64,000 bases of DNA from Desulfosoma sp. (GTDB lineage: Bacteria > Desulfobacterota > Syntrophobacteria > Syntrophobacterales > DSM-9756). A program made the translations under genes and the position numbers. Shown here one piece after another: positions 1 to 64,000 of the stretch (the first letter of the stretch is position 1; each line of letters opens with the position of its first letter). The notes under the pieces are model-generated. The model worked only from the letters and a program-made list of their open reading frames with translations. It was not told the DNA's origin and searched no databases. The stretch spans positions 411,782-475,781 of the forward strand of contig JBBFKY010000001.1 of the NCBI GenBank assembly GCA_037481875.1. Reading direction: 5' to 3'.

Positions 1-430
1 ATGGGGCTTGGCCGGCGTGACAGAGTACGAAGATGTGCGCATGGCGGCGCGTCGCCTGGAAACCGTTATTCAGGAAGCCAAGACCCTAGCCTATGAAAAG
101 GGCGCGGTGTATTCGCTGGTCTTTGAATCCAAAGGCTACAAGCTTTTTCGCGACGACGACGGAGACGATAACAAGACGGAACCCGACGACGGAAATTGCC
201 GTAGGGATAATGACAACGAGCCCTGGATACGAAGCGCGGAACTTTCGTCTCGGGTTTCAATGATTCTTGAAAGCAGCTTGCCGAAAAATTCTGAGGGCAA
301 GGTCTGTCTTGCCTTTAGAAGCGATGGTCGTTTGGTAAAAGGTTCAGGTGGAAAGGTGCAGTTTATTGGAACGTCCGGGTCGCAGGCGACAGCAACGATC
401 AATGCCATGGGGTGGGTTCATGTGGACTAG
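1..430 (+). CDS. Minor pseudopilin, FimT/GspH-like, 5' end cut by window
   Basis: The reading frame runs in from the left edge (first full codon at position 2), so the prepilin leader and hydrophobic helix lie outside the window. What remains matches the C-terminal globular part of GspH/FimT minor pilins: a helix with regularly spaced Arg/Ala followed by strands ending in 'LAFRSDGR', the usual FimT/GspH strand motif. An Asp-rich insert near the middle contains a D-N-K-T sequon. The stop overlaps the start of the next gene by 11 bases, so it is the first visible gene of a fimT-pilV-pilW-pilX operon. Role by family: minor pilin that helps prime type IV pilus assembly in the periplasm. The family call rests on context plus the C-terminal pattern. 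Confidence 0.7.
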   Translation, partial: WGLAGVTEYEDVRMAARRLETVIQEAKTLAYEKGAVYSLVFESKGYKLFRDDDGDDNKTEPDDGNCRRDNDNEPWIRSAELSSRVSMILESSLPKNSEGKVCLAFRSDGRLVKGSGGKVQFIGTSGSQATATINAMGWVHVD

Positions 431-842
431 GTTTCGGGCCGACTCTACACGTTACACTAGGCCGATCGATTCAAAGGACAAGGGATTTACCTTGGTGGAA
501 GTCCTGGTTTCCCTTTTGGTTCTGGGGGTTGCGCTCATGTCTTTATGGGGATTTCACTGGACTTCGCGCCATGTCAACATGAATTCCAAAAGAGAAGCGA
601 GGGCCCTGCTTCTTGCCAATGAAAAACTGGAAGCCTATAGACAGGCCATAGCGGACAATAAAACTTATAACCCCAATGGGACAGAAACACTAACGCAAGA
701 TAAAGTCGTCTACACCAGGACAACAACGTCGGTCCTCGATCCTCTATACAGCTGGAAGAGAAATGTCACTGTTTCTGTGCAGTGGAAGGAGCAAAGAGGT
801 GGCCAAGGCCAAGTGGTGCTTCAAACCATCGTGGTGCCCTAG
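420..842 (+). CDS. Minor pilin, PilV-like prepilin
   Basis: A 140-residue protein with a class III prepilin leader: 22 basic residues ending in Gly, then FTLVEVLVSLLVLGV. Glu sits at mature position 5, as PilD peptidase/methylase substrates require. The ATG at 420 was chosen because it overlaps the upstream stop and gives a normal leader; an upstream ATG at 348 would give an unusually long one. The short globular part, with 'ALLLANEKLEAYRQ' after the helix, resembles the PilV/GspI group. It holds D-N-K-T, N-G-T and N-V-T sequons. Expected role: minor pilin of the PilV-PilW-PilX-PilY1 priming/tip complex. Confidence 0.78.
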   Translation: MWTRFRADSTRYTRPIDSKDKGFTLVEVLVSLLVLGVALMSLWGFHWTSRHVNMNSKREARALLLANEKLEAYRQAIADNKTYNPNGTETLTQDKVVYTRTTTSVLDPLYSWKRNVTVSVQWKEQRGGQGQVVLQTIVVP

Positions 843-1911
843 TAGGCACTCTCCTGAGGCTGCTCCTGTTATCAGGGATGGTTTCAGGAAATTTCCGCCC
901 CGGGGGTGGAGCGAGGGCATGACCCTTGTGGAACTCATGGTCTCTCTGGCCGTGACCGCTTTGGTCATGGCGGCGGCCGTGAGTATTTTTTCCGCCCAGC
1001 ATCGAAACTATGTGCGAGATCGGTCGGAAAAAGAGGTTTTTCAAGATACCGTGGATGTCCTCAGAGTCCTGCAAAGGGACCTTCTTGAGGCGGGATGGGC
1101 CGTTGCGCCCAACATGGCTTTTCTCATTCGAGACGGCGGGGACAACTCATCGGATGAAATTTACATCAATGATGTGGACCTGATCGATCCCGTAGACGAT
1201 GCGGAAAGGCTTGTGAAGGCGGCTGCATGTCCTGGGTGCCTGAAAGTGAGCTCCATTTCGGGTTCGACAATAGCTTTGGAAGATCCGTGGGAACCTTCCA
1301 CCAACCCGAATTATGTTTTGGATATCGACGGAGACATCAAGCCACCAGACAACAAGACAGATATTGACATCGGCACTTATCTCATCAGTGATGCTACGGG
1401 TTTGGATAATAAAACGGGTCGCGTGGTGAGCCTATCCGGCACGAGTGTAGGGATTGACAGTTCTTCCCTGAAAGGGACTTTGGTGGCTCCCGCCATTTAT
1501 TACTGCGTGGACGGTGGGTCAGCCCCATGCCATCCGTCCGGCGCTCAAGAGACTTTTGTCCTACGTCGAAATGATCGTAGCACTAAGGGCAAAGCCCTGC
1601 CCATCGCAGATAATGTGGTGGATCTACAGGTGGCCTACCAGGATGATTCTGGAAACTGGTACGGTCAGACCGGCTGTTCCGGCTCAGGTGTCGGCTCTGG
1701 GTTTTGCGAGCGAAGACCTTTTGAACCCAGCCGTATTAAGCTGATTCGTCTGAGCGCGGTGGTTCGAAGCCCGACCAAAGACAAGGACCGTTTGGCAGAT
1801 CCCGCCTTTTGCCGTCCGGCTGTAGAAAATCGATCAGCGGGGACAGGGCCCCATGAGTGCGGTTACCAGTATAAAGTTTATACCGTCCTGATCTACCCTC
1901 GAAACACCTAA
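799..1911 (+). CDS. Minor pilin, PilW-like prepilin
   Basis: About 370 residues. The prepilin motif is Gly-Met-Thr-Leu-Val-Glu followed by a hydrophobic helix, so cleavage would leave Met as residue 1 and Glu at +5. No ATG lies close to the leader. The GTG at 799 has AAGGAG about 7 bases upstream and overlaps pilV by 44 bases; it gives a 40-residue leader, long but workable. An in-frame ATG at 763 is the alternative. The length and large C-terminal domain fit PilW. Two D-N-K-T motifs and one D-N-S-S motif are present. Four cysteines or more in the globular part could form disulfides. Third gene of the minor-pilin operon. Confidence 0.78.
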   Translation: MAKAKWCFKPSWCPSRHSPEAAPVIRDGFRKFPPRGWSEGMTLVELMVSLAVTALVMAAAVSIFSAQHRNYVRDRSEKEVFQDTVDVLRVLQRDLLEAGWAVAPNMAFLIRDGGDNSSDEIYINDVDLIDPVDDAERLVKAAACPGCLKVSSISGSTIALEDPWEPSTNPNYVLDIDGDIKPPDNKTDIDIGTYLISDATGLDNKTGRVVSLSGTSVGIDSSSLKGTLVAPAIYYCVDGGSAPCHPSGAQETFVLRRNDRSTKGKALPIADNVVDLQVAYQDDSGNWYGQTGCSGSGVGSGFCERRPFEPSRIKLIRLSAVVRSPTKDKDRLADPAFCRPAVENRSAGTGPHECGYQYKVYTVLIYPRNT

Positions 1912-1924
1912 AGGACAGGCGACT

Positions 1925-2500
1925 ATGAGCAAGGCAAAACCACCTGTGAAAGTGCAATTGTCAAGCCCTGGAGGATCCCAGGGCAGCATTTGTAAGAGCC
2001 CCTTGAAAGACAATCAAGGTACTGCCATGGTGCTGACACTTTCCGCCGTGGCTTTGCTGAGTCTTCTGGGTGTGTGGCTTGTGGTCCAGAGTGGATCGAC
2101 ACACCGAATGACCCAGTCTCTGGAGCGTCGGGAGAGCACTTTCAATTTGGCCGAAGGCGCCCTTCAGCTCAGTTGGCGCTGCCTTCAAACGGAGTCCAAC
2201 GAAAAAATTCTTAAGGATCTTAGAAAAAAACAAGACGTGACCCCGGCACCCGGAATTGTTTCTTATATGAAGCCCAACCAATCGGTCGACAATCAGACCA
2301 AAGCTTCACGGACTCTTACGCCGCGCCTCATGTTTCTGGAGACTGCAACCGTTCCTGGATGGGATATGTCCAAATTTCGAGGCTATTATTATCTGGCCCA
2401 GGGAGAGGGGCGGGAAGATCTTCCCGACCAAAAGGGTGGACCTGCCCGATCTCACGTGGTGATGGTCGTTCAAAAGATCGGGCAGGTTTCTTCCCGCTAA
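1925..2500 (+). CDS. Minor pilin, PilX-like
   Basis: A 191-residue protein. After about 31 polar residues comes 'GTAMVLTLSAVALLSLLG' and then a helix carrying 'RRESTFNLAEGALQ', the PilX N-terminal pattern (no TLVE motif; an acidic residue follows the hydrophobic core and a conserved AEG lies further along). One D-N-Q-T sequon is present. It starts 13 bases after pilW. It is the last gene of set 1 on this strand; only 21 bases separate its stop from the stop of the convergent pilY1, so the two transcripts meet tail to tail. Role by family: minor pilin that works with PilY1 at the pilus tip. Confidence 0.75.
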   Translation: MSKAKPPVKVQLSSPGGSQGSICKSPLKDNQGTAMVLTLSAVALLSLLGVWLVVQSGSTHRMTQSLERRESTFNLAEGALQLSWRCLQTESNEKILKDLRKKQDVTPAPGIVSYMKPNQSVDNQTKASRTLTPRLMFLETATVPGWDMSKFRGYYYLAQGEGREDLPDQKGGPARSHVVMVVQKIGQVSSR

Positions 2501-2521
2501 GTTCCCTTGTCTTCCAGTTGT

Positions 2522-5500
2522 CTACTGACGCTGCTTCCAGCCGCTTTTTTCCACAGGAGGCGGCAGATCCACTTTGAGCCGGTGAATGACCCCGTTGCTC
2601 GTCTGAATAAAAAGATATTCACCGGAGGAATCCATCACAGGTCGGCTGGGCATGCCTTCCCCCAACTTCAACACGTAGCCGGTGTTGCTTATTTGAGCGT
2701 ACTCACCTTCGCCCAACTGATCAGGTGTCTTGTTGACTTTGGTAAAGCCGGAGTTCTTGAACGGGTCGAAATTCATGGGGCGGCACATGTAATCCACCGC
2801 GTACAGATAAGCGTCGCCTCCTGCCGCACAGGGATCTTCTTTTGGAACAAAGCTTGTAAAGAAAACCACACCCCCTGCGATCAAAGCCGAATCCACCACC
2901 CGCTCCCCTGGAATGCTTAGGTCCTTAACGCACGTCCAGCAGGAATTGTTACATGAGGTTTCACAACAGTCTGGGCTTCCATCACTTTTCACCCACGCGC
3001 AGTTGCTGCTGAAGCTTGAAGAAGCACACAGGAATTGTGCGGAGACACTGAGGCCGTTGTAAGAAAAACCTGCTGGAAAAACAGAGGGTCGCGTCGCATT
3101 ATCCCGAATGGCGTAAAAAGACATGGTTGCCGTGTCGGTGCGATCGTCCAGTCCGCCGACCACGTTGTCGTATTTACCCGTGCCGCAATACACCCAAGGG
3201 TTCTTGTAGGGATCTAGTGTGACGACGGGCATGACAGTGATGGGTTGACGCCCGGATCGGTAGATATTTGTAGTTGTAGGCGCGGTTTTCGACTTTCTAA
3301 CGGTCAAATGAATACCTGGTTGTGAAGCAAAGAGGTTGAACTTAAGGGTGTAGAAATTGCCGTTGAGATCGCCGAAGGCGATATAGTCCACCTGGCCGTC
3401 TTGGGCCGCTTGGCCTTGGGAGTTCCACAGGTCAACGGCTACCGGATCTCCTATGGCATAAGGAATCGTGTTGGAACCGTTGGTGACCTTCGGCCAATTT
3501 GTTCCCCATGTATTGGTAATTTTAGGCCAAAGGTACTGAAAAATGTTCACCCCTTTTTCAATGTCGATCGCCAACAGGTTAGGCCTCAGGAAGGCCAATT
3601 TCTGATTGTCAGTCAGGGATCCAGGAAGATCCACCTCGGGCTTGAATGTATGCGGGCTGGCTCCAAGAAAAGCAAACCAGCCACTTAGATCATTGGAACC
3701 ACGGCACGACGAAGAGAGGGAAGGTGCCCCGCCTTCTAATGGTTCGACTCTCTCTTTTGCCATGAAACACACCGCCTCTGGAGTATTCAGATATCCCACG
3801 TAGGGAACCGTCCAGGATACAGGCATGGTGGCCACTTGAGAGTAGGTGGCATTGTCCAAAAAAGGCATGTCCGCTGTGGAATTATCTATAACGAGGTTCC
3901 TAAGAACAGCGTATTCCCAAAGAACTTTGGGTTTATCAGGATCCGTCACATCAACGGCAAAATAGACGTCGCCCCCTCCCCGTTCTCCTCCAAGAAGAAC
4001 CGTTCGCCATTCGCGGGTTCCGTTACCATCATGGTCGATAAAAACATCCCAGGCCACAGGAGAAAGATCCACCATGGTGCGATGGGCACATGCCGAAGGA
4101 TGACCGTAGTCGGGTTTCGCCAAATGTTTAAGTTCTGGAAGTAGGTTACTGGGTACGTACGCCCAGAGTTCCTTGCCTATTGAACTTCCATGAGTGCTAT
4201 TTTTCGGATCATAGACCCAGGTAGAGGTGTTATTATCCCAAACACCCACAACGAAGGCGTGAAGCATGCCATCGTTAGCGCCCACATAAACCATTTTTTT
4301 TCTGGTGGTGTGTTTTTGGCGAAAGCAATAAAAGCACTTCTTGGAACAGTTATCCATTTCGGTGCCACTGCACGTGCAAGAACAATCGCCGGCGATGTGC
4401 GGATCCACAGAGCTAACGGATGGAGGGCCGACAACGACGGGTGTGGAATACACAATGTCCCCCAAAGACCATCCTTTGCGATCTCGAGCGACTGCAGACC
4501 ACGAATCGTTCCATTCACCGCGCACCCATTGAACCAAAGCTTTGGCATCTTCTTCCGTTTGGGAGCCATTCTTGTCGAAATCGATGGTGTTTGCCAAACT
4601 GGTTTTAATAACCGACCATTTGGACGGCAGCGAGGAATAAAAAGGAGCATTGCAAGAGGAGGTGCCATTGTCAAGTCGTAGCATGGTCCCTTTGTCCATG
4701 GTAAAGATGCAGCGGTTTTTCGGATCTGGGATGCTCAATATTTTTCCGGCATCCCAGCAATATCCGTCCACAAAACCTGGATCGGAGCAAAATTTTCCTT
4801 TGTTTAGAGACTTTTGGAAACTATAAAGGCTGCCACGACACTGACCGAGATACCACTGACAACCGGAATAGCTATTACATGTTGCGTTATCTGTGAAATC
4901 CTTACAACCGTCATAAGGCCAATAAGCTTCCAGATGGCCTTTCCATGCATAGATGTTGGGGTTGTCTTCATAAGCGGTAAAGGCGCCTCGAATAACCAGA
5001 TCTTGCCCAAGCACTTCCTGAGTCACTGTCGCCACGGCTCCAGCACTCCCGGCCTTGGTAAGAATCGCTAACATTGCCTTTTCCAGTTTTTTTTCGAGTT
5101 CCAGAGGATTGTCCACAAAGAAGTAGTTATCCGGCACACCATTTTGGTCTTTGTCCCATTCATTCGTGTTATTATCATCGGGCATACGGTTTCCGTTAAG
5201 ATCATCAAATCCACCCCATTTGGCCGCGTACCAGAGGGGATTTTTAAGTATTTGCGAGGCGTTTCCTGTCACGGTGAACTCTTTTTCCCAGGTGAGAGGC
5301 ATACCAGCCACAGCAGCCGGTGTGTTGCTGTCCGCCGAGTTCGGAACATCTTTATCTTTTACGACCAGATAAAGACCGTCTCGGTCTGTTCCTGAAATGA
5401 CGAAGCCCAAAACTTGATCAATGCTGCCGGCGGCGTAATCAGACGTGAGCTTAACCTTCACCTTATTCGGCACGACAGCTTCAATTTCATAAAAAACAAT

Positions 5501-7579
5501 AGCGTCCATATCGTGATCGGCACCCTGCTCGACGTCTTCAAAATTCACGCGAAACTTCGCTTTGATCAAGTTGGACGCGTTGTCGTACGTGGCGTTGTCC
5601 ACATAAAAATCGACAATCTGGTTGGAGGGGCAATACGCACCTGAGGTGCAGTTATCGATTTCCAGAACGTCATTGGGTTTTGTCAGCTTACATTTGGCGG
5701 CACACGCCGTGTAGACGTCATGGGTTCCGCTGACGCTTTTGCCGACGGGAACCAGCTGCACATGTTGATTGCCTACTTTGACTCGAATATCAGGAATAGG
5801 AGATGACATCGCCACCACATAAGTGGTCACCTTAGGTATTCCCTCTTTTTCTTGGATGTATTCCTTACCGTAGTAGGCTACAGCAGCTGAGTAAAAGCTT
5901 CCTTGCTTCGTGGGCTCTTCCGGGCAAAGTCCTCGAACAGAGCTGAGGTTGGCCAGGGTTTTGGACGAGCAAATAAAGTCGTAGATATCGCCGCTTCGGC
6001 CTATAAAGAATTTGTTGTTATTGAGCTTCTCCTGAGTTCCAATGACGTTGGCGAGAGACGCTACGTTCAAATCCGTCAGATCCCCTGAAAAGCTACCGAA
6101 GTAAGTCCCAGGTATCTGGTCGGAATCGTAACTCGGATTGATATCGCTTAGAACGAGAAGGTTTGGATTGGTGCAATCAGGGAAAAGGTCAAATGGGTGT
6201 AAATTGTTGTTTCCTTTCTTGATATACCAATCCGGCTTGGGAAGATTCAGGCCGGCGTCGTTATTTTCACTATATTCAAAAGCGCTTGTTGGACTTCCCT
6301 TTCCGGTTATGAAGCGGAAAGCTTCATACATCATTTCAGCCACGGGGTTTCCCCACATGCGGCATTGGCTTTCCGCAAGAGGAGCACCCGTGATCCAGCC
6401 GCAGGTTCCACCGTCCTGGTCCTGGTAAGAAAAGTCAGAATAGCGAAATCCCACGGGACTCATGCGGTCAAGAGTGAGTATAATGTTTCCTTGCACGTTT
6501 TCAGAAGTCTGAAAAATTCCGGACTGCGAGTTGATTTCGTCCATGACCGTCCAGATGTTTTTTCTAAGAACCCCGCCGCTCAAGTTTTTCCTGTAGGATC
6601 CCGTGAGAAGGCCCATGTAGAGTGGGCTTCGAAACACACAGAGTCCATCGTTGGCTCCGCAGTCGTTGTCTGTCTGACAGGCTTTATAGGTCTTGGAACA
6701 CATTTTGGATCCGTCCCCTTCGCCGTACTTCTGAAGAAGACCGACAGGCTTAGGCGTGGTCCCACCCCCGGGATAGAGTTTACAGTAGTTCTTCTCTTCC
6801 CCCTTATTCCAATCTGTACTGCACACCTGAACTCGAACGAAATAGTCCTGGATGTCGTTTCTCGTACCGACAGGTCCACGCCGATAACCTGAAGGGGTTT
6901 CGGGGCCGCTACAGACGGCACGCTCCGTCGTGGCCCATTCCCATATTCGATGTTCGTCATTCAAAGCGACACGAATTTTGTGAGCCTCCCCCTTTGCTGT
7001 GCTGGTCACGCAAAACAAATGGCGCTTTCCTGGGGAAGGTGGATCGAACGGTGTCAACTTCTTAGTGTCACTGCCGCTGTATTCTTTACCCCAGCTATGC
7101 GCATCTTGAGGTATATAAGCGCCTTCGAGAACGGTTTCACTAGCGCTATCGGTAGAACGATGTCCCCCGTAGAGCACCCGCCGCAGCACATCTATACGGG
7201 ACATGGAAAGCCAATTGAGGAAATTCCCGCTCCATTCGTTCGTCCCTCCACAATATTTTGTGCTCGTATATCGAGTAGGGACAAACCTGGCTTGTCCTGT
7301 TGTTTCGTACCTGTAGCATTTATAGGGATCAAAATACCCGAAATAATCTAAATCTATAGAGTGTTTGTAGCCGACATCCAATTTCCCGTCACCATCTAAA
7401 TCTTGAGCATCGTTGTAGGCTTCATAGTATAATTTATGATCTCTTTCCATAACCATCATCACCATGGGATTGGCACCGGCGGAAACAAAAGGAGGAGGGT
7501 CGCAAGAGGGCGTATAAGCCTGAGCCGGTGACAAAATCAAAAAAGAGAGAAAGACTAAAAAAAACGTGTTTCTTACCAT
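2522..7579 (-). CDS. PilY1-family pilus tip protein, giant (copy A)
   Basis: A 1685-residue exported protein with a signal peptide ending near 'SPAQA' (residue about 21). An acidic calcium-type loop, DLDGDGKLD, lies at residues 60-68. The middle has 'SDINPSYDSDQIPG', typical of this PilY1 subgroup, and more Asp/Asn loops near residues 795-820. The C-terminal part has PilC/PilY1 beta-propeller repeats: 'YVGANDGMLHAF', 'ELWAYVPSNLLPELKHL', 'VYFAVDVTDPDKPKVLWEY'. No von Willebrand A metal site (DxSxS) is evident; that position reads 'VMERDHKLYY'. Cys-rich patches lie near residues 1060-1090 and 1535-1550. I count about 21 N-x-S/T sequons, 11 with Asp before the Asn. By family: calcium-dependent adhesin and regulator of pilus extension. 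It is inverted relative to set 1 minor pilins. Confidence 0.88.
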   Translation of the reverse strand: MVRNTFFLVFLSFLILSPAQAYTPSCDPPPFVSAGANPMVMMVMERDHKLYYEAYNDAQDLDGDGKLDVGYKHSIDLDYFGYFDPYKCYRYETTGQARFVPTRYTSTKYCGGTNEWSGNFLNWLSMSRIDVLRRVLYGGHRSTDSASETVLEGAYIPQDAHSWGKEYSGSDTKKLTPFDPPSPGKRHLFCVTSTAKGEAHKIRVALNDEHRIWEWATTERAVCSGPETPSGYRRGPVGTRNDIQDYFVRVQVCSTDWNKGEEKNYCKLYPGGGTTPKPVGLLQKYGEGDGSKMCSKTYKACQTDNDCGANDGLCVFRSPLYMGLLTGSYRKNLSGGVLRKNIWTVMDEINSQSGIFQTSENVQGNIILTLDRMSPVGFRYSDFSYQDQDGGTCGWITGAPLAESQCRMWGNPVAEMMYEAFRFITGKGSPTSAFEYSENNDAGLNLPKPDWYIKKGNNNLHPFDLFPDCTNPNLLVLSDINPSYDSDQIPGTYFGSFSGDLTDLNVASLANVIGTQEKLNNNKFFIGRSGDIYDFICSSKTLANLSSVRGLCPEEPTKQGSFYSAAVAYYGKEYIQEKEGIPKVTTYVVAMSSPIPDIRVKVGNQHVQLVPVGKSVSGTHDVYTACAAKCKLTKPNDVLEIDNCTSGAYCPSNQIVDFYVDNATYDNASNLIKAKFRVNFEDVEQGADHDMDAIVFYEIEAVVPNKVKVKLTSDYAAGSIDQVLGFVISGTDRDGLYLVVKDKDVPNSADSNTPAAVAGMPLTWEKEFTVTGNASQILKNPLWYAAKWGGFDDLNGNRMPDDNNTNEWDKDQNGVPDNYFFVDNPLELEKKLEKAMLAILTKAGSAGAVATVTQEVLGQDLVIRGAFTAYEDNPNIYAWKGHLEAYWPYDGCKDFTDNATCNSYSGCQWYLGQCRGSLYSFQKSLNKGKFCSDPGFVDGYCWDAGKILSIPDPKNRCIFTMDKGTMLRLDNGTSSCNAPFYSSLPSKWSVIKTSLANTIDFDKNGSQTEEDAKALVQWVRGEWNDSWSAVARDRKGWSLGDIVYSTPVVVGPPSVSSVDPHIAGDCSCTCSGTEMDNCSKKCFYCFRQKHTTRKKMVYVGANDGMLHAFVVGVWDNNTSTWVYDPKNSTHGSSIGKELWAYVPSNLLPELKHLAKPDYGHPSACAHRTMVDLSPVAWDVFIDHDGNGTREWRTVLLGGERGGGDVYFAVDVTDPDKPKVLWEYAVLRNLVIDNSTADMPFLDNATYSQVATMPVSWTVPYVGYLNTPEAVCFMAKERVEPLEGGAPSLSSSCRGSNDLSGWFAFLGASPHTFKPEVDLPGSLTDNQKLAFLRPNLLAIDIEKGVNIFQYLWPKITNTWGTNWPKVTNGSNTIPYAIGDPVAVDLWNSQGQAAQDGQVDYIAFGDLNGNFYTLKFNLFASQPGIHLTVRKSKTAPTTTNIYRSGRQPITVMPVVTLDPYKNPWVYCGTGKYDNVVGGLDDRTDTATMSFYAIRDNATRPSVFPAGFSYNGLSVSAQFLCASSSFSSNCAWVKSDGSPDCCETSCNNSCWTCVKDLSIPGERVVDSALIAGGVVFFTSFVPKEDPCAAGGDAYLYAVDYMCRPMNFDPFKNSGFTKVNKTPDQLGEGEYAQISNTGYVLKLGEGMPSRPVMDSSGEYLFIQTSNGVIHRLKVDLPPPVEKSGWKQRQ

Positions 7580-7814
7580 GGCCGTTCCCCCTGTGTCTTG
7601 ACGTCTGAGGTGCAGAAACCTCTCAAATTCTTATCCAACAAACAGAGAAAAAAGCAGCCCTGAGCCCGGCTGGTCTGAATGATGAATGCTTTTCAAAAGA
7701 ACCTCACTTCTTTTATCGGCAACTTCTTTTTAAAAGTTTAGAATTTTTTCGTCCCTTTTCCGGATGAAAAATTTTTTGGATGTTCGGGTTTTGTATGTTA
7801 TCAAAAATGAAAGG

Positions 7815-7842
7815 CCAAAGCTTGTGGGTTTCTAAGCTTTGG
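7815..7842. repeat. Perfect 9-bp inverted repeat upstream of pilE
   Basis: CCAAAGCTT at 7815-7823 and AAGCTTTGG at 7834-7842 flank a 10-base loop. There is no T-run after it, so it is not an ordinary terminator. It could be an RNA stem in the pilE leader or an operator. Confidence 0.5.
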
Positions 7843-7911
7843 AGTGTGCCATGCGATCACCGAAAGGCCTTTATCGCCGATTCGGCCGAAAGTCTCCTTC
7901 GGGTGAACCGA

Positions 7912-7928
7912 GGCAAAGGAAGTGCCCA
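7912..7928 (-). promoter_or_regulatory. Candidate sigma-54 promoter toward pilY1 (A)
   Basis: Read on the minus strand: GGGCAC, 5 bases, TTGCC. GG and GC are separated by exactly 10 bases, as in minus 24/minus 12 promoters, but the first consensus T is G. It would start transcription near 7900, about 320 bases before the pilY1 start codon, which is a long leader. It is the weakest-placed of the sigma-54 candidates here. Confidence 0.35.
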
Positions 7929-7940
7929 AAGAAGGCTCTC

Positions 7941-8351
7941 ATGTCGATGCGGCAGAACGAGGGTTTCACTTTGGTGGAACTGATGGTCACGGTGGCCGTT
8001 GTGGCTGTTTTGGCTGCCGTGGCTGTGCCGGCTTATGTGAACCATGTGAGGCGCTCGCAGCAGGCGCAGGCGGTGGAGGCTCTTTTGCGGGCGCGCCTGG
8101 AGATGGAGGCGTATTGGGCCGATCATCATCAATATCCGGACAGGTTGCAGCTTCTTCCATCTTTCGAAAGCGCGACTCAAGGGAAATACATCCTGCAGCT
8201 GCAAATCTTTGCTGACGCTCAGCGTTATCGTATCGAGGCCGTGCGGCCTGACCTAGGGGACAAGCTTCATATCGCCGATAACGAAACAACCCCGGTGGTG
8301 GATACTCCGAAGGCCCTGGGCTGGTCTCTTTTTCACTGGATTTTTGACTGA
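7941..8351 (+). CDS. Type IV minor pilin, PilE-like prepilin
   Basis: A 136-residue protein from the ATG at 7941, which has GAAGG upstream and gives a short typical leader (MSMRQNEG) before FTLVELMVTVAVVAVLAAVAV. Upstream in-frame ATGs at 7839 and 7851 would add about 30 basic residues and are less likely. After the helix, 'EALLRARLEMEAYWADHHQYP' is the common PilE-family pattern. A D-N-E-T sequon lies near the C-terminus. First gene of set 2. It could be a major-pilin relative, but the absence of the usual C-terminal Cys pair and its position in a minor-pilin operon favour a minor pilin. Confidence 0.78.
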   Translation: MSMRQNEGFTLVELMVTVAVVAVLAAVAVPAYVNHVRRSQQAQAVEALLRARLEMEAYWADHHQYPDRLQLLPSFESATQGKYILQLQIFADAQRYRIEAVRPDLGDKLHIADNETTPVVDTPKALGWSLFHWIFD

Positions 8352-8371
8352 AGGCGTTCAGGAGGTGCGCC

Positions 8372-9004
8372 GTGGCTGGAAAAGGGTGCGGCGCCGCAAC
8401 ATGCCATCGAGGGATGACCCTGGTGGAACTTATGGTCGTCCTCGGCCTCATCGCCTTCCTCATGGCTCTTCTATCGATCCGCATTCATAGCGCTTCTTAC
8501 CGGCTGAAATCGGCCGTTTTCAGTCTTCGCTCCATCCTGCAGCAAGCGCGCCTGGAAGCCGTGAGATGCAATAAAAATGTCTACCTGGATTTCGATGCCG
8601 ACGACAACGGCGTGTTAGACAATGTCGTTCTATGGGTCTGTATGGATTCGGGATCGGGATCTCCTTCCTTTCAAAAGGATCGAGACATCGTTCTGGTTTC
8701 AAAAGCTCTTCTGAGGCCACCAGGATCCTTGAGCCACCGCCCGACCTTGGGAGCGGCACCGCCTTCTGTGGGAGGTCCCACCACGGGAGCGCCTCGAGAA
8801 GGGGGAACCATTCCCGAAGACGGTGTCAGTTTTTCCGGAAACCGCATCAATTTCAACCCTGACGGCACGTCCTCGTCGGGATCCGTCTATATGCATGTAC
8901 CCAAAAATCCCGAGGCGGGAACCTATGCTCTTGTGATGAATAACAGCGGCAGGGCTTATTTGAGATTTTTCCCCAAAGGAGGCCCGGCCTGGGAAGACCG
9001 ATAA
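8372..9004 (+). CDS. Minor pseudopilin, FimT/GspH-like
   Basis: A 210-residue protein. The GTG start at 8372 has GGAGG at 8361-8365. A 14-residue leader ending in Gly precedes MTLVELMVVLGLIAFLMALL, giving Glu at mature +5. The following helix 'LRSILQQARLEAV' is characteristic of GspH/FimT. The globular domain has a Gly/Pro-rich central loop and 'RINFNPDGTSSSG', equivalent to the GspH strand motif seen in the first gene of the window. It is the FimT counterpart in set 2, 20 bases after pilE and 1 base before the next gene. Confidence 0.8.
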   Translation: MAGKGCGAATCHRGMTLVELMVVLGLIAFLMALLSIRIHSASYRLKSAVFSLRSILQQARLEAVRCNKNVYLDFDADDNGVLDNVVLWVCMDSGSGSPSFQKDRDIVLVSKALLRPPGSLSHRPTLGAAPPSVGGPTTGAPREGGTIPEDGVSFSGNRINFNPDGTSSSGSVYMHVPKNPEAGTYALVMNNSGRAYLRFFPKGGPAWEDR

Positions 9005-9005
9005 G

Positions 9006-10193
9006 ATGGCCTGGAAAGAGTGGGTCTCACTGGAAGCACATCGGCAAAAGATAGTGTCCGATGAAAGAGGACAAAGTCCCAGGCTGCAAGGTATGACCTT
9101 GGTAGAGCTTTTGGTGGCCGTGACGGTGACTTCTGTGGTGCTTGTTTTCATCTACGGCGGTTTTTCGGCGCACCGGAGACTTTACGGTCAGGAACAGCAG
9201 ATCCTGGAGCTGCAGCAAAACCTACGACTTGCGCTGGATATGGTCGTTCAGGTGGTGCACCAGGCAGGGTACTGGAGGTGTGTGGAGGCTCGAGCTGTTC
9301 GCATAGGTGCGCAAGGCGTGAAAAGCACACTCAAAAGTTCCGAGGGCCTATTTCACACCCAGGCGGTTATGGGATTCAACAACGTCACCGCTACCACAGA
9401 TCCTTTCGTTGATAAACAGACTCGAGAAGGTACCGATATATTGGGATACAGCCTGATCGACCCCGCCTTTGACGGACCGCTCGCTCATGACCAAGTCCTT
9501 CCTAGAGACCCGCTTCGGCTAGTCAAGAACAAGGCGACCGGAAGCCTCAAAAAAGGCCAGATCGTCTTCTTGACTGATTGTCGCCAAAGTGCTCTTTTTC
9601 AGATCACTAACGTCTTTACCGACGGGGATACCCTGTTACAGCATGATCCCGACGTCTTGAGTCCCGGAAATACCACACGGTGTCTTCGATGTGATGACGG
9701 AGGCACCACATGCGTCGGCGACGTCGAGTGTTCGGCAGCGGGAACCGGCTTTCGAAGAGGTATTTCGTGGCTGCATCCCGTGAAGGTGGGTTTTTTTCGA
9801 GTGAGCAAATCGGGTGACTTCCAGTGGATTGAAGGAGGTCCTGATACCACGGGGAACTATGTCTTTTCCACCCCACGAACCCTTGCTGAAAACGTGGAAG
9901 ATTTTCAGGTGGAATGGGGCGTGGATTCCAGCCCCGTGCCGGACGGTTTGGTGGATGCGTGGGTTTCGGCCGATGCCATACCAGAGACGTTTTCGGGAAG
10001 CGGCCTGCGGGATTGGGAGAGAGTCCATGCCGTTCGGTGTCACATTCTCGGGCGAACCCGAAGACCCTTTAAAGGCTACACGGATACAACCGTTTATGCT
10101 TTTGCGGATCGAAAGGCTTCCGGGGCGGCCTCGGACGCCTATCGTCGTCTGCACATGATGAAAACCATAGGAATTCGCAATGCCATGCCGTGA
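9006..10193 (+). CDS. Minor pilin, PilW-like prepilin
   Basis: A 395-residue protein. A 29-residue leader ends in Gly before MTLVELLVAVTVTSVVLVFI, and the helix continues as 'LQQNLRLALDMVVQVVHQAGYW', which matches the PilW family (including the conserved AGYW-type turn). A cluster of four Cys lies near residues 225-240. N-V-T, N-T-T sequons occur but no D-N-x-S/T. It overlaps the following pilV-like gene by 14 bases. Gene order here (fimT-pilW-pilV-pilX) differs from set 1 (fimT-pilV-pilW-pilX). Confidence 0.8.
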   Translation: MAWKEWVSLEAHRQKIVSDERGQSPRLQGMTLVELLVAVTVTSVVLVFIYGGFSAHRRLYGQEQQILELQQNLRLALDMVVQVVHQAGYWRCVEARAVRIGAQGVKSTLKSSEGLFHTQAVMGFNNVTATTDPFVDKQTREGTDILGYSLIDPAFDGPLAHDQVLPRDPLRLVKNKATGSLKKGQIVFLTDCRQSALFQITNVFTDGDTLLQHDPDVLSPGNTTRCLRCDDGGTTCVGDVECSAAGTGFRRGISWLHPVKVGFFRVSKSGDFQWIEGGPDTTGNYVFSTPRTLAENVEDFQVEWGVDSSPVPDGLVDAWVSADAIPETFSGSGLRDWERVHAVRCHILGRTRRPFKGYTDTTVYAFADRKASGAASDAYRRLHMMKTIGIRNAMP

Positions 10194-10647
10194 CGGATGG
10201 AAGTCGAGAAGGCCGTGGGGATATACCTTGGTGGAAGTGTTGGTGGCCGTTGTGGTGGCGGTTTTTGTTTTTGTGGCTTTTTTCGCTCTGCAAACTCTCG
10301 GGGTTCGAACCCGAGTTCATGCTCGAATGTCTTCCACGGCCCTAAATGCCGCAACGGATTTTCTCGAACAAGTGTCAATTTCAAGTGAAGACCGAATCGG
10401 TGTGGATGGGGAAATCCTGGCTGATTCAGGATTCGTGGAGGAAGCGGTGATGACGGGTTCCGGAATCCCTTTGGCCAGGCGATGGGAAGTGCTAAGAGGT
10501 GTTCCCGGACCCCATCTGATGACGGTTCGGGTCATGGTGTGCTGGAAGGAACCTCAAAAGCCGCTCCCGTCAGCGGCCACGTGCGATTTTAACCGACCAT
10601 CGGCGCCCCATGTGAACCTGGAAAGTGTGTTCTATAGGCCAAGATAA
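10180..10647 (+). CDS. Minor pilin, PilV-like prepilin
   Basis: A 155-residue protein. The 14-residue basic leader ends in Gly before YTLVEVLVAVVVAVFVFVAFFAL; Glu is at mature +5. The helix is followed by a short domain with 'TDFLEQVS', like PilV/GspI proteins. The start codon overlaps the end of pilW, so translation is probably coupled. I find no N-x-S/T sequon in it, in contrast to its set 1 counterpart. Confidence 0.75.
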   Translation: MPCRDGWKSRRPWGYTLVEVLVAVVVAVFVFVAFFALQTLGVRTRVHARMSSTALNAATDFLEQVSISSEDRIGVDGEILADSGFVEEAVMTGSGIPLARRWEVLRGVPGPHLMTVRVMVCWKEPQKPLPSAATCDFNRPSAPHVNLESVFYRPR

Positions 10648-10698
10648 AACGCGGGGAACAAGCCTAAGAGGAAGCGTGCTTGGAGATACTTTAATAAC

Positions 10699-11538
10699 AT
10701 GATCTTTGAAGGGGCTGACACGTCGGGCCGTCGCGACGGGATTCGATGGCTGTGGGCCGAACATGTCGATCCGCTCCCGCGGGGGTTGGTGATGGTGGGC
10801 GGAAAAATGGATGTGCCCTTAAGGGTTTCGGGGAAGGGGGTCGTGCAATACAGAAAAAAGTCTTCACAAGTGCCGGAGCGTCTTCCAGGGGTGTTTGGAA
10901 GCTGGGATTGGCGGATCTGGAAGCGAAAGGATGGCATGGCCCTCACCTTGGTCTTGGTGATCATTGCGGCTTTGGCTGTCTTGACGGTGGGGCTGGCTCT
11001 GGATCAGGCCATTGAAATGCGTCTTGCCGGAAACCGTAAAGCGGCCGAAACAGCCTTTCGCAACGCTGAATCAGGGCTGGCCGTGGCCCAGGAAAGGTTA
11101 GCTCGATGGTTTGCCACCGATCCCATGAACCTGCAGCGTCAACGGACGGGAAGCGCCACGCTTCCGGATTGGGATTTCCTCTTTCTAAACGCTACACCCT
11201 ACACAGGGTCAAACAACCGAAAAGACCTTTACGATGAAGTGAAGTTGGACCTGGGATGGGATCATCGGTTCAAGGTCTTTGCCAGAATTCCGGAAGACCG
11301 AAAGGACGATGCTTTTCAGGATCTGTTCGGTGAAAACACGCGCCTGGTGCTTCGAAGTGTCGGGTTCGGGCCGGCCGGATCCCAACAGGAAACCGAAATG
11401 ATGGTGGAAGCCGTCGCGGAACCTTCTCCGGCCTTTGCCTATGCGCAGGAGGGATTGGGTTCCGTGCCGAGTCATGTGAACATGAGGGACAAGAACGCCG
11501 TGAGGGCCACGGGTCAACCGCTGGCTGTGGTGCCCTGA
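10699..11538 (+). CDS. Minor pilin, PilX-like
   Basis: Up to 279 residues. The diagnostic part is 'DGMALTLVLVIIAALAVL' followed by 'AGNRKAAETAFRNAESG', the PilX N-terminal helix with its conserved Ala-Glu-Ser-Gly turn. Around 78 residues precede the hydrophobic helix if the ATG at 10699 is used. That is long, and starts at 10792 or 10807 are possible; none has a clear ribosome site. The C-terminal domain is about 170 residues. Last pilin gene of set 2, upstream of the second pilY1. Confidence 0.72.
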   Translation: MIFEGADTSGRRDGIRWLWAEHVDPLPRGLVMVGGKMDVPLRVSGKGVVQYRKKSSQVPERLPGVFGSWDWRIWKRKDGMALTLVLVIIAALAVLTVGLALDQAIEMRLAGNRKAAETAFRNAESGLAVAQERLARWFATDPMNLQRQRTGSATLPDWDFLFLNATPYTGSNNRKDLYDEVKLDLGWDHRFKVFARIPEDRKDDAFQDLFGENTRLVLRSVGFGPAGSQQETEMMVEAVAEPSPAFAYAQEGLGSVPSHVNMRDKNAVRATGQPLAVVP

Positions 11539-11857
11539 AAGCAGTGCCAAGGTTCCTTGAAGCTTGTTCGAGAAAGCATTTCTTTTTGGGAGCGCGGGAG
11601 TCGCGCCCGCATGGAAAGCGGGCCGAAGACCCGCGCCGCCACGAAAACAAAGGCTTTGGGATTTAGGAGCACGGCGTATCGTACCCTTGCGCCTTAGGCG
11701 AAATGGCTCATTCTTAGTTCTCGAATAAGGTCGTAGAAGCGTGTCCGAGAATTGAAAAAGAACCTCTTTGGGCAGGGCCATGTCAAGGTGTGGGGGCGAG
11801 GCGGCGCCTCGCCCTTACAAACCTGAAAATGTGTTTTTTGCCGGAGAAGACATTTCA
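11539..11857. other. Intergenic region between pilX and pilY1 (B)
   Basis: 319 bases without a convincing gene. It is GC-rich between 11585 and 11640, with several short complementary G/C blocks, and carries a near-perfect palindrome at 11794-11814. The frame of the following pilY1 stays open back to 11768, but the better ribosome site is at 11842-11848, just before the ATG at 11858. I see no clear promoter. Confidence 0.5.
11794..11814. repeat. GC-rich palindrome, dispersed repeat copy 1
   Basis: Arms GGGCGAGGCG (11794-11803) and CGCCTCGCCC (11805-11814) around one base. Related palindromes occur at 15735-15764 (degenerate) and 18105-18127, all between genes in this pilus region, so this looks like a small dispersed hairpin element rather than a gene-specific signal. 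Confidence 0.65.
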
Positions 11858-14800
11858 ATGAAAAGCACCTCAGAGTACGGTCAAAAAAGAAAACGGAGAA
11901 AGCCGAAGGCTTGGCTAGGCCTGATGACGGCAGCCTTTTTGACCAGTGTCCTCTGGGGATCTCCTGCGGCCTCGCTCAATGTTTGTGAACCGTCACGGTC
12001 CGTCCACTACGAAGGATCCTGGCAAAGCGAAGATTTCAGTGTGCTGGATCCATCCGTTGTTATTGACGACAAAAGCGGGCATCTCGTGCTGCATGCAGGG
12101 GGGCATGACGAATCTGTGACGCGTTTTGTCACAGCCATGCCCCAGGAAGTGCGCGTGACCTTCATCTTTCGGGGGTCCGAAGCTTCAGGGCATCATCTAG
12201 GCTATTTCCTCAGGTCTTCAGCGGAAAAGAAAGGCTATGTGAAAAGTGATGGAACTTTGGATCGATCGGCTTTTGTGAAGGCCATAGACTTTACCGACAC
12301 AGCATCCTATGACAAGGAAACATTTCATTACCTCTGGACTTGTCTTCGAGACGATAACCATAACGGTATTCTGGACAAACCCTACGGGGCAGGGTGCTTG
12401 CGATCCTTTTCGGAAGCGTCGGCAAGCGGCGTTGATTTTGCCGAGACGGAAGAAATCCTCGGCGCTATAGATGATGGCACGGGGCTGCCTTTCGTCCCCG
12501 ATGGGGACGGCCGTTTGACCGTTCGCGATATGACCAAAAGCCTGGGTATCATTGGAGAAGGGCAAGAAATTATCTTTTTTCTTGTGCCTCAAGGCCGTTT
12601 CCAGGATACCTATTTGACCGAAGCTTCTTGGAATTCAGATGTTTACAGGGGAAAGGAGCCTTGCACAACCACTTTCGCCTCGGGGGCGACGCCCAAGAAA
12701 TACCAGGTGGGTCTAACGGCTCATGATAATGGAACCTGCGCCGCCGTGTCCCCATGGCTTCCTCAACAGGCATTGGCACGGCTTCGACAAAGCTTCGGCC
12801 TTGAATTTGATCCAGATCATGAAATAGCCCTTTCATTACAAACGGGAAAAAAATTTCCTCATGCGCTTGTGACTTCAACCCCTGATGTTCCCGGTGTTCG
12901 CATTCTAGCGTGGGAAGAAGATGTGGAAGGGGGCGATACGGACCATAACGATCTGGTTTTTGCCGTGGCCATCAAAGCAGTGGGTCGTGTAGTTTCGAAG
13001 GATATAAGTTCCACAGATCCTTTGCAGGAAAAGCCTGTAATTACGGCTGTGGATCTTGAAGTGCGAGACCGCAGAGCCCCATGCGAAGGTTTGGACACAG
13101 GGTTTTTTCTTGATTCCGGTTCCTTTTCCAATGGGAATGTTAGCTATAGTGTCAGCCTGGACAACGGGACGACATGGATTCCCGTGGATCGGTGGGAGGA
13201 AGTTCAAGACCACGAAGACGGTTCTCAAACTCGAAAAGCGCATCTGGACCTGATTAGTCTCGGCCGTGCGGGTCGAACCCTGAGATGGAAAGCCCTCTTG
13301 GAAACGGTCAACACGCGATGTCTTTCACCGGCAATCATGGATGTGCGATTGGACTTTACGGCTTCAGACCAAGGGACTTTTTCTCGATCCGATCCGGTGG
13401 TGCTCGGAAATGCTCTTTATTCCGCAGGATTGGAACTTCCATCGAAATCGACGCTCCCTGAGGCTTCTTTTCGTGGTCACCTTTTCTCCTATCTTATCTA
13501 CGATCCATCAAATCCGGCCACACCCCTTTTTCAGCCTCTGTGGGATGCAGGCCAAGCCCTGGCCGAACGATCACTTCAGGCAGACCCTCGAACCATTGGT
13601 ACCGCTGTCGCGGAAGCCTGTTCGGTTCGAGAAAACGTTGCAATTGGCGATGGGACCACTCGGCGTTTTCAGGGAACGCTGCAACACAAAGATGTCCTTT
13701 CCGGTACCATGCTTTTTCGGTCTCTATCTTCGTCAGGAATTCCTATGGTTTTGCGTGATAATGGAATCGGCGTTTTGACAGGGGACGGCTCTGGAAGGCT
13801 CCACCGCTCTGAAGGCGCTTATACTTTGGAGTTTCTTTTTCCACCCTGCAAGGGATGTCCTGTGACGGCAGAATATGCTTATGCCATTTCGACATCCTCC
13901 TTTCGATCGTTTTCGGAAACAACCATCACGGATGTTATGTTGGGTTTGAGCGATGCTGTGATACACGGAGAAGGGTTCCATTGGGATCTCAACAGAGACG
14001 CTCGGTATGACTCCGAAGATCGACGGCATCTTATACGATGGGTTCTTGGGTTTGACAAGGGCACCCATGAAAGACCTTGGCCTCTGAACGGAATCGATCA
14101 CAGCACGCCCGCCGTCGTAGGCCCTCCGGGGTTGCCTCCGTGGTATTTCGGCACCCAAACCTCCGAAGAGGAACGAGAAGCCTATGATCATTTTCGGCAA
14201 TCGGAAACGATGGCCCATCGACCAACCATCGCTTACGCAGGAAGTCTCGGGGGCATGATCCATGCCTTTCATGCCGGATCCTATCAACACGGGGATGATC
14301 CGCGAACCACTGTCAAAGAAAATCGGGGCTACTTTTTGCCGGGAGAATACGGAGATGGAAGCGAGCTGTGGGCCTATATTCCTTCAAGCCATCTTTCACG
14401 GCTCAAATCCCTGCTGAAACCTGAACCGTGGCTGTATCCGCCTGTGGTCAATGCCTCGCCCTGTGTTCAAGACATTGCGGTTCGAACTGAAACGGGTGGG
14501 ACTTTCCGGACCGTGCTTGTTTCAGCTCAGGGTACCGGAGGCGACACGGTTCTGGCCCTGGATGTGACCGATCCGCAAAAGCCCTCTTTTCTATGGCACT
14601 ACAGTGACCCGGCGCTGTACCGAAGCGGGGCTGCTCCGGCCATGGCCAAGATCGGTCGGCTTCAGGATGCAGGCTCGCCGGTCTGGGTGGTTTTCGTGAG
14701 TTCGGGACAAACCGATTTGTCCGAATCACCTTCCCTGTTTCTTTTCGATGCCGCTTCGGGAAAGCTTCTCAGAAAGATTTTCCTGGATTTGGGGGCGTCC

Positions 14801-15625
14801 AACAGAGGCGCCGTTTTGAGCGGAAGCGCTGCAGCGGTGGATACCGACGGAAACGGGTATGTGGATCGACTTTATGTGGCGGACAGCAAAGGTCATGTGG
14901 TTCGTCTAGACTTTCCCGATCGTGCCGATATGGCCTGGGACCCGGCAAAAATTCGCGTGAGCCTTTTTGTGAAGGTGTCCTCGTCCATCTATGCGACACC
15001 GGCGGTTTATATCGCCCATACCTACAAGCCGGATGGTGGCATCGATCAAGCGCACGTGAAGATCATGTTTGGAATTGGGGATGATCCAGCACGAAGGGAC
15101 AACCCTCGTGTCCCCACGGCCTATAAATTTTATGTCTTCGACGATTCGTGCCGCATGGATTGGACGGCCGGCGTCCTTCGAGATAACAACGGTCAGATCT
15201 GCTCTTCTCAGGGCATGAAATCAGAAGCCGAGGCCGAGTGGGTATGGAATCTTCCGGCAGGTCATCGAATCTGGGCGGAAGCGGTTGCAGCGGCCGGTAT
15301 GGTGTATTTCGGCACGGCGGTGACCGAGACGACAGATCCATGTTCTCCACCTCAAGATGATGAGAGTAAAGGCGGTAAAGTGTATGCGGTGGATCTTTCG
15401 GCTTTGGATTTTCAAAAGGAACCTAGGCTGATGGCGGAGACAGGCGGAAATGTCACGGCACTTTTTGTGGAAGATCAGCACCTTTATGCCAGAGTACACC
15501 TCAGGGATGCGGGATCACGCGTGCAGGTGGTGGGCGAAGGCGTCTTTAACAACGAAACCCTTTTAGGAACAAGCTATGTGACAAAGGCGGTCAAAGGTTC
15601 CTGGCGTCGCATTTTAGAAAAATAA
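11858..15625 (+). CDS. PilY1-family pilus tip protein (copy B)
   Basis: About 1255 residues. The ATG at 11858 follows GGAGAAG and opens a signal peptide (basic residues, 'WLGLMTAAFLTSVLWG', cleavage near 'SPAAS'). The N-terminal third is unlike copy A. It has two pieces resembling DUF4114-type domains, ending in 'EEDVEGGDTDHNDLVFAV', whose DTDHND loop looks like a metal site. A dockerin-like loop (DLNRDARYDSED) lies near residue 710. The C-terminal third is a PilY1 beta-propeller: 'AYAGSLGGMIHAFHAG', 'ELWAYIPSSHLSRLKSL', 'TVLALDVTDPQKPSFLWHY', plus a calcium-type loop DTDGNGYVD. Six N-x-S/T sequons, two of them D-N-G-T. Role by family: tip adhesin or pilus-extension regulator for set 2. Confidence 0.85.
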   Translation: MKSTSEYGQKRKRRKPKAWLGLMTAAFLTSVLWGSPAASLNVCEPSRSVHYEGSWQSEDFSVLDPSVVIDDKSGHLVLHAGGHDESVTRFVTAMPQEVRVTFIFRGSEASGHHLGYFLRSSAEKKGYVKSDGTLDRSAFVKAIDFTDTASYDKETFHYLWTCLRDDNHNGILDKPYGAGCLRSFSEASASGVDFAETEEILGAIDDGTGLPFVPDGDGRLTVRDMTKSLGIIGEGQEIIFFLVPQGRFQDTYLTEASWNSDVYRGKEPCTTTFASGATPKKYQVGLTAHDNGTCAAVSPWLPQQALARLRQSFGLEFDPDHEIALSLQTGKKFPHALVTSTPDVPGVRILAWEEDVEGGDTDHNDLVFAVAIKAVGRVVSKDISSTDPLQEKPVITAVDLEVRDRRAPCEGLDTGFFLDSGSFSNGNVSYSVSLDNGTTWIPVDRWEEVQDHEDGSQTRKAHLDLISLGRAGRTLRWKALLETVNTRCLSPAIMDVRLDFTASDQGTFSRSDPVVLGNALYSAGLELPSKSTLPEASFRGHLFSYLIYDPSNPATPLFQPLWDAGQALAERSLQADPRTIGTAVAEACSVRENVAIGDGTTRRFQGTLQHKDVLSGTMLFRSLSSSGIPMVLRDNGIGVLTGDGSGRLHRSEGAYTLEFLFPPCKGCPVTAEYAYAISTSSFRSFSETTITDVMLGLSDAVIHGEGFHWDLNRDARYDSEDRRHLIRWVLGFDKGTHERPWPLNGIDHSTPAVVGPPGLPPWYFGTQTSEEEREAYDHFRQSETMAHRPTIAYAGSLGGMIHAFHAGSYQHGDDPRTTVKENRGYFLPGEYGDGSELWAYIPSSHLSRLKSLLKPEPWLYPPVVNASPCVQDIAVRTETGGTFRTVLVSAQGTGGDTVLALDVTDPQKPSFLWHYSDPALYRSGAAPAMAKIGRLQDAGSPVWVVFVSSGQTDLSESPSLFLFDAASGKLLRKIFLDLGASNRGAVLSGSAAAVDTDGNGYVDRLYVADSKGHVVRLDFPDRADMAWDPAKIRVSLFVKVSSSIYATPAVYIAHTYKPDGGIDQAHVKIMFGIGDDPARRDNPRVPTAYKFYVFDDSCRMDWTAGVLRDNNGQICSSQGMKSEAEAEWVWNLPAGHRIWAEAVAAAGMVYFGTAVTETTDPCSPPQDDESKGGKVYAVDLSALDFQKEPRLMAETGGNVTALFVEDQHLYARVHLRDAGSRVQVVGEGVFNNETLLGTSYVTKAVKGSWRRILEK

Positions 15626-15734
15626 AGAGGAACAACGCTTTTGGGATCCCCAAGAGTGATCTTCATGACCTTGTTTCCCGCCGTGAGTCTGTCCGAGGCA
15701 TTCCATCGATTGTTGCATCCCATGCTGTTTCAAA

Positions 15735-15764
15735 GTAGGGGGCGAGGCGCCGTTTCGACTCCAC
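15735..15764. repeat. Degenerate copy of the GC-rich palindrome
   Basis: The stretch begins with GTAGGGGGCGAGGCGCCG, like the left arm of the copies at 11794 and 18105, but the right arm has decayed. It lies in the 182-base gap between the convergent ends of pilY1 (B) and the oligosaccharyltransferase gene. Confidence 0.45.
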
Positions 15765-15807
15765 AAGTTTAAAACCGTGTTTTTTGGAAGCTTGGGCTTT
15801 TACCAGC

Positions 15808-17970
15808 TCATGATGCGGGCGGGACACGAGGCCCACCGAGCGAAGTGCTGCTTTCGGGAAAGCTGCCTTGAGGGTTTGGTAACACTTCCCAGAGTTGGTA
15901 CACAAAGGGCCGATGCGCGATGCGCCGAAACCGGCCGCTTGAAGGCGAAGCATTGACGAAAAACAGGCGATGAAACAAGGATTCTCCGATGGGTGCTCCT
16001 TGCATCAGAGCTCCCATACCGATGGTTCGGTGCACATCTAGGTGTGGTCCTTCGCCTTGACGATAGTGAAGAAGTGTTCGAGTGCCGTCGGGGCCGATGA
16101 GGCCGAGGGAGGCCAGAGGGATTTTGCGATCGCTGAATTGCAGTTCACCTCGCTGAAGAAAAACGCCCGTGGCGCCCGGAGCCGAGATGGAAGAATCATT
16201 CCAAAGTGCTACGGGGTAGAGGGGGCGATAGGCCGGGTGGACGCCGTCCTTTTTGGCCGGATCCCAGGTGCCGAACCAATACCACCAATACGCGGTGTTC
16301 AGGAGCAGTTGATCCAGGAAAAGATAAACCGGACGGGGCGGGTCGGGGTAGAAAAAGGCATGCCAGGAGTTTTCGTGCGGAATGTGGTGAAGTTCCAGTT
16401 CTCGAGCCTTTTCTTCACAACCGTCGGGGCCGGCTGAGAGCACGGCTTTGAGGGCTTTAAGCCCTTGAGCTGCAGAAAGATTGTTGGCCTGGAAAAAGGC
16501 TCGCATTCCCGAAAGCCCTCGAGTGCTGAAAAAGATCATGAAATCCGCGGCAAAATGATCATCCGTACTTGCCAATGGAATCGCCAGGGGCACCACCAGA
16601 TCTCCACCGTGGATTTCGCCGTCGGCCAAAGTTCCACGCCTTGCCCAGTATTGAATGTGATACCCATGATCCCACCAGGCCCAAAGGATGGCGTTTTCCG
16701 GAGTGCGTCGAGCAGCTTCCGTCATTCCTTGAACCACGGGAGCGCTTTCCGAAGGCCAGCGCACGGTCTGCACCACCTTGAAAAAAGCCGGGAGAAGCAA
16801 AAGGATACCTGCGGCCAAGGGACCGACCAGAGCCAGGCGGGAAGAACCAAGCCGATGCTGGAGTCGGTCCACCAGATTTCCCAGCCCAAGACCCACAAGA
16901 GGAGCGGCGTAGACGCACAGGCGTTGCGCAAGGAAGATCCCTCCAGAACCCAAAAGCAATAAAGGCGTTAAAAAAAACAGGGATCGTGGACGGCGAACGA
17001 AGAGCCACAAAAGCCCGATGGCTCCGATTCCTAAAACGGCTTCATGGCCTGCCGTCGTGCGGCCGAATTCTTGAAAAGTCGGCCGCACCTGTTCGCTTAT
17101 GGAAAGACCGATGTTGGGAAAATCTCCAGGGGCCTGTTTCATCAACATGTAGGAAAGCTGTCCCCAGGCTCGTCTTGACGCTTCCAGAAAAGGTGTTGTG
17201 CCCTTGAAGATCAGGACCGCCAAGATGACAGTCAAAACGAGGCCCAGAATGATCCACAGGGATTTTCGGTCCCCGGCACGAAATCTTAAGAAAAGAGCAG
17301 TGCCCATGGGGAATGCGGCGAGAAGAAAGGGCGTTTGAGGACTTTGATCCCACCACCAGGTGTGCAGCAACACGGCTGCAAGAGCCCCTGCAAGCCAAAA
17401 ACCTGCACGGTGTTTCGCCTGCGTCCAGGCCACGAAACACGCGACGACAATCAAGGGGAGACCGACGTTGAGACTGTCTGTGTCCAATCGTCCCAGGTTT
17501 GTGCGATGGACCAAAAAGGGAGAAAGCACGAAAAAGCCGCAAGCGATCACGGCACCTAAAGGGCCCATGAACAACCGTGCCAAAGGATACAGGCTCAAGG
17601 CCGAAACAGCCCCTAAGACGGCTGGTAACACCAAGGCAATCCAAGGAATAGGGATTCCGGTCACGTGGTGAAGTCCCGCCGTAAGGACGCTCAGAAGGGG
17701 GGCCGGTCGAGGTCGTTCCACACCGTCAGGGACAGCGCGGAAAAGATCTCGATTTTCGTAAGTGCCTTCAACAAGGTCTCGAGCTAGGCGCATGTAGTAG
17801 GGCGCATCGAAGGTGGTGGGAAGAGGCTCTCCATTCACAAAACATCGTTCCGGGTACTGCTTCCATGCCCCGTAAGGTGCAAACCTTACCCAAAAACCTA
17901 CAGCGATCACGGCCAAAAACCCTGCCATGATCGCAAGCCGTTCCCGGTGCCATAGGTTTTGAAAGCTCAT
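15808..17970 (-). CDS. STT3/PglB-type oligosaccharyltransferase
   Basis: A 720-residue multispanning membrane protein. Conserved STT3 sites are visible: FDAPYYMRLA (acidic residue in the first external loop, about residue 55); the metal-binding D-x-D as RLDTDSLN (163-165); the fifth-loop S-x-S-E motif as SISE (290-293); and the WWDxG sequon-recognition motif as WWDHG (432-436). A soluble periplasmic C-terminal domain follows. By family it moves a lipid-linked glycan onto Asn of N-x-S/T sequons in exported proteins. The ATG at 17970 starts right before the first hydrophobic segment; an upstream ATG at 18051 lacks a ribosome site. It lies downstream of dsbC and ends convergent to pilY1 (B). No glycan-synthesis genes are in the window. 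Confidence 0.9.
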   Translation of the reverse strand: MSFQNLWHRERLAIMAGFLAVIAVGFWVRFAPYGAWKQYPERCFVNGEPLPTTFDAPYYMRLARDLVEGTYENRDLFRAVPDGVERPRPAPLLSVLTAGLHHVTGIPIPWIALVLPAVLGAVSALSLYPLARLFMGPLGAVIACGFFVLSPFLVHRTNLGRLDTDSLNVGLPLIVVACFVAWTQAKHRAGFWLAGALAAVLLHTWWWDQSPQTPFLLAAFPMGTALFLRFRAGDRKSLWIILGLVLTVILAVLIFKGTTPFLEASRRAWGQLSYMLMKQAPGDFPNIGLSISEQVRPTFQEFGRTTAGHEAVLGIGAIGLLWLFVRRPRSLFFLTPLLLLGSGGIFLAQRLCVYAAPLVGLGLGNLVDRLQHRLGSSRLALVGPLAAGILLLLPAFFKVVQTVRWPSESAPVVQGMTEAARRTPENAILWAWWDHGYHIQYWARRGTLADGEIHGGDLVVPLAIPLASTDDHFAADFMIFFSTRGLSGMRAFFQANNLSAAQGLKALKAVLSAGPDGCEEKARELELHHIPHENSWHAFFYPDPPRPVYLFLDQLLLNTAYWWYWFGTWDPAKKDGVHPAYRPLYPVALWNDSSISAPGATGVFLQRGELQFSDRKIPLASLGLIGPDGTRTLLHYRQGEGPHLDVHRTIGMGALMQGAPIGESLFHRLFFVNASPSSGRFRRIAHRPFVYQLWEVLPNPQGSFPESSTSLGGPRVPPAS

Positions 17971-18104
17971 TGCAAACCTACCCTTGGAGCTTGTCTGACG
18001 TTGAGAAAAGGTGATGCTTTTCTTGGAAGCGCTGACCTGCGGCCTAATCATGATACGGGGGAGACGCCCGCGTTCCCAGGGAAAAGCCTAGTTTCGAGTT
18101 TGTG

Positions 18105-18127
18105 GGGGCGAGGCGACGCCTCACCCC
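18105..18127. repeat. GC-rich palindrome, dispersed repeat copy
   Basis: GGGGCGAGGCG (18105-18115) and CGCCTCACCCC (18117-18127) around one base, with a single mismatched pair. It sits between dsbC and the oligosaccharyltransferase gene and closely resembles the copy at 11794-11814. Confidence 0.6.
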
Positions 18128-18192
18128 AACCTCCTCATGGATTAGGGGCAATGGTGTTTTGAGTTCTCGAACATGTTCCTGGAAGCCATGGG

Positions 18193-18963
18193 TCATGGCT
18201 TTTTCAACTTGTTTTCCAGGCTGGAGCGATCCATGACACCCGAGCGAAACGTTCCGTCCGGAAAAATGTAGGTGGGGGTTCCCCCGATGCCATGGGCTTG
18301 CATGAACTTCATGACGGCCTCTATCTTGTCTGTTCCCTCCTGGCATTGATTGTCCGACTTATAGTGTGCCTTAAATTCTTCATGACCTTTCTTGTCACAA
18401 ATCAAAGCGATGCACGATTCTCGAGCTCCGGGATGCATGGGGAGAGGGTAAAGAACATAGCGAACTTCAAGGATACCCTCAGAAGCCATGGCTTCCAACG
18501 TGGTTTCCGCTTGTTTGCAATAGGGGCATTGAGGATCCGTCACAAAGTACACTTTTTGAGAGGCTTTCGGGGAACCCAAGGTAAAAGCCACCAGACTTTC
18601 CAGGGTTTGCATGTCCTTGGCGGTGAGACGGTTCAGTTCTTCCAAAGTGGCTTGGGTCAGATTTTTTTTGTCCTGGGTGTCAAGAATTTGTCCAAATATG
18701 AGGTATCGGCCCGAGGTATCCGTGTAAAGGAGTTGATTCTTGTCACCGACCACCACATGAACCTGGCAGACGTTAGGCAGAGGGGAGGGGTCGACATTTT
18801 TGACAATAACATTGCGTCCGGCCAAGGATTCTGAAACCTTTTGCTGGACGAGGGCAAGTTCCGGGCATGAAGCGGCAAAAGGTTTCATGGTCCAAAGAAA
18901 CCCGAAACCGAAAAGTATGCCAATACTGGAGAAAAAAAACACCCAGCTTCTTCTGTGGTTCAT
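18193..18963 (-). CDS. DsbC/DsbG-like thiol:disulfide isomerase
   Basis: A 256-residue exported protein. The ATG at 18963 follows AAGGAGC and opens a signal peptide or anchor (hydrophobic stretch to about residue 28, then 'AASCPE', which could alternatively be a lipid-type Cys). The N-terminal part fits a DsbC-type dimerisation domain (strand 'GRYLIFGQILD'). The thioredoxin-fold catalytic motif is CPYC at residues 146-149, after 'VYFVTDPQ', with the cis-proline as GTPTYIFPDG near 229. By family it reshuffles wrong disulfides in the periplasm. It precedes the oligosaccharyltransferase and lies near two Cys-rich PilY1 genes, its likely clients. A sigma-54-like promoter is upstream. Confidence 0.88.
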   Translation of the reverse strand: MNHRRSWVFFFSSIGILFGFGFLWTMKPFAASCPELALVQQKVSESLAGRNVIVKNVDPSPLPNVCQVHVVVGDKNQLLYTDTSGRYLIFGQILDTQDKKNLTQATLEELNRLTAKDMQTLESLVAFTLGSPKASQKVYFVTDPQCPYCKQAETTLEAMASEGILEVRYVLYPLPMHPGARESCIALICDKKGHEEFKAHYKSDNQCQEGTDKIEAVMKFMQAHGIGGTPTYIFPDGTFRSGVMDRSSLENKLKKP

Positions 18964-19048
18964 CTTGTGCTCCTTCCTAAGGGTTCCATCTCGTGCCCAA
19001 AGAACAGATCCTCCAATGGTTGGGCCCACTCAAACCGCTTCACGTTAG

Positions 19049-19064
19049 CGCAAGATGCGTGCCG
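19049..19064 (-). promoter_or_regulatory. Sigma-54-type promoter for dsbC and oligosaccharyltransferase
   Basis: Minus strand: CGGCACG, 4 bases, TTGCG. This matches the minus 24/minus 12 consensus TGGCACG-N4-TTGC except for the first base, and GG and GC are 10 bases apart. Predicted start near 19038, about 75 bases before the dsbC start codon. Confidence 0.6.
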
Positions 19065-19254
19065 ACACAATGCTCATTCAAAAAGACACCGTCTTGTGAC
19101 AATTTTTTCGTTGTAGAGCCTTGTTTATGATGGCATAAAAAAGCGAGACGTTTAATGGGTTTTTTTTCTTATGCTTCGGGCTCCAAATGGACGATTTGTT
19201 GTAAAGGGAGTCATGAAGCTGACAGGACCCAGAGGCAGCGAGGGGGGGAGCCGT

Positions 19255-21018
19255 ATGGATGAATCTCGACGTGAGTGTCGTATTTTCATGTCGAGTGGGG
19301 AATCGCGAGGGCCTTGGATGCCGAGCGGATCGAGCACACCTCTCCCCGGTCGATCCCGTCACTCTTTGGATGGTTTCAAAGGAAGAGCACTGTTGGGTCC
19401 CTCTGAGGTTCAGGATTCGGACCACACGTTTCATCCCAACTTTCCCTCGGAAGCTTCCGTCAGCGATCGAGCGGCCCCTTTCAGATCGTTGCAAGAAACC
19501 CCTCACGAAGCCGGTCCTGAGCCTGTCCCGCAGGTGGATCCGGAAGTATCGCGCCGTGTTCTTTCCGAAGTGTTTCGTTTGAGTCCTTACGGTATCGGGG
19601 TTTTGGATGTTCGAGGACGCCTTGTGGTGGCCAACGAGGTGTTGGAAGGCTGGCTGACCGATCCCGAAAAGGAGGCCGTCAGGGGTCAGGTGGAAGATCT
19701 TTTTGAAGATTCCGAGACAGTGCGACGCCTTCTTCAGCAAGCGCAACGTCTCGGCAGTGCTCAAGAACCGGACGTGACGGTCGTGGACCTTCAGGGGCGT
19801 CGTTTTTTTGTCAGTGTGACCCTGTCTCACATTGATGCGCCTGAGGGGCCGAGCCCATGGTTTCTTCTCATCATGGAAGATATCAGTGAGAAAAAGGCCT
19901 ATTCTCAACAGCTTCTTCGTACGGAAAAATTGGCTTCCCTCGGAACCATGGCCGGCGGTGTGGCTCATGATTTCAACAACATCCTGATGACCATTCTTGG
20001 AAACACCCAACTGCTGAATAAAGAATTGTCCGAGGCGTCTCCTCAGGTACGGCAAAGACTCCAGAACATCGAACAAGCGGTACTGGACGGCGCCCATGTG
20101 GTCCGAAGACTTCAAGTGTTTACGGGAAAGGATACCGGACCTTCTAAGGGAGAGGAAAAGACTCGAATCCATGAAGCTGTAAGGGATGTTCTTGAGCTGA
20201 CTCGACCGCGGTGGAAAAACGCTCTTGAAAAGCAAGGGCGCCGTGTGGAGATCATCAACGCTGTGTCGCCGACTTTATGCGCGGCCATCAATCCTTCTGA
20301 TTTTCGAGAGGTGCTGACAAACTTGGTTTTTAACGCCATTGATGCCATGCCTTTAGGCGGATCGTTACGCTTCAGTTCTTATCAGCATGAAGACCAAATT
20401 GTTGTGGAGGTGACGGATACGGGCGTGGGTATGGACGAAGAAACCCAGAAGAAGATCTTTGATCCTTTTTTTACCACCAAGGGAGCCGGAAACTCAGGTC
20501 TGGGACTCAGTGTCTGTGCCGGTCTTATTCAGCGCTGGTCCGGGCATCTTGGGGTAAGGAGTGTCCCCGGGCAAGGGACCACGTTTACGCTGACATTGCC
20601 GGCGTCTCGAACCGAAGCCTGCCGGCCGGCGGCAGAGAACTTTTCTTCGAAGCAGGTATCGCGAAAGCGGTTGCTCGTCGTGGATGATGATCAAGAGGTT
20701 TTAGGCCTGCTAGGGGACATGCTTCGCCTTATGGGCCATTCTGTCACAGCGTTTCATGATCCGCGCAAGGCCCTTGAGGCCCTTTCGACCCACACTTTTG
20801 ATCTGGTGCTTACGGATCTCGCCATGCCCGATGTGAACGGCTGGGAGGTTGCCGCGTGTGCCAGAAAGCATCAGCCGAAGGTTCCGGTCGTTTTGGTCAG
20901 TGGCTGGGGGGCGCAGTATGAAGACGAGGATTTGAGTGATCGCGGTGTGCGCTGTGTCTGTTCCAAGCCTTTGAGTTATCAGAAGCTTTTAGAGCTCATA
21001 GACCGTTTTTGTTCTTGA
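19255..21018 (+). CDS. Hybrid histidine kinase (PAS, kinase, receiver)
   Basis: About 587 residues, no membrane segment, so cytoplasmic. A disordered, Pro/Ser-rich N-terminus is followed by a PAS-like domain (about 100-210). The dimerisation box is 'GGVAHDFNNIL' with His238. The ATPase domain shows the N box 'NLVFNAIDAM', 'DTGVGM', 'FDPFFTTK' and 'SGLGLSV'. A receiver domain (about 470-587) has 'VVDDDQEV', phospho-acceptor Asp521 in 'LTDLAMPD', and the conserved Lys. The start is uncertain: ATG at 19255 has a GGGGGGAG site; ATGs at 19171 and 19213 are in frame. It is divergent from dsbC. Signal and target cannot be read from the sequence. Confidence 0.88.
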   Translation: MDESRRECRIFMSSGESRGPWMPSGSSTPLPGRSRHSLDGFKGRALLGPSEVQDSDHTFHPNFPSEASVSDRAAPFRSLQETPHEAGPEPVPQVDPEVSRRVLSEVFRLSPYGIGVLDVRGRLVVANEVLEGWLTDPEKEAVRGQVEDLFEDSETVRRLLQQAQRLGSAQEPDVTVVDLQGRRFFVSVTLSHIDAPEGPSPWFLLIMEDISEKKAYSQQLLRTEKLASLGTMAGGVAHDFNNILMTILGNTQLLNKELSEASPQVRQRLQNIEQAVLDGAHVVRRLQVFTGKDTGPSKGEEKTRIHEAVRDVLELTRPRWKNALEKQGRRVEIINAVSPTLCAAINPSDFREVLTNLVFNAIDAMPLGGSLRFSSYQHEDQIVVEVTDTGVGMDEETQKKIFDPFFTTKGAGNSGLGLSVCAGLIQRWSGHLGVRSVPGQGTTFTLTLPASRTEACRPAAENFSSKQVSRKRLLVVDDDQEVLGLLGDMLRLMGHSVTAFHDPRKALEALSTHTFDLVLTDLAMPDVNGWEVAACARKHQPKVPVVLVSGWGAQYEDEDLSDRGVRCVCSKPLSYQKLLELIDRFCS

Positions 21019-21052
21019 CCTGGAAGCCTTTAAAGACCCTTGCAGAAATTCT

Positions 21053-21080
21053 TCATGCCTTTCCCCGTTTCTGCCGATTA
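21053..21080 (+). promoter_or_regulatory. Weak sigma-28-like promoter
   Basis: TCAT, 16 bases, GCCGATTA. The minus 10 part matches GCCGATAA in 7 of 8 positions, and the spacing equals that of three better candidates in this window (27255, 36672, 40398). It would drive the lipoprotein and flaG genes, with a leader of about 70 bases. Confidence 0.35.
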
Positions 21081-21156
21081 AAAGAGTGGAATAGACCATA
21101 GGTACCGTGTGTGCAGAGTTTCGTGGCCTTTGGCGCTGCGGAAAAGGACACATGCC

Positions 21157-21822
21157 ATGAGGTTTTCTCAGCGGTTGCATGATCGCGGTAGGGTTTTGAG
21201 GGTCGTTCTGGGTTGGATGCTCCTGGGGATCCTGGTGTCCTGTGCGACAGGACCGGATTTTCAAAGATCCCGCCCGGTGCAGCTTTCCCCAATGGAAGTG
21301 ATCTCCTGGAGGCCGTACGAGCCTTACGCATTTCGGCGACTCTGTGTCGTTCCGTTTGAAGAGCCTCAGGGGATGGAAGGCCTAGGAAGAAGCCTTGCCG
21401 ATACGTACCGACAGGTTCTGACGCAGGAACAGGTGTTTTCAGCTCCTTCAATGTCAGCATCCAAACAGCACGGCTCGATGGAGCACTTTGACACCAACGG
21501 GGTTCCCGACCCGTGCGACCTTGTGCTCACGGGAACCGTTGACCACATTCACGTGGGGTCCGGGGCTCTTCCCACAGTTCTTGGAGTGACCGTTCGCATT
21601 GTGGATGCTCGCCACAAGACGTGCCTCTGGGAGGTGATTCAAGAAGCTCGATCATTTCCATCTCCGGATGTGGATCTTTTCTGGCACGTGATCTCGGGCC
21701 CAGGATCCGCAGACCATCGAAAAACAGCTCGGTACTTGGCATGGCAGCTTGCGTTCTTTCTCAAGGGCGACAAGGAGACCGGCACAGCGGGGCAGGAAGC
21801 CCCAGGTGTGGAAGGAGGGTAA
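21157..21822 (+). CDS. Putative lipoprotein of unknown function
   Basis: A 221-residue protein. The ATG at 21157 follows AAGGA and opens a lipoprotein signal with lipobox ILVSC (Cys29). The mature part has the pattern of small alpha/beta outer-membrane lipoproteins: 'LCVVPFEEPQG', 'LGRSLADTYRQVL', then 'CDLVLTGTVDHIHVG' and 'VTVRIVDARHKTCLWE'. That layout (short strand, helix, 'LVLTGTV', strand with 'D..T...W') recalls the TolB N-terminal/FlgO-like/LpoB-like families, but I cannot place it in one. It ends 4 bases before flaG, so a flagellum- or envelope-related role is plausible by context only. Confidence 0.7.
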   Translation: MRFSQRLHDRGRVLRVVLGWMLLGILVSCATGPDFQRSRPVQLSPMEVISWRPYEPYAFRRLCVVPFEEPQGMEGLGRSLADTYRQVLTQEQVFSAPSMSASKQHGSMEHFDTNGVPDPCDLVLTGTVDHIHVGSGALPTVLGVTVRIVDARHKTCLWEVIQEARSFPSPDVDLFWHVISGPGSADHRKTARYLAWQLAFFLKGDKETGTAGQEAPGVEGG

Positions 21823-21826
21823 GGAT

Positions 21827-22225
21827 ATGGAAGTCAAAGTCAATAATGTAACAGCGGTGGCGACGGACCTGTGGGTTCGAGAGGACCCTCAGTGGAAGCC
21901 TCAAACGGTGATTACCCCTGTAGAATCTTCCCAGGACACGTCCAGGCTCAATGCAGAAAGAGCCGAGGGGGAACAACGGGATTTCGGCACGGATCTTGTT
22001 AGCAAGAAGGACGTTCAGGATGTGCTGGAGGATGTGCAGCAGTATTTGCTTCAGCAGGGCATTCGGTTAAGCTTCGAGGTCCATGACAAGACCGGGGACT
22101 TGGTGGTCCGAGTTTTGGACAAGGATACGGGGGAAGTTATCCGCCAGATTCCTCCGGAAGAAATGTTAAAACTCAGGGAAAAGTTGGAAGAGTTGACAGG
22201 GGTGTTGCTCAACGGCAAGGTGTGA
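21827..22225 (+). CDS. flaG: Flagellar protein FlaG
   Basis: A 132-residue cytoplasmic protein. The ATG at 21827 has GGAGGGTAAGGA just upstream. The C-terminal half is the FlaG domain: 'RLSFEVHDKTGDLVVRVLD' followed by 'DTGEVIRQIPPEEMLKL', which is highly characteristic. The N-terminal half is polar and variable. FlaG proteins influence filament length or flagellin behaviour in other bacteria. It is separated from the flagellin genes (not in the window) and from the main flagellar block, and sits 4 bases after the lipoprotein gene. Confidence 0.9.
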   Translation: MEVKVNNVTAVATDLWVREDPQWKPQTVITPVESSQDTSRLNAERAEGEQRDFGTDLVSKKDVQDVLEDVQQYLLQQGIRLSFEVHDKTGDLVVRVLDKDTGEVIRQIPPEEMLKLREKLEELTGVLLNGKV

Positions 22226-22277
22226 GCCACAGGGAGTTGAGGGGCGGTAAGGTTTGAGGCCACATTGAGGATAGAAC

Positions 22278-22994
22278 GTGGAAAAATTGCCGGTGAAAAT
22301 TTTGATTGTCGATGACGATGAAGTGTATCGCGACGTGCTTAAAGACGCCATCGCGGATGAGGACACGGAATTGTCCTTGGCGGCGAGCGGCGAAGAAGCC
22401 GTGGAGCTTCTGGAGCGAGCTCCTTTTGACATATTGATCACGGACCTGAACATGCCCGGCATCGACGGCCTGACGCTCCTCAAAAGGGCCCGCCAGTTGT
22501 ATCCCGACATTCTCGCCTTGATTATCACGGGGTACGGCAGTCTCGAATCTGCCGTGGAGGCTATACGCAGCGGAGCCTACGACTACATTCAGAAACCTTT
22601 TCGTATCGATGAAGTCGCGGTTTCCACACGCAATGCCATCGACAGGGTACGAATGCTTCGGGAACGTCAGAGGCTTTTGCAGGAATTGGAAAAAGCCTAC
22701 CTTCGTTTGCAACAACTTGAGGGGGAGGCTCGAAAGCACGGGCGGCATGAGGAAGGCTCGAACGAGGCGTCCGGAAGCTTTTCGGCTGGAGACTTTCGGG
22801 AGCGATCTTCCATGCTGCTGGTTCCCGGACAAACCCTGCCCCTGGATATGCTCGAAGGACCTAAAGATCCCATGGCTAAGGTTCTAACCGATCTGGAACG
22901 CCTCAAGGACCTGCGACGTGAACGTATTGTGGACGACGCCGAGTTTGAGCGGCTTAAAAGGCAGATTCTCCGCCGTGTGGATGGAATCCGATGA
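22278..22994 (+). CDS. Response regulator with coiled coil and SHOCT-like tail
   Basis: A 238-residue protein from a GTG at 22278 with GAGG upstream. Residues 1-125 form a receiver domain: acidic pocket 'IVDDDE', phospho-acceptor Asp56 in 'LITDLNMPGIDG', then 'TGYGSLESAVEAIRSGAYDYIQKPF' features. A helical linker follows. The last 40 residues ('LTDLERLKDLRRERIVDDAE', continuing with FERLKRQIL) match the short C-terminal SHOCT oligomerisation motif. There is no DNA-binding or enzymatic output domain, so it probably acts by protein contact. Its stop overlaps the HD-GYP gene start by 4 bases. Confidence 0.85.
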   Translation: MEKLPVKILIVDDDEVYRDVLKDAIADEDTELSLAASGEEAVELLERAPFDILITDLNMPGIDGLTLLKRARQLYPDILALIITGYGSLESAVEAIRSGAYDYIQKPFRIDEVAVSTRNAIDRVRMLRERQRLLQELEKAYLRLQQLEGEARKHGRHEEGSNEASGSFSAGDFRERSSMLLVPGQTLPLDMLEGPKDPMAKVLTDLERLKDLRRERIVDDAEFERLKRQILRRVDGIR

Positions 22995-24625
22995 ATATCT
23001 TTATCGTGGAAGATGATCAGCTTCTCGGGGAGATCCTGCGGGATTACTTACTTCAACTGGGCCACGAAGAGGTGCTGGTGTTTGCTCGAGCGACGGAAGC
23101 TCTGCAGGCTTTCGATCACCACAGATTCGATTGCGCCTTTATCGACCTCAAGCTTCCGGACATGGACGGTGTCCAGCTTCTGGGGCGCCTTAAGGATAAA
23201 GACCGCACCCTGCCCGTGATTATGATGAGCGGCTATCCTACCATGGATGCCACCATTCGTGCCATGAGGCTTGGGGCTTCGGACTTTCTCACCAAGCCGT
23301 TCACGCTTCAGGACTTGGCTCTGGCCATGGAACGCGTGATGAAAGAAAGAGCGCTGCTGCTGGAAAACCTGAGTCTTAAACTGGAATGCCAGGCCCAGGA
23401 GCAGCTCAAAGTGGTCAACAAAGAACTGCAAAAGAAGATACGATTCAACGATAAACTGTTTCATATTTCTCAAGTTATTGATGAAACTCGTTCCAGTGAT
23501 GACCTTTATGCCGCCATCGCCGATCTTGCAGCTTCGGTGACTCCCGGAAAAAAGGTTGGCTTTTTTATCTATCTTCCGGATCTTCACCGTGTGGCTCTGA
23601 TTTCCCAAAAAGGTTTTTCCAACGGGCATCTGCCCAGAATGCTTCCTGTCTCCGACCGGAGCCTGAAAACCCTTTTGGCGCAAGGAAAATGCCCTGTTCG
23701 AGTTCCCTTGAAGGTGATCGTCAATCCTGGACAGGCAATCTTGAAGGACAACGGTTCCAGACAGATAGGGGAAGGCGTCAGCCTGGTTTCGGGAAATGTG
23801 AGCGACCTTCCATCGTCGCTTTCCATGGGCGGCGTCTTACACGACCCTTGCAGTTTATGGCCTCTGTGGATTCGAGGAGAACTTTTCGGATTTCTGGCCC
23901 TTTTACATGACGAGAAGGAAAGGCCAACGGGCGGCGACGAGGAAGCATTGTTGGATTTTCTGGTCAAAAAAGCGGCTCTCGCCGTGGAAAACATGGCTCT
24001 TTACGAGAGCCTGATCAATAACTTCTATGGTATTTTACGTTCCTTGGTGAACGCCTTGGAAGCCAAAGACCCTTACACAGGCAAGCATTCGGAGCGGGTC
24101 ACACTTATTGCGGTGGAACTGGCCAAAGAAATGTCCGTCGGGGACACCTACATCGAAATTCTGAACACCGTCGGATACCTGCACGACATCGGCAAGATCG
24201 GTATGCCTGATGAGATTCTCAACAAACCCGGGGCGTTGACTGGAGAAGAATACGAGGTTGTCAAAAAGCATCCGGTCATTGGAGAATCCATCATCAAAGA
24301 TCTGGGGCTTGGGGCTGAGGAAAGAGCCATTATTCGTCACCATCATGAGCGATGGGACGGCTCGGGTTACCCGGATGGCTTGGCAGGGGAAGAAATTCCT
24401 TTGCTGGCTCGGATTGTAGCGGTGGCGGACGCTTTTGACGCCATGACCTCAAAGAGGGCTTACCGTGATTCCCTGCCTGTGGAAAAAGCGGTGGCTGAGT
24501 TGATCAATAACCGGAATAAACAGTTTGATCCCAACGTGGTGGATGCCTTCCTTTCGAGTTATTATAAAAAGCATTCGCGGAGACGCCATGAACAACAGAG
24601 AGTATTTGCGGGTACGCATTCCTGA
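22991..24625 (+). CDS. HD-GYP response regulator, c-di-GMP phosphodiesterase
   Basis: A 544-residue cytoplasmic protein. Receiver domain at 1-120 (Asp52 in 'FIDLKLPDMDG'), a helical linker, a GAF-like domain at about 150-335, and an HD-GYP domain to about 525. Catalytic motifs are present: HDIGKIGMPDEIL with His398-Asp399, 'HHHERWDGSGYPDGL' with GYP at 459-461, and 'VADAFDAMTSKRAYR'. By family it hydrolyses c-di-GMP, switched by phosphorylation. The start codon overlaps the stop of the response regulator gene (ATGA), and its 3' end overlaps the PilZ gene by 38 bases, so enzyme and probable c-di-GMP receptor are made together. Confidence 0.92.
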   Translation: MNIFIVEDDQLLGEILRDYLLQLGHEEVLVFARATEALQAFDHHRFDCAFIDLKLPDMDGVQLLGRLKDKDRTLPVIMMSGYPTMDATIRAMRLGASDFLTKPFTLQDLALAMERVMKERALLLENLSLKLECQAQEQLKVVNKELQKKIRFNDKLFHISQVIDETRSSDDLYAAIADLAASVTPGKKVGFFIYLPDLHRVALISQKGFSNGHLPRMLPVSDRSLKTLLAQGKCPVRVPLKVIVNPGQAILKDNGSRQIGEGVSLVSGNVSDLPSSLSMGGVLHDPCSLWPLWIRGELFGFLALLHDEKERPTGGDEEALLDFLVKKAALAVENMALYESLINNFYGILRSLVNALEAKDPYTGKHSERVTLIAVELAKEMSVGDTYIEILNTVGYLHDIGKIGMPDEILNKPGALTGEEYEVVKKHPVIGESIIKDLGLGAEERAIIRHHHERWDGSGYPDGLAGEEIPLLARIVAVADAFDAMTSKRAYRDSLPVEKAVAELINNRNKQFDPNVVDAFLSSYYKKHSRRRHEQQRVFAGTHS

Positions 24626-25214
24626 GTTATCCGTTCTGTACAACGAACTCCCGGCCGGCTCAGGCCCGCCTTTCTTCCTGGGATTCGGGCCCCGTAAGGA
24701 ACCATCTGTGGAGAGGGAAGGGCCCGTGGAAGATCCCGTCGTCTCCGCCATTTTGGAGGCTCTGGCCAACTTGGAATCCAAGGTGGATCGCATTCTTGGC
24801 TATCTGGAAAGGCAAGGGACACCTAAACCTGCCTATGCCCATCAAGGTCGCGTTGTGGATATCAGTGGAGGGGGGTTCTCCTTTGCCACGCTTAGCTTGC
24901 ATTCGGTGGGAAGCTACTTGGAATTGTGCCTGATTCCTGAAGTAGGGGATCCTCGACCCATCTATGCCGTGGGAAAAATCTGCTGGTTAGAACCGGCGCC
25001 GGAAAAAGACAATAACATAGCCCATCATGTGGGGGTTAAGTTTGTGGAGATCGATGAAGCAGACCGGCAAGCTATCATTCGACTGGTGTTTCAAATGCAG
25101 AGAAAGGAAAAGGAACAACGGGCGACAGGCGCCGTGTCCACGCAGGGAATGTGGAAGGATTCAGGCCGAATAGATGAAGATCCGTGCCAAAAGAACAAAG
25201 AGATTAGAGGATAA
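24588..25214 (+). CDS. PilZ-domain protein, putative c-di-GMP receptor
   Basis: A 208-residue cytoplasmic protein beginning inside the 3' end of the HD-GYP gene. The N-terminal 70 residues start with 'NNREYLRVRI' and include a short helical segment. The PilZ part has 'QGRVVDISGGGFSF' (D-x-S-x-x-G at residue 91 onward), 'LELCLIP', 'YAVGKICWLEP' and 'HHVGVKFVEID'. The usual upstream RxxxR may be replaced by 'AHQGR', which deserves care when predicting binding. The tail after residue 170 is charged and low-complexity. Its neighbours argue for a role in reading the HD-GYP output; no target domain is fused. Confidence 0.85.
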   Translation: MNNREYLRVRIPELSVLYNELPAGSGPPFFLGFGPRKEPSVEREGPVEDPVVSAILEALANLESKVDRILGYLERQGTPKPAYAHQGRVVDISGGGFSFATLSLHSVGSYLELCLIPEVGDPRPIYAVGKICWLEPAPEKDNNIAHHVGVKFVEIDEADRQAIIRLVFQMQRKEKEQRATGAVSTQGMWKDSGRIDEDPCQKNKEIRG

Positions 25215-25218
25215 TGGC

Positions 25219-26028
25219 ATGAGGTCGGTGGCGACGGCTGCGGGAATCGAGTGCCCTCTGGATGTGTTGGCAGAATTGGATCGCCCGGCGCACATGGGAC
25301 GTCTGTTGCGAGGCTTGATTCATAATATCAACGGCCCCTTGCAAAACGTTTCCATGCTCTTGGAACTTATGGAGCGAAATCACGCCAAGATCGATGCACA
25401 CTTATCATCCGAGGCGGACGCCCTCGTAACTGCACTGCGTCCTTTATGCGATGCGCAGAAAGGAAGAATGCAGAGGATCCTCGAACAGGTACGACTTTTT
25501 TCCGAAATGCTTAGGGATTTTATGGTTCTTCACGAAATCGAAGTGAACGAATCGGAGGTGGAGGTCAACCTGATTCTGGAAAAGCTTCAACTCGTTTATC
25601 GTGCCGATCTGTTCTGCAAGCATCATGTGACGGTGGAAAGGTATCCCGCCGCCAAGGTTCCCCTCCTAAAGGTTCGAGGCAGGCACTTGGTGCCGGCTCT
25701 GGAACATCTTATCGAAAACGCCCTGCTTTCCATGAGAAAGAGCTCCGAAAAAAAACTGATTCTTGCAACGGAAGTGACAGCACAGCACGTGGTGGTCTCG
25801 GTGCAAGACACAGGCTGCGGACTTCCCGAAGACCGATCCCCACAAGAGCTTTTTGAACCTTTTGTCACAGCATGGCCCGACGATATTCGTGGAGCGGACA
25901 AGATCCATCGGCACCTGGGTCTCGGGCTGACCTTGGCGGCGAGGCTGTTGCAACCCTATGATGCTACGGTATCTCTCGAACCCCTGATGGCAGGGGGGAC
26001 GGTGGCCAAGGTGATCCTTCCTAAGTAG
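25219..26028 (+). CDS. Stand-alone histidine kinase core
   Basis: About 269 residues, no membrane segment and no sensor domain. The dimerisation helix carries 'RGLIHNINGPLQNVSMLLEL' with the candidate phospho-His. The ATPase domain shows 'LEHLIENALLSMR' (N box), 'VQDTGCGLP' (G1), 'LFEPFVTAWP' (F box) and 'HLGLGLTLAARLL' (G2). The ATG at 25219 has AGAGG 8 bases upstream; an ATG at 25174, overlapping the PilZ gene, is possible. As the last gene of the cluster it is a candidate kinase for the SHOCT and HD-GYP receivers. H-box wording (HNIN instead of HELR) is unusual for a kinase, more like the NtrB/HNDxN-type. Confidence 0.82.
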   Translation: MRSVATAAGIECPLDVLAELDRPAHMGRLLRGLIHNINGPLQNVSMLLELMERNHAKIDAHLSSEADALVTALRPLCDAQKGRMQRILEQVRLFSEMLRDFMVLHEIEVNESEVEVNLILEKLQLVYRADLFCKHHVTVERYPAAKVPLLKVRGRHLVPALEHLIENALLSMRKSSEKKLILATEVTAQHVVVSVQDTGCGLPEDRSPQELFEPFVTAWPDDIRGADKIHRHLGLGLTLAARLLQPYDATVSLEPLMAGGTVAKVILPK

Positions 26029-26196
26029 AAATTTTTTCCCGGGATATCGGAAAAATTTTCAGGTTGTGCGGTCTTGAATCCAGGCGAAAAGCGGGCCATT
26101 CGTGCTTTGAATTCCTTGGCAATAATTTTACGAAACCGTTCAAAGCGACTAGCACGTGAGGGCGAAGCACTGGATGTGCCCTCCGACCACCCAATA

Positions 26197-26220
26197 TAAG
26201 CGAACGCATGTGTTCGCTTA
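26197..26220. repeat. Perfect 9-bp inverted repeat (hairpin)
   Basis: TAAGCGAAC at 26197-26205 and GTTCGCTTA at 26212-26220 with a 6-base loop. There is no T-run, so it is either a poor terminator for the signalling cluster or a binding site about 100 bases upstream of the sigma-54 promoter, where enhancer-binding proteins usually sit. Confidence 0.5.
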
Positions 26221-26321
26221 AGAGCCCCAACCCTTATGAGGCAGTCCCCCCATGATCCAGGCACCCTGTCAATCGGGGCGTAGAGGCGGTCCCATGTCTC
26301 CGCCTCACACGGACTCGTTTT

Positions 26322-26337
26322 TGGCACATGGATTGCT
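26322..26337 (+). promoter_or_regulatory. Sigma-54 promoter, full consensus
   Basis: TGGCAC, 5 bases, TTGCT: every consensus position of the minus 24 and minus 12 elements is met, with 10 bases between GG and GC. Predicted start near 26349, about 35 bases before the ATG at 26384. It is the best sigma-54 match in the window. Confidence 0.8.
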
Positions 26338-26383
26338 CTTGTTACGGTTGAAAAATGTTGTACACCGATAGAGGGGTTATCCT

Positions 26384-26842
26384 ATGAGAATCGAAACTCT
26401 TGACCCTTTGAGTGCTCTAGCTCAAGAAACGGAAAAGCCGCGATGCAAACAATCCGAGGCGTCCTCCTTTGAGCACGTGCTTTCTCAGGAAATAGCCGAA
26501 GTTGAAGCTAAAGACACTGTCCAGGAACCTCACCCGACACAAGGGCTTTTCCCCGCGGAGATGGAAATCGCGGCGGGAAGTTCCCAGACTTCCTCACTTC
26601 TGCTCGAAGCCGTAAGCGGAACCCTGGATCAACTGCTTGCTGTGTGCTCGAAAAGCTCTGAGGCCTCGGCGAATCTGCAAACCATCAACCAATTGCTTAC
26701 GAATCTTGGTCAGACGGCGGATGAAATTTTACAGAGCACGTCATTCCTTCAGGATGATCACCCTGTACGCCGATTAGCTCAGGAAGCCTCCGTCCTGGCT
26801 TATGTGGAATCCATTAAATGGCGTCGAGGGGATTACATGTGA
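26384..26842 (+). CDS. Unrecognised protein behind a sigma-54 promoter
   Basis: A 152-residue polar, acidic protein without signal peptide or membrane segment. The first 65 residues look disordered; the rest is mostly helical ('LLLEAVSGTLDQLLAVCS', 'LQTINQLLTNLGQTADEIL') and ends in a short conserved-looking 'LAYVESIKWRRGDYM'. I do not recognise a family. The start is 35 bases after a predicted sigma-54 transcription start, which strongly supports expression. The pattern of an N-terminal disordered segment followed by helices resembles small flagellar export or regulatory proteins, but that is only an impression. It overlaps the next gene by 25 bases. Confidence 0.65.
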   Translation: MRIETLDPLSALAQETEKPRCKQSEASSFEHVLSQEIAEVEAKDTVQEPHPTQGLFPAEMEIAAGSSQTSSLLLEAVSGTLDQLLAVCSKSSEASANLQTINQLLTNLGQTADEILQSTSFLQDDHPVRRLAQEASVLAYVESIKWRRGDYM

Positions 26843-27159
26843 TTGACGCAAAACATACACGACAACTTATGGGTCTTGGGGTCGCTTTGTTGGTATGGCA
26901 CGCAGCGCCTCAGGTCCTTATGGCGCCTTGGGGTCCAGGAATCTCCTGTGCGGAAAAATGGGAAACGGACGATGTGATCCTTTACCGTGCGGGCCCTCGA
27001 GAAGTGCCTGGGGCTCAGGAACAACGTCTTGAGGAGCAACGCAAGGAAGCTGCCTCTTGGGAAATGCTTCGGCGGCTGACCATAGAAATAGAACCCCCAC
27101 AAAAGAACACTCCCGAACCCCATTCTTCTTTCCCTTTCCAAAGAAAACCTAAGCCTTAG
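26818..27159 (+). CDS. Small unrecognised, possibly exported protein
   Basis: Up to 113 residues, starting inside the previous gene. A hydrophobic stretch ('LMGLGVALLVWHAAPQVLM') followed by 'GISCAEKWE' could be a signal peptide cleaved at SCA; a start at 26869 would bring it nearer the N-terminus. The rest is charged, with a Glu/Gln-rich helix and a Pro-rich, basic tail. No family is recognised. The overlapping arrangement suggests translational coupling to the gene before it. Codon use looks normal, but this is the least certain coding call in the region. Confidence 0.45.
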   Translation: MASRGLHVIDAKHTRQLMGLGVALLVWHAAPQVLMAPWGPGISCAEKWETDDVILYRAGPREVPGAQEQRLEEQRKEAASWEMLRRLTIEIEPPQKNTPEPHSSFPFQRKPKP

Positions 27160-27254
27160 CCTTCATCCGGCAACGGCATCCATTCGGTCGACTTGGGAAA
27201 ACCTGCACCATCGAGCCACGGTAAATTTCATCGTTTTTTTTTCACATTTTTTTC

Positions 27255-27282
27255 TAAAGTCGGCTCGATGAAATTCCGATCA
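27255..27282 (+). promoter_or_regulatory. Sigma-28-like promoter for the che operon
   Basis: TAAA, 16 bases, TCCGATCA. TAAAGT and CCGAT agree with the FliA consensus (TAAA...GCCGATAA); the spacing is one base longer than in enterics but identical to that of the candidates at 36672 and 40398. Predicted start near 27290, about 87 bases before cheR. Confidence 0.5.
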
Positions 27283-27376
27283 AACAAATGACAAAGCGGA
27301 TAGGGTCGTTACGGTTCTTGAAGGCACAGCTTCATGATGGATCCTGTGGCAACCGGCGTGGAGAGGAAAGAAGCCG

Positions 27377-28207
27377 ATGCAGCGTCTTTCAGATGGCCTT
27401 TTTCAGAAATTCAGTGCCTTGGTGTATCAGGAAGCGGGCATCAATCTGCACGACGGCAAAAAATCCCTTTTGGAAGCTCGACTGGCCAAAAGACTACGCG
27501 CCACCGGCATCGACAGTCCTCGGGCCTACCTGGACTTCATCCTCTCGGAAGAAGGCCGTGAGGAATACGTGAGGTTCTTTGACGCCGTTTCAACCAATCT
27601 CACTTTCTTTTTTCGAGAACCCAAGCATTTTGAGTTTCTGGAAAACGTTGCGCTTCCTGAGATTGTGGAACGAAACCGAAAGAGCGGTACAGCCAGAATT
27701 CGCATGTGGAGTGCAGGCTGTTCGACGGGCGAAGAGCCCTACAGTATGGCCATGACCGTGTTGACATCCTTGGATCAACCCTTTCGATGGGATTTTCGAG
27801 TTCTGGCCACGGATATTTCCACGCGGGTGCTTCAGACGGCTATGCTCGGCGTTTACGAACAATCCAAGTTGGCCAATGTCCCGGTAGCTTTGCGTCAGCG
27901 TTTTTTTGAACCCCTACGGGACGGTGGCTCGACCAAAACCTACCGGGTTCGAGATGAACTGAAAAAAATCATTGCCTTTCGAAGACTCAATCTCATGGAT
28001 TCTTTTCCTTTTAAAGGAAAGTTTGATGTGATCTTTTGCCGCAACGTGATGATTTATTTCGACAAGAAAACGCAGGAAAGCCTTATTCAAAAGATGGCCG
28101 CGTATTTACACCATGGAGGTTATTTCTTTGTCGGGCATTCAGAGAGTCTAACGGGATTACATCACCCACTCAAGTACGTCAAACCTGCGGTATACAAAAA
28201 GTTGTAA
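27377..28207 (+). CDS. cheR: Chemotaxis methyltransferase CheR
   Basis: A 276-residue cytoplasmic enzyme that methylates glutamates on chemoreceptors using S-adenosylmethionine. The N-terminal helical CheR domain (about 1-75) includes 'YQEAGINLHDGKKSLLEARL'. The catalytic domain shows 'STNLTFFFREPKHFEFL', the SAM site 'IRMWSAGCSTGEEPYSMA' (about 110-126), 'VLATDIS' and 'FDVIFCRNVMIYFD'. All are standard CheR motifs and the length is normal. First gene of cheR-cheD-cheY-cheX-cheB. No receptor or separate cheW gene lies in the window. Confidence 0.95.
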   Translation: MQRLSDGLFQKFSALVYQEAGINLHDGKKSLLEARLAKRLRATGIDSPRAYLDFILSEEGREEYVRFFDAVSTNLTFFFREPKHFEFLENVALPEIVERNRKSGTARIRMWSAGCSTGEEPYSMAMTVLTSLDQPFRWDFRVLATDISTRVLQTAMLGVYEQSKLANVPVALRQRFFEPLRDGGSTKTYRVRDELKKIIAFRRLNLMDSFPFKGKFDVIFCRNVMIYFDKKTQESLIQKMAAYLHHGGYFFVGHSESLTGLHHPLKYVKPAVYKKL

Positions 28208-28254
28208 AAAAATGCCGTAGCGCAACGGCCGTAGCGAGCCTTGAGAGAGAGCCC

Positions 28255-28746
28255 ATGAATCGTGTGATTGTCGGTGTGGCGGATATGGCTGTAAGCCGGG
28301 ATCCAAACGATGTGATCATCACTTACTCCCTAGGATCTTGTATCGCCGTGGTGCTGTACGACCCCGTGGCCGGTGTGGGCGGCATGCTGCACTACATGCT
28401 TCCGGAATCCAGTATTGACCCCGTTAAGGCCCAGACGAAACCGGCCATGTTTGCGGACACGGGCGTTCCTTTGCTTTTCAAGGAAACCTATAAGTACGGC
28501 GCCACAAAAAAGAGTTTGATCGTCAAGGTGGTGGGGGGAGCTCAGATTTTGGATGAAGACGGAGTCTTCAACATTGGAAAACGCAATTACATGATGCTTC
28601 GTAAAATCTTTTGGAAGAACAATGTGTTGATTGCCGCCGAGCACGTAGGAGGCAATGTGAACCGCACCGTACGACTGGAAATGGCGACAGGTCGGGTGTT
28701 TCTCAAGGTTTCGGGGCGCGGGGAGTTTGAACTGAGTACATCGTGA
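28255..28746 (+). CDS. cheD: Chemoreceptor glutamine deamidase CheD
   Basis: A 163-residue cytoplasmic protein. The ATG at 28255, preceded by a GAGAGAG site, gives the normal CheD length. The family signature is clear: 'TYSLGSCIAVVLYDP' with the catalytic Cys, then 'GGMLHYMLPES' with the catalytic His, and 'IVKVVGGAQI'. CheD deamidates receptor glutamines and in Bacillus-type systems also binds the phosphatase CheC. Here a CheX-like phosphatase is encoded two genes downstream. It lies 47 bases after cheR and 13 before cheY. Confidence 0.94.
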   Translation: MNRVIVGVADMAVSRDPNDVIITYSLGSCIAVVLYDPVAGVGGMLHYMLPESSIDPVKAQTKPAMFADTGVPLLFKETYKYGATKKSLIVKVVGGAQILDEDGVFNIGKRNYMMLRKIFWKNNVLIAAEHVGGNVNRTVRLEMATGRVFLKVSGRGEFELSTS

Positions 28747-29138
28747 AGGAAGGACGACGATGGCTTACAACGTCATGATTGTCGACGACTCCAAATCCAT
28801 GCGGCATGTGATCAAGAAAGTTTTGAAAATCAGCGGCTTGGAGATCGGAGAGATTATTGAAGCCGGCAACGGCCAGGAAGCTCTGGAGCACCTGGAAGGG
28901 CATTGGGTGGATTTGATTTTGAGTGACATTCATATGCCGGTCATGGACGGCATTGAGTTTTTGCGACGGCTTGGAAGCCATAAAGATTTGCGGGATGTTC
29001 CCGTGGTCTTGGTGACCACGGAGCGCAACGAAAAACGGCTGGGCGAGGCCATGGCCTTGGGGGCCCGTGCTTGTCTCTCCAAGCCCTTTCAACCGGAAGA
29101 ATTTCGATCTTTGGTCCTCAAGCTTCTAGGGGTGGAAA

Positions 29139-30672
<1,534 letters not shown>

Positions 30673-30786
30673 AACCCGTTGGGGGCCGAAGACCTGTCGA
30701 GCACCCCGATGCTTTACGGTGTCGAAAGGATGAGCCGCGCCACTCAATGGCAGAAATATGTGAGAGAAAAATAAAGGAGTATCACC

Positions 30787-31170
30787 GTGGCCTACAAGGA
30801 CATGAAAGTATTGGTTGTGGATGATTTCGCCACCATGCGTCGCATCGTCAAAAACATTTTGAGAGAACTGGATTTCAAGGACATCATCGAGGCGGAAAAC
30901 GGAGCCGCCGCGGTGAAGATCCTCGAATCCCAGGACATCGACCTCATTGTTTCCGACTGGAACATGCCCAAAATGACCGGCTTGGAACTCCTGAAATGGG
31001 TTCGTGCCAATGAAAAGACCAAAGATCTCCCGTTTCTCATGGTGACAGCGGAAGCTCAAAAGGAAAACGTAGTGGAGGCCGTGAAGGCCAAGGTGAGCAA
31101 CTATATCGTCAAGCCGTTTACGGCCGCCGTCTTGGCGGAAAAACTCGCCAAGATTCTCCCCCAAAACTGA
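30787..31170 (+). CDS. cheY: Chemotaxis response regulator CheY
   Basis: A 127-residue protein from a GTG at 30787 with AAAGGAG upstream. It keeps the classic CheY sequence: 'VLVVDDFATMRRIVKNIL', Asp in 'DLIVSDWNMPKMTGLELL' (about position 57), 'LMVTAEAQKENV' and Lys in 'NYIVKPFTAAVL', including the Trp/Asn pair around the acceptor. When phosphorylated by CheA it binds FliM (gene at 57102) to change flagellar rotation. It sits 14 bases before cheA. Confidence 0.95.
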   Translation: MAYKDMKVLVVDDFATMRRIVKNILRELDFKDIIEAENGAAAVKILESQDIDLIVSDWNMPKMTGLELLKWVRANEKTKDLPFLMVTAEAQKENVVEAVKAKVSNYIVKPFTAAVLAEKLAKILPQN

Positions 31171-31184
31171 TTGAGGAAGGGACC

Positions 31185-33404
31185 ATGACCACGGAACATG
31201 TGCCTTCGGACAGCCTGGAGACGTTGCTCCGGCGCCTCTCGGACGGTGTTGTGGCGGGGCCGGATGACTTGATGGGTATCGGGGAGTGCCTCAATGTGAT
31301 CGAAAGCATTGAGAACCATGCGCACACGCCACAGAACTGGAGAAAAGAGCTGGAAACGGTGAAAGGGCTCTTTCGAAGAATCATTCTGGAGGAATCTTCA
31401 GACCCTAAGGCGGACTGGCATGAAATCTTGGCAGCGCTTAGAAACTTTACGGGCAACGGTCATGGTTCTTCAGACGACCTGGAACCGGCCTCAGAGGATG
31501 TGGAATCCACAAAGGTTTTGGCTGAGGAGTTCAGCTGTCAAGGGGTTGCCGAGAATCGGAGCCAGGAGTCTCATGAACAAGAACAGGTGCCTTTGGAGGA
31601 CGCCGAACTCATCAAGGACTTCATTGAGGAAGCCAAGGAACATTTGGCGTCCATCGAGCTCAATATCATGTCTCTGGAAGCAGACCCCTCAGACAAGGAA
31701 GCTATCAACGCCGTTTTTCGTCCTTTTCACAGTATCAAAGGTGTTGCCGGTTTCCTCAATTTGCATTCCATTCATCGCCTGAGCCATGAGGTGGAAAATC
31801 TTCTGGATGAGGCTCGATCGGGCGCCATTGATGTGACCGACGCCGTCATCGATGTGGTGTTGCGCGCCGTGGACATTCTCAAGGTGTTGCTCAAGGAACT
31901 GGAAGCCGCTTTGGGTTTCACGCAAGCGTCCTTGTCTTCCGGGCTTGTGCAGAGTTTTCTGCAATCCTTGAAGAATTTTGACCCGAACCAGCCGGTCGTC
32001 AGGGACCGGTCCGCGCCTCCTCCTAAAGTCGGGGAAATTCTCGTCCAGAAAGGTCTGGTGGAACCTGAGCACGTGCAAAAGGCTGCAGAAGAGGCTCAGG
32101 AAAGAGGTAAGAAAATCGGCGAGCTGCTTGTGGAAGAGGGGATCGTGAGTCCTCAGGATGTGGGTGCGGCCCTCCGCGATCAGCGCCGTTTCAAAGAAAA
32201 CACGGCTTCCGTTCGCGTGGATACCGCCAAGCTGGACAACCTGGTGGACATGGTGGGGGAATTGGTTATCGCTCAGTCCATGGTGCTTCAGAACCCCGAA
32301 GTCCAATCCATCAAGGACCAAAAGTTTCAAAAGGATTCCGTCCAACTTCGCCGTATCACAGCCGAATTACAGAGGATTTCCATGTCCTTGCGCATGGTGC
32401 CTATCAAGAGCACCTTTCAGAAGCTGATTCGACTGGTTCGGGATCTTTCCAAAAAGTCCGGCAAAGACGTGCGGCTGCAAATGCGCGGGGAAGACACAGA
32501 AATCGATCGAAATATGGTGGAAGAGATTTACGAACCTTTGGTGCACATGATCCGCAACGCCATCGACCACGGTCTGGAAACTCCAGAGGAAAGAAAGGCT
32601 CTGGGAAAGGATCCGTGCGGGACGATATACCTGAGCGCCGAACAAAAGGGAGGCAATATCCTCATCGAACTGCGTGACGACGGCCGAGGGCTGAACGCGG
32701 CCAAAATACGCGCCAAGGCTGTGGAACGCGGTCTCATCGGGCCGGATGATATGCTGGAAGAACGTGCCTTGTTTGAACTCATCTTTCATCCGGGATTTTC
32801 CACCAAAGACGAGGTCACCGATGTTTCCGGGCGAGGCGTGGGCATGGATGTGGTGAGGCGCAGTGTGGAAGAAATGCGCGGCAAGCTGGAAGTGAGCAGC
32901 GTTCCCGGGCAAGGCACACGGTTTGAGCTGAAACTGCCCCTCACCATGGCCATCATCGACGGTATGGTCATCAGCGTTGGACCGGAACGATACGTTGTTC
33001 CAACGGTGGCTTTGCGTGAGTCCTTGAGGCCTCCACGAGAGGCGTATCTGACGGTGCATGGGTCCGAAGAAATGATCAAGGTCCGTAACCAGCTTATGCC
33101 ACTCATTCGCCTGCACGAAGTGTTGGGTGTGGAACCCAAGTTTCGCAACCCATGGGAGGCCTTGATTCTGGTGGTGAGTGAGGATCAGAGGTCCTATGGC
33201 CTGCTGGCGGATGAAATCATCGGGCGTCAGGAAGTGGTCATCAAGAGTCTTGGAGGGGGATTACGACACATCAAAGGGCTCTCAGGTGGGGCTATTCTCG
33301 GGGACGGCAAGGTGGCCCTGATCCTGGATGTGAAAGGCATTGTCAGCGGCTACGAAGAGGGTGGACATTATGGATATGGTGATCGGCAAAGAAGAGTGGC
33401 ATGA
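31185..33404 (+). CDS. cheA: Chemotaxis histidine kinase CheA with MshEN-like insert
   Basis: A 739-residue cytoplasmic kinase. After a variable 135-residue N-terminus comes the phosphotransfer domain with His182 in 'FRPFHSIKGVAGFL'. Then the dimerisation helices (about 345-410), the ATPase domain ('IRNAIDHGLETPEERKALG', 'LRDDGRGL', 'FSTKDEVTDVSGRGVGMDVV') and a C-terminal CheW-like domain. Between the phosphotransfer and dimerisation domains, residues 281-333, lie two 24-residue copies of the MshEN pattern spaced by 5 residues (KVGEILVQKG..., KIGELLVEEG...). In other proteins such repeats bind c-di-GMP. A classic CheY-binding P2 domain is not obvious. It overlaps cheZ by 35 bases. Confidence 0.93.
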   Translation: MTTEHVPSDSLETLLRRLSDGVVAGPDDLMGIGECLNVIESIENHAHTPQNWRKELETVKGLFRRIILEESSDPKADWHEILAALRNFTGNGHGSSDDLEPASEDVESTKVLAEEFSCQGVAENRSQESHEQEQVPLEDAELIKDFIEEAKEHLASIELNIMSLEADPSDKEAINAVFRPFHSIKGVAGFLNLHSIHRLSHEVENLLDEARSGAIDVTDAVIDVVLRAVDILKVLLKELEAALGFTQASLSSGLVQSFLQSLKNFDPNQPVVRDRSAPPPKVGEILVQKGLVEPEHVQKAAEEAQERGKKIGELLVEEGIVSPQDVGAALRDQRRFKENTASVRVDTAKLDNLVDMVGELVIAQSMVLQNPEVQSIKDQKFQKDSVQLRRITAELQRISMSLRMVPIKSTFQKLIRLVRDLSKKSGKDVRLQMRGEDTEIDRNMVEEIYEPLVHMIRNAIDHGLETPEERKALGKDPCGTIYLSAEQKGGNILIELRDDGRGLNAAKIRAKAVERGLIGPDDMLEERALFELIFHPGFSTKDEVTDVSGRGVGMDVVRRSVEEMRGKLEVSSVPGQGTRFELKLPLTMAIIDGMVISVGPERYVVPTVALRESLRPPREAYLTVHGSEEMIKVRNQLMPLIRLHEVLGVEPKFRNPWEALILVVSEDQRSYGLLADEIIGRQEVVIKSLGGGLRHIKGLSGGAILGDGKVALILDVKGIVSGYEEGGHYGYGDRQRRVA

Positions 33405-34752
33405 TCTTCTGCAGCTTGTGGAGGAAGTGGAAAGGATTCTCACGACAAAGGCGCAGCCGGAGCCGCCGTGGGATCGCTGTGCGGAGGCTCTTAAAACCCT
33501 CAGCAGCACGGCCGCCATGCTGGGCATGGAAGGGCTGGCCAAGGCCGGGGAGGCCCTGGAGACGCATTTGGAACAAAAGGTGCGGTCCAACGGGGGGGGC
33601 TTTGGGGAGGCGGCAGCTGTTTTTCAGTTTGCCGTCAATGCATTGGTGGAACATGTTCGTCAGGCATCGCAGGCTGAAGCCGGAGACATTGATCCGCGGG
33701 AAGTGATTTCCATAGTGAAAGATTCGGAAGAACCTTTCAAGGAACAACCTGATTCAGGGATCGAAACGGACATGGAAGTCGACGAAGAGGCGATTATTGA
33801 CCAGCTTGTGGGCGCAGACTCGAATGAACAGCCGCAGATTTCCGACCCTACGGACCAAGGCACGGACGTCGTGGAGGATTTCTGTCGACGTGTCCAAGGT
33901 GCCGTCACCATGGGGCTCGATGGGGACGGAGTGCCGGTGGCCCGCATTGAATTGCCCTTGACACCGGAAACGCTCGGTCGTCTCAAAGATCTATTGAACC
34001 CCGCGGGCAAACTTGAAGATTTACGTCTCAAGGTCCCTGAGCATGGTCACGCGACGGCTAAGGTCCTGGAAGCCATCAAAGACTTCATGCAGGCCTTGTC
34101 TGATGGAGATCTTCAACGGGCGGAAGAGATCTTGGCGAATCTTGCGGAAAACCGTCATCCTGGCCTGTATAAGGAAATCGGGGGTATCGCCCGTGCCTTG
34201 CATAATTCGCTTCGAGATTTCGTGCGTACCATGGATCCATCGCTTCGAGAAATGGTGGAAGAAAAGATTCCCGACTCGGGCAATCGCCTTGAGCACATTA
34301 TCAAGCTGACGGAATCGGCAGCCAACACCACCTTGGATCACGTGGAAGCTTTGCAGAAAAGAAATGAAAAAGATCAAGGGCGCTTGGAAGCCATCAGCGA
34401 AGTTCTCACCGGGCTGCACCCCTTAGGCGAAAACGCCCAAAAGAAGTTGGAGGAAGCGACGGGCTTGGTCCGAGAACTCATGGTGTCGACGCAAAAAAGC
34501 CATGAAGATTTCATCCGTATTTTGACGGCACAGGATTATCAGGATCTGACGGGTCAAATTATCATGAAGATTATGGCCCTTTTGGAGGACTTGGAAGCTA
34601 AACTGGTTCAGCTTATCGCCAAGTTCGGAGTGAAGGTGGAAAAGAGCAAGAAAGCAAAAGAAGAGCTCTATGGACCAGCTCATGAAGCCTTGGAAGATGC
34701 GCTTCATTCCCAAAGTGATGTGGATGCCCTCTTGGCCGAATTCGGATTCTAA
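33370..34752 (+). CDS. cheZ: CheY-phosphate phosphatase CheZ with N-terminal extension
   Basis: About 460 residues, roughly twice the length of enteric CheZ. The C-terminal half is CheZ: long helices, 'DYQDLTGQIIMKIM' with the catalytic Asp392/Gln396 pair, and the CheY-binding tail 'SQSDVDALLAEFGF'. The extra N-terminal part contains an HPt-like helix bundle, 'ALKTLSSTAAMLGMEGLAKA', that resembles CheA-type phosphotransfer domains but lacks the histidine. An acidic linker follows. The ATG at 33370 was chosen for its GAGGGTGG site; it overlaps cheA. The extension could bind the kinase or the receptor array. Last gene of the che operon. Confidence 0.88.
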   Translation: MDMVIGKEEWHDLLQLVEEVERILTTKAQPEPPWDRCAEALKTLSSTAAMLGMEGLAKAGEALETHLEQKVRSNGGGFGEAAAVFQFAVNALVEHVRQASQAEAGDIDPREVISIVKDSEEPFKEQPDSGIETDMEVDEEAIIDQLVGADSNEQPQISDPTDQGTDVVEDFCRRVQGAVTMGLDGDGVPVARIELPLTPETLGRLKDLLNPAGKLEDLRLKVPEHGHATAKVLEAIKDFMQALSDGDLQRAEEILANLAENRHPGLYKEIGGIARALHNSLRDFVRTMDPSLREMVEEKIPDSGNRLEHIIKLTESAANTTLDHVEALQKRNEKDQGRLEAISEVLTGLHPLGENAQKKLEEATGLVRELMVSTQKSHEDFIRILTAQDYQDLTGQIIMKIMALLEDLEAKLVQLIAKFGVKVEKSKKAKEELYGPAHEALEDALHSQSDVDALLAEFGF

Positions 34753-34760
34753 TTTTCACG

Positions 34761-34783
34761 GGGGCGGCAGAGTGGGCCGCCCC
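34761..34783. terminator. Hairpin between convergent cheZ and diguanylate cyclase genes
   Basis: GGGGCGGC (34761-34768) pairs with GCCGCCCC (34776-34783), just after the cheZ stop. No T-run follows, so it may stop transcription weakly or only block exonucleases. Confidence 0.5.
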
Positions 34784-34813
34784 TAGAATCACTGCCCCCA
34801 TAATCACTGTTCG

Positions 34814-36274
34814 TTACGAATTGTCGGTGTTTTCTTCCGCAAGGGCGACACGGTTACGCCCTTGTTTTTTCGCTTCGTAAAGAGCCGCATCGGCCCGCTC
34901 AAAAAGACTTTGGGGCGAATCTTCATTGGACTGGATTTGGGCCACCCCTACGCTGATGGTCAGGGGAATCCGTTCCCCCTGGTATAGAAACCGCGTTTTG
35001 TCGACGCAAAGCCTCAGTTTTTCCCCGACACTTTTGGCCCCGTCTTTGTCGATTCCGGGAAGAATGACCACGAACTCTTCGCCCCCGTACCGGGCCAAGA
35101 AATCCGACTTTCTTAAAGCAGCCCCCATCCTGCGTGTCACTTCCTTAAGACACTGATCCCCCGTGGTGTGCCCATAAACATCGTTGACGTGCTTGAAACG
35201 ATCAAGATCAATGACCAAGAGGGAAAAGACCTGGCCATAGCGTTGAAAGCGATGGAATTCTTCCTCTAGACGAGAGTCAAAAGCCCTACGGTTATGAATG
35301 CCTGTAAGGGGATCACGAAGAACCTGCTGTTCCAGAAGACGAGTCTTTTCCTGCATGGTGCAGACTTCGCGTTTCATCTTCTTGAGGGCTTGTTGTAAGG
35401 CCTCCGTGTTTTGACCGGCCTCTCGGTGTCTCGCTTCGTCCTTTTCACGCTTTTCCTTAAGGAATTTTTTGATGGCAGCCAGTTTGGCTTCAACGACGCT
35501 CTTTAGTTCTTCCAAGGTTCGAGTGAGGGTGACCGAATCGCGCATTTCCCTCATGTGGCCGTCCAGGGTTTCCGAGAAAGCCTCCTGGGCTTCTCTGGCT
35601 TCTCGGCTATGTCGCACCGTTGTGTGAAGCATAGTTTCCATCTCCACCAGGTCTTGCCCGATTTCGGTAAAAAATTTGGCGACCCGCGACCTTTCTTCCA
35701 AAAAAGATTCATGAAAGTCTCGAGCCAGATCCGCCAAGCGGCGTGCTCCTCCCAGCAGATCCGTAAAAGATTGACACCCGTCCAACAGGCTGGAAACATT
35801 TTCCCACTTTTCACGATAACCGTCGCCAAGGTCGCTGCGCAGGGCGTCTAAAACGAGACGGTGGGCCGAAAGAAAATCGAGCAAAGGAGGCGTGGACATT
35901 GGAGTCTCTGATACTGGCTGGAAAGATCCTCCAGCATCCCCCCTTTCCGCTTCGCAGGCTTCTCGAAGGGACCAGGTCTTGATTTGCTGAATGTCTCGGT
36001 CCAGGGCATTCCAGTCCGGATCTGAAACCAGACGTTCTTTCAGTCCATCCAGAGCCTCAGAGGTATGTGGATCCACCATGGGCTTGAGCATGGACATGAG
36101 GTGAAGTAGACAACGTTTGAAAATCTCCGTCATTTTTTGGTTTTGCTGCTGAAGATCCACGATGTCTTTCATCAGGTCGTTTTTCTGGTTTCGAATACGC
36201 TGCACCTGTTCCCGTAGAGCTTCGATCCTTTGGATAGCCGAACCGTTGCCTTCTGAACCAGCACACCCACGCAT
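34814..36274 (-). CDS. Diguanylate cyclase, GGDEF domain
   Basis: A 486-residue cytoplasmic protein. Residues 1-310 are helical, with coiled-coil segments at about 15-55 and 240-310 and no recognisable sensor domain. The C-terminal 165 residues are GGDEF: 'DPLTGIHNRRAFDSRLEEE', 'DLDRFKHVNDVYGHTTGD', active site GGEEF at 397-401, and an inhibitory I-site RKSD at 388-391 with the standard 5-residue spacing. By family it makes c-di-GMP from two GTP with product inhibition. It is convergent to cheZ, next to flagellar and chemotaxis genes, where its product could act on CheA's MshEN-like region or the PilZ protein. Confidence 0.93.
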   Translation of the reverse strand: MRGCAGSEGNGSAIQRIEALREQVQRIRNQKNDLMKDIVDLQQQNQKMTEIFKRCLLHLMSMLKPMVDPHTSEALDGLKERLVSDPDWNALDRDIQQIKTWSLREACEAERGDAGGSFQPVSETPMSTPPLLDFLSAHRLVLDALRSDLGDGYREKWENVSSLLDGCQSFTDLLGGARRLADLARDFHESFLEERSRVAKFFTEIGQDLVEMETMLHTTVRHSREAREAQEAFSETLDGHMREMRDSVTLTRTLEELKSVVEAKLAAIKKFLKEKREKDEARHREAGQNTEALQQALKKMKREVCTMQEKTRLLEQQVLRDPLTGIHNRRAFDSRLEEEFHRFQRYGQVFSLLVIDLDRFKHVNDVYGHTTGDQCLKEVTRRMGAALRKSDFLARYGGEEFVVILPGIDKDGAKSVGEKLRLCVDKTRFLYQGERIPLTISVGVAQIQSNEDSPQSLFERADAALYEAKKQGRNRVALAEENTDNS

Positions 36275-36301
36275 GCTCGACTCCTCAACTCTGTAAATAG
36301 C

Positions 36302-36532
36302 CTAGGCCGTCCCCTTGGTGAGGGCATTGCCGCGTTGCTTTTCTCGAAAGAGCTGACATGGATATCCCGAGGAGGCGCAGACAGACAAACTCGGATGCTC
36401 CCGAGTTCGTATGCCCCAGGCTCGACAGGCATAAGGAGCGTGCGGATTCCACGTCATGGCAAAATGCGTGCACTTAGGACAATAAACCGTCGGCCTGCAG
36501 TGCTCTACTGAAGGGGCCATGGCTCTTTGCAT
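36302..36532 (-). CDS. Small CxxC protein of unknown function
   Basis: A 76-residue protein on the minus strand. The ATG at 36532 has AGAGGAGG directly upstream. The core is 'YCPKCTHFAMTWNPHAPYAC' followed by 'RAWGIRTREHPS' and 'SSGYPCQLF'. The four cysteines (CxxC, and two more at about 19 and 43 residues further) with conserved His and Trp suggest a small metal-binding or redox protein. I have a memory of similar short proteins next to flgM in other Desulfobacterota, but cannot verify it. It begins about 140 bases from the divergent sigma-28-like promoter of flgM. The frame is open further upstream; the start choice rests on the ribosome site. Confidence 0.65.
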   Translation of the reverse strand: MQRAMAPSVEHCRPTVYCPKCTHFAMTWNPHAPYACRAWGIRTREHPSLSVCASSGYPCQLFREKQRGNALTKGTA

Positions 36533-36671
36533 TGCCTCCTCTGATCCTAATCTCTCCCAAATTCTTATGGTTGCGTCATGACAAGTAGCATGGTGCATGC
36601 CAGATCTTTGAAGCCGGCCTGCCCCCTGGAACGCATTCCACGAATAGCGCTTCAAAGGCGGCATTTTTTTC

Positions 36672-36699
36672 TCAAGCTTTGGGCAAAAACTTCCGATAT
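36672..36699 (+). promoter_or_regulatory. Sigma-28-like promoter for the flgM operon
   Basis: TCAA, 16 bases, TCCGATAT. The predicted start, near 36707, lies just before an AAGGAGGAAGAGG ribosome site and the ATG at 36723. FlgM genes are commonly under their own sigma-28 control, which supports the call. Confidence 0.55.
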
Positions 36700-36722
36700 A
36701 GAAAGCGAAGGAGGAAGAGGTC

Positions 36723-36959
36723 ATGGTGGTCACAGATTATCACGTGCAGAGCGTGCTTCGAACTTATACCCGCCAGTTGCAGAAGTCGCGCCTGGCAGCC
36801 GTCTTGGGCGGCGAGGAGAGAACGGAGCGGTCTGCGGATGACAAGGTGTCCATTTCGGAAGAAGCGAGACGGCGCCTGATTCGTGATCGCGTGACCAGCC
36901 AGGTTCTGGAGAGACAAAGAGAAGAAACAAACCTGGACGCCCCGGCAAATGCACCATAA
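36723..36959 (+). CDS. Small protein upstream of flgM
   Basis: A 78-residue, highly charged protein with a strong ribosome site (GAAGGAGGAAGAGG). It has no membrane segment. 'DKVSISEEARRRLI' is similar in wording to the 'VQFSKEALELAR' of FlgM and to the 'VTLSDEAR' pattern often found in small flagellar proteins, so a distant relation to FlgM, or binding to the same partner, is possible. It precedes flgM by 56 bases, in the same direction and behind the same predicted promoter. No firm family assignment. Confidence 0.7.
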   Translation: MVVTDYHVQSVLRTYTRQLQKSRLAAVLGGEERTERSADDKVSISEEARRRLIRDRVTSQVLERQREETNLDAPANAP

Positions 36960-37015
36960 CCCCGGAAAGAGAAGCCGAAAAATCTTCGCCCGGGAAACTA
37001 CGAGGGATTGAGAAA

Positions 37016-37312
37016 ATGGATGTCAAAAAAATCGCTACCTACATGGCCCAAACAAACCATGTTCTGGAAAATCAAGCGGTGAGAACCGAAGAGCCTTCGG
37101 TTCAAACCCCAAACAGCCTGAAAGCCGAGGGCATCGAAGACCGAGTGCAATTTTCCAAAGAAGCCCTGGAACTGGCTCGAAACAAGGTTACCATGGACAG
37201 GGAAGAAATCCGCACAGAAAAGGTGGAAGCGTTGCGTCGACAGATTCAAGAAGGTCAATACACCGTCGATCCCCATCAAATCGCCGCCCGTATGTTGGAT
37301 GAAATCATCTGA
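37016..37312 (+). CDS. flgM: Anti-sigma-28 factor FlgM
   Basis: A 98-residue protein, normal for FlgM. The C-terminal half carries the FlgM core: 'EDRVQFSKEALELAR', then 'RTEKVEALRRQIQEGQYTVD' and 'IAARMLDEII', the part that binds FliA in other species. The N-terminal half is presumably disordered. It holds FliA (gene at 48411) inactive until the hook is complete and FlgM is exported. A strong terminator follows at 37405. Confidence 0.9.
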   Translation: MDVKKIATYMAQTNHVLENQAVRTEEPSVQTPNSLKAEGIEDRVQFSKEALELARNKVTMDREEIRTEKVEALRRQIQEGQYTVDPHQIAARMLDEII

Positions 37313-37404
37313 AGCCAGGCCAAAGGAGGGGGCTGTCATGACTTTGACGAACATTCGGCCCCCTGAGTTGTCATTTTGTTGACATAATTGTTCGATGCCC
37401 TGTC

Positions 37405-37443
37405 AAGCCCTTGAATCCCGAGTAGGGGATTCAAGGGCTTTTT
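37405..37443. terminator. Strong terminator between flgM and flgL
   Basis: A 15-bp perfect stem (37405-37419 with 37426-37440, AAGCCCTTGAATCCC and its complement) with a 6-base loop, followed by T residues on the plus strand. It ends the flgM transcript and, being symmetric apart from the T-run, may also stop the flgNKL transcript from the other side. Confidence 0.88.
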
Positions 37444-37483
37444 CGTGCGCTTATTTGAAAAGCCGTGAGACTCCGGAATCCGG

Positions 37484-38353
37484 CTACAGGTAGCGAACGA
37501 GGCTCAGGTCTTTGAGCGCCAACGAGGATTTCAGAGCGGCTTCCAGGGCGATTTGGTTGGCCTGAAGGGAGCTGATGGCTTCCAGAAAGTCGGTGTCTCG
37601 AAGTTCCGAAAGATGTTCTTGTCTGTGAGCGGTCAATGTGTTGAGAGTCTCTTTTCGTCTTTCGAGGCTTTTCAGGCGAGCGCCGACTGTTGAAGAGAGG
37701 CCTCGAATCTGTTCCATAGAGGTGTCCAGAGACGCAAGCGCCGTGGTGATGTTTGAAGAGTCCTCGTTTTCAATGTGTGTTTTCAGATCCTCGAGAACGT
37801 TCATCAGATCCGGAAGGATACCGGACAGATCACAAGGAACCGTCATGGGGGGTAGGCCGTCTTCCAACGGCACCTGCAAATCATCGCCTGAAGGGCGTCC
37901 CGGTTCCCATTCCCATCTCTGGGTTCCCTCATTCCAAATGGGCTTTCCCGCGAAAACATTTTGGCCGTTGTAACGTTCTGAAGTCGTCAGGGCCAATTCT
38001 TTCACGAGCTGATCCAATTCTTCGACGTAGGCCTTTTTTTCTTCTTGGGAATTAGGGGTGTTGGCGGCCATGCCGATTTCTTTGGCTCGAATTAATAGGT
38101 CATGGACATGGTTCAGGCCGCTGTCGGCCATGGAAAGCATGTTCGTCGCAAAGTCCAGGTTGCTTTCATAGCGTTGCATACGATGAAGGGTGTCTTGAAC
38201 GTTCAGGGATCGACCCCAGGCTTCTGGGTCGTCATGGGGGTTGTGGAGACGCAGGCCGCTTGAAAGATTTCGAGAAAGCCGGTTGATGTTTTCCTGCTTT
38301 CTCAGGATATCCCGTGTTGCAACGCCGTACATAAGGGGCAGGGTGACTCGCAT
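37484..38353 (-). CDS. flgL: Hook-filament junction protein FlgL
   Basis: A 289-residue flagellin-like protein, exported by the flagellar type III system and placed between FlgK and the filament. The N-terminal helix ('MYGVATRDILRKQENINRLS', then 'NLSSGLRLHNPHDDP') and the C-terminal coiled helix ('DTDFLEAISSLQANQIALEA') are the conserved FlgL/flagellin D0-D1 regions. The central domain is short. No signal peptide, as expected. It starts 15 bases after flgK and is the last gene of flgN-flgK-flgL. Confidence 0.92.
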   Translation of the reverse strand: MRVTLPLMYGVATRDILRKQENINRLSRNLSSGLRLHNPHDDPEAWGRSLNVQDTLHRMQRYESNLDFATNMLSMADSGLNHVHDLLIRAKEIGMAANTPNSQEEKKAYVEELDQLVKELALTTSERYNGQNVFAGKPIWNEGTQRWEWEPGRPSGDDLQVPLEDGLPPMTVPCDLSGILPDLMNVLEDLKTHIENEDSSNITTALASLDTSMEQIRGLSSTVGARLKSLERRKETLNTLTAHRQEHLSELRDTDFLEAISSLQANQIALEAALKSSLALKDLSLVRYL

Positions 38354-38368
38354 GGCTGTTGCCTTTCA

Positions 38369-39730
38369 TCACACCATGTTGATGGCTGTCTGAATCATTT
38401 CCGCTGTTTGTTGCACAACTTTGGCGGCTGCTTGATAGAGCTGTTGGTGTTTGATGAGTTCCACCATTTCTTCGTCCAGGGAGACTCCCGAAACACTTTG
38501 CCTCTGTGCATCCAATTGCTGAGCGACGGCATTCTGCAAAAGAGCCTGCGAGGAAGCGGATTCCACGGCAAGGCCCACGTTTTGACTCAGCTGGATGAGA
38601 TGCTGGGAAAGAGTGAGACCCCCGAGGCTTTCCAGTCCTTGGGTTTGAAGTGAAAGGGCGTTTCGAGCCAGAGTATTGGAGGTGAATGGTAAGGGATCGT
38701 CCGACAGTCGAATGGTCGCCGCCGTTTTGGCTGTGGTATCAAAGAAATAGGAGGTTGCTGATCCTCCCGAGGTGTCATCGTAAACCTGTTGAAAGCTTGT
38801 CACCAAGGCTTCGGCGAATTGATCCAGAGCATCCTGCCAGGCATCCACGTACCCCATGGCTTCAACGAGAGCTCCGGTCGCCCCTTTTAGACCGTCTTCG
38901 ACCTGATCGCCTGCGGCGTCAAATGCGGCGACCACTTTGCCCGAGTCCTTGATTTCAACGGTGAAGGACTGAGTGTCTCCCGTCATTTTGAGTTCCGCCG
39001 CATAGTCTTTAAAGAGGACCAGGGGTGTGCCATCTTCTAAAAAGATGTTCAGCATGCCTCCAGTTGCATCCTGGGCGCTGAAATGCAGGTAGTGGGACAA
39101 TTCCTGCAAGGCTTGAAAGCGCTGGTCTCGAAGGTCGTTGGCCATAAAAGCCGGTGTTTCGGAATATTGAATCTGTCGGTTCAGGTGTCGAATCTTTTCG
39201 AGCAAGCTGTTGATGGTGCTGAGGTTATCCTGCAGTTCCGTGACAATACCTTGGCGGCTCTGTTGCAACTGGAAGGCTTTTTGATTCAGGCTGCCGCAGA
39301 CATTGGCCCCACACTCCAAAACCAAGGCCTTTTCGGCCGCGCCTTCCGGATTTTGCGCCAGCGCGTTCCACGCGTTCCAAAAATCATTGAGGGCTGCGTT
39401 GATACCGGAATCTCCGTCATCGGAAAGATAGGTCTCTACGGCTTTTCCGAGGCGTTCAAGGGTTTCGTAATAAGCCTTTTGGGAAAAAGCGTTCAGGTAT
39501 CGCCCTTCCAGAAAGGAGTCTCTTTGCTGAACGATTCGATCCAGCCGCGCTCCTGCTCCAATCCATCCAGCACTTCCCAGAATCGCTCCTCGAGTGACAG
39601 TGGCAGCTTTTTGGCGGGCGTAGGCTGGGTTTTCCGCATTCGCCACGTTATGGGATGTGATCTGAATCTGCACTTGGGCGTTCAGAAGCGCATTTTTACC
39701 AATTTCCAAAGCGGCGTTGAGACCGGCCAT
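38369..39730 (-). CDS. flgK: Hook-associated protein FlgK
   Basis: A 453-residue protein, at the short end for FlgK. The ATG at 39730 has GGAGG 8 bases upstream; the frame extends further but without a site. The N-terminus 'LNAALEIGKNALLNAQVQIQ' with 'SHNVANAENPAYARQKA' is the flagellar rod/hook-family signature. The C-terminus 'SVSGVSLDEEMVELIKHQQL' and 'YQAAAKVVQQTAEMIQTAIN' is typical FlgK. The reduced middle region suggests loss of an outer domain. First junction zone protein above the hook. It starts 2 bases after flgN. Confidence 0.92.
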   Translation of the reverse strand: MAGLNAALEIGKNALLNAQVQIQITSHNVANAENPAYARQKAATVTRGAILGSAGWIGAGARLDRIVQQRDSFLEGRYLNAFSQKAYYETLERLGKAVETYLSDDGDSGINAALNDFWNAWNALAQNPEGAAEKALVLECGANVCGSLNQKAFQLQQSRQGIVTELQDNLSTINSLLEKIRHLNRQIQYSETPAFMANDLRDQRFQALQELSHYLHFSAQDATGGMLNIFLEDGTPLVLFKDYAAELKMTGDTQSFTVEIKDSGKVVAAFDAAGDQVEDGLKGATGALVEAMGYVDAWQDALDQFAEALVTSFQQVYDDTSGGSATSYFFDTTAKTAATIRLSDDPLPFTSNTLARNALSLQTQGLESLGGLTLSQHLIQLSQNVGLAVESASSQALLQNAVAQQLDAQRQSVSGVSLDEEMVELIKHQQLYQAAAKVVQQTAEMIQTAINMV

Positions 39731-39732
39731 GA

Positions 39733-40152
39733 CTATGCCTCCGTGCTGACCCCGCATCCCTTGATGGCCGGCAGGGTTTTTTGCGCCCCGTGACCGTAGG
39801 TGTGAGGCAGCAGCAGGGAAAGAAGTTCCTGGTGGATCGTTAAAAGGTCTGCGATGTAGCGCCCGTTGGCTTCATTGATGGCTTCGATGCGCCGAAGCGA
39901 TTCCTGAAGATGAAGCCAATCGTCCTGTTCCTCTAAGGACATTGGTGAGCCGTGAAACTCTTGGGTCAAAGGCTCAAGGGTTTCCAGAATGCGACGAGCC
40001 AGCGTCTCCTTTACGGGGAGAAGTTCCAGCAAGGCTTTGTGATCCTGTCGTGCCAAGATATCTGTTTCTTGCTGAAGCACTTCAAGGAGTCGTTGAGTCA
40101 TGGCTCGAAGAGTCACGGTTTTTGAATTTTCGGGTTTTAAAAACGATGTCAT
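39733..40152 (-). CDS. flgN: Export chaperone FlgN
   Basis: A 139-residue, helical, cytoplasmic protein. Its length, 'LLEVLQQETDILARQDHKAL' near the N-terminus, 'LLPVKETLARRILE' and 'LRRIEAINEANGRYIADLL' fit FlgN, the chaperone for FlgK and FlgL, whose genes follow directly. Sequence similarity within this family is low, so position carries part of the assignment. A sigma-28-like promoter lies about 240 bases upstream, inside the end of flgJ. Confidence 0.82.
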   Translation of the reverse strand: MTSFLKPENSKTVTLRAMTQRLLEVLQQETDILARQDHKALLELLPVKETLARRILETLEPLTQEFHGSPMSLEEQDDWLHLQESLRRIEAINEANGRYIADLLTIHQELLSLLLPHTYGHGAQKTLPAIKGCGVSTEA

Positions 40153-40294
40153 GGTCTTTTATCCGTCAAGGTCTTAGGAGCTTTTAGGTTTCCACGACCA
40201 CGTGATGGCTCATAGTTTGTTTGAAAACAGCGGCTCACTCGGCCGTGGCATAAAAACGTTTCCGGTTTTTTCTTCGGTAAGGGTCGGACACATC

Positions 40295-40347
40295 GGTTCG
40301 CCCTTACGGGTTTGTCTATGGATACATGGGTCCGCTCTTACGGGTTA
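40295..40347. repeat. Two direct repeats in the flgJ-flgN gap
   Basis: GGTTCGCCCTTACGGGTT at 40295 and GGTCCGCTCTTACGGGTT at 40329, a 34-base period, with an opposing GTAAGGG at 40277-40283 that could pair with CCCTTAC. The 235-base gap (40153-40387) has no convincing gene. Confidence 0.5.
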
Positions 40348-40387
40348 TCGGACGGACACAAAACGCAGCGAGTCTCCGTCAGCTTTC

Positions 40388-40747
40388 TCATAGGTTTTTA
40401 TCGGCATTTTCATGAAAAGCCTTGAATGTCTTTGTCGATGACACGGTTTTCTGCTCTTCTGCCGTGACGAGAGGCTCCAGGGACTGATACAACCATTGTC
40501 CGATACCCAGAGACCCCTCATGGCTCCACACCTGGGCAAGCTTTTCATCCAGCATGGACTCGTAAACTTCCATGGCATGATTGGGTTCTTCATCTCGAAG
40601 CACCGCCGCCCGCATGGATTTAACCAATTGAGCGGTCAGAAGGCTTTCGAAATCCATGCATGCCTGCTTCAGCCTTTTTTTTTGCTTTTCGATTTCTTCC
40701 GAAGGACTGAAAGGTGCTGATCCTTGAATGTGCTGAACGGATGCCAT
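40388..40747 (-). CDS. flgJ: Rod-binding protein FlgJ, N-terminal domain only
   Basis: A 119-residue protein matching only the rod-cap domain of FlgJ: 'LKQACMDFESLLTAQLVKSM' and 'MLDEKLAQVWSHEGSLGIGQ' followed by 'WLYQSL'. The muramidase domain of enteric FlgJ is absent, as in many non-gamma bacteria, so a separate enzyme must open the peptidoglycan. It is last in flgF-flgG-flgA-flgH-flgI-motB-motB-flgJ. The end of the coding sequence contains a sigma-28-like promoter for flgNKL. Confidence 0.85.
   Translation of the reverse strand: MASVQHIQGSAPFSPSEEIEKQKKRLKQACMDFESLLTAQLVKSMRAAVLRDEEPNHAMEVYESMLDEKLAQVWSHEGSLGIGQWLYQSLEPLVTAEEQKTVSSTKTFKAFHENADKNL
40398..40425 (-). promoter_or_regulatory. 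Sigma-28-like promoter for flgN-flgK-flgL
   Basis: Minus strand: TCAA, 16 bases, GCCGATAA. The minus 10 element is a perfect FliA consensus. It lies within the last codons of flgJ and points at flgN; predicted start near 40390. The hook-junction genes are late genes under FliA in other bacteria. Confidence 0.55.
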
Positions 40748-40755
40748 GATCCCCT

Positions 40756-41493
40756 CTATTTGATTTTTTCAAAGATGATCTCCACCCGCCGGTTCAATTG
40801 ACGCCCTTCAGGAGTGTCGTTGGCTGCCAAAGGGTGAGTGTCCCCGTAGGCGCCCAAAGCCAGCTTTTCTTTAGGAACCTTACCCTGGGTGACCAAGTAG
40901 TTTAAAACGGCATAGGCACGAGCCAGAGAAAGATCGTCGTTGGAAGAAAATTGGGAGCTCTTCACCGGAACATTGTCCGTATGTCCGTCTATATAAGCCC
41001 TATAGGAAGCTTCGTTCAGAAATCGTGCGAAAGTATCCAAAATCGGATAAGCACTGGACTTTAGAGCGGCGCTTCCGCTTTCGAACAGCAGCTGGTCGCC
41101 AAAGATGAATGAGAAGTCTCCAGGATTCCATCGTTTTTTGACCATGAGGGCATTGCCCGAAGAGACGATGAGTTTGAAATCTTTTTTCCAGGGTGTCTTG
41201 GAAACCTCGTCCAGTCGGCGTACATCGGCGATATAGACACTCTTGAGGCTTTTTACGATGTCGTTGATGACCATATCGGGATTCTTGCGGACTTTTTGCC
41301 TTTCTTTGAAAAAGAGAATGCCGCTTGTTTTATCGAAGTTTTGAAAGGTACTTCGAATGGCTTTTTCGTTGAGAGACGACATGCTCAATAGCAGGACGAA
41401 AAAGGTCAAAAGCAGCGTGGATAAATCGGAAAAGGTTACCATCCACGATGCGCTGCCGCCTTCATTTTCCGCCTTATTCTTTTTCCTGGCCAT
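40756..41493 (-). CDS. motB: MotB-type stator protein (first of two)
   Basis: A 245-residue inner-membrane protein. The single membrane helix 'FSDLSTLLLTFFVLLLSMSS' starts with the proton-binding Asp of MotB (FSDL). A plug/linker follows, then an OmpA-like peptidoglycan-binding domain with 'YIDGHTDNVPV', 'DLSLARAYAVLNYL' and 'GRQLNRRVEIIFEK'. By family it pairs with MotA (gene at 58655) to drive rotation. It is 14 bases downstream of a second, clearly different motB-like gene, and 8 bases upstream of flgJ. Confidence 0.9.
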   Translation of the reverse strand: MARKKNKAENEGGSASWMVTFSDLSTLLLTFFVLLLSMSSLNEKAIRSTFQNFDKTSGILFFKERQKVRKNPDMVINDIVKSLKSVYIADVRRLDEVSKTPWKKDFKLIVSSGNALMVKKRWNPGDFSFIFGDQLLFESGSAALKSSAYPILDTFARFLNEASYRAYIDGHTDNVPVKSSQFSSNDDLSLARAYAVLNYLVTQGKVPKEKLALGAYGDTHPLAANDTPEGRQLNRRVEIIFEKIK

Positions 41494-41507
41494 GCCCAGC
41501 CCCTTGA

Positions 41508-42386
41508 TCAGCCACGCCCGTTTGCAAGCGTCGGGGAAGGTTCGTCTGGTTTTCCTGCCTCTTGTGATTTTTTTTCAGGCATAGGAAACAGCCGGAAGAA
41601 AAAGTTTTTGTAATTGAAAAAAGGATTTGATTTTGGATCTTCATAGAGCAGACTCGCTGGAAGATTTCGGCTGTATGTCAAAACGATTTCCACCCTTTGG
41701 TTTCTGTCTCGAAGATGGGGATACTGGATACCGTCCACCAGGGGTTTTTCGTAACTGAACCCGTGTGCGCTGATGCGGTTCGGTTCCAATCCCTGGGACA
41801 AAAGGAAGCGGTAAACGGCCATAGCTCTTCGGGTGGAAAGTCTCCAAGAGTGTTCTTCCCAATGAGGCGTCTCGACGGCTTCAAACCGGTCCGTGTGCCC
41901 TCCAACTTCAATTTCCCGAGGATCTCTGGCCAGATAAGGCACGAGCTGGGAAAGATAGGAGCGGGCTGCAGGTTTCAAGTCAAAGGAGCTTGGCTCAAAA
42001 AGGATTTTTTGATTAAGCACGATGGTAAGTGTTTCCTCCTTTTTTAAAATCTCGACTTCCTTGTCCAAGGTGTTTTTCATGGTCACTTCTCGAAGTACGT
42101 CAAAATCCAGAGTTTTGACTTCCATGGGAGCTTCAAATTCACTGATATCCATGCCTTTAGGTTTTCCAATGGCTGTACGGCCTCCGGGCAGGAAGCCAAA
42201 GGCGCCCACGAGGGAATTGAGAGCTTGTTTTTGCCGTGTGTTGTCCAGGACGGACATGCTGAGAAGAAGCACAAAAAAGGTTAGCAACAAGGTGCAAAGA
42301 TCACAGTAAGTGGTGAGCCACCCGTCGGCCGGAGGGCCGTCGTCTCCGGAAGACTTTTCTCTTTTAGATGATTTCGAGTTCGGCAT
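41508..42386 (-). CDS. MotB-type stator protein (second of two)
   Basis: A 292-residue inner-membrane protein: 'YCDLCTLLLTFFVLLLSMSV' with the conserved Asp, then an OmpA-like domain ('EVGGHTDRFEAV', 'RLSTRRAMAVYRFL', 'RDRNQRVEIVLTYS'). Compared with its neighbour it has a longer linker and a 45-residue tail, and the helix carries two Cys. The His-Thr-Asp peptidoglycan motif is kept in both. Whether the two form heterodimers or alternate with one MotA is unknown. It overlaps flgI by 23 bases. Confidence 0.88.
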   Translation of the reverse strand: MPNSKSSKREKSSGDDGPPADGWLTTYCDLCTLLLTFFVLLLSMSVLDNTRQKQALNSLVGAFGFLPGGRTAIGKPKGMDISEFEAPMEVKTLDFDVLREVTMKNTLDKEVEILKKEETLTIVLNQKILFEPSSFDLKPAARSYLSQLVPYLARDPREIEVGGHTDRFEAVETPHWEEHSWRLSTRRAMAVYRFLLSQGLEPNRISAHGFSYEKPLVDGIQYPHLRDRNQRVEIVLTYSRNLPASLLYEDPKSNPFFNYKNFFFRLFPMPEKKSQEAGKPDEPSPTLANGRG

Positions 42387-43470
42387 GGAGGGCTCCTGAA
42401 GCCTTGATAGCTTGAAGAATGGTCATAATGTCACGGGGCGTGGCCCCGATGGCGTTCAGACCTTGAACCACTTGACCGATGGTGCTGCCTCCCCCAAGGA
42501 CATTGATGGATCCTTTGCCTTCTTGAACCTGAACCGTGGATTGGGGCGTAACCACTGTGCGACCCTGACTAAAAGGCAAAGGCTGGGAGACGGCCGGCTG
42601 TTCACTGATTTGCACGGTCAGGTTCCCATGAGCGACGGCTACGGGTGAAATGCGCACGTTTTCCCCCAGAACAATGGTGCCCGTCCGTTCATTGATGACC
42701 ACCTTGGCTGGAGTGTCTGGACGGATTTCCAAGGCTTCCACCTGGGAAATCAAGCCTACGATGTCCGATCGATAGGAAGGGGGAACCCCGACCTGAATGG
42801 TGGCCCCGTCCACGGCGCGAGCGTAAGGACCTCCTAGAGCCAAATTGATGGCGCGTGCCGTTTGATCCGCTGTGCTGAAATCCGGATTGTTCAGGACCAG
42901 ATCCAGCTGCCCCAAGTCATCAATCCGTACAGGGAATTCTCGCTCCACCACGGCGCCTTGAGAGATATACCCCACGGTGGGATGGTTCTTCTGGACGGAA
43001 CTCCCGCTGGCTCCGGAGGCGGAAAAGCCTCCTGTGGATACGGGGCCCTGAGCGACGGCGTAGACTTGACCGTCCGGGCCTTGCAAAGTGGTCATCAACA
43101 GGGTGCCCCCTTCCAGGCTTTTGGCGTCACCGATAGATGAAACCTGCACGTCGAGCTTGGTCCCAACCCGCGCAAACGGCGGTAACTTAGCCGTCACCAT
43201 GACGGCAGCCACGTTTTTCACTTTGACACTGTCCGGATCCACGTGAATGCCCATGCGGTCAAGAAAATTGGCCAGAGTGCTGGTGGTGAACTGGGTTTTG
43301 TTGTTATCTCCCGTGCCGTTCAAGCCAACAACCAGCCCGTAGCCGAAGAGCGCATTAGGACGAACGCCCATGAATCGAGCGACATCCTTGATCCGCGCTC
43401 CTTGAACGTTAGGGGCCACCAAGACGAGAAAGCACCCCAGAATGGCCGCGCTCCAGAAGAGTCGTTTCAT
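42364..43470 (-). CDS. flgI: Flagellar P-ring protein FlgI
   Basis: A 368-residue periplasmic protein with a signal peptide (residues 1-24, 'LFWSAAILGCFLVLVAPNVQ', cleavage before RIKD). The opening 'RIKDVARFMGVRPNALFGYG' followed by 'LVVGLNGTGD' is the FlgI signature, and 'RTGTIVLGENVRISPVAVAH' and the C-terminal 'LNAIGATPRDIMTILQAIKA' agree. Length is standard. It forms the bearing in the peptidoglycan layer. It lies between flgH and the motB genes; FlgA, its assembly chaperone, is encoded two genes upstream. Confidence 0.95.
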   Translation of the reverse strand: MKRLFWSAAILGCFLVLVAPNVQGARIKDVARFMGVRPNALFGYGLVVGLNGTGDNNKTQFTTSTLANFLDRMGIHVDPDSVKVKNVAAVMVTAKLPPFARVGTKLDVQVSSIGDAKSLEGGTLLMTTLQGPDGQVYAVAQGPVSTGGFSASGASGSSVQKNHPTVGYISQGAVVEREFPVRIDDLGQLDLVLNNPDFSTADQTARAINLALGGPYARAVDGATIQVGVPPSYRSDIVGLISQVEALEIRPDTPAKVVINERTGTIVLGENVRISPVAVAHGNLTVQISEQPAVSQPLPFSQGRTVVTPQSTVQVQEGKGSINVLGGGSTIGQVVQGLNAIGATPRDIMTILQAIKASGALHAELEII

Positions 43471-43488
43471 GGCGAAAAAGGCCTCCGG

Positions 43489-44256
43489 TCAAAAAGGCAA
43501 GACGGTGTCCAAAAGCTGGCCCAACCAGCCTGGCTTCTGATGGCGACTCACCGGACCCTTACCCACGAAAAAGATTTTGGCCTCCGCAATGTTTTGCGAC
43601 AGCACGGTGTTGTCTCGTGTGATGTCCATGGGCCTCACGACGCCTTCGAGAACAATCTGTTGCAGTTCATCGTTGACTTTGGTCCATCGAGATCCGCGAA
43701 TCACCAGGTTGCCGTTGGGAAGAATCTCCGTCACGGTAGCCGTCATATAGGCCGTCATGGAATCCGCTTTTTTGGTGCTGCCTTTTCCTGTAAAGGTGCT
43801 GTCAAAGTTGAGGCCATATCCTGTCTTGTTGACCGGTTGAAGGATCGTCTGGGAAGGTGTGCTTAAACCCATGAAATTTCCTTCTCCTTTCAGCTCCCGG
43901 GTGCGGCTCGTGGACGTAGCGGCTTCTTTGGACGCTTTGGACTGCTCACTGACCATAATGGTCACAATGTCCCCCACACGATGGGCCTTGATGTCCTGAA
44001 ACAGGGATTCCTGACGCGCGTTCCAGAGAGACCCCGTTGGAACCGGCTTTGGCTGGGCCAGTTCCGTGGGGGAAGGAGCCCACTGTTCCTGAAGTGGAGG
44101 AGGGGGCGGCAAAGGAGGCTGTGGGTGTTGTGCCGGAGTGCTCACAATGGCCTCGTGCGTGGCGCATCCGTACAGCCCGGCGGTTATGAGCCCCAGGAAG
44201 CCGTAGAGGCTCAACCTTCTCAAAAGTCTTTTAAGTGTTGCGCATCCTTTTTCCAT
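43489..44256 (-). CDS. flgH: Flagellar L-ring lipoprotein FlgH
   Basis: A 255-residue lipoprotein. The signal ends in a lipobox LYGC near residue 30 (LITAGLYGCATH). A Pro-rich stretch follows (residues 42-56), then the FlgH core: 'GSLWNARQESLFQDIKAHRV', 'GDIVTIMVSEQSKASKEAAT', 'MTAYMTATVTEILPNGNLVI' and 'LEGVVRPMDITRDNTVLSQN'. It makes the outer-membrane ring, so its presence shows a Gram-negative envelope. Starts 41 bases after flgA. Confidence 0.95.
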   Translation of the reverse strand: MEKGCATLKRLLRRLSLYGFLGLITAGLYGCATHEAIVSTPAQHPQPPLPPPPPLQEQWAPSPTELAQPKPVPTGSLWNARQESLFQDIKAHRVGDIVTIMVSEQSKASKEAATSTSRTRELKGEGNFMGLSTPSQTILQPVNKTGYGLNFDSTFTGKGSTKKADSMTAYMTATVTEILPNGNLVIRGSRWTKVNDELQQIVLEGVVRPMDITRDNTVLSQNIAEAKIFFVGKGPVSRHQKPGWLGQLLDTVLPF

Positions 44257-44297
44257 GAAGCTCCCCTTTTTGTTTTACGGAACCTCAAAGAGCCCAT

Positions 44298-45317
44298 TCA
44301 AGGAGTCACCGTCACGGTGGTTTCATCCATCACGCGAGCCTTGACCGTTTTTTGGGAAGTGACGTTCACCACTCGAATCCAGTCCCCTTCCGCCCCGTTG
44401 TCTTTGGAAATACCTTTGGCGGAGACCCTGAGGGAGCCCTGGTGGTAGAGGATGGTGACGGGTTTTCCGGAGGTGATGCACAGAGGCTTGTCCAGGAAGG
44501 ACATTTCCAAGGGCTGCCGAGGGCTCACCGGACGAATGAGCCTTTTTCCCACCACATCTTCCAGTCGCGTGGCGTAAGTTTTTTCGGCGTCTGTTAGAAT
44601 CATTTCCCGGAATTCCAAGTGTTCCGGCCCTAGTATTGTGTCCCGGCGAAGATTTTGGTTCGCATGAAGCACCGTGCGACGAACGATGACCTTTCCGGCT
44701 ACGCGAAGGCTACGCACCTTTTGACTGTCCACGAAGAAGTGAATGGTCAAGGGGACTACGCCGACAAAGGAAGAATTCTGTGGAGCCTCGATTTCATGCG
44801 TTACGCGGCCGTCAGGGATCATGGCGAGCCCGGAGATGACAATATCGCGAATTTCCATTTCCGACGGGTTCCAAGGAGCGTGGTTCTGAATGTAGGCGCG
44901 ATAAAGGTCTTCAATCTCTTTGGTGTTCAAGGCCGCTGCCTTTCGACGCAAAGTAATCCGTTCCGGAATGGAGAAGAGTACCGTGTCGGGGTTGACTCCC
45001 AGAGACGCGAGCAAGTTTCTGAGATAGGGGCCCAGGTGGTCTGTGCGTACCGACTTTTCCGACCCTAAGGATGGGCTTTGTCCCAGAGAAATGGTTTGGA
45101 ATGCTTGGACCCATTGAGGCGGCAAGGTTTCCGGGTTTTCCAAAAGATCATAGAGTGTGAGTGTCTCCTGCGATGTCTCCACGATGGAACGGACCTCGAT
45201 CATGGAAGGCGGCGTATTCACAAAAGATCCCGATCGACTTTCCTCTTGCAAAGCCGCCGCCATGGAACCTGCGCTCACCAGGCTCAAAACCACAAGGACC
45301 GTCACGAAGACTTTCAT
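44298..45317 (-). CDS. flgA: P-ring assembly chaperone FlgA
   Basis: A 339-residue exported protein, longer than enteric FlgA (about 220). A signal peptide is at 1-23 ('VFVTVLVVLSLVSAGSMAAA'). The extra N-terminal region (about 35-170) is of the type seen in FlgA of this group. The C-terminal SAF-like domain has 'VIVRRTVLHANQNLRRDTIL', 'LEDVVGKRLIRPVSPRQPLE' and 'KPVTILYHQGSLRVSAKGIS'. It assists FlgI ring formation in the periplasm. Confidence 0.9.
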   Translation of the reverse strand: MKVFVTVLVVLSLVSAGSMAAALQEESRSGSFVNTPPSMIEVRSIVETSQETLTLYDLLENPETLPPQWVQAFQTISLGQSPSLGSEKSVRTDHLGPYLRNLLASLGVNPDTVLFSIPERITLRRKAAALNTKEIEDLYRAYIQNHAPWNPSEMEIRDIVISGLAMIPDGRVTHEIEAPQNSSFVGVVPLTIHFFVDSQKVRSLRVAGKVIVRRTVLHANQNLRRDTILGPEHLEFREMILTDAEKTYATRLEDVVGKRLIRPVSPRQPLEMSFLDKPLCITSGKPVTILYHQGSLRVSAKGISKDNGAEGDWIRVVNVTSQKTVKARVMDETTVTVTP

Positions 45318-45359
45318 GCCTTTATCACCTCTTTGGCGACCGAATACGCGGCCGAGTCT

Positions 45360-46142
45360 TTACGAAGCCACACTGTTGGCGATGCGAAGCATTTCGTCCG
45401 CCGTGCGAATGACTTTTGAATTGGCCTCGTAAGCCCTTTGGCCGGCGATCATGTTGACCATTTCTTCCACCACATTGATATTGGCACTTTCCAGAAATCC
45501 CTGAAGTAAGGTGCCATAGCCTTCAGTTCCCGGTTGCCCCTCCACGGCTTCTCCCGACGCCTCGGAAGGAGCGAAATAGTTCTTTCCAAGACTTAGCAAC
45601 CCGGCCGGGTTGGGAAAGTCGTAGAGGGTGAGGTTGGCGGAGGCGAGCAGGGTTCCGTTTTGATCAAAGGCGCTAAGGGTTCCTCGTGGATCAATGTTCA
45701 CTGTCACGGCCTCACGAGGAATACTCACCTCCGGCTGCAGACGGTTCCCTTCGACATCCACCAGGTAACCTTCCGCATCCAGCTTGAAGGTTCCGGCACG
45801 CGTGTACACTTCATCGGCACCTCGAAGGATCTTGAAAAAACCTTTGCCTTCAATGGCCAAGTCCAGCTGGTTTCCTGTTTCCGTAAAATTCCCTTGTGTG
45901 AAGATCTTTTGCACTGAGGCCGTCTTGACACCCATGCCGATCTGAATGCCTGTGGGTATTCTGCCGGCAGCTCCCGTTTCGGCGCCGGGTGGAATCAAAT
46001 TCTGGTAGATCAGGTCCTCAAAATTCGCCCGGCTTTTCTTAAAGGCCGTGGTATTGGCATTGGCCAAATTATGGGCCACCACGTCCATATTCAGTTGCTG
46101 GGCATCCATGCCTGTTGCGGCCGTCCAAAGACTTCGCATCAT
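45360..46142 (-). CDS. flgG: Distal rod protein FlgG
   Basis: A 260-residue protein, the exact typical FlgG length. 'MMRSLWTAATGMDAQQLNMD' with 'VVAHNLANANTTAFKKSRAN' is the FlgG N-terminus; the specific 'FEDLIYQNLIPPG' segment that lengthens the distal rod is present; the C-terminus 'EEMVNMIAGQRAYEANSKVI' followed by 'RTADEMLRIAN' is conserved. Exported without signal peptide by the flagellar type III system. 17 bases after flgF. Confidence 0.95.
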   Translation of the reverse strand: MMRSLWTAATGMDAQQLNMDVVAHNLANANTTAFKKSRANFEDLIYQNLIPPGAETGAAGRIPTGIQIGMGVKTASVQKIFTQGNFTETGNQLDLAIEGKGFFKILRGADEVYTRAGTFKLDAEGYLVDVEGNRLQPEVSIPREAVTVNIDPRGTLSAFDQNGTLLASANLTLYDFPNPAGLLSLGKNYFAPSEASGEAVEGQPGTEGYGTLLQGFLESANINVVEEMVNMIAGQRAYEANSKVIRTADEMLRIANSVAS

Positions 46143-46159
46143 GGCTCCATGTGCCTCCC

Positions 46160-46837
46160 TTAAGACTTCGCCAGTTGATTGATGATTTCTCTGTCTTCTT
46201 GGTGGGAAATTTTCATGATCTTTTGACAGGCTTCAAAAATGCGTAGTGTTTCGATCATGGAAGTCATTTCCTGCACCGTGGAAAAATTTGCCCCCTCCAA
46301 GGCCCCTTGTTCCAAGGTGAAGTTTTGCGCGGGCATGGGAAACACGTTTGGGTCCGAAGGCTTGAGTAAGTTGCGTTCATCGTGGACTAAGACCACCTCG
46401 GGCCCAAAGGCCACCACATCCAGCGTGTCTACCGGGGTTTCTCCGTCATAGACTTGACCTGAGGCATCGATACGAAAATCGGTGCCCTGCAGCGTAATGA
46501 TGCCGCCTTGCCCTAGGACAGGCCAGCCGTCGGCGGTGACCAAACGACCCTGGGCATCCACTGTCAAATTTCCGGCACGTGTGTAGCGTTCCCCTCGATC
46601 GGTTTGGACACGAAAGTACCCCTCCCCGTTGATAGCTACGTCCATGGGGTTTCCGGTGCGATGGACGGGACCTTGCGTCGTTTGGACATAGGTTTGAAGA
46701 TCCATGAAATCCTCGAAACGCGCGCCCACTTTGCGAAATCCTGGCGTGGCAGCGTTCGCCAAATTATTGGCGATGATGTCCATGCGTTTTTCCTGTTGTA
46801 TGGCACCGAGAACCGACGTGTAGGGACTAAGTCGCAT
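46160..46837 (-). CDS. flgF: Proximal rod protein FlgF
   Basis: A 225-residue rod protein of the FlgF/FlgG family. The ATG at 46837 has AAAGGAGG upstream; the frame is open further, but the sigma-54 promoter at 46866 places the transcript start near 46855 and excludes longer forms. Conserved pieces: 'RMDIIANNLANAATPGFRKV', 'AINGEGYFRVQTDRGERYTR' and 'TVQEMTSMIETLRIFEACQK'. It differs from flgG in lacking the distal-rod segment. First gene of an eight-gene operon. Confidence 0.92.
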   Translation of the reverse strand: MRLSPYTSVLGAIQQEKRMDIIANNLANAATPGFRKVGARFEDFMDLQTYVQTTQGPVHRTGNPMDVAINGEGYFRVQTDRGERYTRAGNLTVDAQGRLVTADGWPVLGQGGIITLQGTDFRIDASGQVYDGETPVDTLDVVAFGPEVVLVHDERNLLKPSDPNVFPMPAQNFTLEQGALEGANFSTVQEMTSMIETLRIFEACQKIMKISHQEDREIINQLAKS

Positions 46838-47162
46838 GGGGTACCTCCTTTCGACCAGTGAAGGAAGCAACCTCGGTGCCAAATCATGGTGCTGTCGCTC
46901 GATTCCTACCCAGCATAGCCGGGTAAAGGTGGCTCATGTGCCGGCCCACAGAAAAGCTCAAACCTGACGACTTCCTTCCAGGATTCCAAAAAACTGTGGG
47001 TGAGGACCTCTGTGTCCGTCCCCAAACCTCTCTTGTGACCAGGTGCCCAGGAATCTTTGGGGTGGTTTTCTTCAAGGTGCGAAAAACCTAGTGGCGGCTG
47101 GCCCCAAGTGTCCGTTTCACAATAAAATTCTTGAAGTAAAGAGGATGGGTCCGGTTCGAAAG
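46838..47162 (-). other. Operon boundary before flgF
   Basis: 325 bases between the end of a small membrane-protein gene and flgF. The flgF-proximal end holds the ribosome site and the sigma-54 promoter. I see no gene and no obvious terminator hairpin in the remainder; activator sites would be expected near 46950-47050. Confidence 0.5.
46866..46881 (-). promoter_or_regulatory. Sigma-54 promoter for the flgF operon, full consensus
   Basis: Minus strand: TGGCAC, 5 bases, TTGCT, with GG and GC 10 bases apart: a complete match to the minus 24/minus 12 consensus. Predicted start near 46855, 18 bases before the flgF start codon with its AAAGGAGG site in between. Confidence 0.8.
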
Positions 47163-47654
47163 TTATAAAGATTTTTTCTGCTGGAGTTTGTGAAGACCGA
47201 GGATCAGTTCCACTTCCCCAAGGGAGCGATGAATCCTGGAGGCGATTTCTTGAGGGGAATGGCCTGCGTCGGCCAGAGCAAGGATTCTTTGCGTCAAAGT
47301 CTTGGATGGTATTTCACCTTGTGCTTCAGAGCTTGCCGAGGAAGCCGGACCTTGCAGTTCCTCGAGTTTTTTTAGAACGCTTCGCGCTTCACTCACCTTG
47401 GCGTCCAAGGCTTCCAGCACGTTTTGAATCAAACGCCCTCGGTCTCGAAGATTGCGATCGAATTCCTCGCTCAAGGCCTTCGTTTCGTTCAAGATGCGTT
47501 CAAAGGATTCCAACACATGGCGAGGTTCTGCAGATTCCGAGGAGCTTGGGCGACGTCGATGCCACAGAAGAACGATAACCAGAAATAAGAGAAGTAAGTC
47601 CAGCAGGAGCTGCAGCAATGTGCTCCAGTCACTGTTTTGAATCCAGACCCACAT
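47163..47654 (-). CDS. Small membrane-anchored protein after fliA
   Basis: A 163-residue protein with one N-terminal membrane helix ('LLQLLLDLLLLFLVIVLLWH'), a basic stop-transfer, a helical coiled-coil region (about 45-105) and a C-terminal helix-turn-helix-like motif: 'RILALADAGHSPQEIASRIH' then 'RSLGEVELILGL'. That end resembles the DUF6115/DUF2802-type proteins often found in flagellar clusters. Function is not established. It is the last gene of the long motA-fliA operon, 33 bases after the FliL-like gene. Confidence 0.7.
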   Translation of the reverse strand: MWVWIQNSDWSTLLQLLLDLLLLFLVIVLLWHRRRPSSSESAEPRHVLESFERILNETKALSEEFDRNLRDRGRLIQNVLEALDAKVSEARSVLKKLEELQGPASSASSEAQGEIPSKTLTQRILALADAGHSPQEIASRIHRSLGEVELILGLHKLQQKKSL

Positions 47655-47687
47655 GGAAAACGCCTCAAAGACTCAAGGTCAAGAAAT

Positions 47688-48395
47688 TCATATCCTTTGC
47701 AGATCTTCCAGTTCAACCGCGACGATGCCGGCTTGGGGAAAACGGTTTTGTAATTTCGTAAGGAGTTCTTTTTCCACGATAGGAGCCCAAGAACGCCGAA
47801 CGTTTTTTTCCGGACGCTGTTGAATCAAAAAGCCGTAAACACTGTCTCGCAAAGCCACACGAATCTCCGAAAGAATAGCTTCGGCATCGGGCCGGGCCGC
47901 ATGCACCACAAGGTTCATGCAAAGCCATTCCTCCTTTTCCTTGGATTGGGCCGTAAAAATGAGCTCGATTTTTTCCAGAGCGTGGGGAATGGCGATGTGC
48001 TGGCGCACGACAGAGGCATTCTTTGTCACAGGGGTCCGGGGTCGAGAGGAAAGGAAGAATTTATGGCCTATCGTGGCCCCGATGGCAAGGATACTCAGTG
48101 CCGCAAGAGCTCCTAGAATGGCGCCGCGTTTTCCCATGACCCTTTTTTCAGGAACCGTTTCCCGGACGGTTTCTGAGGTTTCCTTTGAAATTTCGGTTTT
48201 GGGTTCGGGTTTTGAGGATTCCTTGGTCGTAGTCGCAGGGTTGGATTCTCCCTGGGGGGCTGGCTTCTTATCGATAGTGGCGAAAAGCGCCCCCAGATCA
48301 ATGTTGGTGTTTTCCACCAAGAAAACATTTTCTTGGCGACCGGAGGGGTTCTTCGCTTCAGACGTCGGAGCGGTTTCCAAGGGCATGTTTGCCAT
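47688..48395 (-). CDS. Single-pass membrane protein, FliL-like
   Basis: A 235-residue protein. A cytoplasmic, Pro/Glu/Thr-rich N-terminus (about 1-85) precedes one membrane helix ('GAILGALAALSILAIGATIG', about 89-108) and a periplasmic domain of 125 residues. That domain ends in 'SVYGFLIQQRPEKNVRRSWA' and 'LLTKLQNRFPQAGIVAVELE', a layout like FliL, though similarity to the true FliL at 58107 is low. The position between fliA and another membrane protein suggests a motor- or stator-related job. I would not name it further. Confidence 0.65.
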   Translation of the reverse strand: MANMPLETAPTSEAKNPSGRQENVFLVENTNIDLGALFATIDKKPAPQGESNPATTTKESSKPEPKTEISKETSETVRETVPEKRVMGKRGAILGALAALSILAIGATIGHKFFLSSRPRTPVTKNASVVRQHIAIPHALEKIELIFTAQSKEKEEWLCMNLVVHAARPDAEAILSEIRVALRDSVYGFLIQQRPEKNVRRSWAPIVEKELLTKLQNRFPQAGIVAVELEDLQRI

Positions 48396-48410
48396 GGGGA
48401 TGCTCCTTTT

Positions 48411-49253
48411 CTACACTTTGTCTGTGGTGCGCTGCGTCGAGGCTTCGATTTCTTGTTTTTTCAACACAGACATTCCGTCGGGAAGATCGTCGGCACTCAA
48501 TAGCTTGGCGAGCCGAAGACGCAGCTTGAGTACGGCTTTGGTATGGATTTGGGAAATACGTGATTCCGTATAACCCATCACGGCGCCCACCTCTCGCATG
48601 GTCAGTTCTTCAAAATAATAGAGGGAAAGGACCAGCTTTTCCTTTTCGCTGAGAGTCTCAATGCACTCGGCCACGAGGCGTTGCAGTTCACTTTTGTGAA
48701 TCTGGTGAAAAACCTCATCGGGGTCTGTGGCCAAGTGGGCCGGTTCCCGGTTTTCCTGAATGTACTCGTTGAGATCTTCCGGTAGAAAAGAGATGCCCTT
48801 GAGATCGTCCAGCAGTTCAAAGTAACTTTCCAAATCCAGACCCAGCTCCGCAGCGATTTCCTCATCTTCTGGAAAACGTCCAAGTTTCTTTTCTAGGGAG
48901 GCGCATACCTTTTCCATTTCCGATGATTTTTGACGTAATGACCGGGGTATCCAGTCCATGGAACGTATTTCGTCCAGCATGGCGCCCCGAATACGAATCT
49001 TGGCGTAGTTTTCAAAGGAAACCGACTGACTCGGGTCGTACTTTTCGATGGCGTCCATCAGGCCTATGACCCCCGCGGCGCACAGGTCTTCCATTCCGAT
49101 GGTGTTGGGTAGCCGAGCGGCCAAGCGGTAAGCCGTGTAGCGCACTAGGGGATAAAATTTAAGAATGGCCTCATCTCGACTGGCGCACCCCAGAGGAGCG
49201 AAATCGTCCTTGTCACAGCTCGCATAGCTGATCGGGGAGGCAAGAGGGTTCAT
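48411..49253 (-). CDS. fliA: Flagellar sigma factor FliA (sigma-28)
   Basis: A 280-residue sigma factor. The ATG at 49253 follows CGGAGAA; the frame is open well upstream, into flhG, without a site. Region 2: 'YPLVRYTAYRLAARLPNTIG', 'MEDLCAAGVIGLMDAIEKYD', 'ENYAKIRIRGAMLDEIRSMD'. Region 3: 'LGRFPEDEEIAAELGLDLES'. Region 4: 'SEKEKLVLSLYYFEELTMRE' and 'VMGYTESRISQIHTKAVLKL'. It directs RNA polymerase to late flagellar and chemotaxis promoters, is held by FlgM, and lies directly after flhF-flhG, a common order. Confidence 0.95.
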   Translation of the reverse strand: MNPLASPISYASCDKDDFAPLGCASRDEAILKFYPLVRYTAYRLAARLPNTIGMEDLCAAGVIGLMDAIEKYDPSQSVSFENYAKIRIRGAMLDEIRSMDWIPRSLRQKSSEMEKVCASLEKKLGRFPEDEEIAAELGLDLESYFELLDDLKGISFLPEDLNEYIQENREPAHLATDPDEVFHQIHKSELQRLVAECIETLSEKEKLVLSLYYFEELTMREVGAVMGYTESRISQIHTKAVLKLRLRLAKLLSADDLPDGMSVLKKQEIEASTQRTTDKV

Positions 49254-49269
49254 AATGTTCTCCGTTCCG

Positions 49270-50157
49270 TTACACCTGCAAAAGTCGCTTCCAGAAAAAT
49301 TGGATCGTTCCTTTGGGCATAGTCGGGGCCTCACGGTTGAGACGTCGAGCGATATCCATGAAAGCGCGCGATGCCGGGGCCCCTGGAAAAACTTCCAAAA
49401 GGGCTTTCTGTCGACGAACGGCTTCCGGGACACTGGGATCCCGAGGAATCCAGCCCAGGTAATCCAGTGAGATACCGTCAAGAAAGTGATCCGCTACCCG
49501 GCTAAGCTTGCGAAAAACGGCATGTCCTTCCTTTTCGTCCGCGACGGCGTTGGCAAGAATGCGAAAGGAACGTTCGCCGTGGCGTGTGAACATGACCTTG
49601 ATGAAAGCATAGGCGTCGGTGAGCGATGTGGGTTCCGGAGTGACCACGACGATTTTTTCTTGAGCCGCCACGTTGAAATAAAGCACCGTATCGGAAATAC
49701 CCGCACCGGTATCAATGAGCAGGACATCCACCTCCGCTTCCAAATCATCCATCAAATCCACAAGAAGGATTTTTTGTTCCTGGGAAAGCTGAGTCAGTTG
49801 CTGCACACCTGAGCTGGCCGGCATGATGCGAATGTTTCCGGGGCCCGAGACAAGCACTTCTTCAAGTCGGCGGCTGCCGTTCAGCACATGGCTGATGTTG
49901 TGTGCAGGGGTCAGTCCCAAAAGCACGTCCACGTTGGCCAAACCAAGATCGGCATCCAAAATCATCACCCGCCGGCCCAACCGATCGAGTGCTAAGGCCA
50001 AATTCACCACCACGTTGCTCTTGCCCACCCCCCCTTTGCCACTACTGACCGAAAAGCTTCGCACCATGGCCTCCTCAAACGCAGCTTTCAAAGGGCGACC
50101 GCCGTTCCAGGGGTCACGAGATGAGGTTTTCTTGCGAAGTCCGAGCGCCTGATCCAT
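49270..50157 (-). CDS. flhG: Flagellar number regulator FlhG (MinD-like ATPase)
   Basis: A 295-residue ATPase. It opens with MDQALGLRKK, the DQAxxLR motif that stimulates the FlhF GTPase. Deviant Walker A GKGGVGKS at 40-47, 'ILDADLGLANVDVLLGL', 'LLIDTGAGIS' (Walker B) and 'VTPEPTSLTDAYAFIKVM' follow. The C-terminal amphipathic helix (around 280-295, 'IQFFWKRLLQV') can serve as membrane anchor. With FlhF it sets flagellar number and position. Starts 15 bases after flhF. Confidence 0.93.
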   Translation of the reverse strand: MDQALGLRKKTSSRDPWNGGRPLKAAFEEAMVRSFSVSSGKGGVGKSNVVVNLALALDRLGRRVMILDADLGLANVDVLLGLTPAHNISHVLNGSRRLEEVLVSGPGNIRIMPASSGVQQLTQLSQEQKILLVDLMDDLEAEVDVLLIDTGAGISDTVLYFNVAAQEKIVVVTPEPTSLTDAYAFIKVMFTRHGERSFRILANAVADEKEGHAVFRKLSRVADHFLDGISLDYLGWIPRDPSVPEAVRRQKALLEVFPGAPASRAFMDIARRLNREAPTMPKGTIQFFWKRLLQV

Positions 50158-50172
50158 GGTTCCTCTTTCTCC

Positions 50173-51276
50173 TCATCGCCACTGCCCGCGCGGAAAAAAG
50201 AAACTCAAGATGCGTTTATGGGTCGCTTTCACCAAATCCTCAGGAACCCTCTGGCCTACACCCAAATACGACACAGGGTGGGGAAATCGCAGCAAAGGGT
50301 TCAAAATGGTCCCCGGAGTCAATGTTTCGTCAATCTTCGTAAAAATGAGGCTCTGTGGAGCCAAAGGCCAAAATCGCTGAATGACGTGCCGCAGGTCTTC
50401 GTCCTTGGCCGTGGCACTCAAGACCAAGAAAGGATAGACACCGTCCAGATCCCGAAAAATCTCCTCGAGGTCCTGAATGCTTTGCCCATTCAAGTAGTTG
50501 CGACCCGTTGTGTCCACCAGCACCAGCGATGTTTCCTTGAGCGACTCACGCGCCGAAACCAGCTCAAGGCGTGTTTGGGCCACCTTCAAAGGCACGTCCA
50601 AAATGTCTGCATAGGTTTTCAGTTGATCCAAAGCCCCTATGCGATAGGTATCCAAAGAAATCAGACCGATGGAAAGCTTGCGCTTTACCTTCAAATAAGC
50701 GGCTACCTTGGCCAAGGTGGTGGTCTTTCCAACCCCTGTGGGCCCAAGAAAAACATACATCATGGGACGTTCCCCCCTCGGCCCAGGCCCCGAAAATGGA
50801 TCCACCAGGCTCACTCTGTCGGCGAGTTGACATGACAGAGCGTCCAAAAGTTGACTCTTGGACGGCTTCGTGTCGGTAAAAGTGGAAAGAATGTGTTGAA
50901 GCAGCGTGAAGGCGTTTTTTTCGTTCAGTCCTCGAAGCAGAAGGTGTTGAAAGAGCTGGGAGACAGGTTCATGGCCTTGAAGGCGCAGGAAGGTGTCTTT
51001 GGCGGAGATGAGTAAGGACAAAAGGCCTCGAATGTCTTCCAGTTGTTCATGAAGGATGATGTCTTGAGGGGGCGTAGGGGTTTCTTTTTTCACCTGTTCA
51101 GTGTTGAGGTCCTTTGGAAGGGTTCGGTCCACGGCTGCGGTGATCTCGATACACGGTTTACCTTCGGTATCCTTAAACTTTCGGTTCCCCAGAAGAATGG
51201 CTTCCGGTCCCAATTCTTTTCGAACCAGTTCCAAGGCCTGTTGCATGGTAGGGGCGGTAAAGGTTTTAACTTGCAT
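50173..51276 (-). CDS. flhF: Flagellar placement GTPase FlhF
   Basis: A 367-residue SRP-type GTPase. N-terminal basic region 'MQVKTFTAPTMQQALELVRK' with 'LGPEAILLGNRKF', a variable B domain, a helical N domain, then the G domain: P-loop 'FLGPTGVGKTTTLAKVAAYL' (178-186), 'ISLDTYRIGALDQLKTYADI', 'LVDTTGRN' and 'FTKIDETLTPGTILN'. FlhF marks the cell pole or site for basal-body assembly. Overlaps the end of flhA by 11 bases. Confidence 0.94.
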   Translation of the reverse strand: MQVKTFTAPTMQQALELVRKELGPEAILLGNRKFKDTEGKPCIEITAAVDRTLPKDLNTEQVKKETPTPPQDIILHEQLEDIRGLLSLLISAKDTFLRLQGHEPVSQLFQHLLLRGLNEKNAFTLLQHILSTFTDTKPSKSQLLDALSCQLADRVSLVDPFSGPGPRGERPMMYVFLGPTGVGKTTTLAKVAAYLKVKRKLSIGLISLDTYRIGALDQLKTYADILDVPLKVAQTRLELVSARESLKETSLVLVDTTGRNYLNGQSIQDLEEIFRDLDGVYPFLVLSATAKDEDLRHVIQRFWPLAPQSLIFTKIDETLTPGTILNPLLRFPHPVSYLGVGQRVPEDLVKATHKRILSFFFPRGQWR

Positions 51277-53368
51277 GGGAGCCTCGAATCATGCCCACGG
51301 ACTGTATTTCCGACAAATTGCTCAATTCGCCGTGACTGATCACCACCACTTCAGGCAAGAACCGTTCCAAAAGTTTCTTAATGTGTCGTCGTAGCATTGG
51401 GGTTGTGAGAATCACGGGGTGATGGCCTGCGTTGGCGGCCCGTTGGACTTCCGTGGTGGTGGATTGAATGATCCTGTTGAGAAGCTCGGGATCCATGGAC
51501 AGGAAGGATCCATGCTCCGTTTTCTGAATACTTTGCGCCAGCTTTTCTTCCAGGTGTGGATGCAGGGTGAGGACGTGGAGTCTTCCGTCCTTTTCATAGG
51601 GTCGAGTGATCGTTCGGGCGAGAGCCTGACGGACGTATTCGGTGAGAATCTCGGGATCCTTGGTCACCGGCCCATAGTCGGCCAGGGTTTCGCAGATGCT
51701 CTGCAGGTCACGAATGGAGACTTTTTCTCGAACCAGGTTTTGAAGCACTTTTTGAATGACACCGAGGGGCAGCGGGTTGGGTGTCAATTCTTCGATCAGC
51801 TTGGGGTGGGATTGAGCGACCATATCCAAAAGCTTTTGGACTGTTTGACGTGTAAGAAATTCATCAGCATGTTTTTTGAAAAGTTCCGTCAAATGGGTGG
51901 CGACCACCGTCGAAAGATCGATCAAGGTGTACCCTGCCCGTGTGGCGGCTTCTTTGTTTCGATCTGGCACCCAAAGAGCCGGGAGGCCAAAGGCTGGGTC
52001 CTTGGTGGGAATGCCGTCCACGGCGGGATGACGATCAGAGGTGGGCAAGGCCAGATGATGGCCCAGCATGAGTTCCGCTCGAGCGATGGGGTTTCCTTTG
52101 AGCAGGAGTCGGTATTCGGACGGTTTCAGTTGCAGGTTGTCTCGAACGTGCAGAGACGGCACCACGATACCGTATTCCAAGGCCAGCTGCTGGCGAATGG
52201 AGCGAATACGGCCCAGAAGATCCGAAGGATGTTCTCCGTCAACCAAAGGAATCAAGCCGTAACCCACCTCCAGTTCCAAAAGATCCAAGGGAGGAGGTAG
52301 AGCCGAAGCGGTCTTTTCCTCCTTTTTCTTGGCAGCTTCCACCTGCTTTTCTTGCATGGCTTTAACCTTGCGTTGCTGTCCTTTTTGGTAAGACAACCCC
52401 AGAAGTCCACCGCCCACAAGGACCAAGGGCACAAAGGGAAAGCCGGGCACGAGGGCCAAAGCGCAGAGCAACCCGCCTGTGATGCCTAAGGGTTTGGGAC
52501 TCAGGGTCAGCTGACTTTTAAGGGCTTCCCCCATGCCTTGGTCCAATTCGGCTCGACTGACCAACACACCGGCTGCCGTGGAAATGATCAATGCAGGAAT
52601 TTGAGAGACCAGCCCGTCACCGACGGTCAGGAGTGTATAATTCCTGAGGGCTTCCCCCAGATCCATGCCTCGCTGCAACACCCCGATGGCGAAGCCTCCA
52701 AGGATGTTGATCAAGGTGATCAAAATGCCGGCGATGGCATCCCCTCGAACGAACTTGCTGGCGCCGTCCATGCTTCCGTAAAAGTCCGCTTCCCGCATGA
52801 TTTCCAGGCGGCGTTCTCGAGCCTTCTTTTCATCGATGAGGCCTGCATTGAGATCGGCGTCGATACTCATTTGTTTGCCGGGCATGGCGTCCAGGGTGAA
52901 TCGGGCGGCCACTTCGGAGATGCGTTCCGTACCCTTCGTGATGACGACGAAATTGACGATCACCAAAATGACGAAAATCACCAATCCGATGACGTAGTTG
53001 CCTCCCACCACGAACTGCCCGAAAGCTTGAATGATATGGCCGGCGGCGTCGGTTCCTTGGTCTCCTTTCAGAAGAATGAGACGGGTGCTGGCCACGTTAA
53101 GGGCGAGCCGAAACAAAGTGGTGATGAGCAACAGCGTGGGAAAGATGCCGAAATCCAGAGGACGGGCCGTGTAGATGGTGGTCAGCAGAATAAGGATACC
53201 GAAGGAGATATTGATGGCCAAAAGAACATCCAAGACACGGCCGGGAACAGGCAAAAGCATGACCGTCAGCACGGCCACAACGCCAACCCCTAGAGCGGCA
53301 TCGGCATCACTGAAGCTTTTCAAATTCCAGCGCATGCGGGACACTGCGGGCGATGTGGAGTTGGGCAT
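51266..53368 (-). CDS. flhA: Flagellar export gate protein FlhA
   Basis: A 700-residue inner-membrane protein, standard length. Eight membrane helices in the first 330 residues, including 'VGVVAVLTVMLLPVPGRVLD', 'STRLILLKGDQGTDAAGHII', and the FHIPEP region 'DAMPGKQMSIDADLNAGLID' with 'MDGASKFVRGDAIAGILITL'. The cytoplasmic C-terminal domain, which docks chaperone-substrate complexes, spans about 360-700. It forms the nonameric ring of the export gate with FlhB, FliP, FliQ and FliR, all encoded just upstream. Confidence 0.96.
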   Translation of the reverse strand: MPNSTSPAVSRMRWNLKSFSDADAALGVGVVAVLTVMLLPVPGRVLDVLLAINISFGILILLTTIYTARPLDFGIFPTLLLITTLFRLALNVASTRLILLKGDQGTDAAGHIIQAFGQFVVGGNYVIGLVIFVILVIVNFVVITKGTERISEVAARFTLDAMPGKQMSIDADLNAGLIDEKKARERRLEIMREADFYGSMDGASKFVRGDAIAGILITLINILGGFAIGVLQRGMDLGEALRNYTLLTVGDGLVSQIPALIISTAAGVLVSRAELDQGMGEALKSQLTLSPKPLGITGGLLCALALVPGFPFVPLVLVGGGLLGLSYQKGQQRKVKAMQEKQVEAAKKKEEKTASALPPPLDLLELEVGYGLIPLVDGEHPSDLLGRIRSIRQQLALEYGIVVPSLHVRDNLQLKPSEYRLLLKGNPIARAELMLGHHLALPTSDRHPAVDGIPTKDPAFGLPALWVPDRNKEAATRAGYTLIDLSTVVATHLTELFKKHADEFLTRQTVQKLLDMVAQSHPKLIEELTPNPLPLGVIQKVLQNLVREKVSIRDLQSICETLADYGPVTKDPEILTEYVRQALARTITRPYEKDGRLHVLTLHPHLEEKLAQSIQKTEHGSFLSMDPELLNRIIQSTTTEVQRAANAGHHPVILTTPMLRRHIKKLLERFLPEVVVISHGELSNLSEIQSVGMIRGSHAS

Positions 53369-53377
53369 GGTTCCATC

Positions 53378-54439
53378 CTATGATCTTTGACGACGTTGTT
53401 GATAGACATACGCCAGAACCTTGGCCACGGCCCGGTACAAGGTTTCGGGAATGACCTGATCCAGCTTCACTTGGTGATACAAGGCGCGTGCCAGAGGCGG
53501 GTTCTGGACCACCGGGACTTTGTGTTCGCGAGCGATCCGTACGATGTTTTGAGCGATCAAGTTCATGCCTTTGGCGACCACCTTTGGAGCTTCTAGTCCT
53601 TCTTGGTAGAAAAGGGCGACGGCGTAATGGGTCGGGTTGGTGATCACCACAGTAGCTTTAGGGACCTTGGACATCATGCGTTGACGTGCCAGGGCTCTTT
53701 GAATGGAACGGATGCGCGACTTAATCTGAGGATTGCCTTCCGCCTGTTTGTGTTCTTCTTTGACTTCCTGCTTGGTCATCATGAGGTCCTTGGTGTACTG
53801 CCAACGCTGGTAGGCGAAATCCAAGACCGCCAGGATCAAGAAAAACACGCCGGCTTTCCACAGGAACCGAAACATGATGCGACCCGTTTCTCGACTCATG
53901 CTGAAAAGATCCATGTGCACAAGGGCTCCAAAGGAGAGCCGTTCGCTTTCCATGACCGTGTAAAGCACAACACTGACCACCAGAATCTTGAACAACGATT
54001 TGGCGGTCTCCATGAGCATGCGCATCTGAAAGAATCGTTTCAGCCCAGTGAGAGGATTCACCTTGGACAGCTTGGGTTCCAAAGCTTTGGGCGCTAAAAG
54101 CAAACCCTTAAGCTGCCATAGCTGAACAATGATCCCAGTCATTAAAACCGCGAAAATCACGGGACCAGCCATGCGAAGAAAAATAACGAAGATGCGGATC
54201 ATCAGGGATGTATCGGTGGTCCAAGCCTCCGGAGTGAAAAGCCCTTGGCCCCACAGCCCGTCCAAAAGCTCTCGAAAATACAGTGGAAAAGCTTTCATTT
54301 GAAGGATCGAGCTGAAAAATCCCACACCAAGCACCGTCAAGGCCGTCAGTTCCTGACTTTTGGGAACGTTCCCCTTGCGACGGGCTTCCGCCAAACGCTT
54401 ACTGGTAGGTTTTTCGGTCCGTTCTTGAGCTCCGGCCAT
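53378..54439 (-). CDS. flhB: Flagellar export switch protein FlhB
   Basis: A 353-residue protein. Four membrane helices (about 30-210) follow 'ERTEKPTSKRLAEARRKGNV', the FlhB opening. The autocleavage motif NPTH is at 268-271 ('VVITNPTHYAVALFY'). 'VPVVQNPPLARALYHQVKLD' and 'VIPETLYRAVAKVLAYVYQ' complete the cytoplasmic domain. FlhB switches export from rod/hook to filament substrates, together with FliK (gene at 61707). 66 bases after fliR and 9 before flhA. Confidence 0.95.
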   Translation of the reverse strand: MAGAQERTEKPTSKRLAEARRKGNVPKSQELTALTVLGVGFFSSILQMKAFPLYFRELLDGLWGQGLFTPEAWTTDTSLMIRIFVIFLRMAGPVIFAVLMTGIIVQLWQLKGLLLAPKALEPKLSKVNPLTGLKRFFQMRMLMETAKSLFKILVVSVVLYTVMESERLSFGALVHMDLFSMSRETGRIMFRFLWKAGVFFLILAVLDFAYQRWQYTKDLMMTKQEVKEEHKQAEGNPQIKSRIRSIQRALARQRMMSKVPKATVVITNPTHYAVALFYQEGLEAPKVVAKGMNLIAQNIVRIAREHKVPVVQNPPLARALYHQVKLDQVIPETLYRAVAKVLAYVYQQRRQRS

Positions 54440-54505
54440 AAAAAGACACCCGCCTATCCAAACAGGGAAAATTTTGACGCCCTAAAGGTCAATGAATCGA
54501 CGTTT

Positions 54506-55279
54506 TTAAGAAAGCCCGACGGCTCGAAAGAATTTGAGCAGCAAGGTCAGAGTGTCCGCCATGCTTGCAGCCCATTCCGGAAGGGAAAGGAGGGCAAAGA
54601 AGATGCCAACCCCTATGGTGATGGGAAAGCTCACCATGAGGATATGGATCTGAGGGGAAAATTTGGCCATGACAGCGAAACCGGCTTGGAGCACCAGCTG
54701 GGCGGCCATGATGGGGGCGGCGATTTTAAGGGCGATGAGAAACAAGCGTCCTGAAAGAAGGATTATGTTGTGTAGAACGTTTTGGGTGAGGAGAAAGCTG
54801 CCTACGGGTACGGTCTGAAAGCTTTCGATGAAGGTTCGAAGCACCACCAGATGTCCCTCGATGGTAAAGAAGAAAAGGGTGGCCAAGATTTGCAGCCACT
54901 GGCTGAGCAAGACATCCTGGTTTCCAGTGTGCGGATCGATCACTTCCGCCAATCCTAGGCCCATCTGAAAGGAGATGATTTGACCGGCCATATGAAAGGC
55001 GGCATAGATGATGTTCATGGAAAGGGCGAAAAGGATCGCGTAGATCAGCTCGCTGAGAATCATCCCCATAAGAGGGAGAGGTTCCAGGGGAAGGGGTGGC
55101 ACGTTGGAAGCGCTTAGAGGTGTGATGATAAGAGCCAGAGCCCAGACCGACCATGCCTTGACGGCAGCGGGGACTTGGCGTGTGCGAAAAACGGGAAGCA
55201 AAAACAGCACGAGGCTGAGACGCAGGAAAACGCTTAAGAAAATCCGGACGCTTAGAGGGTCAATGAAAAGGGAAATCAT
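54506..55279 (-). CDS. fliR: Flagellar export gate protein FliR
   Basis: A 257-residue protein with about six hydrophobic helices. 'FLRLSLVLFLLPVFRTRQVP' and 'LALIITPLS' near the start, 'HMAGQIISFQMGLGLAEVID' with 'PHTGNQDVLLSQWLQILATL' in the middle, and 'KIAAPIMAAQLVLQAGFAVM' near the end are FliR signatures. It forms the export channel helix with FliP and FliQ. It follows fliQ by 44 bases. Confidence 0.94.
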   Translation of the reverse strand: MISLFIDPLSVRIFLSVFLRLSLVLFLLPVFRTRQVPAAVKAWSVWALALIITPLSASNVPPLPLEPLPLMGMILSELIYAILFALSMNIIYAAFHMAGQIISFQMGLGLAEVIDPHTGNQDVLLSQWLQILATLFFFTIEGHLVVLRTFIESFQTVPVGSFLLTQNVLHNIILLSGRLFLIALKIAAPIMAAQLVLQAGFAVMAKFSPQIHILMVSFPITIGVGIFFALLSLPEWAASMADTLTLLLKFFRAVGLS

Positions 55280-55323
55280 TCTTTTTCATGATCGTCACGA
55301 AATCGTTTGTATGTTGAAAGACG

Positions 55324-55593
55324 TCAGCGAATCCAGTAAGGCATATTTTCCAAAAGGGAGCGAGCGAAAGAAATCATACGGCCCGTCATCCATGAACCAA
55401 AAAACAGCAGGGAAAGAAAGGTCATAATGATCTTGGGCACGAACGTCAGGGTCATTTCCTGAATCTGAGTGACCGCCTGAAACAAACTGATCAGGACACC
55501 GACCACAAGGCTGGTAAGCAACACGGGCAGACTGACCATCAGCATGGTTTCCAGAGCTTGTCGGGCGAGGCCGATGACGAATTCTTGGGTCAT
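55324..55593 (-). CDS. fliQ: Flagellar export gate protein FliQ
   Basis: An 89-residue protein with two membrane helices and the usual FliQ length. 'VIGLARQALETMLMVSLPVL', 'VGVLISLFQAVTQIQEMTLT' and 'FVPKIIMTFLSLLFFGSWM' match the family along the whole sequence. Part of the FliP5FliQ4FliR1 channel. 13 bases after fliP. Confidence 0.95.
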   Translation of the reverse strand: MTQEFVIGLARQALETMLMVSLPVLLTSLVVGVLISLFQAVTQIQEMTLTFVPKIIMTFLSLLFFGSWMTGRMISFARSLLENMPYWIR

Positions 55594-55606
55594 GATCCAG
55601 AATCCT

Positions 55607-56377
55607 TCAGGAAAAGCTTTTGACCAGGGAACCGATGAGTAGGTTCCATCCGTCCACCAGCACGAAGAGCATCAATTTAAAGGGAAGCGAAATCATCACC
55701 GGAGGAAGCATCATCATCCCCATGGATAACAGCACGCTGGCCACCACCATGTCCAAGACCAGAAAAGGAATGTAGAGCAAGAAACCGATTTGGAAAGCTG
55801 TTTTCAATTCGCTGATGACAAAAGCCGGTACCACCGCCGACAAAGGCACATCCTCAGGATTTTGGGGTTTTTCCTGTTGTGTCAAAGACACAAAGAGTTT
55901 CAGGTCCTTGAGGCGTGTTTGTTTCATCATGAAAGCCTTGAGCGGTTCGACTGCCCTTTGCATAAAGGTGTTGCCGTCAATGGCCTGGTTTTGAAGAGGG
56001 ATTACCGCTTCCTGATGAATTTGCTGCCACACCGGCCACATGATGGAGATGGTTAAAAAAAGGGCCAGTCCCACGATGACCTGGTTCGGCGGGGACTGCT
56101 GCGTGCCCAGAGCCGTCCTCAAGAAAGCCAGAACCACCGCGAGACGAGTGAAGCAGGTCATGAGCAGGAGAATGGATGGAGCGACGGAGACGACTGTGAG
56201 CACGAAAACAATCTTCAAAAGATTGGACACCTGTTCCGGGGCCGAAGGCTCATGCCAATGCAGCCGAAAAGCAGGAAGGTTAACATCGGCGCTCCACGCT
56301 TCTTGGGAATTCCCCAAGACCACCGTCAAAATGCCTAAAAAGGCGACAAGGATCACGAGAGCCTTTAGGTGCTTCAT
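55607..56377 (-). CDS. fliP: Flagellar export gate protein FliP
   Basis: A 256-residue protein with a cleavable signal peptide (1-30, ending 'SQEAWSA'), as in most FliP proteins. 'SVAPSILLLMTCFTRLAVVL' then 'AFLRTALGTQQSPPNQVIVG' is the family signature; 'PAFVISELKTAFQIGFLLYI' then 'PFLVLDMVVASVLLSMGMMM' is the second. It overlaps fliO by 4 bases. Confidence 0.95.
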   Translation of the reverse strand: MKHLKALVILVAFLGILTVVLGNSQEAWSADVNLPAFRLHWHEPSAPEQVSNLLKIVFVLTVVSVAPSILLLMTCFTRLAVVLAFLRTALGTQQSPPNQVIVGLALFLTISIMWPVWQQIHQEAVIPLQNQAIDGNTFMQRAVEPLKAFMMKQTRLKDLKLFVSLTQQEKPQNPEDVPLSAVVPAFVISELKTAFQIGFLLYIPFLVLDMVVASVLLSMGMMMLPPVMISLPFKLMLFVLVDGWNLLIGSLVKSFS

Positions 56378-56679
56378 CGAACCTCATCCTTGACCGAAGG
56401 TGTTTTCTCAGTCGGTGTCCCCTCAAGGCCTACCGCTGTGAGATAGGTGAGCCCCTGAGGGGATAAGCCCAGAAGCAACGTTTCTTCGGCGACACGGACA
56501 AGCAGCAGGGAATGCTTCGGTCCCAGGTAGCGGCGTTCTAGGATGTCAATTCGCCCTGTGCCGGATCCCTTGATGAACTTTTGACCCCAGCGTCGAAGTG
56601 CGTACAGCCCCCCTAGCAGCAGCCCTAAGACCAGGACGAGGCTTCCGAGGGTTTTAAGGATTTCCACCGGGAATTCCAT
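56374..56679 (-). CDS. fliO: Flagellar protein FliO
   Basis: A 101-residue single-pass membrane protein: helix 'KTLGSLVLVLGLLLGGLYAL' then a basic cytoplasmic domain with 'IDILERRYLGPKHSLLLVRV' and 'AEETLLLGLSPQGLTYL', the FliO domain. FliO helps assemble FliP. It lies 4 bases after fliN and overlaps fliP by 4. Confidence 0.9.
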   Translation of the reverse strand: MEFPVEILKTLGSLVLVLGLLLGGLYALRRWGQKFIKGSGTGRIDILERRYLGPKHSLLLVRVAEETLLLGLSPQGLTYLTAVGLEGTPTEKTPSVKDEVR

Positions 56680-56683
56680 CTCT

Positions 56684-57076
56684 CTACCCCAGCTGTTTGA
56701 CGCGTTCCATGGGGCTTACAATGTCCGTGATGCGGACACCGAACTTTTCATTGACGACGACGGCTTCCCCTCGAGCCACCAAACGGTTGTTGACCAGAAT
56801 TTCCAAAGGTTCTCCGGCGAATTTGTTCAATTCCACCACGGATCCTTGGCCCAGTTGCAAAAGGTCGTTAATGAGCATCTTGGCTCGGCCCAATTCCACG
56901 GAGACTTCCAAAGGAAGATCCAGAATGAATTCCAGGTCTCGAATGTCTTTCTTGAGACCAGCCTCTTCGTTTTCGGACTCTTCGCTGTTCCTTGGGGCCA
57001 TGGAAGCCTGGGGCACTCGAGGAGCTTCCATGGGCTCCAACTGAATGGATTCTTTGACGACGGTTTGATCGGCCAT
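56684..57076 (-). CDS. fliN: Flagellar motor switch protein FliN
   Basis: A 130-residue protein. The ATG at 57076 is favoured over a GTG three codons earlier because GGAG lies 8 bases upstream. The N-terminal 50 residues are variable; the C-terminal SpoA domain has 'LDLPLEVSVELGRAKMLIND' with 'LLQLGQGSVVELNKFAGEPL' and 'ILVNNRLVARGEAVVVNEKF'. Forms the C-ring with FliM and FliG. It follows fliM directly. Confidence 0.95.
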   Translation of the reverse strand: MADQTVVKESIQLEPMEAPRVPQASMAPRNSEESENEEAGLKKDIRDLEFILDLPLEVSVELGRAKMLINDLLQLGQGSVVELNKFAGEPLEILVNNRLVARGEAVVVNEKFGVRITDIVSPMERVKQLG

Positions 57077-57101
57077 CAGCACCACTCCCTTTCTAGGACC
57101 C

Positions 57102-58091
57102 TTATTCGCGCATCGATATGACGAAATCGACGATTTTCACGGCATGATTGCCTTTGTGAACTCCGGGAAAGGCTTTGTATTTGGGCACCTTTTCCACACT
57201 GACGGTCAAAGGATGGTTCACGTCTTGGTCCAAAACGATAATGTCGCCTTTTTCCAGTCTTAAAAGATCTTGGCCTTTGATTTCCGTGCGTCCGAGATGC
57301 ACACACAGTTGCACAGGGATTTCTCGAAGCCGCCGAATGAAGCGTCGCGTCCAGGAATAATCCACTTCCAACTGATCACTTTGGTAACTGGCGGAAAGCT
57401 TGGACCGAATGGGTTCAATGGTCGAATAGGGCAGACACAAAATGATTTTGCCCATCAAGCTGTCCATTTCCAGTTCGTAGTGAACCACTATTACCAATTC
57501 CGTCGGCGGCACGATGGTGGCGAACTGAGGGTTGACTTCCGAGCGCACAAATTTGAAGGAAACAGGTGTGACCGGATTCCATGCCTGTTCCAGATCTTTC
57601 AGAGCCATACGGACCACTTTATTGATGACCCGGTTTTCGATGGAAGTGAAATCGCGGCCTTCGATCTTGAAACTGCTACGACCCGAACCGCCGAAAAAAC
57701 AATCCACCAGATTGAAAATCAAACGACTTTCCACCACCAAAAGCACATGGCCTCGAAAAGGTTCCATCTTAAGCACATGCAAACTGGTAGGTACCGGCAG
57801 GGTTCGAGCGAAATCCCCGAATTTGATCATTTCCTTTTGAGTCACCGTGATATCCACCACTTTGCGCAAGGCTCCGGAAAGTGTGACACGATGGACACGG
57901 GCAAACCGATCATTGATGATTTCCAGAGTCGGCATGCGACCGCGTATGATGCGGTCCTGGCTGGTGAGATCGTACGGCCGAATGCCGCTCTGCTCTTCGG
58001 CCGCGGCCGCCGCCGACTCCGTTTCGATCTCTCCGTCGCTCAACCCTTTGAGCAGGGCATCCACTTCGTCTTGGGAAAGGACTTGCTCCAT
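57102..58091 (-). CDS. fliM: Flagellar motor switch protein FliM
   Basis: A 329-residue C-ring protein. The N-terminal CheY-binding peptide 'LSQDEVDALLKGL' is at residues 5-17. The middle domain contains 'LEIINDRFARVHRVTLSGAL' and 'LVVESRLIFNLVDCFFGGSG'. The C-terminal SpoA domain includes 'VQLCVHLGRTEIKGQDLLRL' and 'EKGDIIVLDQ'. Receives CheY-phosphate (gene at 30787) and is the point of contact with the CheZ/CheX pathway. 15 bases after fliL. Confidence 0.95.
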   Translation of the reverse strand: MEQVLSQDEVDALLKGLSDGEIETESAAAAAEEQSGIRPYDLTSQDRIIRGRMPTLEIINDRFARVHRVTLSGALRKVVDITVTQKEMIKFGDFARTLPVPTSLHVLKMEPFRGHVLLVVESRLIFNLVDCFFGGSGRSSFKIEGRDFTSIENRVINKVVRMALKDLEQAWNPVTPVSFKFVRSEVNPQFATIVPPTELVIVVHYELEMDSLMGKIILCLPYSTIEPIRSKLSASYQSDQLEVDYSWTRRFIRRLREIPVQLCVHLGRTEIKGQDLLRLEKGDIIVLDQDVNHPLTVSVEKVPKYKAFPGVHKGNHAVKIVDFVISMRE

Positions 58092-58106
58092 GGTCCCATC
58101 TCGCCT

Positions 58107-58622
58107 CTATTGCACCAAGAACTCGGTGAAATAGATATCCTGAACCGTGCCTTGTTTAAGAGCTCGGTTCAGATTGGTCATCAAGGTCTTCTTTAGCGCC
58201 AATTTTCCGGAAAGACTTGAAATGTCGTCGTATTCTTTGCTGGAAAGAAGCAAGAGCACGGAATCCCTCAGTTCCCCGATGCGATTGTCGATTTCTTGTG
58301 AGACCGCTTCATTGCTGAGGCTCAGCTGCATGGTCACCTTCAGGTACCGTTCGCCACCAGGGTCGGCTAGATTGACCAAAAAGGTGTCCAGGTTTTTCAC
58401 CACCGGCTTGGCTACGGAAGCTTTCGCCTCTGCGGGCTTGGCTTCGGTAGTCTCGGGGGCGTCGGAGGCGGCAAAAAACTTCTTGTAGGCAAAAAAACCA
58501 CCTCCTCCCAAAACAGCCAGTCCAATAACAAGGATGAGAATCTTGAGGATCGGGGACTTCTTTTTAGGTTGTTCGTCGGTGGCGGGAGCCTTTTCATCCT
58601 TGCCTTTTTTCTTGGGCGCCAT
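58107..58622 (-). CDS. fliL: Flagellar stator-associated protein FliL
   Basis: A 171-residue inner-membrane protein. The ATG at 58622 has AAGGAGTGAGG upstream. A Lys-rich cytoplasmic start, one membrane helix ('ILKILILVIGLAVLGGGGFF', about 25-45), an Ala/Pro/Glu linker, then the FliL domain with 'NLDTFLVNLADPGGERYLKV' and 'IGELRDSVLLLLSSKEYDDI', ending in 'VQDIYFTEFLVQ'. It surrounds the MotAB stator, and its gene follows motA by 32 bases. Confidence 0.93.
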   Translation of the reverse strand: MAPKKKGKDEKAPATDEQPKKKSPILKILILVIGLAVLGGGGFFAYKKFFAASDAPETTEAKPAEAKASVAKPVVKNLDTFLVNLADPGGERYLKVTMQLSLSNEAVSQEIDNRIGELRDSVLLLLSSKEYDDISSLSGKLALKKTLMTNLNRALKQGTVQDIYFTEFLVQ

Positions 58623-58654
58623 GACCTCACTCCTTGGATGCATCTAAAGGCTTT

Positions 58655-59419
58655 TTAATCAAACCGACTCGTTCGTTCGCTTGGAGCCACGAACGAATGC
58701 AATTTTTGTTCAATCACTCTAGGGTTCTCTCCATTGGCGACACTCACAATGCCGCTGATAATCATTTCCTTCACCAAGGTTTCTTCCTGGCTTCGTTTTT
58801 TGAGTTTTCCCGCCATCGGAAGGCATACCAGGTTGGCCGCCACAGCCCCGTAAAAGGTGGTGAGCAAAGCCACAGCCATGGCAGGTCCGATGGTACTGGG
58901 ATCATCCATGGTGGCCAGCATTTGGACGAGACCGATCAGGGTGCCGATCATCCCCATGGCCGGAAAAAAGGTGGCCATGGTCGTCAAAATTTCGGCCCCG
59001 GACTTGTGCCGTTCTTCCAGATAAGAAATCTCGGTTTCCAGAATGTCTCTGATGGCATCCGGTTCCATGCCGTCGATGGTGAGTTGCAAGCCCTTGACGA
59101 GAAAAGGATCGTTTAAATTGGGAACTTCCGATTCCAAAGCGAGAATCCCTTCTCGCCGCGATTTGTTGGCAAACTCCACAAAGCGATCCACCACCTCTTG
59201 AGTGCTCCACACCTTGGTGAAAAACACGTTTTTGACAACCTTCACAACACTCAGAACATCCGCGAGAGGGTAATTGATCATGGTGGCACCGAGGGTTCCT
59301 CCGAAAACAATCATAATCGAAGGAATGTTGATAAAAAGGCCGAGACTTCCTCCCATCATGATGGAGACGACGACAAGAGCGAATGCGGAAACGATGCCCA
59401 CAACCGTTGCAATGTCCAT
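58655..59419 (-). CDS. motA: Flagellar stator protein MotA
   Basis: A 254-residue membrane protein of the MotA/PomA family with four helices. 'GIVSAFALVVVSIMMGGSLG', 'MIVFGGTLGATMINYPLADV', 'FFPAMGMIGTLIGLVQMLAT', 'AMAVALLTTFYGAVAANLVC' and the cytoplasmic 'EGILALESE' are conserved. The PomA-like wording is common for the sodium or proton types in this phylum; ion use cannot be decided. It heads the long operon, and its MotB partners are encoded 16 kb away in another operon. Confidence 0.92.
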   Translation of the reverse strand: MDIATVVGIVSAFALVVVSIMMGGSLGLFINIPSIMIVFGGTLGATMINYPLADVLSVVKVVKNVFFTKVWSTQEVVDRFVEFANKSRREGILALESEVPNLNDPFLVKGLQLTIDGMEPDAIRDILETEISYLEERHKSGAEILTTMATFFPAMGMIGTLIGLVQMLATMDDPSTIGPAMAVALLTTFYGAVAANLVCLPMAGKLKKRSQEETLVKEMIISGIVSVANGENPRVIEQKLHSFVAPSERTSRFD

Positions 59420-59513
59420 AAAGCTTCAAACCCCTTGTTCTTCAGACCGTTCGTCCATCCATTCTTTTTTCTCGACCAAGAGTGCGCCCCCGGCCCCCGC
59501 CATGGTTTGCGAT

Positions 59514-59529
59514 AGCAATCCTCGCGCCA
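59514..59529 (-). promoter_or_regulatory. Sigma-54-type promoter for the motA-fliA operon
   Basis: Minus strand: TGGCGC, 5 bases, TTGCT, one mismatch (G for A in the minus 24 box) with correct GG-N10-GC spacing. Predicted start near 59502, about 80 bases before motA. Confidence 0.55.
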
Positions 59530-59670
59530 GGATACGCTCAACGGAAAAACGCATCCTTTATCGCTATCTTAGGCGATGACGGTCAAAGGAGTGTCAAAAT
59601 CATGACGGTAAAGGGATGGAATGCTTTGGCCGAGCTGGGCGTGGTGTCTTTGATGGTGCCTTGAATGTGA

Positions 59671-59696
59671 GCAAACCCCGGCAACCCGGGGTTTGC
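59671..59696. terminator. Hairpin downstream of flgE
   Basis: GCAAACCCCG (59671-59680) pairs perfectly with CGGGGTTTGC (59687-59696) across a 6-base loop, 28 bases past the flgE stop. T-run is missing on both sides, so its strength is unclear. The rest of the 59430-59724 gap shows only the motA promoter. Confidence 0.6.
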
Positions 59697-59724
59697 TTAG
59701 GGAGTTGAAAGCCTTAGAGGTTCA

Positions 59725-60906
59725 TTAGCGCACCATGTTGACGGCTGTATTCAGGAGTTCCGCGGAAGTGGTGATGGTTTTGGAATTGGCGTTGTAGCTG
59801 GCCTGGTAGGTGATCATGTTCACCATTTCTTTAGCGATATCCACGTTGGATCCTTCAATGGTGGAGCTGAAAATGTTTCCTCGAATTCCATCGTTTGCCA
59901 CGCCATGAATGGGGAATTTGGATTCCGGTCCTTGTGTGAAAAGGTTGTTCCCCTGGCGAATCAACCCGTTGTTGTTGGCAAACGTGGACACGCGAAGCTG
60001 TGCGTTCAAGACCGGTTGGGGATCGTTGGATGTGGCCATCCAGTTTTCTTCAGACCAATCACTCCCGCTGGCAAGAGTCGCGCTGACTTCGGCGATGGAG
60101 TAGTAGCCGGGTTGAGCATCGGGGTTGATGCCGGGCAAATCAGGGGTGCCGTCCCCGTCGATGTCGATTTCCGTCAGAGAAAATTCGGAAAGGTTGATGG
60201 CACCCACAAAGGCATCCATCTCACCGTCCCCGTCGGTATCTGTGTTGAACTTCAGATGAAACGAGTCGTCTGCACCGAGTGTAAGCACCAGTTCTGTGCC
60301 GTCATTAAGGGCGATGGTAATGTCGCTATTTACGGGATCCTTGATATAGACACTGCCGTAGGCTTTTGGGGATTGGTTGGCATTAGGAGCGTAGATCACC
60401 ACCTGGGACGGATCCGTGGGAGTCCCCCAGATCTGGCCGTTGCTATCCACATAATAGTTGGCGAAGCGCGGGTCGCTGGGATTATCCACCTTGATGGCGT
60501 TCCCGTCACGGTTCAGCACACGGTAACCCAATTCATTCACCAGATACCCGTCTTTGTCCATATGAAAACTGCCGTCTCGAGTGTAGTAAACATTGGTTGT
60601 CCCAGGCACCTGCACACTGAAGAACCCTTCGCCGTTAATGGCGACGTCGGACCAGCGAGTGGTGCTGATAAGAGGCCCTTGTGAGAATTGAGTGACAATG
60701 CCCATGATGGCCGTTCCGGAACCTTCCCGGTCTGTATCTTGGGACAAGGTGGAATAGTACCCGGCCACAAGATCGCCGAATCGTACACTATTGCTCTTGA
60801 AGGCCGTGGTATTCACATTGGCGATATTGTCGCTGACCACCGTCAAAGCGGTGGCACTGGCGTTGAGTCCACTGACGCCGATGTTCATGGCTTGGCTGAT
60901 TCCCAT
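59725..60906 (-). CDS. flgE: Flagellar hook protein FlgE
   Basis: A 393-residue protein. 'MNIGVSGLNASATALTVVSD' with 'NIANVNTTAFKSNSVRFGDL' is the hook N-terminus; 'FSQGPLISTTRWSDVAINGE' with 'GFFSVQVPG' and the C-terminal 'DIAKEMVNMITYQASYNANS' with 'KTITTSAELLNTAVNM' are conserved. The central domains are of moderate size with an Asp-rich loop ('DIDGDGTPDLPGINPDAQPG'). No signal peptide; exported by the flagellar system. 64 bases after flgD. Confidence 0.95.
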   Translation of the reverse strand: MGISQAMNIGVSGLNASATALTVVSDNIANVNTTAFKSNSVRFGDLVAGYYSTLSQDTDREGSGTAIMGIVTQFSQGPLISTTRWSDVAINGEGFFSVQVPGTTNVYYTRDGSFHMDKDGYLVNELGYRVLNRDGNAIKVDNPSDPRFANYYVDSNGQIWGTPTDPSQVVIYAPNANQSPKAYGSVYIKDPVNSDITIALNDGTELVLTLGADDSFHLKFNTDTDGDGEMDAFVGAINLSEFSLTEIDIDGDGTPDLPGINPDAQPGYYSIAEVSATLASGSDWSEENWMATSNDPQPVLNAQLRVSTFANNNGLIRQGNNLFTQGPESKFPIHGVANDGIRGNIFSSTIEGSNVDIAKEMVNMITYQASYNANSKTITTSAELLNTAVNMVR

Positions 60907-60970
60907 AATTGACCTCCTTAGGAAAAACCTTTCGTTTCTTCGTGAAAACGACCTCGGTGTCGCTCACACC

Positions 60971-61687
60971 TTATGCTGCAATGTCCTGAGTCGTTTCTTG
61001 ACTCCCCGATGTGATTTCGATGCTGGTGATAAAGCTCACCGGCACGCGAAGACCTCCTTGCTGTTCCAAGACCACGTAATTGACTCCTTCCTCCATAACG
61101 AATCCGCACACTTGACCCAAGACCAACGGCTGCACAGGAACGGATTCACCGGAAGAGTTTGTGGCTTTCACGGTGAAGGTATAGGTGCCGTTAGGGACGG
61201 GCTTTCCTTGGTTGTCCTTGCCGTCCCAGGTGAATTCATGACGGCCGGCATCAACGGATCCCACAGAAAGGGTGCGCACCGTTTTCCCTGCACTGTCGGT
61301 GATGGTAACTTCTACGTGGGCCCCATTGTCCAAAGTGAAACCGGCTCGGGAAACGTTGCCGTCTTTCAGTTGGAGTTGATTGTCCAGAGCCACCACGGTT
61401 TTTCCAAGCAGCTGCACGCCCAAAGAGTTGTTGATAGAAATCAGATAGTTCTGTTGGGTCTGAAGCTGCGCATGGACTTGGGTGAGTTTTTCCACCGTAC
61501 TGAATTGTGCCAGTTGGGCGGCCATTTCGTAGGACGCCATGGGGTTCGTGGGATCCTGATGCTGCAGCTGGGTTGTGAACAGCATCAAGAAAGCGTTCAT
61601 GTCCGAAAGATTTTTGCCGCCCAGCGTGTTAGCCGCCGATGCGGTCACCGCGTCTTGTGTCAAAGCAGGCACTGACGCCACGGCCAT
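60971..61687 (-). CDS. flgD: Hook cap protein FlgD
   Basis: A 238-residue protein. The N-terminal scaffold region has 'NAFLMLFTTQLQHQDPTNPM' with 'ASYEMAAQLAQFSTVEKL', the FlgD signature. The Ig-like and tudor-like part has 'GKTVRTLSVGSVDAGRHEFT' then 'WDGKDNQGKPVPNGTYTFTV'. It caps the growing hook. 19 bases after fliK, before flgE. Confidence 0.94.
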   Translation of the reverse strand: MAVASVPALTQDAVTASAANTLGGKNLSDMNAFLMLFTTQLQHQDPTNPMASYEMAAQLAQFSTVEKLTQVHAQLQTQQNYLISINNSLGVQLLGKTVVALDNQLQLKDGNVSRAGFTLDNGAHVEVTITDSAGKTVRTLSVGSVDAGRHEFTWDGKDNQGKPVPNGTYTFTVKATNSSGESVPVQPLVLGQVCGFVMEEGVNYVVLEQQGGLRVPVSFITSIEITSGSQETTQDIAA

Positions 61688-61706
61688 GATTTTCCTCCGT
61701 CACGCT

Positions 61707-63674
61707 TTAGACCCGCACGCTGAGAGTTCCACCCAGGACAGAGTCCAGCACGTGCAGTGTGTTCACGGTCTTATCGGGCTCCTCGCTTGAAGAAGCCACC
61801 ATTGGGGCCGGCGTGGTGTTGAGCAGCCAGTGGGCGCTTTGTTCGTGAGCCAAGGTGCCGTTACCCTGGTGCACATCGACGGAAAAGTGGGTCAACTGAA
61901 GACCCTCCTTGGCAAGGACGTCTCTGAGCAATGCACTATTGCTGTGAAGAATGTGACGCACCTCAGGATGCTCCGTTTGAACCAAAGCGCTCACTTGATT
62001 CCCCTGGGTTTCGACCCTTAGAACCAGCCGGCCCAGGCTTTCAGGCTGAAGTTCCAGAGTCAAAACACTCTTGCCGCTCCGGGAAAGGGCTGCCAGTTTA
62101 CGGCCTAGTTCGTGAGGCCATTCGGGTTGGACAAGAGATAAAGTCGCTAGGTTTTCAGCGGCCTTGTTTTGGGCTGGGGAGGACGGCGAGATACTGGCCG
62201 AAGCCGGTCCCCAAAAAGATTCTCGGGCTGAGGTGTTGACGAATCCATCTTGAGAAGGTGGCGGTTGATTGTTGAAAGATGAAGAATCGCCTGCCGAGGA
62301 ATCCAGGGTGCTCGAATCCTTGCTCGTGACCGCAAGCTTTGCCTGTGAAAGATCCTTGGCGGTGTCTGTAAGCAGAGAGTCTGAAAAAAGGGATGGATTT
62401 TCCATGGATTCACCCACGCTTTCCGAAGAAATCAGAGACCAGGCAGCCGGTTGGCTTCCCTGACGGTACGTGGGGTCGAAGGTCAATCCTGTGGGTTTTT
62501 CGCTGAAATTTTGTCCATGAGCCTGAGAATCCCGGGAAGGAGAAAGGCTCGAGAACACCGAAGTATCTTCCATGAGTGAAGCTCCAGGTTCATGGAGACC
62601 CTTCGGACCTGTTTGACCGATCTCGTTTGAAAAGCTGCCGGTCCAAGATTGCGAAACGTTTTGGTGGAAAGACGCAAGTTCGGTCTTTTGAGGAATCCCG
62701 TTTGCCGAAGCCGAAGAAGGGAGCTGCAGAAGGTCTAGAGGGGGAGCGTCTTCGTTTGGAGCTTCAAGAGTCTCAGCTCTTTGGGCCTCAAGGATTGCGG
62801 AGTTTTCGGAAGAGTTTGTCTCCCCGACAGGCGTTTCCTTCATTTCGTCTTTTTTCGAGGCAAGGGATGCCTTGGAATCAGGTTCTTGAGTTCCGCCTTG
62901 GTTTTGGCTTCCTTGCCAAACGCTGAACGGCGAGTGCTCCCAAGGCCCTGTGAAATCCTCTTGAATCGCATCAAACATGCCTTCAGGGCCGAAGGTATCG
63001 GCAGGTGCTGTGGCATCAACGGTCTCGAAGGGGGTCGTGGCGGTTTTGTGAGACTCAAGAGAATCTGATGGAGCTTCCGCCACAGCCAGGAGATTCTTTA
63101 ATGTATTTATAAGCTGGTAGCGGTCATAAGATGAAGACCCTTCTCTTTCGTTCGGCTTGGATACGACCTGATCCTTTGTGTCGGACCAACGAATAGCTTT
63201 CAGAAGCTTTTGAAAGTCATCGAAAGAAAGCTGTTCCTGCCCGAAATCGGTCAAGGAATCTTCATGGCTGCGTTGCAACATGGCGACAAATTCTTCGAGG
63301 GATAGAGCTCCTTGATCGCCTGTGAGAGTCGCTGCTCTTTTGGTTTGATCCGCGCTTACGTGAAAGAGGGCAAGAATTTCCTGCACCAATAAAGGGTCCG
63401 CGATTTCCATGTGAGGCTTTTCACCGGTTTGGCCTCCGAGGACTTTCTGAGAACGATGCGGAAGTTCACGCTTCAAAATGGAAAGGTTTTGCGAAGTCCC
63501 GTAAACATTTCCGGCAGGCTGTTTGGTTTGTGAAAGTCCCCCGAGAAGAAGCCGGCTTTGTTGTTGCACTTCCGCAGCGAACAAGGAAGATTCCGTGGCG
63601 CGACTCAGCCTTTGTCTCTCCTTGCAAACAAAACGACTGACAAGTTCAGCGCGGCCGATGGAAAGTCCTTTCAT
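61707..63674 (-). CDS. fliK: Hook-length control protein FliK
   Basis: A 655-residue protein. The ATG at 63674 follows AAGGGG, and the sigma-54 promoter at 63738 puts the transcript start near 63727; a longer frame to 63908 would start before the promoter and is rejected. The long middle (about 100-520) is Ser/Gln/Glu-rich and disordered, typical of a ruler. The C-terminal Flg_hook domain has 'VLTLELQPESLGRLVLRVET' and 'HSNSALLRDVLAKEGLQLTH' with 'FSVDV'. It measures hook length and triggers the FlhB switch. Confidence 0.9.
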   Translation of the reverse strand: MKGLSIGRAELVSRFVCKERQRLSRATESSLFAAEVQQQSRLLLGGLSQTKQPAGNVYGTSQNLSILKRELPHRSQKVLGGQTGEKPHMEIADPLLVQEILALFHVSADQTKRAATLTGDQGALSLEEFVAMLQRSHEDSLTDFGQEQLSFDDFQKLLKAIRWSDTKDQVVSKPNEREGSSSYDRYQLINTLKNLLAVAEAPSDSLESHKTATTPFETVDATAPADTFGPEGMFDAIQEDFTGPWEHSPFSVWQGSQNQGGTQEPDSKASLASKKDEMKETPVGETNSSENSAILEAQRAETLEAPNEDAPPLDLLQLPSSASANGIPQKTELASFHQNVSQSWTGSFSNEIGQTGPKGLHEPGASLMEDTSVFSSLSPSRDSQAHGQNFSEKPTGLTFDPTYRQGSQPAAWSLISSESVGESMENPSLFSDSLLTDTAKDLSQAKLAVTSKDSSTLDSSAGDSSSFNNQPPPSQDGFVNTSARESFWGPASASISPSSPAQNKAAENLATLSLVQPEWPHELGRKLAALSRSGKSVLTLELQPESLGRLVLRVETQGNQVSALVQTEHPEVRHILHSNSALLRDVLAKEGLQLTHFSVDVHQGNGTLAHEQSAHWLLNTTPAPMVASSSEEPDKTVNTLHVLDSVLGGTLSVRV

Positions 63675-63737
63675 GAAAACCCCTTTTTTTTGTGAACCAA
63701 AAGTGAGCGTTTTCGACTTGTACCGCAGCCCTCTTTG

Positions 63738-63753
63738 AGCAAGCCGAATGCCA
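63738..63753 (-). promoter_or_regulatory. Sigma-54-type promoter for fliK-flgD-flgE
   Basis: Minus strand: TGGCAT, 5 bases, TTGCT; one mismatch (T for C at the last base of the minus 24 box), GG and GC 10 bases apart. Predicted start near 63727, about 53 bases before the fliK ATG. The remainder of the 63675-63910 gap shows nothing else. Confidence 0.65.
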
Positions 63754-63910
63754 GCCCGAGTGAAACCATTAAACATAATGTTTTCAATGGCTTGGATATT
63801 TACGGGTGGTATTGAGCATGGAGGGAAGGAGGAAATTTTTTCACCATGTCCTGCAAGAGTTGCCAAGCGTGGTGTTCGAAGGGCAAGACGGCAGGGGGCA
63901 AAAGCCAAGT

Positions 63911-63943
63911 GGGGGAAAAAGCCCTCAACGTCCTGTGAGGGCT
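63911..63943 (-). terminator. Terminator overlapping the motE stop codon
   Basis: Minus strand: AGCCCTCA, 8-base loop, TGAGGGCT, then TTTTT. The last TGA of motE is the first three bases of the second arm, so the hairpin includes the end of the coding sequence. Confidence 0.8.
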
Positions 63944-64000
63944 CTGGAGAGTTTGGCGGCTTTTTTGGTTTCCATGGAAGCGAGAATTTTGGCCACCTGA
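63925..64000 (-). CDS. C-terminal end of a MotE-like flagellar protein
   Basis: Only the last 24 codons are inside the window. They read 'QVAKILASMETKKAAKLSRA' and then LTGR-stop, which matches the end of the MgtE-N/MotE domain ('A-I-L-x-x-M-x-x-K-K-A-A-x-L'). In this phylum such a gene usually stands between fliJ and fliK, exactly this position. MotE is a chaperone-like partner of the stator protein MotC/MotB in other systems. The call rests on a short piece plus the gene order. Confidence 0.65.
   Translation of the reverse strand, partial: QVAKILASMETKKAAKLSRALTGR

Follow-up and report, generated by a model that had tools for sequence, protein, structure and literature searches.

Enrichment of D-N-x-T Sequons in Type IV Pilus Proteins of Desulfosoma and a Putative STT3 Oligosaccharyltransferase Encoded in the Same Locus

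Introduction

Experimental knowledge of bacterial N-glycosylation comes from few lineages, and in its textbook form the extended bacterial sequon carries an acidic residue at position -2. In the PglB enzyme of Campylobacter lari (ClPglB), it is arginine R331 that reads the Asp at -2 of the sequon. Glycosylation of bacterial type IV pili, for its part, is known as an O-linked modification.

Work with Desulfovibrio has described PglB enzymes of a more relaxed kind: the D. gigas enzyme (DgPglB) accepts most residues at -2, and the native site in HmcA is TANGT (PMC4894442). The PglBs of D. gigas, D. desulfuricans and D. vulgaris all glycosylate RDNAT in a reporter protein (Ollis et al. 2015, PMC4894442); RQNAT is not an acceptor for DgPglB (PMC4894442). 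The use of the one acceptor and not the other supports an effect of Asp at -1 in Desulfobacterota. As for pili, the gene for pilin O-glycosylation in bacteria sometimes lies beside its target gene (PMC3643930). A literature search that covered few subscription journals found no report of N-glycosylation on PilY1 or on a bacterial type IV pilus.

Considered here is a window of 64,000 nucleotides (C1:411782-475781) from the 3.4-Mb genome of a sulfate-reducing Desulfosoma sp. (G000; Desulfobacterota), which, like its congener G002, belongs to the order Syntrophobacterales. A preliminary description of this DNA had proposed a pilus-dedicated N-glycosylation system with a preferred D-N-x-S/T site. 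The evidence assembled below makes N-glycosylation of the type IV pilus at D-N-x-T sites, by a periplasmic STT3 oligosaccharyltransferase, very probable.

Sequences and Comparisons

Expected motif counts were taken from shuffled protein sequences (300 shuffles for PilY1 copy A), and a second null for PilY1 A used 2000 shuffles confined to 20-residue blocks. The genome was sampled as 40 stretches (about 0.8 Mb), and the sampled proteins were divided into cytoplasmic and secreted by a simple signal-peptide rule. The genus PilY1 set comprised six proteins, and the congeners were G001 and G002. PilY1 proteins were also compared over 61 genomes sorted by STT3 class, a same-clade STT3 being one with at least 34% identity to the window enzyme. 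Outside the genus, 14 genomes had a same-clade STT3, 9 a distant one and 35 no match, absence being judged with the Pfam profile in the first 98 genomes only and elsewhere by similarity to the window's STT3.

The Pilus Locus and Its STT3 Gene

The features of the locus are as follows.

8..430, + strand: set 1 minor pilin, GspH/FimT-like (PF12019); one site, DDNKTE.
348..842, + strand: set 1 minor pilin, PilV-like (PF07963); one site, ADNKTY; the true start is internal, before the N-methylation motif.
763..1911, + strand: set 1 minor pilin, PilW-like (PF07963); GDNSSD, PDNKTD and LDNKTG, three sites against 0.14 expected.
1925..2500, + strand: set 1 minor pilin, PilX-like by position and sequence, without a match in a Pfam search; one site, VDNQTK.
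2522..7579, - strand: PilY1 copy A, pilus-tip protein (PF05567, 3e-15); 11 D-N-x-S/T sites.
3845..3886, - strand: paired sites IDNSTA...LDNATY of PilY1 A, Asn 1233 and 1243.
5573..5599, - strand: paired sites VDNATYDNASN of PilY1 A, Asn 662 and 667.
5645..5656, - strand: D-N-C-T site of PilY1 A, Asn 643.
7839..8351, + strand: PilE-like pilin, by its pilin N-terminal motif; one site, ADNETT.
8372..11538, + strand: set 2 minor pilins, four genes, without D-N-x-S/T.
11768..15625, + strand: PilY1 copy B, set 2 tip protein (PF05567, 9e-6, below the gathering score); HDNGTC and LDNGTT.
15808..18051, - strand: STT3/PglB-type oligosaccharyltransferase, by Pfam, motifs and predicted fold; a plausible internal start at 17970 would give 720 aa.
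18193..19029, - strand: DsbC-like disulfide isomerase (PF10411, 5e-14), upstream of STT3 on the same strand.

The ATG at 17970 of the STT3 reading frame opens the sequence MSFQNL. The encoded protein matches Pfam PF02516, the STT3 N-terminal domain (3e-18, 66.9 bits; cut-off 24.5), and PF21436, the PglB/AglB core (1e-8, 35.7 bits; cut-off 23). The DTD, SISE and WWDHG motifs named in the preliminary description were found, together with TTFD, and all four align with C. lari PglB; the catalytic Asp of the first external loop, DxD, T/S-I-x-E and WWDxG are all present, and these catalytic motifs vary little or not at all across 25 relatives. An AlphaFold2 model (pLDDT 89.5, pTM 0.88) consists of a multi-helix membrane domain and a periplasmic domain, and a fold search with it returned the PglB structures 6gxc, 5ogl and 3rce as best PDB matches (TM 0.71-0.74; TM 0.74 and E 4e-27 for 6gxc/5ogl of C. 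lari). Pfam, the catalytic motifs and the predicted fold all identify the protein as a genuine enzyme of the STT3/PglB/AglB family with a putative transferase activity. In an STT3 tree the genus falls among Desulfobacterota STT3s, apart from G006, which groups with G011, and from the distant set; the long STT3s of other Desulfobacterota families (f45, for example) align in part with the window enzyme, at 32-37% identity over about 190 aa.

The locus brings together a PilY1 beta-propeller domain (PF05567) and minor pilins with a class III signal (PF07963, PF12019), and PilB-, PilC- and PilA-like genes lie directly upstream of the window. The set 1 minor pilins, at 8-2500, fall outside the interval originally described (2522-18963). 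Neighbours of the STT3 gene are PilY1 B, DsbC and pilins, and no glycosyltransferase cluster of the pgl type adjoins it. STT3 and PilY1 B converge in the window and in its congeners, as do STT3 and PilY1 A in G011; G006 has a codirectional arrangement, in the order PilA-TPR protein-STT3-pilin-PilY1. Within the order, STT3 thus forms part of a pilus locus in three lineages, namely this genus, G006 and G011. Elsewhere in Desulfobacterota it is mostly not beside pilus genes and is often beside a GT2 gene (36 loci); the GT2 gene was considered as a dedicated partner and dropped, since STT3-lacking relatives have GT2 too.

The notion of the DsbC-like protein as a bacterial counterpart of OST3/6, working with STT3, was likewise dropped as a leading idea. 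Its gene adjoins PilY1 A in the STT3-lacking relatives G004, G005 and G007, and the isomerase is therefore probably a folding partner of PilY1 A, a protein with 47 Cys. With regard to the glycan, the genome holds candidate genes in the form of a Wzx-like flippase with glycosyltransferases, two polyprenyl-phosphate sugar transferases and a DPM1-like GT2, so that the availability of a lipid-linked donor for STT3 is plausible.

A D-N-x-T Sequon in Pilus Proteins

PilY1 A contains 22 N-x-S/T sequons (13.4 expected from shuffles), and in 11 of them the Asn is preceded by Asp, where about 1.0 would be expected; that number was reached in 0 of 300 shuffles, and the block-confined shuffles gave the same expectation with a maximum of 5 in 2000. 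These values agree well with the preliminary description (about 21 sequons, 11 with Asp, and, by hand estimate, one or two expected by composition). The Asn residues concerned are aa 643, 662, 667, 803, 898, 971, 1077, 1116, 1233, 1243 and 1494; the paired sequence VDNATYDNASN reads VDTVTYDAGGN in STT3-lacking relatives. The five set 1 pilins together hold 7 D-N-x-S/T against 0.29 expected, three in PilW and one each in GspH, PilV, PilX and the PilE-like protein, which confirms the D-N-K-T or close form noticed earlier in each set 1 minor pilin. Set 2 does have far fewer: none in its four pilins, and 2 in PilY1 B (0.3 expected; 3 and 1 in two congeners). The major pilin PilA, encoded just upstream of the window, has the site IDNATF.

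The rest of the genome behaves differently. In pilus genes D-N-x-T occurs 17 times against 0.6 expected, and in randomly sampled cytoplasmic proteins 6 times against 5.3. A background of 119,772 aa from 20 stretches of the same genome gave 17 D-N-x-S/T against 15.2, so the cytoplasmic excess that would have spoken against a selected site did not appear. Sampled secreted proteins held 5 D-N-x-T against 1.8 expected, 3 of the 5 coming from PilA and from a secreted BACON-domain protein, encoded downstream of a secretin, whose mature form begins with two sites in tandem (DSDNKTDNETL). As had been noted, the FlgE-like protein (59725-60906) has sequons, 4 in all, none with Asp before Asn, and the HD-GYP protein has one DNGS; a further chance site, QDNLST, occurs in a flagellar hook-associated protein (38369-39757). 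Genome-wide DNA counts of GAYAAYNNNAC against a reversed control did not separate STT3-plus from STT3-minus genomes, probably through dominance by base composition, and for this pattern the local cluster is the only informative signal.

The shape of the sequence is best seen in the six genus PilY1 proteins. D-N-x-T occurs 36 times against 1.9 expected (19-fold) and D-N-x-S 6 times against 2.1; D-N-P-S/T is absent, E-N-x-S/T is absent (2.1 expected), and D-N-x without S/T at the next position occurs 17 times against 24. N-x-S/T without Asp is at expectation (43 against 44.3), as is N-D-x-S/T (3 against 3.8), and neither D-D-x-S/T nor D-G-x-S/T is enriched. Asp at -1 without D/E at -2 was found 38 times against 3.3 expected, and D/E at -2 without Asp at -1 only 10 times against 5.3, a weak excess; the proposed departure from the D/E-x-N-x-S/T rule therefore stands, with Thr much preferred to Ser. 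A clear excess is seen only where Asp, Asn and Thr/Ser stand together, so that what is being selected is a sequon, D-N-x-(T>>S), in which Asp occupies -1. The predominance of Thr over Ser is as expected of an N-glycosylation enzyme. The codons of the sites vary freely, and selection therefore acts on the protein and not on a DNA signal.

Turnover of Sites and Co-Occurrence with STT3

Among close relatives the sites come and go with the enzyme. PilY1 A of G001 and G002 (77-80% identical) has 15 and 10 sites, many at other positions, and that of the STT3-lacking family members G004 and G007 (71% identical) has 0; G005, also an STT3-lacking family member, has 2. In G011, where STT3 is adjacent, a PilY1 of 41% identity carries 7 sites at other positions. 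The set 1 pilins of G004, G005 and G007 have no D-N-x-S/T, those of G001 and G002 mostly do (PilV of G001 being without), and the site of the PilE-like pilin is kept in two congeners as SDNETT and SDNETH; PilA of G001 has none. Such turnover is what selection for a transferable site, rather than for a particular loop, would leave.

The same association was found on a wider scale, as the preliminary description had anticipated for STT3 and D-N-x-S/T richness. In PilY1 proteins from the 14 genomes outside the genus with a same-clade STT3, D-N-x-T occurs 33 times against 7.8 expected; the 35 genomes without a match gave 20 against 20.0, and the 9 with a distant STT3 gave 3 against 5.0. In every class the control motif, N-x-T without Asp, stays at chance level. 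With genomes that are not independent of each other, a Mann-Whitney comparison of close versus none outside the genus gave p = 0.015, and p = 0.001 with the genus and the distant class added (control motif p = 0.97). Within the order, separation by STT3 is complete for PilY1 A-type proteins: five genomes with a same-clade STT3 have 4-15 D-N-x-S/T and all others 0-2. Enriched PilY1 proteins occur in G011, G006, G323, G247, G375 and G125, which belong to other genera and families. Over the 61 genomes, then, PilY1 D-N-x-T enrichment follows the STT3 clade. Five genomes of other families with a same-clade STT3 (G404, G281, G329, G181 and G089) have only 0-1 D-N-x-S/T in PilY1, and G177 has an excess of N-x-S/T without restriction to Asp, so that the sequon rule varies within the clade.

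A Proposed Mechanism and Its Alternatives

In the mechanism proposed here, STT3, working on the periplasmic side of the inner membrane, would draw its glycan from a polyprenyl-diphosphate carrier. The acceptor would be the Asn of D-N-x-T sequons in type IV pilus proteins or, less frequently, that of D-N-x-S. The proteins modified would be the tip adhesins PilY1, the minor pilins of set 1 and, for the present species, the major pilin as well, all of which would pass the periplasmic membrane face, where STT3 acts, before assembly. Selection would have gathered sites on variable parts of the tip proteins, and the tip would therefore carry many glycans. The D-N-x-T sites are thus taken as probable glycosylation sites on sequence evidence, the Asp at -1 may be read by STT3 itself, and the purpose could be to protect or tune a cysteine-rich pilus tip. 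A column scan of STT3 for a residue that might account for Asp at -1 yielded no convincing candidate, and a single residue as the cause of the preference was set aside.

As to dedication of the enzyme to the pilus, the original proposal holds only in part. It is conceivable that STT3 is a general periplasmic N-glycosylation enzyme, with the pilus proteins as substrates bearing selected sites and with other secreted proteins modified too. The tandem sites of the BACON-domain protein, which is no pilus protein, are in keeping with this, as are the other Desulfobacterota in which STT3 sits away from pilus genes and the five genomes whose PilY1 proteins are not enriched. Against it stand the location of STT3 in the pilus locus of three lineages, the flagellar surface proteins, with no D-N-x-S/T beyond chance, and the other sampled secreted proteins, which show no clear D-N-x-T excess once PilA and the BACON-domain protein are considered. 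A general enzyme is a real, if somewhat doubtful, possibility.

Readings that leave STT3 aside fare much worse. One of them would attribute modification to another enzyme, for example a cytoplasmic N-glycosyltransferase (NGT) or the TPR membrane protein with TMTC-like features beside PilA, whose many predicted membrane helices and position next to the major pilin make it a candidate; its orthologues, however, are found at the equivalent position in G004 and G007, two genomes that lack both STT3 and the sites, and D-N-x-T enrichment tracks STT3, so this is very unlikely. Slightly more improbable still is a structural origin of the motif in Asx turns or calcium-binding loops of PilY1. Calcium loops rich in Asp/Asn do exist in PilY1 proteins, and the shared site YDNxSN stands where STT3-lacking relatives have a DADGN or DAGGN loop (the AlphaFold2 model of the PilY1 C-terminal part, with pLDDT 62, is of low confidence), but D-N-x without the final Thr/Ser is not enriched, and neither are the N-D, D-D and D-G variants; moreover, orthologues of the same fold without STT3 have no such sites, and the motif recurs in minor pilins, whose fold is different. 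Descent of all the sites from one motif-rich ancestral PilY1, by coincidence and shared ancestry, is the least credible reading: the three congeners are closely related and have a minority of sites in common, yet most sites are unshared even inside the genus, the enrichment recurs in the six genomes of other genera and families, and in G011, the sole aligned case among those six, the sites do not coincide.

Returning to glycosylation by STT3, a broader evolutionary reading is favoured, though with less assurance than the mechanism: a Desulfobacterota STT3 clade would have evolved a distinct D-N-x-T sequon, and Syntrophobacterales would have recruited STT3 into the pilus locus, so that its pilus, with glycans crowded on the tip, would be the first of the bacterial type IV kind to be N-glycosylated; the sequon rule and the glycan density would co-evolve with the enzyme so quickly that genomes by themselves reveal them. 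If true, N-glycosylation would be added to the modifications of bacterial type IV pili, on PilY1, a tip adhesin and sensor, in thermophilic anaerobes, and an Asp -1 sequon would offer a new specificity for glycoengineering. Evolutionary enrichment also provides a genome-only way of inferring the acceptor rule of an oligosaccharyltransferase.

Comparison with Known Systems

Campylobacter PglB (C. jejuni and C. lari) shares with the window STT3 the fold (TM 0.74), the catalytic motifs and the character of a single-subunit periplasmic GT-C oligosaccharyltransferase, at about 16-17% identity in structural alignment. It differs in that its rule, D/E-x-N-x-S/T, places the acid at -2, whereas the sequon evidence here points to Asp at -1. 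In line with this, R331 of ClPglB has no conserved counterpart in the window STT3 clade: the alignment holds no conserved Arg at or beside that position, and the one Arg of the window enzyme, a column away, is not kept in most relatives. Campylobacter PglB also sits in a pgl cluster, unlike the STT3 gene of the window.

Closer at hand are the Desulfovibrio PglBs, which, like the window enzyme, are Desulfobacterota STT3s without a strict -2 rule, and whose acceptor RDNAT is also present in PilY1 A. This precedent lowers the novelty of the Asp -1 finding; neither a preference for Asp at -1 nor a link to pili was described for those enzymes (PMC4894442).

Archaeal AglB, of the STT3 family too, modifies archaellins and type IV-like pilins at N-x-S/T (PMC5131992). 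It differs in its dolichol donors, and no Asp -1 rule was found for it, a search of the literature on archaeal flanking-residue preferences having returned nothing usable; here the densest target is a bacterial PilY1. Finally, PglL, PilO/TfpO and TfpW also glycosylate bacterial type IV pili in the periplasm, but these are O-linking enzymes of the Wzy/WaaL-like kind, unrelated to STT3, whereas the locus described here pairs Asn sequons with an STT3.

Genes neighbouring STT3

In many Desulfobacterota, the oligosaccharyltransferase gene STT3 has a DPM1-like GT2 gene as its immediate same-strand neighbour (L063:9914-10771 and 35 other STT3 loci), and such GT2 genes are found in STT3-lacking genomes as well. 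In this genus, STT3 is also accompanied by a DsbC-like gene (window 18193-19029). In STT3-lacking relatives (L070, L071, L072) the DsbC-like gene adjoins that of the pilus-tip protein PilY1 A, and this placement suggests a PilY1-specific disulfide isomerase.

Sequons in other proteins and lineages

Another likely glycoprotein is encoded outside the window:
L228:1585-3600 (G000:C1, ~39.6-41.6 kb), secreted BACON-domain protein, immediately downstream of a secretin gene
Its signal peptide is directly followed by the tandem sequons DSDNKTDNETL. A FlaG-like flagellar protein carries IDNVTA in a congener (L051:4798-5193) versus VNNVTA in the window copy (21749-22225); the congener's motif is probably due to chance.

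The lineage of G177, an STT3-bearing genome outside the genus, may follow a different sequon rule. Its PilY1 (L192:4843-10023) holds 25 N-x-S/T sequons versus 11.6 expected, not confined to those with Asp at -1. The DNA pattern GAYAAYNNNAC occurs 60 times across the genome versus 19 for the reversed control.

A membrane protein beside PilA

The major pilin gene pilA adjoins the following:
L093:12701-15091 (G000:C1, ~1.7-4.1 kb upstream of the window start), TPR protein of ~796 aa
Orthologues neighbour PilA in G006, a same-order genome with STT3 in its pilus locus, and in the STT3-lacking family members G004 and G007. Pfam assigns TPRs only; the N-terminal part has many membrane helices, and the protein contains an FVLDDFHS stretch. 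The protein perhaps serves as a second pilin glycosyltransferase, and it looks like a TMTC-type GT-C protein.

Follow-up and report, generated by a model that had tools for sequence, protein, structure and literature searches.

A putative sigma-54-driven operon of dsbC and an oligosaccharyltransferase gene in Desulfosoma, and its predicted role in the maturation of type IV pilus proteins

The DNA analysed here, referred to as the window, is a 64 kb stretch (G000:C1:411782-475781) of the 3.4 Mb genome of Desulfosoma sp. (G000). It was compared with two other genomes of the genus (G001 and G002), with Desulfacinum hydrothermale (G006) and with further relatives. The window contains, on its minus strand, a dsbC gene followed by a gene for an oligosaccharyltransferase (OST), and the order and direction of the two genes, as well as the identity of the second, were those given in an earlier, sequence-only reading of the locus. 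The features discussed are collected in Table 1. The dsbC product combines the DsbC_N dimerisation domain with a CXXC thioredoxin domain, as is typical of DsbC, the motif reading CPYC in the translation, and it matches the DsbC chains 4npb and 1eej of the PDB. The OST matches PglB (PDB 5ogl, 6gxc and 3rce) by profile, and the best matches of its predicted model (mean pLDDT 88) are likewise PglB structures, with TM scores of 0.71-0.75. The catalytic acidic residues of STT3 proteins are an Asp in the first loop, a DXD motif and the Glu of an SVSE-type motif, while WWD is a motif of the family. The corresponding residues D55, D163-T-D165, E293 (in a SISE motif) and W432-W433-D434 are invariant across 25 sequences, and we infer that the protein is active in glycan transfer. 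In the profile alignment, R304, which follows SISE (OST residues 293-304, positions 17059-17094), is placed one residue before R331 of PglB, and one may speculate that this offset shifts the recognition of an acidic residue in the acceptor from position -2 to position -1.

Table 1. Features of the dsbC-OST locus and its surroundings (window positions unless a locus or contig is named)
Feature	Position	Strand	Evidence or remark
PilW-like minor pilin, predicted client, 3 D-N-X-S/T	763..1911	+	
PilX-like minor pilin (by position), 1 D-N-X-T	1925..2500	+	
PilY1a, predicted main client, 47 Cys, 11 D-N-X-S/T	2522..7579	-	
Minor pilin, 1 D-N-X-T	7839..8351	+	N_methyl match at C1:419728
PilY1b, weaker predicted client, 2 D-N-X-S/T, 15 Cys	11768..15625	+	Pfam T4P_PilY1 below curated cut-off
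STT3/PglB-type oligosaccharyltransferase, 720 aa	15808..17970	-	Pfam STT3 3e-18, STT3-PglB_core 1e-8
dsbC-OST gap	17971..18192	.	222 nt, apparently enlarged (G001 21 nt, G002 6 nt)
Dispersed palindromic repeat GGGCGAGGCGNCGCCTCNCCC, REP-like	18105..18127	.	Copy counts in genomes
dsbC, periplasmic disulfide isomerase, 256 aa, CPYC motif	18193..18963	-	Pfam DsbC_N 4e-14, Thioredoxin_2 3e-12
Sigma-54-type promoter (putative) of dsbC-OST (-24 GG, -12 GC)	about 19048..19065	-	Identity across the three genomes: core 11/11, spacer 1/5
Private conserved block, candidate activator site	19090..19141	-	Alignments; sequence model R1
TGACA-N5-TGTCA palindromes upstream of the pilA sigma-54 promoter	L071:15090-15125		Same type at pilA of 6 relatives

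The gap between the two genes, with the palindrome inside it, is present as previously described, and on account of the palindrome co-transcription had been regarded as uncertain. In G001 and G002 the dsbC stop codon and the OST start codon are separated by 21 and 6 nt, respectively, and the larger gap of our genome would be a later enlargement. The palindrome, GGGCGAGGCGNCGCCTCNCCC, has 90 forward and 98 reverse matches in our genome when up to 2 mismatches are allowed, and 0 matches in G001 and G002; the reversed control also gave 0. On these copy counts it is a recent REP-like expansion. A second copy lies in the window at 11793-11815. The gap also resembles 31 other stretches of the genome, for the most part around the palindrome. 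A scan for terminators gave no intrinsic one in the gap, and we rejected the palindrome as a terminator: there is no T-run, and the fold of the gap is unexceptional (z -1.5). With short gaps in the relatives, a dispersed repeat and a gap in which the scan gave no terminator, co-transcription is the simplest reading, and the two genes are likely to form one operon. Adjacency of dsbC and the OST gene is found only in the three Desulfosoma genomes. The two genes lie in one cluster in G006, where they are non-adjacent, and no DsbC match was found in the flanks of 42 other OST loci, some of which have short flanks. The idea of a widespread gene pair was therefore abandoned.

The motif CGGCACG-N4-TTGCG noted earlier upstream of dsbC was confirmed on the minus strand, where T-C-GGCACG-CATC-TTGC-G runs from 19065 down to 19049, and GGCACG-N4-TTGC occurs once in the window. 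The site, CGGCACGCATCTTGCG, agrees with the consensus TGGCAC-N5-TTGC (GG-N10-GC) at 10 of 12 scored positions, and C replaces T just before the GG in all three Desulfosoma genomes. Its -12 GC lies about 86 nt from the dsbC ATG (18963), which fits a transcript start near -75. The bare pattern GGCAC-N5-TTGC is no proof of sigma-54 dependence, since it occurs 32 times in our genome as compared with 41 times for the reversed control, and the motif count was discarded as a sole argument. Equally good sites number 29 per 800,000 strand-bases of a sample of the genome, corresponding to 0.009 per upstream region of 250 nt. What raises the dsbC site above chance is conservation across the three Desulfosoma genomes on which this comparison rests: the site lies at about the same distance upstream of dsbC in G001 and G002, and the core (TCGGCAC and TTGC) is identical at 11/11 positions as against 56/187 among the remaining columns (naive p 1.7e-6), with 1/5 identical columns in the 5-nt spacer. 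Judged from the alignment, such an invariant core with a free spacer is what a sigma-54 promoter leaves as its footprint. The genome encodes rpoN (Sigma54_DBD 3e-64) and gives 27 strong matches of 31 to Sigma54_activat. A second near-consensus sigma-54 site, TGGCACATGGATTGCT, is seen elsewhere in the window at 26322-26337, about 50 nt ahead of an ORF at 26384.

Farther upstream of dsbC, the three Desulfosoma genomes have a conserved block of some 50 bp (19090-19141), which we regard as the candidate site of an enhancer-binding activator. Model R1 of the block gives one strong match per Desulfosoma genome (E about 1e-15) and a next best match of E 0.06 or worse among 8 genomes, and a regulon-wide motif was rejected for that reason. 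The distance from the block to the promoter is about 58 nt greater in G002, which is compatible with an enhancer, as enhancers tolerate such variation. No Rex- or CRP-like match was seen in the block by eye. At pilA, a sigma-54 site was found in all of the 7 genomes examined, preceded by two 15-bp palindromes of the TGACA-N5-TGTCA type, which are mostly spaced by about 21 bp; not all copies are perfect, and G005 shows a single clear copy. These palindromes are likely to be the PilR-type enhancer of this family. No conserved sigma-54 site was seen at the other pilus operon starts scanned. The stretch from pilB to pilA contains no activator gene, and PilR must therefore be encoded elsewhere. The genes that come after pilS (L071:6299-8329) are groES-groEL, ileS and lspA, none of them an activator gene; groEL, ileS and lspA are names that we take from recognition of the translations.

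Three other accounts of this upstream region have to be considered. The conserved promoter could be of the sigma-70 type and resemble a sigma-54 site by chance, without control by rpoN. A TTGTNT-N17-TANNNT arrangement does overlap the site; it is weaker, its hexamer positions are also conserved, and the start it predicts is nearly identical (both points judged by eye from the alignment), and the lack of over-representation of GGCAC-N5-TTGC across the genome is in line with such an account. However, most of the invariant core positions lie inside what would be the sigma-70 spacer, the sigma-54 spacer is variable, a scan requiring 4/6 matches per hexamer gave no sigma-70 site there, and rpoN together with the strong activator domains is at hand in the genome, so that we regard a sigma-70 promoter as rather unlikely. 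The upstream block, in turn, could belong to the divergent histidine kinase gene (19171-21018, plus strand) and not to dsbC, as it sits between the two divergent genes in our genome and in G002. In G001 the end of a probable insertion-sequence gene of undated age (L004:900-1110) separates the kinase gene from both the block and the dsbC promoter, and the block is nevertheless still conserved beside dsbC; assignment of the block to the kinase gene is doubtful, though it deserves some weight. Co-regulation of the operon with pilA by PilR through common enhancer sites, as the sequence-only reading had proposed, finds no support and is quite improbable. It would agree with the sigma-54 site at pilA of all the genomes examined and with a half-site, TTGTCAC, inside the dsbC block in 2/3 genomes. 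On the other hand, the search upstream of dsbC for PilR-type sites that had been suggested with it, made with a matrix from the pilA sites in the three Desulfosoma genomes, gave nothing beyond chance. The exact pilA-type palindrome, single or paired, is absent at dsbC, and the strict form occurs once in our genome, at pilA. The dsbC-OST genes and pilA may thus have a common sigma factor, but probably have separate activators.

There is nevertheless a strong case, on grounds other than PilR, for a link between dsbC-OST and the pilus, and in this respect the earlier proposal of a pilus role has gained support, both from the place of dsbC in the pilus cluster and from the sequon load of the pilus proteins. 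The window around dsbC-OST contains two PilY1-like genes and several minor pilin genes, with pilB, pilC, pilS and pilA just outside it. In our genome and in G001, G004, G005, G006 and G007, dsbC and pilA share a contig at a distance of at most about 25 kb, and in G002 dsbC is near pilY1b; the contig of G003 is too short to be judged. In G004, G005 and G007 dsbC adjoins pilY1a and has the same orientation. The stretches fetched around dsbC from six more distant genomes yielded weak histidine kinase matches and no other pilus gene. PilY1a has 44-48 Cys residues, 40 Cys columns being common to all six orthologs, and such a Cys-rich protein is a natural client for a disulfide isomerase. Directly 3' of pilA, a gene for a membrane TPR protein (L071:15902-18292) is kept in the family and is possibly a second glycosylation gene.

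The sequence D-N-X-S/T occurs 11, 15 and 10 times in PilY1a of the three OST-containing Desulfosoma genomes (our genome, G001 and G002), where 1.5-1.6 occurrences are expected for [DE]N-X-S/T, as compared with 0, 0 and 2 times in PilY1a of G007, G004 and G005, three relatives where no OST was found with the Desulfosoma OST as query. The orthologs of these OST-free relatives are 64-72% identical to the Desulfosoma proteins. In the three OST-containing genomes X-S/T follows 65-75% of the DN pairs of PilY1a and 12-16% of other Asn residues (p 0.0002 or less for each protein by within-protein permutation), and the residue at +2 is Thr in 31/36 of the sites. Together the sites occupy 23 columns of the PilY1a alignment, 4 of which are common to all three genomes, one of them being RDNAT. 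For 16 control motifs of like make-up, 15 occupy at most 5 columns and the remaining one, with an acidic residue at -2, occupies 11. Since the motif is kept while its position turns over, selection seems to act on the motif itself and not on its position. The minor pilins and PilY1b add few sites; PilA of our genome has one, and PilA of G001 and G002 has none. The row for pilV of G001, a 3-residue artefact, was discarded from these counts. In a set of 19 pilins and PilY1 proteins, which was chosen by the pilin motif or a length >1200 and thus misses some minor pilins, Asp outranks all other residues at -1 (49/73, OR 12), and Ala is favoured at +1 of the predicted sites. Against the link with the OST counts PilY1a of the OST-free G005, where 2/2 DN pairs are followed by X-S/T (within-protein p 0.024).

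Control samples distant from the pilus genes (about 478 kb of our genome, 400 kb of G001 and 400 kb of G005) revealed no Asp(-1) bias in other secreted proteins, with 2/30 versus 66/473 in our genome, 1/21 versus 26/291 in G001 and 1/21 in the OST-free G005. Secreted proteins were assigned here by a signal-peptide rule so crude that PilY1a of our genome was itself sorted into the class "other". A general trait of the secretome of our genome was rejected on these figures. Neither is the load a property of any genome with an STT3 protein, as PilY1 proteins of genomes in which the OST is of another subfamily and encoded elsewhere (G008, G014, two proteins in G016, and G027) gave 0/6, 2/7, 1/12, 1/5 and 1/5. 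Desulfacinum, which has an OST in its pilus cluster, gave 4/9 (p 0.04). An independent set was formed by the neighbours of 42 other related OSTs, from which the Desulfosoma (L212) and Desulfacinum (L250) loci were deliberately excluded and in which L243 gave no OST row. In their secreted proteins a sequon is found at 19/56 Asn residues after Asp versus 113/922 other Asn residues (OR 3.7, p 4.5e-5). When one locus at a time is left out, the worst p is 0.0018, and permutation within proteins gives p 0.0002 or less. At -1 no other residue does as well as Asp, and the motif D-N-X-S/T is carried by 13/85 proteins in 11 loci. Cytoplasmic proteins of the 42 loci lack the bias (OR 0.92), as do their membrane proteins (OR 0.27). 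The 21 OSTs of this set that were put in a tree are divided from the other subfamily by a 100/100 branch and share their side of it with the OSTs of Desulfosoma and Desulfacinum; in this tree Desulfacinum and two other rows sit on long branches, and many of the inner forks are poorly supported. A rule with an acidic residue at -2 was also tried and rejected, since neither the pilus proteins of Desulfosoma nor the set of 42 loci showed such an enrichment.

The D-N-X-S/T sites of PilY1a might instead be structural, as parts of turns or metal-binding loops whose number has drifted up in Desulfosoma, with the OST modifying other or many secreted proteins. PilY1 proteins are rich in Asp and Asn, and PilY1a of our genome has 126 D and 101 N as compared with 53-66 N in the orthologs of the relatives, which would be in line with such drift. 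We nevertheless consider this distinctly improbable. After DN, X-[ST] is present in 23 columns and X-[AG], X-[LIV], X-[DE] or X-[KRQ] in 0-3, and the excess survives permutation within each of the three proteins. Moreover, the load is missing from orthologs of rather similar sequence, other secreted proteins lack the bias, and the separate set of OST loci has the same bias.

Comparison with known systems places the Desulfosoma proteins as follows. PglL of Neisseria is a pilin O-OST, which serves pilus proteins among others; it belongs to another enzyme family and is O-linked, whereas the Desulfosoma OST is an STT3 protein and would be N-linked. DsbC of E. coli is alike in domain architecture and in the CXXC motif, and differs from the Desulfosoma family in that the gene of the latter lies in a pilus cluster, with pilY1a or the OST gene as neighbour. 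PglB of Campylobacter is, like the OST studied here, a single-subunit STT3-type enzyme with the same catalytic motifs and fold and with Ala favoured at +1. It requires an acidic residue (Asp/Glu) at -2, with DQNAT as the reported optimum (PMC4894442), in contrast to the Asp at -1 that we predict for the Desulfosoma OST, whose likely clients are pilus proteins and whose gene forms a pair with dsbC. Of five OSTs described as relaxed, with poorly defined acceptor rules, three come from Desulfovibrio (PMC4894442). In that work position -2 was varied systematically, and a library screen of positions -2, -1 and +1 with D. gigas PglB looked relaxed. The PglBs of Desulfovibrio, which come from related bacteria, glycosylated an internal RDNAT site, the pentapeptide that is conserved in Desulfosoma PilY1a, while three sequons, RQNAT among them, were not used by D. 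gigas PglB (PMC4894442). HmcA of D. gigas is reported to be glycosylated at TANGT, a site without Asp at -1, which speaks against a strict -1 rule, and such a rule is not proposed in the accessible part of the paper (PMC4894442). A literature search that reached few subscription papers returned none about an N-OST serving type IV pili in bacteria of this group, none on PilY1 as a client of DsbC and none proposing a -1 rule. With the pilA promoter of Geobacter, which depends on sigma-54 and PilR (PMC2725144), the dsbC promoter shares the sigma-54 type and the location within a pilus cluster; it differs in driving maturation enzymes and not pilin, and in having no paired palindromes of the pilA type.

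Taken together, we consider it probable that a sigma-54-driven dsbC-OST operon with its own activator provides a DsbC and an Asp(-1)-preferring OST that mature pilus proteins, chiefly PilY1a. In this mechanism the sigma-54-type promoter would transcribe both genes as one operon, with an enhancer-binding protein probably acting at the upstream block, and both products would serve pilus maturation in the periplasm. DsbC would correct the disulfides of the Cys-rich PilY1a, and the OST would move a lipid-linked glycan onto the Asn of Asp-Asn-X-Thr/Ser, chiefly in PilY1a and also in some minor pilins. In wider terms, we lean slightly towards the view that this deltaproteobacterial clade of STT3 proteins follows a "minus-one rule", Asp-Asn-X-Thr/Ser with Asp-Asn-Ala-Thr as its best form, its Desulfosoma member being devoted to type IV pilus proteins and partnered by a dedicated DsbC on PilY1a. 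The similar PilY1 proteins with and without an OST form a natural contrast, from which a specific and cheaply testable Asp(-1) rule emerges. If the rule is true, it would offer a new sequon for bacterial glycoengineering and would explain the acceptor rule of at least some "relaxed" bacterial OSTs. The N-glycosylation enzyme of this group would then have a named set of clients, and a single operon would tie the isomerisation of disulfides in one pilus protein to its N-glycosylation.
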